From: a virus
IMG/VR virus record: IMGVR_UViG_3300029266_000814
Coordinates: 1 to 27,548 of that record
Length of the DNA stretch: 27,548 nt
Strand: one strand, 5' to 3'
The position numbers and the translations under genes are program-made. Below the pieces are notes generated by a model. The model did not search any database. It had not been told where the DNA came from and worked only from the letters and a program-made list of their open reading frames with translations. How positions within the stretch are numbered: position 1 is the stretch's first letter; the number at the start of each line of letters is the position of its first letter. Shown piece by piece: positions 1 through 27,548 of this stretch.

Positions 1-2
1 AA

Positions 3-815
3 GACCCGAACTTTGGAGAAGCGGGTGCATCTAATGGGCCAGTGGCTACGTCGCAAAATTCCGCGCAAAACACAGCGGCTCAATCACAGCGCGGTGGCTT
101 TGGTGGATTTGCGGACGCCTTTGGTAATATGATTAACAAAGCGGTAAACACTGGACCGCTGTTCGGTCTTTTGGGGCCAAGCGACCCAGTTCCTTCAATG
201 GCGAATAGTTCTGATCGTGACGAGAATGAGGCATTACAACGCCAACTGGCGATGCAGCAAGGCATTACTGTCGGTCAGTCTGGAAACAGTGTCCCAGTAG
301 GTTCTCCCGTTCAAGCGCCTACTGACTTATCAGGTCCAGCAGATACTCCCGCTGATGGCAGTACCGTCACAGATGGTGGGGGTATGCCCAATGAGGACGG
401 CGTTCCGCAAGATACAGATAATGACGGTATCGTGACGGCTATGGAAGCTGAGATAGCAAGTCTACGTTCGGAACTTTCGAGGCTGAGTGGTATACCGATT
501 TCTGAAACTCAGGGGATGACGAGAGATCAAATAGTCGCGCTGATAAATCAATCAATGAAATCGTATGGCGGCGGGGGTTACATGCCTCTCAGTTATCTCA
601 ACGCATTTGGCGCGTCTACTACGCCGAACGTGCAAGCACCAGTTCTGCCTTCGTATGTTTCTAACGACGGAGTGTACGAACGCAGAGCGGTTAAAGACAG
701 AGAGACAGGCGAAACTAGGTACATAAACGTACCGATCAGCAATGCGAGCATGCTGGGTGCTACTGGATTTCAACAAAAACGACGTGCTGGCTTTGGCTCA
801 AATGCGTTTAGTTAA
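3..815 (+). CDS. Partial virion-associated protein with EF-hand-like loop (5' end outside window)
   Basis: The frame is open from base 3 with no stop, so the gene probably starts upstream; a GTG at 42 is the only nearby alternative start. The C-terminal 257 residues are Gly, Ser, Asn and Gln rich, as is common in phage structural proteins. Residues 124-135 counted from that GTG (nt 411-446) read DTDNDGIVTAME, a textbook DxDxDG...E calcium-binding loop, followed by a short coiled coil (EAEIASLRSELSRL). The C-terminus is basic and glycine-rich. The next gene starts 12 bp downstream with an AAGGAG site. Its place directly before ejection-protein-like genes suggests a minor head or internal virion protein. 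I do not recognise a family, and the function is inferred from position only. Confidence 0.75.
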   Translation, partial: DPNFGEAGASNGPVATSQNSAQNTAAQSQRGGFGGFADAFGNMINKAVNTGPLFGLLGPSDPVPSMANSSDRDENEALQRQLAMQQGITVGQSGNSVPVGSPVQAPTDLSGPADTPADGSTVTDGGGMPNEDGVPQDTDNDGIVTAMEAEIASLRSELSRLSGIPISETQGMTRDQIVALINQSMKSYGGGGYMPLSYLNAFGASTTPNVQAPVLPSYVSNDGVYERRAVKDRETGETRYINVPISNASMLGATGFQQKRRAGFGSNAFS

Positions 816-827
816 GGAGCGGCGAAA

Positions 828-2006
828 ATGGCTTTTAGTGACCTACTAAGTTGGGCTACAGAAAACCCTATTGATGCGCTTGAAGGCAGCTTAACGCTAT
901 ACAGCGCGTATCAGGGAAGCAGAAGTTCTGACCAAGCGAACGAAGACGCACGCGCTCTCACCTCGGAAGACGCGGCTCGCAATCGAAAAATCTATGAGTT
1001 GTTTGCGGAAGGTGGCAACAACCTAAAGACCACCACGGACAACTTGCTATCAACGTACGGATCGTTTGGTCAGGTTACTCCCGACACTGTACTCGATAAT
1101 CGGGAATACTTTGCGGGTGAACGGTCGAATGAAGAAGCAGCGAACCGTGTGGAAGTTGACGCTCTAACCCTTGAGGACACGCTACGTCTTAAAGGGTACG
1201 AAGGTGCTTTTCGTGACTACGCCGACACACAGATAGATCGCGCCGAAAACAGAGTATATGGCAGGGACGCGCAGGGTCAGTTAGACGCGCCGAGCGCAAT
1301 GGACTATTCGCAGATACAGGACACGATTGCGAAGCAGTTTATGGGCATGCGTACAGACAATACGCAACGCGCTCTCGACGTGCAGTATTCGAAGGCACTC
1401 GCCAACATACCAGAGGGCTTGGAGAACAGCACGCTTCGCGTTCAGATGGAGCGTAGCATGGCTGATCTCGCTTCGCAGAAATACAACGAAGACATGATGG
1501 CATCCATTGGCGATGCTCAATCCTATCTGTCTGGATTGCAGCAAACCGCAAGCAACCAGCAGAACATGACGAACGCAGAGCGCAACATGCAGCGTTCACT
1601 TCTGTCTGACAGCCTTACGTACGGCACTCAGACACTCGCTAACGCCCAGAACTCCGGCAAGTACGGACAGGGGCTTGCGACGAACATCGACGCGCAGACG
1701 GGTATGAACATAGATGAAGTGAACGCACGTAATTCCATGCGAAACAACACCGCCTTGAGTGATTATCTGACGGGTATTTCCAGCGTGGGGGCCGAAAACA
1801 AATTGGCGAATGATTACCTCAGCCAAGTATCCCAGATTACCACCGCGCCTTATCAGTTCACAGCAACTGGGCAAAACGCGATAAGTAACAATGGTGCAAT
1901 GGATAGTCTTTCTAGGTTGGCAGCTACCGCTGGCGGCATATCGTCAGGTAACATGAAGGCCGCTGGCGGCTGGTGGGATGACTTGCGTAAAAACTATGAA
2001 TTTTAG
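828..2006 (+). CDS. Putative internal virion protein A (T7 gp14 position)
   Basis: This 392-residue protein starts at an ATG with an AAGGAG ribosome-binding site 8 bases upstream. It is largely helical by composition, rich in Ala, Gln, Asn and Ser, with no clear signal peptide or catalytic motif. The N-terminal stretch (PIDALEGSLTLYSAYQGS, about residues 14-31) is the most hydrophobic part and could be the membrane-interacting segment seen in gp14-type proteins. It is followed within 8 bp by a 760-residue protein and then by a giant protein, matching the gp14-gp15-gp16 order of the T7 ejection machine. The assignment rests on synteny, size order and composition; I see no diagnostic motif. It could also be another minor structural protein. 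Confidence 0.6.
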   Translation: MAFSDLLSWATENPIDALEGSLTLYSAYQGSRSSDQANEDARALTSEDAARNRKIYELFAEGGNNLKTTTDNLLSTYGSFGQVTPDTVLDNREYFAGERSNEEAANRVEVDALTLEDTLRLKGYEGAFRDYADTQIDRAENRVYGRDAQGQLDAPSAMDYSQIQDTIAKQFMGMRTDNTQRALDVQYSKALANIPEGLENSTLRVQMERSMADLASQKYNEDMMASIGDAQSYLSGLQQTASNQQNMTNAERNMQRSLLSDSLTYGTQTLANAQNSGKYGQGLATNIDAQTGMNIDEVNARNSMRNNTALSDYLTGISSVGAENKLANDYLSQVSQITTAPYQFTATGQNAISNNGAMDSLSRLAATAGGISSGNMKAAGGWWDDLRKNYEF

Positions 2007-2013
2007 GTGATAT

Positions 2014-4296
2014 ATGGTCTTTAATATGGGCGCCTTCTCCGAAGGCAAAAATGAGAACGATCAAAGACGTAGAGCGCAGCGTAAGGACAACGCCGCGCTT
2101 TACGCTGACTTTGTACGCATGAACCCAGATAGTTCGGTCGGAGACCGCGAAGGCTTCGTCAAGAACCTCACGGGTTCTGACAGCAAGTTCGTACGTGCGA
2201 CCATGCCCACTCGTAGTGTCATGGAAGCGAACGTAGCTAGACGTAAGAGTGAGGTCGGTGCAGCCGCGAAAACCCGTAAGCTACAATTACTGAAGCAACA
2301 GATGTCCTTTATGAACGACGCGGCAAATATGTACTCCAACTCATATCTCGCTAATGGCGATGAAAAAGCCGCCGCTGCGGGGCTTTCAATGTTTGACGAA
2401 ATACTAACGCCCGAAATGCAATCGGCAGCAGCCTCTCAAGGCCAGCAAACAGCAATCGTAAAGTTTGACGAGAAGATGCAGCCGTATTGGGACGCATGGA
2501 AAGAAGGCGGGGCGACAGCGGAGGGCATGAAGAATTGGGGTGACTTAGCCCCGAACGAGGCAATGATCCAGAAATGGAAAAACCGTGCAACTAACCTCAG
2601 AGGACAGCTAGGCCAGCAAGAGTTTATACAGGCTCAAGAGCAAATACAGGCTGTGGGTTCTGCCAATGATGCAGCCCGTTTAGATCAATTCAAGGCCAGC
2701 TTGCCTCAGAAATATAGCCACCTTAATGACCAGCAGATAGCCTCTATTATCTCTGGTGTTGACAGCGCGTTCACGCAAGCTGGGGTGACAGCAAACAACG
2801 CAATCGAAGCCGAGGCGTCAGCTATAATTGCAGGAATAGTCGCAAAGGCGAAGACGAGCGTGAATACAAACGGAGAGGGCGGTACGCAGATCATAGGCTT
2901 GCAGAACAGAGACGCGATACAGGAAGAAATCCAATCGCAGTTCGACCAGAACCCTTTGATAAACCGCGCCCCAACAGATGCAGAAATTGCCAACATAGCT
3001 CAGACCGTTGACGAAATGCAGCAAGGGATTATTGCGCAGCTAGACGGAGCAGAAATAAAGGCAAAAGACCAGATACTACAGCAATCCGAAAGAGAAGACT
3101 TTCGGTACAACCCTCAGTTGTTAGACTCAAATGGACAGATTGATATAGACGAACTAAACAAGCAAGAAAACGCCGCTCTATCGGCATTAGACCGTTTTGT
3201 AGAAAGACAATCAGGCACAGGGCAGACGCAGACAAACGAGGCGGCGGTCGATAGAAAAAAAGTCATGTTCACAGAAAAGTTTGCCGATGCTGTACGCGTT
3301 TATGGAATTAACATAAGCGACCCGAATGTTTATCTAAACATGTTGTCAACTACGGCGAGAAGCCACGCTGCGGATGGTATAATTGAGTTCGATGAATTGC
3401 ACTTCCTTAATGCCGTACATGAGCAGCTAGGCAAAGACATGGTTTCGAACGAAGGCGTCGCCTATAATCTTGCGCTGCAAGAAATGGGCGTGACTTCAGT
3501 AGCGGACTTTATGTCTACCGATCTAAATGGCGACGACGACGCACTGAAGTTTAGGGCGGAGTTCGAGAAGCAGCGAGTGGCTAGAATTACCTCGCTTACA
3601 GACTTGTACGACAAGAGCCGTACCAGCCTCACGGACGTTTCGGAACAGGTCGCGGGAACAATCTCGACCACCAATGCCGACACTCAATTACTTACCGAAA
3701 GCACCACTGTCACTGAGGTCGATACTTTGGTTGCGGGTGGCGTAATACAAAACATTGCGCAGATTGACAGCCTTCAACAGCGTCAGAACCAAATACAAAC
3801 TGTCGTTATCGACAATGCGGTGAAGCTGGACAAGATAGATCAGGACATTCGTTCAGCCGAAGCCTACCTCAAGATACCACAGTTCGCTAATGACCCCGAC
3901 CTTCAACCCGAACGGGCGCAAGTTCTGGCATCAATCGACGAATTAAAGGCAAGTCGTTCTGCGTTAGTGGATCAAATCACCATTCTCGACGGAGCGGCAG
4001 ACAAGTTGGATGTTCCAGTTGCACTAGCCACAACAGACGTAGGTAACAAAACCGTTGAGTTGCGACAGTTCGCCGCCGACGTGATAGCGTATCAAATAAA
4101 TAGCTTTGGCCTTGACCCGTCAAACGTAGAGGCCGCTGCAAGAGAAATGGCGGAAGGTGCGTGGCCCGAAGTCGATACCGTGTTTGTACATTGGGGCGAT
4201 GACGAATTACGCGGCAAGAAGAGAGAAATGGATAGCCGAGATAAGTGGATTGATAAAATCGTGGAAATGGTGACTGCGCCACCCAACGAGAACTAG
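2014..4296 (+). CDS. Putative internal virion protein B (T7 gp15 position)
   Basis: This 760-residue protein starts 8 bp after the previous stop with an AGGTGA site; a second Met at residue 5 is an alternative start. It is Gln and Ala rich with long predicted helices (for example GQLGQQEFIQAQEQIQAV near residue 200). This fits gp15-type proteins, which are helical and form part of the trans-envelope ejection tube. Two segments look like degenerate EF-hand loops: LDSNGQIDIDEL near residues 370-380 and HAADGIIEFDEL near 451-462; both keep the Gly and final Glu but lack the first Asp. One of the two GANTC sites I found in the window (nt 3124) falls in the first of these. Function is inferred from position and composition. 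Confidence 0.6.
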   Translation: MVFNMGAFSEGKNENDQRRRAQRKDNAALYADFVRMNPDSSVGDREGFVKNLTGSDSKFVRATMPTRSVMEANVARRKSEVGAAAKTRKLQLLKQQMSFMNDAANMYSNSYLANGDEKAAAAGLSMFDEILTPEMQSAAASQGQQTAIVKFDEKMQPYWDAWKEGGATAEGMKNWGDLAPNEAMIQKWKNRATNLRGQLGQQEFIQAQEQIQAVGSANDAARLDQFKASLPQKYSHLNDQQIASIISGVDSAFTQAGVTANNAIEAEASAIIAGIVAKAKTSVNTNGEGGTQIIGLQNRDAIQEEIQSQFDQNPLINRAPTDAEIANIAQTVDEMQQGIIAQLDGAEIKAKDQILQQSEREDFRYNPQLLDSNGQIDIDELNKQENAALSALDRFVERQSGTGQTQTNEAAVDRKKVMFTEKFADAVRVYGINISDPNVYLNMLSTTARSHAADGIIEFDELHFLNAVHEQLGKDMVSNEGVAYNLALQEMGVTSVADFMSTDLNGDDDALKFRAEFEKQRVARITSLTDLYDKSRTSLTDVSEQVAGTISTTNADTQLLTESTTVTEVDTLVAGGVIQNIAQIDSLQQRQNQIQTVVIDNAVKLDKIDQDIRSAEAYLKIPQFANDPDLQPERAQVLASIDELKASRSALVDQITILDGAADKLDVPVALATTDVGNKTVELRQFAADVIAYQINSFGLDPSNVEAAAREMAEGAWPEVDTVFVHWGDDELRGKKREMDSRDKWIDKIVEMVTAPPNEN

Positions 4297-4319
4297 GGAC
4301 GAACTAGCCAGTAAATCTG

Positions 4320-4341
4320 TTTAACTTGACCACAGGTTAAA
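4320..4341 (+). promoter_or_regulatory. RNA hairpin just upstream of the giant gene's ribosome-binding site
   Basis: Arms 4320-4328 (TTTAACTTG) and 4333-4341 (CAGGTTAAA) pair over 9 bp, with one G-U wobble if transcribed and an ACCA loop. The GGAG ribosome-binding site at 4343-4346 begins one base after the hairpin, and the ATG is at 4355. It could tune translation of the giant ejection protein or mark an RNA-processing point. There is no U-tract, so it is not a standard terminator. Confidence 0.45.
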
Positions 4342-4354
4342 TGGAGTACCTAAA

Positions 4355-7300
4355 ATGAGTGCAGCCGATAAGTATCGGGCCAAGTACGGCCTTGAGACAT
4401 CCGAAGGAAACGCAAACGACTACACTGGTCTAAGTGGTCCGGCTCTACTCTCCAACCGAGCGGCTATCCGCGACGTTCGAAATTACTATTCTGCCAAGGG
4501 CAGAACCTTCGCTTCCAACCAAGAAATGTGGGACACGTTTTACGAGGATCGCCGCTGGCGTGACGTGAACAGCGTCTCCATGCTCATCGGAGCGGGTGAA
4601 TACGCTTTGGCTGGCGATGGTAAGAAGATGGAGACCAAGCTATCGAAGTTGTGGGCTAATGCCCCCTCTCGCGGCACGACTTGGGAAAAGGTAAAAGACT
4701 ACGGCGCAGCCGGACTACTCGATCCTGTCAACTTACTCGGCGGATACGGAGCCGCTGCAAAGGGTGCGAAGGCGTACCAGCTTTCTCGCGCAGGGATGGC
4801 GACAAGCCGCGCAGCATTAAAGAAGGCTGGTTGGGCTGGCGCGAGGCAGGGGGCCGTTACCGAAGCCGGAGCAAACGCAATCGTAGGCGGCGGCTTCGAT
4901 GCCGTCCAGCAAGGATTTGAAATACAGCAAGGCGTGTCGGACGAGTTCGACTTAGGCCGTACCGCTCGCTCGGCAGCACTCGACGCGACAGTAGGTACTG
5001 TCTTCGGTGGGGCCGTAGGCATGTACCAAGGTAAGAAGGGCGCGAAGGAAGCGGTGCGCAACGCGATCCCAACCAGCGCAATAGGCTCAAGCGTAGCCGC
5101 ACGATCCGCAAACCTAGACAGTCAGATAAGCGAACTTAATGGAGACTTAGACGCTGCCACTGATGCAGGTGTAAGGGAGCAGCTTCGTGACGAACTGTTT
5201 ACGCTCGAACAGGAACAGCGGAATATTCGGCAGATCGAAGCGCGTGCTACAGATTACGATGCGCAGCTAGATAAAATATCTGAAGAACTTGCGGCCCGTA
5301 CGAAGGAGAACAAGCGAGCAAATACGGACGACCTTCGTTCGCGGTGGGACGAACTGACGGACGAACGTAGCCGGATGTTAGGTTCGGAGTACGAAAACTT
5401 TGACTACGAAGGGTTCGGAATAAAGAAAGAAGACCGAACGACCCCTACGAACAGCAACCCCCCAGGAATGTCAGACACACCTGCGGTAGATAAACCGGAA
5501 GGCGTTCTATCTGACACTGGCGAGCAGAAGACAAAACCTGACGCTACAGGCAGTAAAGTCCCCGCGCAGACGGACGCGGAAAAAGCAGCTACGAAGACAC
5601 CAGAGGAAGACGCGGTAGATGCGGCCCTCGCCAAAGTCGTAGAAGCAGACGAATTAGTAAAAAAACTCAAAGCGGAGCAAGCGGCCAAGACGGCCAAGAC
5701 GGCCAAGACGATCAAGGTGAAAATCAAGGGCGCCAAACCACTAACGCCAGCGCAGGTAACAGAACCGAAAACACCCGCTGTGTCTGACGCGGAAAAAGCT
5801 GTAGCTGACGCACAGAAAACCTTCGATGACGCCCTAGCAAAATCTAACGCGCAACCAACAGAAGCGACACCAAAAAAGATCGTACTTACCGCCGACGAAA
5901 AGGCGTTGCTCGATACCGTTGACGATATAGACCCTGATGATCTTGGCGAAGTCTACTTCAAGGTGGGTCGCGGCAAGAAGGCAGTCACCTATCTTGCGGG
6001 TCAAAACCCTAGCGGTGCTGGCACCCGCGAAGCCTCGGTAGATAAGCTAATAGCGAACAACAAAGAGTTCGTGAGCATGGACGACGTAAAGCGTCTTATG
6101 TCTCAGGGCATCGGTTCCGCTGGCGAAGGTGAGACTAAGTTCGTAGCCAACAGTATGATGACGGCTTTGCGTAAACTCGTAAAAGCACGCAAGGCCGCAA
6201 AGGGCATCAGCACAACGTCTGCCCCCAAAATAGGTAAGGGCAAGGGCGCGGCTGATCTCTCAGCTAAGGATCGGGCCGAGGCCATCCCAGCCGATGAGAT
6301 AAAAACCAAGGGGTATCTTCTCGCGGGGAAGGGCGGAAAAGCCAGCCCAGACAGCGCAGTAGATTTAGCAGCACTAGCCAAGGCCGTAGAAGATGCCGAG
6401 AAAAAACTAGCAGACGCCAAGGGCGACGGTGCAACGCCAACACCGAAAGAGGATGACGCCTTAATTTTTGAAGCCGAACTCGCAGAGGCTATCGCCCAAT
6501 CTGCCGAGGCATCTAAAAAAGCGAATAAACCCAGCGCGGCGAGCATAGCACAACTCGCTCGCGCCGAAGCCTTGTTTGAGCAGCACCGTTTGGCGACAGC
6601 CGGACAGCCGAAGCAAATCAAAAAGATGCGCAAGCGGCTCAAGCAGATCGTTCGGGAAAAGTCTGAAGACGCAGAAGTTATTGCGGTATATCGAGCCATG
6701 CTGGGCCTTGCGGACGATGTGTTTATGGACGCTGCCAACATAGCGGATGGTGTTAAGTACGCAGAACTGCGCCAAGAGTTTTTGGCGAGGAAGAACGCAG
6801 ACGACATCAACATACAAGGCACGCTCGACAACAACACTAACCCTGATGTAGCGGCCACGAAGAAAACTGTAGTCGTTAAAAATTCCAAAGGCGACGCCAC
6901 AGTATCGTACACGGTGGATGCGAAGACGGGCAAGCGCGTTGCTGGCAGTGGGGAAAAAGCTGCGAATATTATCGAAAAAGGTGCGGGTCGCAGCATCGAG
7001 ACGGTATTCGATAAAAAGACAGGCGAACGTATAGTACGCTTTGGTAAGACACAGGCCATTCTACGCCGTGGTTTCTCCACGGGCAGTGACGATGGCAGAA
7101 CAGTAATCAGCATCGCCGACATCCCGAAGGAAGGCATGTTCAATCAGGACAGCGCGGTAGCACGTGCCGACCTAGATATAGACCAAAGCAAGGGACAAGA
7201 CGTGTATCCGTTCGTAGCGACGGGCATGGAGAAGGTTCGTGACCGACGTGAAGGCAGAAAGTTTGGTACGGCTGTAAAGGGCGAGACGCTTTACTATGTG

Positions 7301-10300
7301 CCAAACGCAGTGGGGCGGGGCCGCGTATTCAGCAATCCTAAATACGTGATGAGATCGCTTGGCTATGACAGTACGGTTGGACCCGATGGCAAGATCGAAA
7401 GTCACAACAAACGTACGGGATATGAGAATATCGTAGCTGGCGATAAGCTACCCGTAGAAAGCGTAACCGAGTTCAACCGCCTCAAGGAAGAACTAGACGC
7501 CAAGCTGGAAGAAGGCTTCATTTCTGACGCGGAGCACAATGCTGCAAGTGCAGACATAGACCGCCGTGCGGGTGTAAAGACTGAGGCAGATAACCCCACC
7601 CCTGACGCAGACGCGCCAGAAACGGACACGACCTTCCTAGATGATCTGCCTGTTAAGAAGGGCAATAAAATTCTCGCTTTCTTCCCGAAAGAAGACGGCA
7701 AAAGAATTATCGTTGTCGGCACGTACAAGGGTCGTGACGGCAATCAGATACCGCAAGTAGATAAGCCCGAGACAACAGCCAAAACCATACTCGGAAAGAA
7801 GAACATAGCGGATTACAAAGTGGGCTACATCGAACGTAGCTACACCGACGATCACGAAACGTTTAAGGCGATCAAGTCAAACCGCAAGGCGTTCGAAGAA
7901 ATATTCGAAGATATGAACGCTGAGAAAGCAGAAATTGTCGAAGAAGACGTTATGCCAGTAGCCCCTTACATAATGGGCGGCAGCGGAAAGAACGCAAAGG
8001 TAATCAACTTAGACACGCTAAGTGACGAACAATACGAGAATTTGTCGATTGCGTTAAAGTTGGTCATGCCTCAAGTGAAGAAGGATATTGCGAAAGAATT
8101 TCCATCAGGTCTTTCATTCGAAATTATACACAGCACCGCCGGTTTGATGGAGAGTAAACCTTGGAATGTTGAGTTCGAAGGGTCCGGCGTTGCGTTGCCG
8201 CCCGGGGTCCGTGCAAAAGTTCTAGCTTCGATGAAGGAGATAATGTCTGAAGCTGCACCCGAGGGCGTACGAAGGCCCGTTGTGGACGTGGAGGAAAGCG
8301 TACGGCAGCTTAAAGATGTTATGTCGGGCCACCCAGCCGCTACACTCGCTGAGTTCGAGCGGATCATTCGCTTAGTTGCGCCAGCGAATAAGGCGCCAAT
8401 ATTCGTAAATCAGTTTACTGACTACCCAGATATGGACCCCGCAATAGGTGGCAGTTTCAACTACAGCCTTTTGGGCCAGAAAGACGACGGTGTATGGAAC
8501 GAAATAAGTTTGAACCCTACCCACAACAAAAACACGGCTCAGAGTGGGCTTACGCCTACGTTCGTTATGTCACATGAACTTGGGCATTGGGTTTACTCAA
8601 ACCTGTTACCCGAAGCTGACCAGATGAAATTCTGGAAGATCGCCTCAAAATATTACGATGAGAATAATTTATTCACGAACGAGAAAGCGCGTGAACTGTT
8701 AGAAAAGTCTCCTGTGACGGGTACGTTTAAGAAGGACGAATTGAGTTTCCTTATGGCCGATGGCGGGGGTCAGGAAAAGTTTGTTGCCAAGGCTGGTGCA
8801 GGAAACGGCCTCGACACCCCAGCGGAGTTCTTTGCCAACCAGTTCGCCTTGTACCTTCACCACCACCACGACGCCCTGATCGTTAATGATAAGTCACTGT
8901 GGGGTAAGGTGTCAAAGATCGTACGTTCGTTGTGGGATAAGATAACAGGCAAGCAGATTTTGGATGCGGAAATGGTTCCGTTGTTCGATAAGCTGATTAC
9001 GGACAAAGCTGACTTGAAGCACAACATGTTCGTAATGTCTGTCGATACTCCGACGACCAAGTTGGGCGAAACGTACAGCGTGCGTTACAACCAATGGCTC
9101 GAAAGTTTCCAAGGCGTCAAGATTGCTATTAACGATGAAAACTCCGAACTGTTTATGTCCCACTTAGATGATCTGGTTAAGTCTATAGACGGCTCAACCC
9201 GCACAGTGAAGCAAGCCAAACTAGCGGCGGTAAAAAAGAAGGAAGAATACCGAGACTATAAAGGTCCACTACGCGCACTGTCCCCAATCGAGGGTAAAGG
9301 GAACTACAACGATCTTCGTGCAGATGTCAGAAACCTTCGCAGGATGATGTCGGCGGCGACGAAGACAGAGTACATCAAGGGGGATGATATTGGTGCGCTC
9401 ACTTCCTACGACGAAGCAGCCGTTCAAGAAATAATGGAGTACGTTTCGACCGAAAAGTTTAGGACGACGTTCGGACGCTCGATGGAGAAGATGAACAACT
9501 GGTTCCTACAGGCCGAAGGCGGAGACATCGCGGGATACCAGCCCTCTACGGACATCAGCAATCTTGGTATACGTACATTCGGGGAGCGTAAGAGAAGCGC
9601 ATCATATACTCGTATGATGAGAAAAAATGCAGCCTCTCGAAACTCTACTAAAACGAAGGTCGCAAAGGTTCTCGCTACAGCAGCCGGAAAGGCGGCGGCT
9701 GACCCCAGCGCAAAAAGATCAAGCGCAGGTTTCGATACAAACGCAGTAGATATAGAGTTTGCATTGAAGGAATTTCCGAAGCATCTTACGAAAGATGGCA
9801 AGCCAAACGCCATTGGTAAAGCCTTGCAGGGTCGTATAATTTATTTGACCCAAACCGAGTTCGATCCAATCGTAGATAAAGAACTTTCAGCGAACCGTAA
9901 CTACATCAAGGCGAACCCTTCCGAACTTATACTCAAGTACACTGAGGCTCTTGAGAGTGGTAACGCTGACCTGCAACGCCGTGTCATGTTCGAAATGCAG
10001 CAACGCAAAAAAGCCGCTCGTAGGATTTCCCTACCTCCGACCACACAAAAAATTGTGGCGGCGGTAAGTCTTGAGAACGAATTGAATAAGGGCATCCCCG
10101 AAGAACTTGGCGTCCCCGCAAACGCGACATTTAAACTCCGAAATGTGCTACGTGCGTTCTCGCACAGAAGCGAAGAAATGGCTTTTTCATCCAAGAAACT
10201 TGCCGAGCGCATGATCTTGCTTGGGTTCGATTTCTCGACAGACATTTCCAGCCCGTCGTTTAAAGAAGTGAGAGACGACCTTCGCCGAGTGGCAGCAAAT

Positions 10301-13300
10301 CTTAATAAGAAAGCTGACATCAGCCAAAGTATTGAGACCATTGGTCGTATGCTTATCAACACAAAAGTGCTGGAGACCTCGAAGATAGACACGATACGTA
10401 GGAGCGCAGCCACGCTAGGCTATGACCCAGAAGATTTTATCGTTCGCATCCTTCGTGACGACCTCGATGGAAACTCCGACAAGGCTTTCCTACAGGAGAT
10501 TATGGGTACGGTACGAGGCATGGATGGGTCGCAGCTTAACGAAGCTGTATCGTCCGTTCGTAGAGACATGCGCGAAGGGGTGTCGTACGTTCTTAATGGC
10601 TTGATCTCCAAGCCCGAAGCACGCCAGCGGTTCTTTAATCTCACTGCGTTTGGCGACATAACCGAAGGGTCAAATAGCTTCAAACCGAAGTCGCCTATGA
10701 ACCATTTCTCAGACGAGGTTCCCGCTGACTTTGTTGAGGACTACGCTAATGATGTCGTCGGAAGTATGTCCGCAAGCACACGTACTGCTGTTCAAACTTT
10801 CACCCGAGAAGCAAGACCAATGGTGCATTATGTAAGTTCGCTGAAAGGCGACAACTTGTTTGGCAATTCGATTAGCGTTTCTACTCGCGTCAATCATGGA
10901 GCCTTCTCGCGCAAGCAGGAGATCATTAACAGTGTGCCAGAGGGCCGTCAGGTTTACGCTACTGAACTAGCTGATGGCCTCGCAAGTGTCCGTGAAAGCA
11001 TCCGAAATATGCTTTACAAGGGTAACGCCACAGACGACCGCCTCACCATCCAGTACGATAAAGAGCGAGCAATCGTAGCAGAAATTGAGCGTATTGGTGG
11101 CAGAGACCCTACGGGCGTACGTGCCGTATTTATCCGAGACGATAACCCTGTGGTTATCAGCAAGAGGATCACGCCTAAATCTCCTATCATCAAGGGTATT
11201 AAGCAAGCGTTGAAGACTAAAGAAAGTACGGCGATGCCTAGTCGTGTGGATGCTGTCTTTGAAACCATATCTGGTTACTACGAACCAGCCGAAATTATGG
11301 AAATGTTGACGCGAGCGGCGAGCGGTTCAGTCAATTTGCGCAACGCGATGCGAGACGCAGGGTACACATCGCTCACGATTGGCTCAGAGAAATCCATGAT
11401 CGACGCCGCGAACATCAAAGACATTCGCAGCGTAGACTTCAATGAGCCTAAATTGGACATAGGAAATAAACCATCAGTCAGTGACCCAATCGCTTACTTG
11501 ATGGGCGAAATGGAAGACAGCCTTGATGGCGGCATGATGGGCTTGCAGAACACAGCGCAAAACCTAGAAATGGCTGGCGTCCCTAGCCAAATGACGGACG
11601 CACTCAGTCGTGTACGTCGTGGCGGCACGATCAGCGACGCAGATGGAATGGCTATTCGCTCTACTGCCAAGTGGACACTGACCAGTACGAACGCAGCGGT
11701 CATGCTCAAGAACGGAATGGCGAACGTCGCTAACTTCTTTGAACCAGCCGACGGAGCGGGTGGACACTTCGAACGGGTCAATGCCCGAATGGGGCGTTTC
11801 GTAGTCCCTTTCCAGCGCATATTGAACGAACAGCAAGACGCTAAAGGCTTCATGGGCCGTTGGTTTAATGACGGCTTAGTGCAGATGTTCGAAGCAACCC
11901 CGGGTTCCGGCACAGTAAAAGGTTCGCTCGGCTTAGAACCATCAAGACGTACACAGCAGCCAATGTCTCACAGGCGCATTGCTGGTGCATTGCGTGGCAA
12001 GGGACGTGCGGTTAGCCTGACGGCTACAGAACGTAAAGCCTACGATCACGCGAGAGGGTATCTGGATAATTCGGTCACTCGACTACGTGACGCTGGTATT
12101 ATGGTTGGCAACATAACGAAAAACTACTTCCCGCAAGTGTGGCGTAAAGATTTGATTAGCGCGAACAGAGAGCAGTTCGTTGAAATGCTGGGCAGATACT
12201 TCGTTCGTGAGAGTGAGGCCCGTACGTCTGGTCAAGGCGTAATGTCATTAGTCGATGCGGCAGCTAGAGCGAACAGGGTAGCCGAACGGCTCATCGCTCA
12301 AGATGGCGTGCTGACGGGTGATCCTGCACTGTTCCGCAAAACGGGCAAATCTATGGCTGGCAAGGACGACCATACAGATTTCCAGCGTCTCATACGTCTC
12401 GACATGGATCAGTTCGCCGAGTTCACTGACGCCACCCGCCCACGTAACGACCTGTCGCAGTTCCTTGAGAACGATCTAATGGTTGTGATGACGAAGTATT
12501 CGGACAATCTCGAACACCGCCTCGACATCGCAAACAAGTTTGGCGTCAATGGTCATGGGTTCCATGACTACATCGCCACCCTATCCGGCGGCGGTGACGC
12601 GATCACTCGCTTGCTGTCCTCTCGTATGGTTCTCAAGAGGGACTACAAGAACGTACTCAAGGCGGGAAAGAACGATGAAGGTATCGCTGCGCACGTATTT
12701 TCTGATGACGCTTTCCACCCACCGTATCCGAATGAGGAAGCGGCGGCAGAAAAAACTTCAGAGCTAATTGAAATGGCTAAGTCTGGAAGGTCGAAGATGG
12801 CGATCAAGCAAGCCATGCTTGATCTTGTGCAAACTGACGGAGAGACTTCGCTTGGTGCGGAGAAAATGCGACGGAACTTCAGCTACAGGGCGGAAGCTAT
12901 AGCCGCCGCTCTCACCGAAACAAACGGCTTTGAAAACCCGATCCCAGATGAGAGCCTACGTCACGCCGAGGGCATGATGAACGCCACCCTACGTAAGCCT
13001 ATTGACGGCAAAGACGGCTTATACAATTTGAAAAACGCAAGCAAATATCTACGTTCAGTAAACGCCGTGACATTGCTATCGTTTACTACACTCACCAGCA
13101 TGGGTGACTTCGTTCTTCCGCTTATTCGTAGCGGGGATTTCAAGTCATACGCTTCAGCGATAAACAAATTCTATCTGGACCCGATCAGCGGACCAGCATA
13201 TCGAGAACAAATTCGAAACATTGGGGCGGCTACGGAGAACATCGTTCACGACAGAATGACCAAAGCGTTTGGCGTGGACAATACGCAGTTCACCAGTGGG

Positions 13301-14275
13301 TTCTTCACCGCTACAATGCTGACACCGTGGACTGACGCAATGCGGGACATATCGGCAGCGGTCGCCTTCGAGCACTTCAAGGCGCAGCAACGTATAGCCT
13401 TCGATGCGCCGAATACAAAGCAGGGCCGTATGGCGAAGCGGCAGCTTGAAGCGTACGGATTGAAAAAGCTACATCAGAACGAGAGCATGAACCTCGACAT
13501 GATAATGGCTACTAGCGGGGACGCCGAGCCGCACCCTGACTACTACGAGATTTCTACAGCGATCCACAAATTCGCTAACCAGACAATCTTTACGCCAAAC
13601 GCAAACGATCAACCGTTGTGGGCGCAGACGCCTACGGGCCAGATCATCATGCAGCTTAAATCGTTCCCGCTTATGATGACGCGCATGGGACGTGCGGCTG
13701 TACAGGCGTCACGTGCGAACGCCGACGGTGATCGTAACCTCAAGCCTCTACTATATTATGCTGGCGTTGGCCCTGCGTTCGGTGCTGGCGTGGTTGCTAC
13801 AAAAGACGTAGTTCAAGGTCGCGGTGGCGAAGACAACCAATCCTTCGACACACGTGATCGAAGTCTATCTGGCAAAGACCATCCAGTATTCGGGATTGCT
13901 AAAGGGTCGGTGGACGAAGGCAGCATGATGGACCTTGCGGCTGGATGGTACGTCGATGGGCTTATGACCTTCGGCGGCCTCGGCCTTATCGGTCAGCTAT
14001 GGTACGACAGCGCAGCGCAAGCGGACAATGGCGCGTACGGTAAATGGCGCACTGCCGAAATGCTGGCTGGCCCATCGCTCGGACTATTCTCAGATGTCTT
14101 CGATGTTGGCGCCGGTCTCATGGAATACGGAACAGACTTGATCGGCGGTGATAGTACGAACGCGAAAGAGCGTATGATGTGGAGAGAATTGATGGGTCGC
14201 ATACCTATCCTCGGCCAGATGCCGTTCTTACGCGAAGGCGGTGTTGATTACGTAGCAGGGGCTAGTGAAAACTAA
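4355..14275 (+). CDS. Giant virion (polyvalent / T7 gp16-like) protein with zinc metallopeptidase domain
   Basis: This is a 3306-residue protein in one uninterrupted frame, occupying over a third of the window. Residues 1-240 form an Ala/Gly-rich region with amphipathic segments. About 250-350 is coiled coil. About 360-760 is Ala/Lys/Asp-rich low complexity, including three tandem AKT repeats. The clearest domain is a zincin: HELGH at 1407-1411, with a likely third zinc ligand at E1491 in the segment TPAEFFANQFALYL. The C-terminal half contains long helical stretches and a tail with hydrophobic Gly-rich segments, as in the large polyvalent proteins that phages package and eject. Position after gp14- and gp15-like genes suggests the gp16 role. 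I see no gp16-type transglycosylase motif; the peptidase may replace it or process proteins after entry. It abuts the convergent gene with no gap. Confidence 0.8.
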   Translation: MSAADKYRAKYGLETSEGNANDYTGLSGPALLSNRAAIRDVRNYYSAKGRTFASNQEMWDTFYEDRRWRDVNSVSMLIGAGEYALAGDGKKMETKLSKLWANAPSRGTTWEKVKDYGAAGLLDPVNLLGGYGAAAKGAKAYQLSRAGMATSRAALKKAGWAGARQGAVTEAGANAIVGGGFDAVQQGFEIQQGVSDEFDLGRTARSAALDATVGTVFGGAVGMYQGKKGAKEAVRNAIPTSAIGSSVAARSANLDSQISELNGDLDAATDAGVREQLRDELFTLEQEQRNIRQIEARATDYDAQLDKISEELAARTKENKRANTDDLRSRWDELTDERSRMLGSEYENFDYEGFGIKKEDRTTPTNSNPPGMSDTPAVDKPEGVLSDTGEQKTKPDATGSKVPAQTDAEKAATKTPEEDAVDAALAKVVEADELVKKLKAEQAAKTAKTAKTIKVKIKGAKPLTPAQVTEPKTPAVSDAEKAVADAQKTFDDALAKSNAQPTEATPKKIVLTADEKALLDTVDDIDPDDLGEVYFKVGRGKKAVTYLAGQNPSGAGTREASVDKLIANNKEFVSMDDVKRLMSQGIGSAGEGETKFVANSMMTALRKLVKARKAAKGISTTSAPKIGKGKGAADLSAKDRAEAIPADEIKTKGYLLAGKGGKASPDSAVDLAALAKAVEDAEKKLADAKGDGATPTPKEDDALIFEAELAEAIAQSAEASKKANKPSAASIAQLARAEALFEQHRLATAGQPKQIKKMRKRLKQIVREKSEDAEVIAVYRAMLGLADDVFMDAANIADGVKYAELRQEFLARKNADDINIQGTLDNNTNPDVAATKKTVVVKNSKGDATVSYTVDAKTGKRVAGSGEKAANIIEKGAGRSIETVFDKKTGERIVRFGKTQAILRRGFSTGSDDGRTVISIADIPKEGMFNQDSAVARADLDIDQSKGQDVYPFVATGMEKVRDRREGRKFGTAVKGETLYYVPNAVGRGRVFSNPKYVMRSLGYDSTVGPDGKIESHNKRTGYENIVAGDKLPVESVTEFNRLKEELDAKLEEGFISDAEHNAASADIDRRAGVKTEADNPTPDADAPETDTTFLDDLPVKKGNKILAFFPKEDGKRIIVVGTYKGRDGNQIPQVDKPETTAKTILGKKNIADYKVGYIERSYTDDHETFKAIKSNRKAFEEIFEDMNAEKAEIVEEDVMPVAPYIMGGSGKNAKVINLDTLSDEQYENLSIALKLVMPQVKKDIAKEFPSGLSFEIIHSTAGLMESKPWNVEFEGSGVALPPGVRAKVLASMKEIMSEAAPEGVRRPVVDVEESVRQLKDVMSGHPAATLAEFERIIRLVAPANKAPIFVNQFTDYPDMDPAIGGSFNYSLLGQKDDGVWNEISLNPTHNKNTAQSGLTPTFVMSHELGHWVYSNLLPEADQMKFWKIASKYYDENNLFTNEKARELLEKSPVTGTFKKDELSFLMADGGGQEKFVAKAGAGNGLDTPAEFFANQFALYLHHHHDALIVNDKSLWGKVSKIVRSLWDKITGKQILDAEMVPLFDKLITDKADLKHNMFVMSVDTPTTKLGETYSVRYNQWLESFQGVKIAINDENSELFMSHLDDLVKSIDGSTRTVKQAKLAAVKKKEEYRDYKGPLRALSPIEGKGNYNDLRADVRNLRRMMSAATKTEYIKGDDIGALTSYDEAAVQEIMEYVSTEKFRTTFGRSMEKMNNWFLQAEGGDIAGYQPSTDISNLGIRTFGERKRSASYTRMMRKNAASRNSTKTKVAKVLATAAGKAAADPSAKRSSAGFDTNAVDIEFALKEFPKHLTKDGKPNAIGKALQGRIIYLTQTEFDPIVDKELSANRNYIKANPSELILKYTEALESGNADLQRRVMFEMQQRKKAARRISLPPTTQKIVAAVSLENELNKGIPEELGVPANATFKLRNVLRAFSHRSEEMAFSSKKLAERMILLGFDFSTDISSPSFKEVRDDLRRVAANLNKKADISQSIETIGRMLINTKVLETSKIDTIRRSAATLGYDPEDFIVRILRDDLDGNSDKAFLQEIMGTVRGMDGSQLNEAVSSVRRDMREGVSYVLNGLISKPEARQRFFNLTAFGDITEGSNSFKPKSPMNHFSDEVPADFVEDYANDVVGSMSASTRTAVQTFTREARPMVHYVSSLKGDNLFGNSISVSTRVNHGAFSRKQEIINSVPEGRQVYATELADGLASVRESIRNMLYKGNATDDRLTIQYDKERAIVAEIERIGGRDPTGVRAVFIRDDNPVVISKRITPKSPIIKGIKQALKTKESTAMPSRVDAVFETISGYYEPAEIMEMLTRAASGSVNLRNAMRDAGYTSLTIGSEKSMIDAANIKDIRSVDFNEPKLDIGNKPSVSDPIAYLMGEMEDSLDGGMMGLQNTAQNLEMAGVPSQMTDALSRVRRGGTISDADGMAIRSTAKWTLTSTNAAVMLKNGMANVANFFEPADGAGGHFERVNARMGRFVVPFQRILNEQQDAKGFMGRWFNDGLVQMFEATPGSGTVKGSLGLEPSRRTQQPMSHRRIAGALRGKGRAVSLTATERKAYDHARGYLDNSVTRLRDAGIMVGNITKNYFPQVWRKDLISANREQFVEMLGRYFVRESEARTSGQGVMSLVDAAARANRVAERLIAQDGVLTGDPALFRKTGKSMAGKDDHTDFQRLIRLDMDQFAEFTDATRPRNDLSQFLENDLMVVMTKYSDNLEHRLDIANKFGVNGHGFHDYIATLSGGGDAITRLLSSRMVLKRDYKNVLKAGKNDEGIAAHVFSDDAFHPPYPNEEAAAEKTSELIEMAKSGRSKMAIKQAMLDLVQTDGETSLGAEKMRRNFSYRAEAIAAALTETNGFENPIPDESLRHAEGMMNATLRKPIDGKDGLYNLKNASKYLRSVNAVTLLSFTTLTSMGDFVLPLIRSGDFKSYASAINKFYLDPISGPAYREQIRNIGAATENIVHDRMTKAFGVDNTQFTSGFFTATMLTPWTDAMRDISAAVAFEHFKAQQRIAFDAPNTKQGRMAKRQLEAYGLKKLHQNESMNLDMIMATSGDAEPHPDYYEISTAIHKFANQTIFTPNANDQPLWAQTPTGQIIMQLKSFPLMMTRMGRAAVQASRANADGDRNLKPLLYYAGVGPAFGAGVVATKDVVQGRGGEDNQSFDTRDRSLSGKDHPVFGIAKGSVDEGSMMDLAAGWYVDGLMTFGGLGLIGQLWYDSAAQADNGAYGKWRTAEMLAGPSLGLFSDVFDVGAGLMEYGTDLIGGDSTNAKERMMWRELMGRIPILGQMPFLREGGVDYVAGASEN
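5684..5710 (+). repeat. Three tandem 9-bp repeats inside the giant gene
   Basis: GCCAAGACG is repeated three times head to tail, encoding Ala-Lys-Thr three times in the low-complexity linker. It stays in frame, so copy-number slippage would only change linker length. Confidence 0.9.
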
Positions 14276-14572
14276 CTACAACTTACCTTGTGTGTCGGAG
14301 ATTTCTGCTCCTAAAGCCGAGTAGCCGATCTTGTCCTGCCAGCTATCTTCATGGTCAATCGTGACGCATAGTCGGCAGGTCTTCACCCAATCCATCATCA
14401 GGCATACGTGCGCTGGCGTGATGTTGCCGTCGGAATACTCAGCCATTTCTATAATGTGTTTCCAGCCGATACTGATTGCTTCGTGCATGTAAAGAGCATC
14501 GCCGTAGTCTTTCGCACGATCATTGTTGATCTTATCTTTGGCTGCATCAATCGCCTCGTTACGATTAGACAT
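14276..14572 (-). CDS. DUF6378-like small phage protein
   Basis: This 98-residue protein has the pattern I associate with the phage DUF6378 family: an N-terminal basic helix, then NDRAKDYGDALYMHE (residues 17-31), a middle ITPAHVCLMMDWVKTCRL (residues 51-68), and a tail with DSWQDKIGYSALGAE (residues 79-93). The biochemical role of that family is not known to me. It is the last gene of the minus-strand replication/recombination operon, overlaps the preceding gene by 8 bp, and has a GGGGG-type ribosome-binding site. Its stop codon abuts the stop of the giant virion gene on the other strand, with no intervening terminator. The family call comes from pattern memory, not a search. Confidence 0.7.
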   Translation of the reverse strand: MSNRNEAIDAAKDKINNDRAKDYGDALYMHEAISIGWKHIIEMAEYSDGNITPAHVCLMMDWVKTCRLCVTIDHEDSWQDKIGYSALGAEISDTQGKL

Positions 14573-14837
14573 CGGTAAGCCCCCGTAAAAATTGCTGTTG
14601 TACTGCTAGAACTTCCAGTTCGGCATTGTGACACTTGAGTTCTACGAGCCGTTCCTTCTCGAACTTCAGCTTCTTCTTAGCCCTATGAAGATCATCCGTA
14701 TTCTGTAACCCGATGTCGCCATTGTTCGATAACTCGTACACACGTTCAGCAATGCTCTCGATGTCGGCCTCTTTACGTATGATACTCACCCGTACGTCCG
14801 AGAGTTCTCGTAGAAATTCTACATTTAATTGGTTCAC
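14565..14837 (-). CDS. Small coiled-coil protein of the recombination operon
   Basis: I place the start at a GTG (14837), five bases after the upstream nuclease stop, giving 90 residues. The longer in-frame ATG at 14924 would overlap the nuclease gene by 83 bp, where the peptide looks non-native. The protein is almost entirely helical and charged. Residues from DLHRAKKKLKFEKERLVEL onward have heptad-like spacing of Leu and Val. There is no catalytic motif. It lies between a Cas4-like nuclease and a DUF6378-like protein in an overlapping operon, so it is probably an early accessory protein. The start codon is the main uncertainty. Confidence 0.6.
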   Translation of the reverse strand: MNQLNVEFLRELSDVRVSIIRKEADIESIAERVYELSNNGDIGLQNTDDLHRAKKKLKFEKERLVELKCHNAELEVLAVQQQFLRGLTDV

Positions 14838-14841
14838 TTCA

Positions 14842-15666
14842 CTACACTTTCGGAGTTGGTGCGAATTGTTCGTAGTGATTGCACACCACGTTTCCATCGC
14901 ATCCATGTTTACACGTCCAACCACCGTCTTTATTGGCGTACGAGTGCTTGCAGTACCGAACGTCTGGGGTTAGTTCCGGCACGGACCAGCAGCTATCCCG
15001 CTTGAAGCAGCCCTTGCATCGCCAATCTTCGGCTGTTGTAGATATTCGGTCTGCCTGTCCATCAAGCACAGCCTGTATTCGTACGTACATGAGGGACCAT
15101 TCATCTTGATCGAACGGCACGATCTCAGCGTGATATTGAGAGTTATTTTTATTGTACGATACGAACAGGCTGCGCTCGATGTTGAACATCGCCATCATCA
15201 TTACCATCTGCCGATAGTAATGACGGTGTGATGACTTCACCCCATCGTTACGAAACTTGGTAAAGTTCGCCAAGTTCATCGACTTGATCTCAAGGATTGC
15301 CATACCTGACCCATCCTCGAAATCTACCAGACCATCGCTGTGACATACGACATGACCGTTGAGCCACTCGGCTCGGTGCTGTCGCCCAGTAATGTCATCC
15401 TTTTCCCACACTCGTAGGTCGGCACGTTTTTTTAAATCGTGCACAACCCAATCCTCAATACGGTGTCCCGCATGAAAGATACGTTTAAGTTGCGGCTCTG
15501 GCTCTACGTCTGGATAACCGCGCAGTGACAACGCCATCTTGGCGAGGCAATCTGTGCCAGCCATAGACGCGCCTATATAAGCGCGGGGTTCGCCGCGTGT
15601 TTCGGCGGCGAACCCATCGTCTATATCGCTAAGTAACTTCTGTGCGAGGGGGTGAACGGGAAACAT
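14842..15666 (-). CDS. PD-(D/E)XK nuclease, Cas4/RecB-type exonuclease with probable Fe-S cysteines
   Basis: This 274-residue nuclease carries the RecB/Cas4 motif order: H68 and E71 in HAGHRIED, D111 in CHSDGLVD, E126 and K128 in LEIKS, and the Q153 motif in YYRQM. One Cys near the N-terminus (C40) and a C-terminal CKGCFKRDSC set match the 1+3 cysteine arrangement that binds a 4Fe-4S cluster in Cas4 and AddB. Further Cys and His residues follow (YCKHSY, CKHGC, VCNHYE), perhaps a zinc site. Its start overlaps the SSB-like gene's stop as TAATG. Next to Sak4-like and SSB-like genes it most likely resects DNA ends for phage recombination. The motifs are seen; the substrate direction is unknown. 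Confidence 0.85.
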   Translation of the reverse strand: MFPVHPLAQKLLSDIDDGFAAETRGEPRAYIGASMAGTDCLAKMALSLRGYPDVEPEPQLKRIFHAGHRIEDWVVHDLKKRADLRVWEKDDITGRQHRAEWLNGHVVCHSDGLVDFEDGSGMAILEIKSMNLANFTKFRNDGVKSSHRHYYRQMVMMMAMFNIERSLFVSYNKNNSQYHAEIVPFDQDEWSLMYVRIQAVLDGQADRISTTAEDWRCKGCFKRDSCWSVPELTPDVRYCKHSYANKDGGWTCKHGCDGNVVCNHYEQFAPTPKV

Positions 15667-16139
15667 TAGAAGGGGATTTCATCATCCGGCATCGGCGGCA
15701 CTGCGGCGGCCTTCGACTGAGTAACTTCCGTAGGGCCGAAGAACGAACCAACTTTTGTCTGGGTCTTTCCCATATAATTATCTTCGTAGACTTCGATCCC
15801 GATTTCTTTGCCGATGAAGAAGTCAGAAGGTTTGATCGACGTAGCAGACGTAGCCCCCAGCACATGCTGGATACGAAGCACTCGACCGAGGCCACGATTG
15901 AGACGCTTACCTGCGCGATCCTTGTCGTTTTCATCGTTGTAGTTGCCAACGTGTACGGTCAGCCAATCTTTGCACTGAGCCGTGGGTGTCTCCATTGTGA
16001 TAACCATCTGGCGATCAATGCCCTTGGTCTCAATGTCAACGGCGGCAATCTTCACCACGTGGCGACCCGCGCCTATGATAGACTTTTTAACCTCGATACC
16101 TTCAAGGCTGATCTCGGTCAGTCCCTTCCATTCACTCAT
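15666..16139 (-). CDS. SSB-like single-stranded DNA-binding protein
   Basis: This 157-residue protein ends in PPMPDDEIPF, very close to the acidic C-terminal tip of bacterial SSB (DDDIPF in E. coli), which recruits partner proteins. A short disordered Ala/Pro-rich linker precedes the tip. The body has alternating hydrophobic residues consistent with a beta-rich OB-like fold (for example EIGIEVYEDNYMGKTQTKVG near residue 112). The start overlaps the stop of the upstream Sak4-like gene as ATGA, which indicates translational coupling. Sak4-type annealing ATPases are known to be stimulated by a cognate phage SSB, which fits this pairing. The body could alternatively belong to a DUF669-type family, also found in recombination cassettes. 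Confidence 0.75.
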   Translation of the reverse strand: MSEWKGLTEISLEGIEVKKSIIGAGRHVVKIAAVDIETKGIDRQMVITMETPTAQCKDWLTVHVGNYNDENDKDRAGKRLNRGLGRVLRIQHVLGATSATSIKPSDFFIGKEIGIEVYEDNYMGKTQTKVGSFFGPTEVTQSKAAAVPPMPDDEIPF

Positions 16140-16918
16140 TTGGATACTCCCTCTTTCTGAGCGTTCATAAATTCGTTTTCGGTCATGTAGATACGGGCCA
16201 GCAGGTCCGTCACCTTGTCGGTATTCTCTACGGGTTTTAGTCGGCGGTGGGGGTCACGGCTCTTGCCGTGCCAGCCGTGCACGTTGTCCGTAATCAGGTG
16301 GCGCGTAACCTTGAGCCGACCGTCATCCTCTTGCGTCTTGCGGACTAGGCAGAACACATGATCGTACAAGGCGGGTGCCAACTTCTGCACCTTTTTTTGA
16401 ACCAACATCGGCCAGTATTGCGTAGCCCCGTTGTCGTCGGTTTCCTCGGCTGCAAGGCACGTGATAAGTACGTTCGTCTCAAGGTCGCGTATCCACTTGA
16501 GCGCAGCCGTGATCTTACGTTCGTATGCGCCCCATTTTTCAAATCCGTTAGCCGATCCCTCGAACTCTTTTTCCACGTCAGCAAAGCATCGCTGAGATAG
16601 TTCGGTGGCACTGTCGAGCGCGATCCATTTGTAGCCTTTCGCTTTGAACGCATCGCTTGACACGTACTTAACAAGGTCCATGAACGTGTACTTTCCACCT
16701 TTGTTCGGCCTATCGAACGAGGCGAAAGGAAGGTAGTCGATTGGAAGGTGCGATATAGATGACAGTCCGCTCTCACCTGAGAGGACCAGCCCAGCGCCAT
16801 ATGTTTCGTAAAAGTCTGCAATGGCTGTGGTCTTACCGCTGCCTTGATGACCTACGAGCATAACCTTGGCGGCTTGCTTTACGGTGCTGTCGTTTGTTTG
16901 GAACGGTTCTATGTTCAT
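16136..16918 (-). CDS. Sak4-like RecA-fold ATPase (single-strand annealing)
   Basis: This 260-residue ATPase has a Walker A motif GHQGSGKTT at residues 23-31 and a Walker B strand ending at D102 (KWIALDSATELS). The compact RecA-like core without extra helicase domains is typical of phage Sak4/AAA_24 proteins, which are remote RecA relatives that anneal single strands. A region of catalytic and DNA-contact residues near LETNVLITCLAAEETDD follows. It is overlapped by the SSB-like gene downstream and itself overlaps the upstream gene by an ATGA junction. With the downstream exonuclease it forms a complete annealing-type recombination set. The RecA-fold call is firm; the Sak4 subgroup is inferred from size and neighbours. 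Confidence 0.85.
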   Translation of the reverse strand: MNIEPFQTNDSTVKQAAKVMLVGHQGSGKTTAIADFYETYGAGLVLSGESGLSSISHLPIDYLPFASFDRPNKGGKYTFMDLVKYVSSDAFKAKGYKWIALDSATELSQRCFADVEKEFEGSANGFEKWGAYERKITAALKWIRDLETNVLITCLAAEETDDNGATQYWPMLVQKKVQKLAPALYDHVFCLVRKTQEDDGRLKVTRHLITDNVHGWHGKSRDPHRRLKPVENTDKVTDLLARIYMTENEFMNAQKEGVSK

Positions 16919-17373
16919 TTGTTCACCTTAAATGTGGGCGTACCCATTTTGATTGTGAGGGCGCGGCGAACTAACTCGCGTGTTGGGGCTGCGGCCTTCT
17001 CTAGTTTTTTGCGATCAATCTTGCACTCACTCAGAACAAAGTCTGGATTGTTAGAGTTGTCTGCGAACATATCTATCAACATGTCTTTGTCCCACTCCCA
17101 TTTCTCTGGGATTTTGACCGTCAGCGTACCCTTGATGTGTTCGAGAGTTATCTCATGCTCACCAATCTCAACGGGCAATTCAGCCATGACAGCAGACTTC
17201 GCCGCTGTGACCACTGCTTTGTGTTGATCCAACAAATCAAGAGAATACGCTAGATGTGTAGACGCTGTTTGTAACTTTTGGTTGGGCGGGGGCTGTTGCT
17301 CTTTCGGGGTGCTGAACATTTCCTCGTCCAGCCCATCCACGAATTGATCTACGTTCGGGGTGAAATATTTCAT
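16915..17373 (-). CDS. Conserved-looking early protein, first gene of the recombination operon
   Basis: This 152-residue protein is of no family I can name with confidence. The N-terminus is acidic and Pro/Gln rich. The middle is helical (about residues 39-65), followed by a short beta-rich part (EHEITLEHIKGTLTVKIPEK) and a basic C-terminal helix ending in LTIKMGTPTFKVNK. The start has AAGGA five bases upstream. It faces the HTH gene across a 76-bp divergent control region and overlaps the Sak4-like gene by ATGA. Leading an operon with Sak4, SSB and nuclease genes suggests a recombination or replication accessory role. Confidence 0.75.
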   Translation of the reverse strand: MKYFTPNVDQFVDGLDEEMFSTPKEQQPPPNQKLQTASTHLAYSLDLLDQHKAVVTAAKSAVMAELPVEIGEHEITLEHIKGTLTVKIPEKWEWDKDMLIDMFADNSNNPDFVLSECKIDRKKLEKAAAPTRELVRRALTIKMGTPTFKVNK

Positions 17374-17449
17374 GTTGATCCTTGACGTTTAAGGTTGTGT
17401 ATTTACCTATCGTAAGTTAGCTGTTGCTGATACGCAAGGAGAAAATGAA
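17374..17449. promoter_or_regulatory. Divergent control region between the recombination operon and the HTH-primase operon
   Basis: These 76 bp separate divergent start codons, so both transcripts probably begin here. A good -35-like TTGACG lies at 17382-17387 for the plus strand, but the -10 at the right distance (TACCTA, 17404-17409) is weak. A short dyad, TTAC-N5-GTAA, lies around 17403-17415 and could be an operator for the small HTH protein. AAGGAG at 17436-17441 serves the ATG at 17450. Confidence 0.5.
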
Positions 17450-17659
17450 ATGAACTTTGATATATCTAGTTTGATTACCGATTGCGGTGGATCACACCGT
17501 CTAGCTAAAGACCTAAACGTGAGCCGCAATGTTCCCTACGGCTGGTTAAGGCGTAGCTTCATTTCTTCCACTTACTTGTCATCAATCAAAGAGGTTCACC
17601 CGAACCTCGACATCAATTCTTACTTTGTGGAGATAACTAATGGAGACAGGCGCACTTAA
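17450..17659 (+). CDS. Small HTH DNA-binding protein (Cro/YdaS-like)
   Basis: This 69-residue protein contains a helix-turn-helix pattern: GSHRLAKDLNVSRNVPYGWL (residues 15-34) reads as helix, turn and recognition helix. That is typical of Cro/YdaS-type phage regulators. The start is supported by AAGGAG 8 bases upstream; an earlier ATG at 17445 stops after two codons. Its end overlaps the primase gene start by 20 bp, so the two are probably translated together. Sitting between divergent operons, it is a likely regulator of early gene expression and perhaps of its own promoter. I see no dimerisation or cleavage domain, so it is not a CI-type repressor. Confidence 0.75.
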   Translation: MNFDISSLITDCGGSHRLAKDLNVSRNVPYGWLRRSFISSTYLSSIKEVHPNLDINSYFVEITNGDRRT

Positions 17660-19613
17660 CGCAGCACTTGAATACTTAGATCGGGGTTGGGCTTGCATCC
17701 CCGTCAATCCAGAGACAGGCGTATGCCCGTTTGCTTGGGGGTACATCGCAGACAAGCAACAACTACCCAGCGAAGATGATATATATGAATGGTTCGGCGA
17801 ACTGTACCCGAACTACAATGTTGCCATCATCACTGGCCCTGTGTCCAACCTAGTCGTAGTCGATTGCGATAACGCCAACGCCGTAAAGGAAGCGGAGAAG
17901 CTGGGCCTAACCCGAACACCAATAGTGGTGGAGACAAAGAAGGGTTTCCACTTTTACTTCGCCTTCCCCAAGAACGAGGGGTGGATCAAGTCGCATGTTG
18001 GAGCGAACTGTGATGGTCGTGAATGGCCCTCTATCGCTGGGCTAGATTTGCGAGGAAGCAAAGGTATAGCCTACGCACCGCCATCTGTGGGCAAAAGCTG
18101 GAAGCTGATGCAGGGGGCAGACTTTGATGACATCCCTGTGTACGTTCGACCGAAGCTGGCTCAACCCGAACAGAACGTCGTGAACCTCAATGAGTTTCGA
18201 TTAGAGCAGGTGTCCTTGGCTGGCGTAAGACCAGAAGGCTACGGTGTCTGGGAAAGAACTGAGGCAGACGTAAATCGACTAAACCGCAAGATCGACGCTG
18301 GCGATGGTTGCCATGCCCGTCTTGTGTCACTGGTCGGGGAATGTTTCGCCCAAGGTTTAGATGAACAGGCGATACGTACACGTGTGCATGAGTATATGGA
18401 TACGTTCATGCTCAACCCATTTGATGATGAGAAGGTGCTGTCAACTATAGAGGACATCAGCAAGTCGGATCAGCGCAATCATCCTGACCGTGACAATCCT
18501 GTGCCTGTAGCCAAAGAGGACATCGAGCAAGAGAAGGATCGTAGGCCACGTGTCATAACGACGAAGGACATCGAGCGTCTGGAAGACGAACTCGGCACCG
18601 TCGAATACTTCGTAGAGCCGTTCATACCTACGTCCGGCACGATCTTTCAGATCCACGGGTTCTCTGGACACGGTAAGAGTACGTTCGCTCGTCACCTGTT
18701 GTACGCATGTGCCGCTGGCAATGATCGCTTTGGCCCCTTCCAATTCTACAACCGCCCCCGTGTCCTGTACTGCGATTTTGAAAACTCACGCAGCAACGTG
18801 GTAAAATTCCTGACGCAAGCCAAGCACAGCTACGGTGATGCCTCGGAAAACTTCATGCTCTGGTGTCCGTTCGACAATGAAGAAATGATGAACTTAAAGT
18901 CAGCGAAGGGGCTGGCTACGTTTGAGTATCTGGTGAAGTCGCATCGCCCCAACATTGTAATCATTGACACGGTACGTAGTGCGTTCCCGTCGATGGCGGA
19001 GAACTCCGCTGATGATTGGTCGCACATCAACCAGCTATGCCTATCGTTGCGCAATGGTGGCATAACCGTCGGCCTACTGCACCACTCTAACAAGCCGAGT
19101 GATGGTGCTGGATCGGCTGGGCGTGAGGCTGGATCGACCAACCAGCTAACCGTGTTGGAGACGCAGCTAAAGGTAACGCAAGTGTTCGAAGATCAGGCCA
19201 CCGCACAGGTACGAGCGGGGCTGTGGGACGGAGACATCATCAATACACCAATGGCGATGATGGGATCGCCGCAAGCCCTCAAGGCAGGGGAGCGTTTGGA
19301 TATGATGTTCGAAGTTCGTTACGGCAAGGTGCGCGAAATGACTGACGTGCACATGCCATTCTATCACATCGGCATGGGGTCCAACCACGCAGCGGGTACG
19401 GTTCGTCCTATCGCATCGAAGACACCTAAGCAGAGGGCCATGATGTACGCGCAAGAGTGGGAAGATAGTACGGGTGTTATGCGTACAGCCCTGTCTGATT
19501 TTGAAATCAGCCAGCGCATCAATCAGCCAGTGCACATGGTGAAGGAATGGACCGAAGCGTTACGCGCAACTAACCATGCGTCCCGCCTCGCCGAAGCTAA
19601 ATCCAACAGATAA
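17640..19613 (+). CDS. Bifunctional PrimPol primase-polymerase / RepA-like helicase
   Basis: This 657-residue protein fuses two replication activities. The N-terminal 150 residues are a PrimPol domain: D75 and D77 in VVVDCDN, H104 in GFHFYFAF and D136 in GLDLRGSKG fit the metal and nucleotide sites. A linker leads to a RecA-fold helicase of the AAA_25/RepA type, with Walker A GFSGHGKS near residue 340, Walker B NIVIIDT near residue 441, and LLHHSNKP as the sensor-like motif. Together they would prime and unwind phage DNA. It overlaps the HTH gene and ends at a strong hairpin. No DNA polymerase gene is visible in this window; it may lie outside or be supplied by the host. Confidence 0.9.
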   Translation: METGALNAALEYLDRGWACIPVNPETGVCPFAWGYIADKQQLPSEDDIYEWFGELYPNYNVAIITGPVSNLVVVDCDNANAVKEAEKLGLTRTPIVVETKKGFHFYFAFPKNEGWIKSHVGANCDGREWPSIAGLDLRGSKGIAYAPPSVGKSWKLMQGADFDDIPVYVRPKLAQPEQNVVNLNEFRLEQVSLAGVRPEGYGVWERTEADVNRLNRKIDAGDGCHARLVSLVGECFAQGLDEQAIRTRVHEYMDTFMLNPFDDEKVLSTIEDISKSDQRNHPDRDNPVPVAKEDIEQEKDRRPRVITTKDIERLEDELGTVEYFVEPFIPTSGTIFQIHGFSGHGKSTFARHLLYACAAGNDRFGPFQFYNRPRVLYCDFENSRSNVVKFLTQAKHSYGDASENFMLWCPFDNEEMMNLKSAKGLATFEYLVKSHRPNIVIIDTVRSAFPSMAENSADDWSHINQLCLSLRNGGITVGLLHHSNKPSDGAGSAGREAGSTNQLTVLETQLKVTQVFEDQATAQVRAGLWDGDIINTPMAMMGSPQALKAGERLDMMFEVRYGKVREMTDVHMPFYHIGMGSNHAAGTVRPIASKTPKQRAMMYAQEWEDSTGVMRTALSDFEISQRINQPVHMVKEWTEALRATNHASRLAEAKSNR

Positions 19614-19615
19614 AA

Positions 19616-19645
19616 AAACCCTCGGCTGGTGGGGGCCGAGGGTTT
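19616..19645 (+). terminator. Intrinsic-terminator-like hairpin after the primase-helicase gene
   Basis: There is a perfect 11-bp stem (19616-19626 with 19635-19645, core CCCTCGGC/GCCGAGGG) and an 8-base loop. The stop codon (19611-19613) is 2 bp upstream. An A-run precedes it and only a short T-run is part of the 3' arm, so it may work better on the opposite strand or act bidirectionally. Confidence 0.8.
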
Positions 19646-19679
19646 AACTTCCACTTTTCTGAGGGAGGAAGCCGAGATC

Positions 19680-19760
19680 GTGGAAGCTGTGGTTAGAGTA
19701 CCTGATGGCGTTTACGCAGTCAACTATTTTGATAACTATTACACGTCTCAAAAGCGTTAA
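19680..19760 (+). CDS. Candidate 26-residue micro-protein
   Basis: A GTG-started frame of 26 codons ends in TAA. A very strong GGGAGGA site lies at 19663-19669, with 10 bases to the start. The peptide is MEAVVRVPDGVYAV followed by NYFDNYYTSQKR: a hydrophobic, Tyr-rich middle and a basic tail, so its composition looks protein-like. The frame is open further upstream but has no better start. It sits between a terminator and the cloverleaf-like element, and its stop codon lies inside the left arm of that element. Function unknown. It could be a leader peptide whose translation affects the downstream fold. Confidence 0.4.
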   Translation: MEAVVRVPDGVYAVNYFDNYYTSQKR

Positions 19761-19869
19761 ACTCCGTGCGCCGTACTACGCTGTACGCTTATCGTCTCCG
19801 TTCCTCAGACTAACTAACCAATAGGTTAGTAAGTCATCGTCACTCGACTGTACTCGACGGAGTTTAACG
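19755..19869. repeat. 115-bp cloverleaf-like inverted-repeat element
   Basis: A perfect 13-bp inverted repeat (CGTTAAACTCCGT at 19755-19767 and its complement at 19857-19869) encloses 89 bp. Inside are a 12-bp hairpin with one mismatch and an AATA loop (19808-19835, GGTTAGT core) and a smaller CGTAC-tacgct-GTACG hairpin near 19772-19787. A third short dyad, TCGA-N6-TCGA, lies near 19844-19857. It lies in the only gene-poor stretch over 300 bp (19614-19951), just after the primase-helicase. It may be a replication origin, a structured RNA or a protein-binding site; no known RNA family is recognised. Confidence 0.7.
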
Positions 19870-19897
19870 TCCTCGACAAAAATGTCAACACCCTTAG

Positions 19898-19930
19898 TTG
19901 TCTATACGCATATCTTTTGTTATGTATATT
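19898..19930 (+). promoter_or_regulatory. AT-rich promoter-like segment before the late-early operon
   Basis: TTGTCT at 19898-19903 followed after 17 bp by TATGTA (19921-19926), within an AT-rich tract ending in TATATTTTAAA, looks like a weak promoter for the gene starting at 19952. A terminator lies upstream, so a promoter somewhere here is expected. The exact boxes are uncertain. Confidence 0.3.
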
Positions 19931-19951
19931 TTAAACGAGCAGGGCGAACAT

Positions 19952-20332
19952 ATGGCAAAACGTCTGAGGCTAAACGCGGTGGAGATAATGTGGTTAAAAG
20001 ATAACCACCTAAACTTTACTCATGTAGAATTGGCGGACAGATATGGGGTGTGCGTAGACACCGTTCGTAGGTTATTAATGCGAATGGGATTACAGTATTT
20101 CCCGGGCGCCAAATATCAACATCGCCAACGCCCTGCGAAATGGACGAGGCCGTGCTCAGTATGTGGCAGCAAAAGGCCACGCCCACTCAACCAGTACAGA
20201 TGCACAAGTTGCCACGAACGTGAAGAAGCAATCGACCGCATGGTGGACGACGAAGAACAGGGTGCGAAGGTATCTCTATTCAAACTCCCACCTTTCCTAG
20301 CAGACTTGATGAAGGGGGTATCGTATGCCTAA
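19952..20332 (+). CDS. HTH plus zinc-ribbon DNA-binding protein
   Basis: I choose the ATG at 19952 (126 residues). An earlier ATG at 19898 would add 18 residues overlapping the promoter-like tract and has no good ribosome-binding site. The N-terminal half has a helix-turn-helix pattern (VELADRYGVCVDTVRRLLMR, about residues 25-44). The C-terminal half has a zinc ribbon, CSVCGS...CTSCHE (CxxC with a second CxxC 12 residues later). It ends in a mixed acidic and hydrophobic tail. The stop overlaps the next gene as ATGCCTAA. It is likely a transcription regulator of this operon, or a DNA-targeting partner for the nuclease next to it. Confidence 0.75.
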   Translation: MAKRLRLNAVEIMWLKDNHLNFTHVELADRYGVCVDTVRRLLMRMGLQYFPGAKYQHRQRPAKWTRPCSVCGSKRPRPLNQYRCTSCHEREEAIDRMVDDEEQGAKVSLFKLPPFLADLMKGVSYA

Positions 20333-20702
20333 TCCACAGAAAGCCAAGGGCGACCGCTACGAAGTGGACCTCGCTCACTACTTGAACGACTGCGTGTTTG
20401 GAACCGAGCGTTGCCAACGTGCGCCACTCTCCGGCGGCGGCAAAGTGGGCCTGTACGCAGGTGGCGCAGACATACTCGGCACACCCGAAGTGTTCGTAGA
20501 AGCCAAGCGCACCGAACGTCTGAACGTACGAGACGCCATGCGCCAAGCCGAGCGCAACATCGAGCAGACTAAATCGCCCGAAGCCCCTGTCGTTATTACG
20601 AGAAAAAACCGCGAGCCACTAGAGGACAGCTTAGTCGTCATGCGCCTCAAGGATTGGAAAGAATTTTACAAAAGTAAACTTCGTGAGCGGGGCGACATCT
20701 AG
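20325..20702 (+). CDS. Small PD-(D/E)XK endonuclease (Holliday-junction-resolvase-like)
   Basis: This 125-residue protein shows a compact PD-(D/E)XK core: E13 in GDRYEVDL, D49 in GGADILG, and E59 with K61 in VFVEAKR, then a helix with RQAERNI. This is the pattern of small phage resolvase-like nucleases. The protein is basic overall, as expected for DNA binding. It starts within the upstream HTH/zinc-ribbon gene (8-bp overlap). Likely roles are resolving replication or recombination intermediates or debranching DNA before packaging. The fold call is good; the substrate is inference. Confidence 0.8.
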   Translation: MPNPQKAKGDRYEVDLAHYLNDCVFGTERCQRAPLSGGGKVGLYAGGADILGTPEVFVEAKRTERLNVRDAMRQAERNIEQTKSPEAPVVITRKNREPLEDSLVVMRLKDWKEFYKSKLRERGDI

Positions 20703-20790
20703 GACGACAGCGACCCACGTTCGATGCGATAGTTGTTTCGTTACATTTAATTTTACGATCACACGAACAAAAATAATTGATGGTCGGAAT

Positions 20791-21243
20791 ATGGTCGCGG
20801 AAATACTTGCTGGGATCGCACTCGTTAAGGCGTCCTGTGAAATAATATCAAAGGGAATTGGGGCTGCGAAAGATATTTCTTCCGTAGCCAATGAGGTTGA
20901 TAACCTGTTCGAAGGCTCGCGCCAGCTAAAGCGTGAGGAGAAAGAAGCCCGACACAAAGGCCACTCGGTCACAGAGATCGTCATCAACCAGCAGCTTGCC
21001 GCCGAGCAGATGGATGTAGCCAAGAAACTAATCATCGGACGCTTCGGATACTATGCGTGGCAAGACGTACTAAAGTTGCAGAAGGACCAGCAGATCGAGC
21101 AGAGAGCACGGGCCGCTGCAAAGAAACGTCAGCAGCAAGAGAAAGCCGAACTGGTCGAAGACGTAGCCGTTGTGGGTACGAGTGTAATGATCGGCATACT
21201 CATTATCGCAGTAGTCGCAGCCGTAGCACTGGCAATGATATGA
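20791..21243 (+). CDS. Tail-anchored helical membrane protein
   Basis: I choose the ATG at 20791 (150 residues); the longer frame from 20683 would start inside the nuclease gene and run through an AT-rich spacer (20703-20790). Residues 1-40 form an amphipathic/hydrophobic helix (VAEILAGIALVKASCEII). The middle is a highly charged coiled coil (KDQQIEQRARAAAKKRQQQE). The last 24 residues are a transmembrane segment (VMIGILIIAVVAAVALAMI), giving a C-terminal anchor. It is coupled by ATGA to the next gene, inside a run leading to lysis genes. It could be a holin-like or virion membrane protein; I see no family signature. Confidence 0.7.
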   Translation: MVAEILAGIALVKASCEIISKGIGAAKDISSVANEVDNLFEGSRQLKREEKEARHKGHSVTEIVINQQLAAEQMDVAKKLIIGRFGYYAWQDVLKLQKDQQIEQRARAAAKKRQQQEKAELVEDVAVVGTSVMIGILIIAVVAAVALAMI

Positions 21244-21452
21244 TCGAAGTGTTCGCCATCATGCTCATACTCGGCACAGGAACGGATCGCGTGGTCATCG
21301 AGAACAATCTACATTTCCACAACGTAGACTTGTGCAACTACGTCGCGAACGCACTCACAAAACGGTACACCAGCTACACGGTCAACGGCCAAGACCATGC
21401 CACGGCATACTGTTTACCGAAAACAGTCAAGGACAACACAAAGGTTTATTAA
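21240..21452 (+). CDS. Small protein with hydrophobic N-terminus
   Basis: This 70-residue protein starts at an ATG that overlaps the preceding stop (ATGA). A longer frame from 21057 is a shadow inside the upstream gene. The first 12 residues (MIEVFAIMLILG) are hydrophobic and could be a weak signal or membrane segment. The rest is polar with two Cys (DLCNYVANAL and TAYCLPKT) that could form a disulfide if exported. The tail is basic. I do not recognise the family. Its place in the pre-lysis operon suggests an envelope-related role, but this is weak. Confidence 0.65.
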   Translation: MIEVFAIMLILGTGTDRVVIENNLHFHNVDLCNYVANALTKRYTSYTVNGQDHATAYCLPKTVKDNTKVY

Positions 21453-21507
21453 CTCAGTCGCAGTCCAGCAGCTTCGCTTGGGCTACGCTGCACGTAGAGG
21501 GTACACG

Positions 21508-21774
21508 ATGGAAGACGAGGTTGTAACAATCGTACTCGCTGTGATCGGCTCGGCTGGCTTCTGGTCGTTCGTATCCATGCGGGAGAAAACCAAGACGGCG
21601 GCTACAAATGCCTACCAAGACACACTCAAGGCGCAGGTAGATAGGTTGGCCGCAAAGTTGGATCGTTATACAGAGGACAAAGAAGACCTCATGCGAGAGA
21701 TCGCAATGCTTCGTGCCGAACTCGCGGCGGCACACACGACGATCAAGCACCTCGAAGAACTTCTGCGTAAGTAA
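21508..21774 (+). CDS. Small membrane protein with coiled coil (possible holin-like)
   Basis: I place the start at the ATG at 21508 (GTAGAGGG upstream), giving 88 residues. The longer frame from 21397 overlaps the preceding gene. An N-terminal transmembrane segment (VVTIVLAVIGSAGFWSFV, about residues 5-22) is followed by a basic turn. A long coiled coil (LKAQVDRLAAKLDRYTED, then MLRAELAAAHTTIKHLEEL) runs to the end. This is a common architecture among small phage membrane proteins near lysis genes; it may be a holin or an envelope scaffold. It is coupled to the next gene by a TAATG overlap. Confidence 0.7.
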   Translation: MEDEVVTIVLAVIGSAGFWSFVSMREKTKTAATNAYQDTLKAQVDRLAAKLDRYTEDKEDLMREIAMLRAELAAAHTTIKHLEELLRK

Positions 21775-22157
21775 TGCTGAACATTCATAGGGGCCGCGCC
21801 TCTGAGTTCCTCGCCATCCACATCCTCGAAACACATGACATACGTGCGGTCCACGTAGACATGGACGGCGACGATTTGTGGGTGAAGAACCCGAAGGAGC
21901 AACTGTACAGATGCCAAGTCAAGTCGTGCGCCAAGCCTACCCCCGTATCGTACGACCGCCCCCGCCAGCCGCGTTATCAGTACCAGCTAAAGAACAGCCA
22001 AGAGTACGAGGGCGTCTTCCTGTTAGTAGCCGCTGACATAAAGTTGATTATCGCACGTACGTGGGACGACATAGCTTGCAAAGTGCTTAAACTAAATCCC
22101 AACGTCTTCACCGAGGCCAAGCAAACGTCCTCGATCAAAGGGAATTTTAATTTATGA
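21774..22157 (+). CDS. Second small nuclease-like protein (PD-(D/E)XK variant with Q-x-K)
   Basis: This 127-residue protein resembles a compact resolvase or group-I-intron-endonuclease PD-(D/E)XK fold: E11 in GRASEFLAI, an acidic loop with D31/D33/D34 (HVDMDGDDLWV), then Q48-V-K50 (YRCQVKSC) where E-x-K is usual. The later YEGVFLLVAADIKLIIAR pattern supports a central beta-sheet. The Gln in place of Glu occurs in some active members of the superfamily, so activity is possible. It lies between a TAATG junction and an ATGA junction to the amidase. It could protect or process DNA; it could also be a non-nuclease relative. Confidence 0.6.
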   Translation: MLNIHRGRASEFLAIHILETHDIRAVHVDMDGDDLWVKNPKEQLYRCQVKSCAKPTPVSYDRPRQPRYQYQLKNSQEYEGVFLLVAADIKLIIARTWDDIACKVLKLNPNVFTEAKQTSSIKGNFNL

Positions 22158-22834
22158 CGCGCAAGATCGACGGCATCATCGTACACTGCTCGGCCACCAA
22201 GCCGGATTGGTACGCAAGCAAGACCCCGAACGAACAAATGAAAGAGATCGACCGCTGGCACCGCGAAGAACGAGGCTGGCGTATGATCGGGTATCACGCA
22301 ACCATTTCCCGTGACGGCACAATCGTACAAGGCCGTCCGTACGAAGTGCAGGGTGCTCACGCGAAGGGTTCGAACAAGACCACCATCGGCATTTGTCTCA
22401 TCGGTGGCTTCGGCTCATCGGCGGAAGACCGAGCGGTCGAACATTACACGGCGGCCCAACTGGCTGCCCTGTACGGTTTGATACAAGACCTTCGCTCGCA
22501 GTACGGCATCAAGCAAGACGCAGTGATTGGACACAACAGAGTGAAGGGCGTCGCGAAAGCATGCCCGGGATTTCGTGTTCAGCGATGGCTCGCCGGACAG
22601 CAAATCTCCGAGGCTACGGACGCGAAGCCCGAACGTACGAAGGCGACGCAATCAAAGACAGTCAAAGCATCTGCCGCCACAGTCGCAGCTTCCGCTGGCT
22701 CCGCCGCTACAGCTTTGTCGGGGATGGGTGACATCACGCAGTACATAATACTTGGCTTCACTGGTGTCTCAATTCTTCTAGGCATTTATATTATGCGCGA
22801 GCGCATACGTGCGTGGGCCGAGGGGTGGCATTGA
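22154..22834 (+). CDS. Endolysin: N-acetylmuramoyl-L-alanine amidase (T7 lysozyme type) with C-terminal membrane anchor
   Basis: Residues 1-145 form an Amidase_2 domain that cuts the bond between MurNAc and the stem peptide. Zinc ligands are H11 (IVHCSAT), H127 (GHNRVKG) and C137 (KACPG). Y47 and K135 fit the catalytic Tyr46/Lys128 of T7 lysozyme, including the two-residue Lys-to-Cys spacing. Residues 160-190 are an Ala/Ser/Thr linker. Residues 195-214 are a clear transmembrane helix (TQYIILGFTGVSILLGIYIM) followed by a basic tail. There is no N-terminal signal or SAR sequence. The anchor is unusual for an endolysin and may add holin-like or membrane-tethering function. The gene is coupled by ATGA upstream and touches the Rz-like gene downstream. 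Confidence 0.92.
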   Translation: MTRKIDGIIVHCSATKPDWYASKTPNEQMKEIDRWHREERGWRMIGYHATISRDGTIVQGRPYEVQGAHAKGSNKTTIGICLIGGFGSSAEDRAVEHYTAAQLAALYGLIQDLRSQYGIKQDAVIGHNRVKGVAKACPGFRVQRWLAGQQISEATDAKPERTKATQSKTVKASAATVAASAGSAATALSGMGDITQYIILGFTGVSILLGIYIMRERIRAWAEGWH

Positions 22835-23071
22835 ATGGTAAGGTTACAACTGTATGGGCTTATCGCCCTGTCGTTCGTGCTTGGGGTCGTTGGCATATAC
22901 TTCTCCGGCGTTTCGCGAGGCCAAGACAAGATCAAAAGGAAGCTGGACGAAAAGCGTCTGGACAATATGCGTACCGCAAAGGACGTAGACGATGAAATGC
23001 ACGAACTTGGCGATACTTATCTTTCTCATAGGGCTTCTCGGTGGCTGCGCGACGACGAGGATAAGCGGTGA
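22835..23071 (+). CDS. i-spanin (Rz-like)
   Basis: This 78-residue protein has an N-terminal membrane anchor (about residues 5-24, LYGLIALSFVLGVVGIYF) and a charged helical periplasmic part (DKIKRKLDEKRLDN). It begins directly after the amidase stop. The start of a lipoprotein gene lies inside its 3' end in another frame, the classic Rz/Rz1 embedded arrangement. It would span the periplasm with the lipoprotein and fuse the membranes in the last step of lysis. It is shorter than lambda Rz (153 residues), so the span must be short or multimeric. The call rests on topology and gene overlap. Confidence 0.8.
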   Translation: MVRLQLYGLIALSFVLGVVGIYFSGVSRGQDKIKRKLDEKRLDNMRTAKDVDDEMHELGDTYLSHRASRWLRDDEDKR

Positions 23072-23207
23072 TACTTACTGCGATATAACATCCCCGATCT
23101 TGTTCGGGTCCGAGCGTACGATTGAGTGGCTCATAGCGAATGACCGTTCGCTCATCGTAGATTTATTAGTTGCGAACGAAACACATCAACGGATATGTGA
23201 TGAATAA
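22992..23207 (+). CDS. o-spanin lipoprotein (Rz1-like)
   Basis: This 71-residue protein has a signal peptide and a lipobox (FLIGLLGGC, lipidated Cys19), followed by Ala, which favours outer-membrane sorting. The mature part is about 53 residues, with two Cys that could form a disulfide. Its first 80 bp overlap the Rz-like gene in another frame. The partner pairing and position after the amidase identify a two-component spanin. Unlike lambda Rz1, it is not Pro-rich. A promoter-like region follows its stop. Confidence 0.85.
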   Translation: MKCTNLAILIFLIGLLGGCATTRISGDTYCDITSPILFGSERTIEWLIANDRSLIVDLLVANETHQRICDE

Positions 23208-23249
23208 TACCTGACAAAAAAGGTTGCCTTTACGCAACGGTATAATGTA
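23208..23249 (+). promoter_or_regulatory. Promoter-like region with consensus TATAAT
   Basis: A perfect TATAAT box lies at 23241-23246. No good -35 is found at 16-18 bp; CTGACA at 23211-23216 is 24 bp away, too far, so an activator may be needed. A short GTTGC-N6-GCAAC dyad precedes the box at about 23224-23239. Transcription from here would run through the tandem repeats into the winged-helix-like gene. Confidence 0.55.
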
Positions 23250-23284
23250 CGTCAGCCACAGCATATAGCGTCAGCCACAGCATA
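23250..23284 (+). repeat. Two tandem 16-bp direct repeats (19-bp period)
   Basis: CGTCAGCCACAGCATA occurs at 23250-23265 and again, identical, at 23269-23284, separated by TAG. The copies begin 3 bp after a TATAAT box, placing them at the likely transcription start. They would act well as paired operators for a repressor. The downstream gene encodes a plausible DNA-binding protein, so autoregulation is an option. Confidence 0.9.
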
Positions 23285-23307
23285 ACGTGCCTGTAAAGGA
23301 TTGGCCT

Positions 23308-23757
23308 ATGTTTCAAAAACTAGAGAGAGAGTACGCTAAAGCCTTTCTCGCATATGAACTTGCGGTGGCTGAGGGTGGACGTGTTAGACAACACGACGAC
23401 CTTGACCTTAAAAAGATCAGCAAGTATTTTACATCGACCGCAAACAGAAGGCTGTTCGGTCTGTATTGCGTACGTGCCACGTTTGATAGCAACCCTACGT
23501 TGGTAAGCGACTTGGCACATCAGGTTAGATGTTCAAGGAACGCAATGGACAAGATGGTATCCGAGTGCGAACAATCTGAATGGATCATCATTGACCGAAG
23601 CCCTTCCCATTATCGCTATATTTCAGCGGCTTTACCGATGATGAACGCTTGGAGATCATACGTGAAATTTATCAGGCCGATGTCACAGGCTACGAAGATG
23701 GGCCAGATAAACACGGCGATAGAAAACCTATACGCTCTGTCACTATTAGACCCGTAA
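23308..23757 (+). CDS. Winged-helix-like (MarR-type) regulator
   Basis: I place the start at the ATG at 23308 (149 residues): AAAGGA lies 7 bases upstream, whereas the in-frame GTG at 23287 has no ribosome-binding site and lies beside the operator-like repeats. Residues about 60-105 resemble a winged helix: TLVSDLAHQVRCSRNAMDKMVSECEQ splits as helix, turn and recognition helix, then WIIIDRSPSHYRYISAAL as the beta wing. Helices flank it, as in MarR-like dimers. The location between lysis genes and a LuxR-like gene, with tandem repeats at its promoter, suggests a lysis-lysogeny regulator. The fold call is by pattern only. Confidence 0.65.
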   Translation: MFQKLEREYAKAFLAYELAVAEGGRVRQHDDLDLKKISKYFTSTANRRLFGLYCVRATFDSNPTLVSDLAHQVRCSRNAMDKMVSECEQSEWIIIDRSPSHYRYISAALPMMNAWRSYVKFIRPMSQATKMGQINTAIENLYALSLLDP

Positions 23758-23795
23758 CGACAACCCACTTGGCGTATGCACACAGATTTCTCCTG

Positions 23796-23838
23796 TTAAT
23801 CTAATTAAAGTTATTGATTCTTTTCAACAGCTTAATCT
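23796..23838. promoter_or_regulatory. Leader of the LuxR-like gene: dyad, repeated heptamer and an isolated GANTC site
   Basis: A perfect dyad TTAAT-CTA-ATTAA lies at 23796-23808. The heptamer TTAATCT occurs at 23796-23802 and 23832-23838. Between them lies GATTC (23816-23820), one of only two GANTC sites I found in the window and the only one outside a gene. The AGGAG site of the next gene follows at 23844-23848. No well-spaced -35/-10 pair is evident. Confidence 0.5.
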
Positions 23839-23854
23839 TAGTCAGGAGTTTTTT

Positions 23855-24451
23855 ATGCAAACTTTTACACAACCTCTATTGACAAACGGTGTGCGGAAAC
23901 GCAACTTTACTAAACGAGTTGGGGACAAACCAACTGTCTCTAGCCGTGAAGGAAGTCACTTAATGGAGGAACAAATGACTACAGAAAGCATGAGGCTAGA
24001 TCTCCAACGAATGGAGACTAAGCTGGATACTAAGTTAGATATTCTCATTCAACTCGTAAGTCGGCTTGGTAATAATAATGGTGTCGCCACAGCCAACTTG
24101 GATAAAGACGCAGCGTCTGCATCCGAAATTAGTTACCTAAGATCACTAACCTCTCGTCAACACGCCGTGGCCCAAATGCTAACGCAAGGCTTGTTGAATA
24201 GAGACATCGCTCAAGTCATGGGTGTTGGTGAGAATACAGTGAAAGTCCACGTACGAGCGGTGTGTAAGAAGGCAGACGTAAAAGCACGGGGCCAAGCTGC
24301 TATGATATTCCAGAAGATACTAGAGAAAGTAGACGAAGAAGAATACTTGCTACTCGCCAAGGGCCTACCGATTGACTGGTTCGCTTTGTACGATACCGAT
24401 GTCGTGGACCCGTACTTCTACCTATACAAACCATTTAGAGATAAAGGGTGA
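23855..24451 (+). CDS. LuxR/GerE-type HTH regulator with two possible starts
   Basis: This 198-residue protein has a clear GerE helix-turn-helix at residues 98-152: LTSRQHAVAQMLTQGLLNRD, then IAQVMGVGENTVKVH and a third helix. It matches LuxR-family DNA-binding domains, which activate transcription as dimers. There is no autoinducer or receiver domain; residues 43-72 form a coiled coil (MRLDLQRMETKLDTKLDIL) that could dimerise it. The first ATG has AGGAG with a 6-base spacer. A second in-frame ATG at 23975 (residue 41) has GGAGGA 4 bases upstream, so a 158-residue short form is likely too. The C-terminus (residues 155-198) is unknown. Placed before the integrase, it probably controls lysogeny. 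Confidence 0.85.
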   Translation: MQTFTQPLLTNGVRKRNFTKRVGDKPTVSSREGSHLMEEQMTTESMRLDLQRMETKLDTKLDILIQLVSRLGNNNGVATANLDKDAASASEISYLRSLTSRQHAVAQMLTQGLLNRDIAQVMGVGENTVKVHVRAVCKKADVKARGQAAMIFQKILEKVDEEEYLLLAKGLPIDWFALYDTDVVDPYFYLYKPFRDKG

Positions 24452-24454
24452 ACA

Positions 24455-24667
24455 ATGGTACAGACATATAATAACAGCGCGTACGATTGGTCATGGGTAC
24501 TCAGCAATGTGAATTGCATCACCCGTCGCATGATCTCGCTAACTACGATTTCGGACACAAGAATTTCGCAATGGATTTTGGGGAAGGGCAAAGCCTTTAC
24601 CGACCAGATCGTTGCCCCGCCGCCGATGTTCACAATTAGAAATCAACCCTCAACAACGGGAGCCTGA
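24455..24667 (+). CDS. Small ORF between LuxR-like regulator and integrase
   Basis: This 70-residue frame fills exactly the space between the regulator stop (24451) and the integrase start (24669), with GGGTG just upstream as a weak ribosome-binding site. The sequence has Trp and Ser/Thr-rich parts (YDWSWVLSNVN, ISQWILGKGK) but no motif I recognise. Position suggests a possible excisionase or recombination directionality factor, but it lacks the usual basic HTH character. It may also be a non-coding leader. Confidence is limited for that reason. Confidence 0.45.
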   Translation: MVQTYNNSAYDWSWVLSNVNCITRRMISLTTISDTRISQWILGKGKAFTDQIVAPPPMFTIRNQPSTTGA

Positions 24668-24668
24668 C

Positions 24669-25733
24669 ATGACACTATCACTACGCAAACGAGGTAACAT
24701 CTTTCATGCCGAGGGTGAGTTCATGGGCGAACGAATACGTCGCTCACTCAAAACGTCTGATCGTATGCAAGCCAAAGACGCAATGTTAAAGTTGCAGTCT
24801 GACCTGCTCACTGGATCAGCGTCAACGGCTACGAAGGGAACACCTTTCTCCGCTGTCGCAGATAAGTACATGAAGTCCCGACGCACTGGTTCGTCCAAGT
24901 CAGCGATCCGTTATGCCGAGCATCATCGTGAAATGTTTGGCGGCTACGACATCACTGAAATAGATGAAGACTTGATCGAAGGATACATTGAAGATTACCA
25001 CGTGGCGAAGGGCAATTCGGACGGCACAATCAGGCGTGACCTAGTATCGTTGCAAGGCATCTTAAACTTCGGCGCCAAGCTAAAGCTGCGTGATCCGATC
25101 ACGGTTGAGAAGCCATCGGAAAACCCGCACTCAATCGTGACGATCACGCCAGAGGAACAGACATCTATTTTCAATTCTCTCCTTCGCCGCGATCGTATCA
25201 ATCAGGTGCAGTGGGGAGTACATAAAATCTGTACGTTCCTCATATACACAGGCGCACGTCCGAACGAGGTGCTCAAGCTACGCTTCGCCGATCTTGACCT
25301 GACCAACAACACGGTCATTCTTCGTTCGATCAAGGGCCGCAAGGGCCAGCTAAAGGAGAGGCGTGTCCCAATGCACCCCGACCTCGTAGCGTCCCTGCCA
25401 AGGCGACCGAACCACAAGACACCGCAAGCGTCCGATCTGGTCTACGACTATGGGCTGGACACGGCGGAACTACGCAGACGTTTTAAACGCGCTGCCGAAA
25501 AGGTAGGCATAGAGGATAAGACCCCCTACTGCCTACGCCACACTTTTGCGACGCGCTTGTGCCGCCAAGGTGTACCCCCGAAAGTAGTGGCCGACTTATT
25601 AGGCCACTCGTCTTTGGACATGGTGATGAAGTACATGAACACCACGTTTGAGGATCATCAAAGTGCCATAATGGGCATGACTAATCTGGCGTTCGTAACA
25701 CGTACGGCAGACACACAACCAAGAGTTATGTAA
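24669..25733 (+). CDS. int: Tyrosine-recombinase integrase
   Basis: I choose the ATG at 24669 (354 residues, GGGAG upstream); a longer frame begins in the preceding small ORF. The order is an N-terminal arm-binding region (about 1-60), a core-binding SAM-like domain (about 60-155) and a catalytic domain (about 170-345). Catalytic residues are R197 (TGARPNEV), K in SIKGRKGQ, R290 and H291 (CLRHTFATR), H313 (LLGHSS) and the nucleophile Y322 (MKYMN), nine residues after H313 as usual. The first position of the HxxR box is Tyr287 instead of His, a variant seen in some active integrases. A tRNA-Ser fragment 67 bp downstream is the likely attP core. It would insert the phage into the host tRNA-Ser gene. 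Confidence 0.95.
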   Translation: MTLSLRKRGNIFHAEGEFMGERIRRSLKTSDRMQAKDAMLKLQSDLLTGSASTATKGTPFSAVADKYMKSRRTGSSKSAIRYAEHHREMFGGYDITEIDEDLIEGYIEDYHVAKGNSDGTIRRDLVSLQGILNFGAKLKLRDPITVEKPSENPHSIVTITPEEQTSIFNSLLRRDRINQVQWGVHKICTFLIYTGARPNEVLKLRFADLDLTNNTVILRSIKGRKGQLKERRVPMHPDLVASLPRRPNHKTPQASDLVYDYGLDTAELRRRFKRAAEKVGIEDKTPYCLRHTFATRLCRQGVPPKVVADLLGHSSLDMVMKYMNTTFEDHQSAIMGMTNLAFVTRTADTQPRVM

Positions 25734-25766
25734 TTCAAATGGATCAATCAGGGACCGAAAAACCGC

Positions 25767-25794
25767 TTGCGCTCAACGTACACAATGGTATTGC
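25767..25794 (+). promoter_or_regulatory. Possible tRNA promoter carried by the phage
   Basis: TTGCGC (25767-25772) and TATTGC (25789-25794) are separated by 16 bp. The tRNA fragment begins 6 bases after the second box, where transcription would start. Each box matches the sigma-70 consensus at three positions, so this is weak alone; the spacing to the tRNA is what supports it. Confidence 0.4.
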
Positions 25795-25800
25795 ACCCTT

Positions 25801-25842
25801 GGAGACGTGGCCGAGTGGTCGAAGGCGCTCCCCTGCTAAGGG
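25801..25842 (+). other. attP: attP core: 5' half of a tRNA-Ser(GCU) gene
   Basis: The first 42 bases of a tRNA-Ser are present: acceptor arm GGAGACG, TG, D-stem GCC/GGC with loop, anticodon stem CTCCC, loop CTGCTAA with anticodon GCT (25835-25837), then GGG. It diverges at 25843, where the second half of the anticodon stem should continue GAG, so no complete tRNA is encoded. It lies 67 bp after the integrase gene. Recombination inside it would rejoin this 5' half to the host 3' half. A comparable 42-bp tRNA match next to an integrase is known in marine podovirus P-SSP7 (tRNA-Leu). Confidence 0.85.
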
Positions 25843-25961
25843 CAGTAAATCCCTGATTATCCAAACGAAAGACATGACAATTAACACAACGGGTAACAAC
25901 CGTTGGGCAACTCGGCATGACCGTTCGAAGCGGGATTGTCACACATCGGAGTGTTTTAAAG

Positions 25962-26693
25962 ATGGCTTTCAGCAGTACCAATAATTTCGCCGACCACAAC
26001 AGAACCAGCGTCAAAAAGAACGTGTTGTGCTACCTAGTATCCGTCATGGAAAGTGGTTGTGGCTATGCCGCAACCGATCCGTCTGCCCGTTGGGGTGAGA
26101 TATTCATAGGGCCGAAGCAGATCAACTATCACAACCTTGAGATAGGCGACCAGCTACAATGTCTAGTCACCCCTAACCAGCGTCCCAATAGTCAAACGCC
26201 TTGGTTCGCTTTACGTACCACGCCGACGAATAATTGCGCTGACGATCCACGGTTCGCACCCTTGTTCGACGCACTCGATCCGACACCGAGAGTTGTGGAT
26301 CAGGCCACGGCTGTCAGTCAACTTCAAGCCATCGTTGAGCAGCCCGAAGAACTCGTCCTTCAAAACGTTTTCCCGTCCTTCGAGAAAGACGAATTGATCG
26401 AAGCCATGTTAGTTGTCTTGAACGAAACTTTTGAGTTCGAGGGATCGGTGAATGAGGCAGGTGACACAATGTTCTGGACAACCCGCCAGATGGTCGATGA
26501 ACTGGTCGATCTACAGCACATGGATAACAAGGTCGAGATCGGTAAACTCCAAGGTCGTATGTGCTACTACCTTGAACGTCTGCTCTCCGAACGTAAGCTG
26601 GTCGTGATCGACATTCGCCGCATCGACAGCGTGAAACCTCACACAAAATTGTGGGGCTTGCCAACTGCCCCCATAAACATCGGGTTTGCATGA
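25962..26693 (+). CDS. Unknown protein with OB/cold-shock-like N-terminus and helical C-terminus
   Basis: I place the start at the ATG at 25962 (243 residues, GGAG 10 bases upstream); the frame extends to an ATG at 25917 without a better site. Residues about 15-75 have a pattern like a cold-shock or OB fold: WGEIFIGPKQI, then LEIGDQLQCLVTPN and WFALRTTP. The remainder is helical with a winged-helix-like end (about residues 165-220, then KLVVIDIRRID). This suggests nucleic-acid binding. It is coupled to the next gene by an ATGA overlap and is the first gene past attP. No family is recognised with confidence. Confidence 0.75.
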   Translation: MAFSSTNNFADHNRTSVKKNVLCYLVSVMESGCGYAATDPSARWGEIFIGPKQINYHNLEIGDQLQCLVTPNQRPNSQTPWFALRTTPTNNCADDPRFAPLFDALDPTPRVVDQATAVSQLQAIVEQPEELVLQNVFPSFEKDELIEAMLVVLNETFEFEGSVNEAGDTMFWTTRQMVDELVDLQHMDNKVEIGKLQGRMCYYLERLLSERKLVVIDIRRIDSVKPHTKLWGLPTAPINIGFA

Positions 26694-26908
26694 AGCGTAA
26701 GCAGCTTATCACCAAGCATGATCTGAAAGATTGCGGCCTCACAAGGGGCCGCGTCTACGACGATATTTCCGACGAGACAATGGACTGGATAGCCCGTGAG
26801 GCATCGAAGTCAGAAGGAAAAAAATGTGGGCCTGTGATAGCGAAAATTTTAAACGCTACGTACGCCTCACTTCAAGCCCATAAGTTCGGCGGTGCGGACG
26901 ATACGTGA
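26690..26908 (+). CDS. Small basic protein coupled to the preceding gene
   Basis: This 72-residue protein starts at an ATG overlapping the previous stop (ATGA); the longer frame from 26651 lies inside the upstream gene. It is basic at the N-terminus (MKRKQLITKHDLKD) with a helical body and an acidic tail. The pattern LITKHDLKDCGLTRGRVYDD could be an HTH, but this is weak. Its last 42 bp overlap the convergent minus-strand gene. Function unknown. Confidence 0.65.
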   Translation: MKRKQLITKHDLKDCGLTRGRVYDDISDETMDWIAREASKSEGKKCGPVIAKILNATYASLQAHKFGGADDT

Positions 26909-27148
26909 GGTAGGCGTTGTCGCCCCTTCGTACTTCGAACGGACGCGCTGCAATAGCGCGTCCTTCCACGTTTCATTCTGCAACGACAGGTACAGGCCAA
27001 GCATAAGCATGTCCTGCTCGGTCATGTCACTCGACAATCCCAACCGTACATAACCGTCCTTGTCCATGCTCATGGCAGGACACTTCGTCGTCACGTACAG
27101 CCGCTTGCGTACGTGCTCAAGCAACGCACCATCATCCTCACTCGTCAT
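26867..27148 (-). CDS. Small acidic unknown protein, last gene of the right minus-strand cluster
   Basis: This 93-residue protein has a helical N-terminal half, a short DKDGYVRLGL strand pair and a helical C-terminus (SLQNETWKDALLQRVRS). No motif is recognised. Its start lies inside the upstream gene's end (11-bp overlap) and its end overlaps a plus-strand gene by 42 bp, which shows dense packing. Base and codon character match the neighbouring genes. Confidence 0.7.
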   Translation of the reverse strand: MTSEDDGALLEHVRKRLYVTTKCPAMSMDKDGYVRLGLSSDMTEQDMLMLGLYLSLQNETWKDALLQRVRSKYEGATTPTSRIVRTAELMGLK

Positions 27149-27371
27149 CCTTCAACCCCTCACGAACTTCGGTCCACTCGGAAAAGGTTCCCAGCTTTCG
27201 ATACTCGTTATCGCCCAGCGCCGTGTGTAACTGTTGCCACACGGCATGACGCTTGCTGCCCTTAACACCGCGACTTGCCAAGTATTGCGCGGCTTCTTTC
27301 GTGAGGCGGTTACATTCTTCATGTGTCTTAACGCGCTCCTTCTCGTACATTTCGAATACATCATCACTCAT
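27138..27371 (-). CDS. Small helical unknown protein
   Basis: I choose the ATG at 27371 (77 residues, GAGG seven bases upstream); the frame extends upstream to 27425, but that part overlaps the next small gene. It is highly charged and helical (KERVKTHEECNRLTKEAAQY) with an acidic C-terminus (EWTEVREGLKDDE). It is overlapped on both sides by genes of the same strand, so it is probably part of a translationally coupled early operon. Function unknown. Confidence 0.7.
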   Translation of the reverse strand: MSDDVFEMYEKERVKTHEECNRLTKEAAQYLASRGVKGSKRHAVWQQLHTALGDNEYRKLGTFSEWTEVREGLKDDE

Positions 27372-27513
27372 CTTCGAACCTCGCCATTCGTACCATCGCC
27401 GCAAACTTAATCGGGCAGGTCTCACCGTTCGCCAAACTTGTAAGCGTCTTGATGAACGTGAACCCGTTCTCGTGCATCCACTTCTCCATCATTTTCTCCG
27501 TAATGGGTTTCAT
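27364..27513 (-). CDS. 49-residue unknown protein
   Basis: A 49-codon frame starts at an ATG at 27513, with AAGGAG 10 bases upstream. It ends in TGA overlapping the start of the downstream gene (ATGAGTGA). The peptide begins MKPITEKMMEKWMHENGFTF and ends VRMARFEDE. The mixed hydrophobic and charged composition, strong ribosome-binding site and overlaps on both sides support a real gene. No family is recognised. Confidence 0.65.
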   Translation of the reverse strand: MKPITEKMMEKWMHENGFTFIKTLTSLANGETCPIKFAAMVRMARFEDE

Positions 27514-27548
27514 TTCGCCAATCTCCTTACGTTCTTGCGCACGATCTC
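27510..27548 (-). CDS. Partial gene at right edge (C-terminal 12 residues)
   Basis: A minus-strand frame open to the window edge ends EIVRKNVRRLAK, and its TGA overlaps the next ATG as ATGA, the same coupling seen elsewhere in this genome. Too little is visible to assign a function. Confidence 0.4.
   Translation of the reverse strand, partial: EIVRKNVRRLAK

Follow-up and report, generated by a model that had tools for sequence, protein, structure and literature searches.

Our results show that GANTC has been eliminated from the viral DNA analysed here, and from the whole clade to which it belongs, far beyond what codon usage and base composition would lead one to expect, and that other clades have lost other Type II sites. 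The window, that is, the whole stretch of 27,548 bp, is a complete IMG/VR record, a linear uncultivated virus contig of 51% G+C that represents a genome fragment. We propose, with a probability of roughly 0.8, that these losses reflect the long-term selection of a temperate, roseophage-related marine phage lineage by its hosts' Type II restriction enzymes. By cutting the sites, such enzymes would have selected the lineage over a long time, and synonymous and non-coding changes would have taken out the cut sites, most completely for GANTC, then for CCWGG, for most 6-bp palindromes and, in part, for CCGG. We infer that the lineage was selected through restriction cleavage in Roseobacter-like alphaproteobacterial hosts, some of which carried, or still carry, a GANTC-cutting enzyme.

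A direct count found exactly two GANTC sites in the window, the same two, GACTC at 3124 and GATTC at 23816, that an initial annotation of the sequence had reported (Table 1). The expected number is 61.8 under a maximal-order Markov model and 106.0 from base composition, close to the 108 or so of that annotation, and the comparison with a Markov model that it had proposed gives an extreme depletion (Poisson P(≤2|61.8) = 3e-24). The 23.8 kb of coding sequence hold a single site, against 59.4 ± 6.1 (minimum 43, z −9.5) in 200 synonymous-codon shuffles in which protein and codon usage were kept. Among all 256 ABNCD words, GANTC has the lowest ratio of observed to expected counts (O/E; counts such as 2/62 below are observed/expected). 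GATC is at its normal level (141/145), in line with the earlier remark that GATC is frequent and near misses are common. The view that composition, codon usage or mutation produced this pattern, with no selection against GANTC, can draw on a mild depletion of the 4-mers GACT and GAAT and on nothing further, and these 4-mers are low because the GANTC 5-mers are missing. Both the Markov and the shuffle nulls fail, by more than 9 standard deviations or at P <1e-23; all four GANTC variants are depleted while GANTA and GANTT are normal; and the outgroup relative L040, with the same base composition, shows no depletion (42/47). We consider an artefact of this kind next to impossible, and the codon-preserving shuffles rule out a codon or compositional one. 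The GANTC at 23816 is also the sole GANTC, in the same place, of a relative with 97% primpol identity (L003); this conservation is only suggestive, since the site is absent there in other clade members and the two genomes are close. The ORF that holds the other site has no homologue in the fetched relatives.

The initial annotation had regarded the depletion as specific to GANTC, and this part did not stand. CCWGG occurs once against about 31 expected (z −6.1), GAGCT once against about 13–20, and CCGG, which is partly depleted, 22–24 times against about 68–77 (z −6.7); CGCG is low (110/161), and of the 6-bp palindromes that could be tested about half are lost as well, so that a depletion confined to GANTC is rejected. 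With testable 6-mers defined by an expectation of at least 4, 22 of 44 palindromes are absent from the window, compared with 3 of 1653 non-palindromes. Avoidance was judged against a composition-corrected model, an O/E below 0.8 being under-representation and one below 0.1 elimination. When the window was pooled with its three closest relatives (60 kb), O/E fell below 0.1 for 59% of 56 testable 6-bp palindromes and for 0.4% of 1916 non-palindromes (median O/E 0.0 and 1.0, respectively; P=3e-26). Palindromes are not avoided per se, since TTCGAA (41/37), CACGTG (28/26) and CGTACG (67/72) are untouched; a subset of them is. CGATCG (1/41) and GAATTC (0/13) are among the words missing from the window phage. 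We take GANTC, CCWGG, CGATCG and GAATTC to be sites of the HinfI, EcoRII, PvuI and EcoRI types, respectively. In support of restriction, missing words match the sites of known Rhodobacterales enzymes: CGATCG, GAATTC and GTAC are recognized by the Rhodobacter enzymes RshI (a PvuI isoschizomer), RsrI (an EcoRI isoschizomer) and RsaI (PMC6256690), and GTAC is lost from a 37-kb stretch of pCB2051-A (0/39) and from CRP-811 (4/55).

The genes of the window place this phage near alphaproteobacterial (Roseobacter) phages. By its replication genes, the nearest named phage is Roseobacter phage CRP-810 (primpol 37–39%, ATPase 51%), and by its endolysin CRP-406 and CRP-811. CRP-810 (OR671924) has homologues of the primpol, the AAA ATPase, the exonuclease and the PD-(D/E)XK nuclease, as well as a LuxR gene and an integrase, but differs in carrying CobS/CobT and an oxygenase, which were not seen in the window. 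The integrase marks the window phage as probably temperate, and the recurrence of LuxR–integrase neighbourhoods in relatives suggests that the whole clade probably is. Among the window genes compared with Pfam there was no DNA methylase, as the initial annotation had stated for this fragment, whose full genome could carry one. A search of the window for tRNAs and Rfam families, meant to give a clue to the attachment site, yielded nothing, and a scan of genome contigs with the primpol alignment found no relative.

Table 1. GANTC sites and annotated genes of the window
Feature	Position	Strand	Remarks
GANTC site 1, GACTC	3124..3128	.	Within ORF 2014-4296
GANTC site 2, GATTC	23816..23820	.	Intergenic, 39 bp upstream of LuxR-type gene
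Cas4/YqaJ-domain exonuclease	14842..15666	-	phrog_1990
AAA_24 / Sak4-like annealing ATPase	16136..16918	-	51% identity to CRP-810 gp26
Bifunctional primase-polymerase (primpol)	17640..19613	+	Prim-Pol PF09250 + AAA_25 PF13481; basis of the tree of relatives
Phage PD-(D/E)XK nuclease	20325..20702	+	PF24608, slightly below cut-off; CRP-810 counterpart annotated as Holliday junction resolvase
N-acetylmuramoyl-L-alanine amidase endolysin	22154..22834	+	PF01510; nearest isolates CRP-406 and CRP-811, 41-44%
LuxR/GerE-type regulator	23855..24451	+	LuxR-integrase neighbourhood also in clade relatives and CRP-810
Tyrosine integrase	24612..25733	+	PF00589

Scanning viral contigs with alignments of the primpol and of the ATPase yielded about 110 loci. 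All 37 rows of the window's primpol clade, down to ~43% identity, are free of GANTC, the 13 dereplicated representatives of the clade together holding 9 sites where 465 would be expected. Some subclades of the sister half of the family (L044–L060, L068) have also eliminated GANTC and others have not, and the words eliminated in this half include GATC (0/401), CGCG (0/117), CCGG (0/74) and GGWCC (0/92); two subclades have eliminated GATC (0/401 and 1/261), with CGCG and CCGG lost alongside. CRP-810 has lost GCWGC (1/119), CCWGG (0/100) and GGWCC (0/57), with GANTC only mildly low (105/174, 60% of expectation), whereas it is GANTC that the window has lost. The different words missing from the window's clade, from CRP-810 and from the GATC-free subclades show that the eliminated word switches between lineages. 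The words eliminated across lineages are, as we take them to be, mostly Type II recognition sites, and a shifting repertoire of such sites among sister clades is what restriction avoidance predicts. GANTC is also missing from CRP-406, CRP-811 and CRP-361, roseophages unrelated to the window clade. A strict mutual exclusion between the elimination of GANTC and that of GATC appeared to hold in the primpol family and was broken by the pelagiphage HTVC019P, in which both are missing (GANTC 0/39 in our count). Among 50 relatives, the only PF01555 hits were to the enzyme of the GATC-free L065 subclade; its SPPY motif is presumably of the m4C type, and with this motif and a clade that lacks GATC instead, we rejected it as a CcrM-like protector. 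A search of the same 50 relatives for the Dam family (PF05869) found none.

How widespread GANTC elimination is was surveyed on dereplicated sets, a word counting as eliminated at O/E ≤0.1 with an expectation of at least 10. GANTC is eliminated in 16 of 33 primpol-family clusters and 11 of 20 CRP-406-like clusters (27/53 for the two roseophage-like groups together), in 3 of 29 roseo/pelagi Autographiviridae-like clusters and in 0 of 16 cyanophage clusters (median O/E 1.02), frequencies that are not a census, as the members of each set had been found through one or two seed genes. The cyanophages served as control in place of Vibrio phages, a scan of which found no relatives. The contrast between 27/53 and 0/16 suggests that GANTC elimination is tied to the host group, the hosts of metagenomic loci being assigned through isolate relatives only. 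This bears on a variant of the restriction reading, in which the past hosts were broad and included non-alphaproteobacteria with HinfI-type systems, GANTC being one avoided word among many with no link to CcrM. The wide repertoire of avoided words is consistent with it, and CCWGG is eliminated not only in the primpol family (11/27) and the CRP-406-like set (7/15) but also in the Autographiviridae-like (13/25) and cyanophage (4/12) sets; the concentration of GANTC elimination in the roseophage-like groups speaks against it, and we hold this variant to be possible though doubtful. A more specific idea, which we think unlikely, is that GANTC loss in roseophages stems from a class of restriction enzymes found only in alphaproteobacteria, GANTC-cutting endonucleases without a dedicated methylase that are tolerated because CcrM already protects the chromosome. 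If this were true, CcrM would be the silent partner of such orphan endonucleases in an immune system, and the high frequency of elimination in roseophage-like groups (27/53), as against none in cyanophages (0/16), would be explained.

The other explanation that the initial annotation had offered, besides escape from GANTC-directed restriction, was that the phage avoids interfering with CcrM/GcrA control. On that view, GANTC sites on many phage genome copies would be methylated, would titrate GcrA or CcrM, or would create unwanted methylation-dependent promoters. In its favour, no word in the window is eliminated more strongly than GANTC, and many roseophage-like clusters but no cyanophage cluster have eliminated it. 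Gene transfer agent clusters, too, contain few GANTC sites (PMC9836097), and host genomes hold the word down by a factor of two or more, chiefly in coding regions, with alphaproteobacterial chromosomes depleted about two-fold (PMC3973325). If this idea were right, every phage whose host bears CcrM should have lost GANTC, and it is disfavoured by five such phages with normal counts, phiCbK of Caulobacter (37/43), DSS3P8 (84/75), EE36phi1 (137/136), HTVC010P (59/62) and HTVC023P (58/48), the larger of these genomes having been sampled as partial stretches, so that a methylase may lie elsewhere in them. On these five phages we reject it as the general cause. It also leaves unexplained why the same genome has lost CCWGG and CCGG along with half of the 6-bp palindromes, and GANTC is gone within genes too, not just near promoters. 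Furthermore, phages that add GANTC methylation of their own do not eliminate the site. For the window itself we judge such interference distinctly improbable.

These methylase-bearing phages provide a further comparison, which the initial annotation had suggested as a test. If restriction is at work, a GANTC methylase should allow its phage to keep the site, and none of six phages with such a methylase or a homologue, the large ones sampled in part, has eliminated it, which favours restriction. Three have an O/E of 0.8–1.2, namely vB_OspM_OC (62/76), whose methylase has been assayed (PMC7139368), DSS3-P1 (120/103) and pCB2051-A (156/164). The last of these offers an internal control, since it keeps GANTC and has eliminated CCWGG (2/118). 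The other three are low yet not devoid of the site (O/E 0.28–0.46): phiLM21 (15/53), with an assayed methylase (PMC5537653), RHph_Y25 (33/72) and CRP-901 (24/58). vB_OspM_OC, DSS3-P1, pCB2051-A and phiLM21 deal with GANTC-directed restriction or methylation in a different manner: they methylate GANTC and keep the site, whereas in the window the site has been removed and no methylase was found. The comparisons with phages of CcrM-bearing hosts and with methylase-bearing phages both favour restriction, short of proof, and the escape from GANTC-directed restriction considered at the outset fits the wider data, with other Type II sites lost, words switching between lineages and methylase-bearing phages retaining GANTC.

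Some observations count against selection by host restriction enzymes. The low O/E of the three methylase-bearing phages just described is one. CRP-811, whose host FZCC0198 we call CHUG, lacks GANTC, and CRP-810, with a CHUG host, keeps 60% of the expected sites; since the two differ and both are assigned CHUG-type hosts, GANTC would not be lethal in every such host. In addition, the SAR11 genomes whose pelagiphages lose GANTC have no identifiable restriction system (PMC9516812), and integrase-bearing phages usually eliminate sites less completely (PMC6286503).

GANTC depletion has been described in about half of 33 pelagiphages, where it tracks phylogeny, and past or strain-specific restriction was raised as its cause (Seong et al. 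2022, PMC9516812). Like the window phage, whose hosts would likewise be alphaproteobacteria, these marine phages of alphaproteobacteria show a near-total loss that follows phylogeny, with some related phages unaffected. They infect SAR11 and are mostly Autographivirinae, whereas the window, whose best protein relatives are CRP-810, CRP-406 and CRP-811 and which lies outside the pelagiphage clades, belongs to a different, integrase-bearing and roseophage-related family in which the loss reaches many other Type II sites. It is well established that phages avoid the sites of orthodox Type II systems, near-elimination being rarer and avoidance weaker in temperate phages (Rusinov et al. 2018, PMC6286503). 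The window resembles those cases in that exact palindromic Type II sites are eliminated (O/E <0.1) across a dsDNA phage genome, and departs from the trend in that an integrase-bearing clade has nearly eliminated GANTC, CCWGG and many six-cutter sites. With pelagiphage GANTC loss and phage site avoidance already reported, our case is of the same kind as the published depletion, and it is most readily understood as a pronounced but unexceptional example of how viruses shed the words at which bacterial restriction enzymes cut. GANTC depletion as such is already known from pelagiphages; what is new is a temperate, roseophage-related clade that shows it.

What does this mean for these phages and their hosts? 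An integrase-bearing phage lineage can strip its restriction sites very completely. As related lineages strip different sets of sites, site counts can be used in uncultivated viruses as a fossil record of the restriction systems of their hosts. Finally, some phages remove GANTC and others methylate it, and comparing the two offers a direct way to ask whether CcrM-bearing bacteria have GANTC-directed immunity.

Words other than GANTC have been lost by sister subclades within the window's phage family, whose members share its primase-polymerase. GATC is absent from one subclade (L062, L066, L069, L075, L078-L080 and L082; 0 observed against 401 expected) and nearly so from a second (L065, L067, L071, L074 and L077; 1/261). 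In both, CGCG and CCGG are missing along with GATC, and the second also lacks CGNCG (0/104), which is not known to be a common restriction site. Among 50 relatives, a PF01555 methylase bearing the SPPYWGLRDY motif turned up in this second subclade alone (in L065, L067, L071 and L077).

Loktanella phage pCB2051-A, which encodes a GANTC-methylase homologue, has a normal GANTC count; GTAC is missing from a 37-kb stretch (0/39) and CCWGG is rare over the whole record (2/118). Among pelagiphages, GANTC, GATC, GCGC, GGCC, CCWGG and CGCG are all missing together from HTVC019P (L128, stretch 1-20000), whereas HTVC010P (L122) has kept GANTC at a normal count and lost CTNAG (0/62).

Features of the window and of comparison phages
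Feature	Locus	Positions	Strand	Basis
3306-aa ORF, single reading frame	window	4355-14275
DUF6378 protein	window	14276-14572	-
Shared GATTC	window	23816-23820
Shared GATTC	L003	10201
PF01555 methylase	L119	1450-2538	-	Pfam domain and motif
GANTC-methylase homologue	L376 (pCB2051-A)	20893-21669

More than one third of the contig is occupied by the 3306-aa ORF, for which Pfam comparison gave no match; related long ORFs (35-37% identity) occur in clade relatives, and its product is probably a virion or internal protein. In Roseobacter phage CRP-901 (L379 2621-2881), DUF6378 lies next to a gene for a DNA methylase.

The window and L003, its 97%-primpol relative, have a single GANTC in common, a GATTC lying 39 bp upstream of a LuxR-type gene in both. 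This site may be a CcrM/GcrA-type or LuxR-type control element kept in an otherwise GANTC-free phage.

In the window and its three closest relatives (L002-L004), about half of the testable 6-bp palindromes are missing, and TTCGAA, CACGTG, CGTACG and GTGCAC occur at expectation. Such kept palindromes may reveal restriction specificities that the window's lineage has never encountered.
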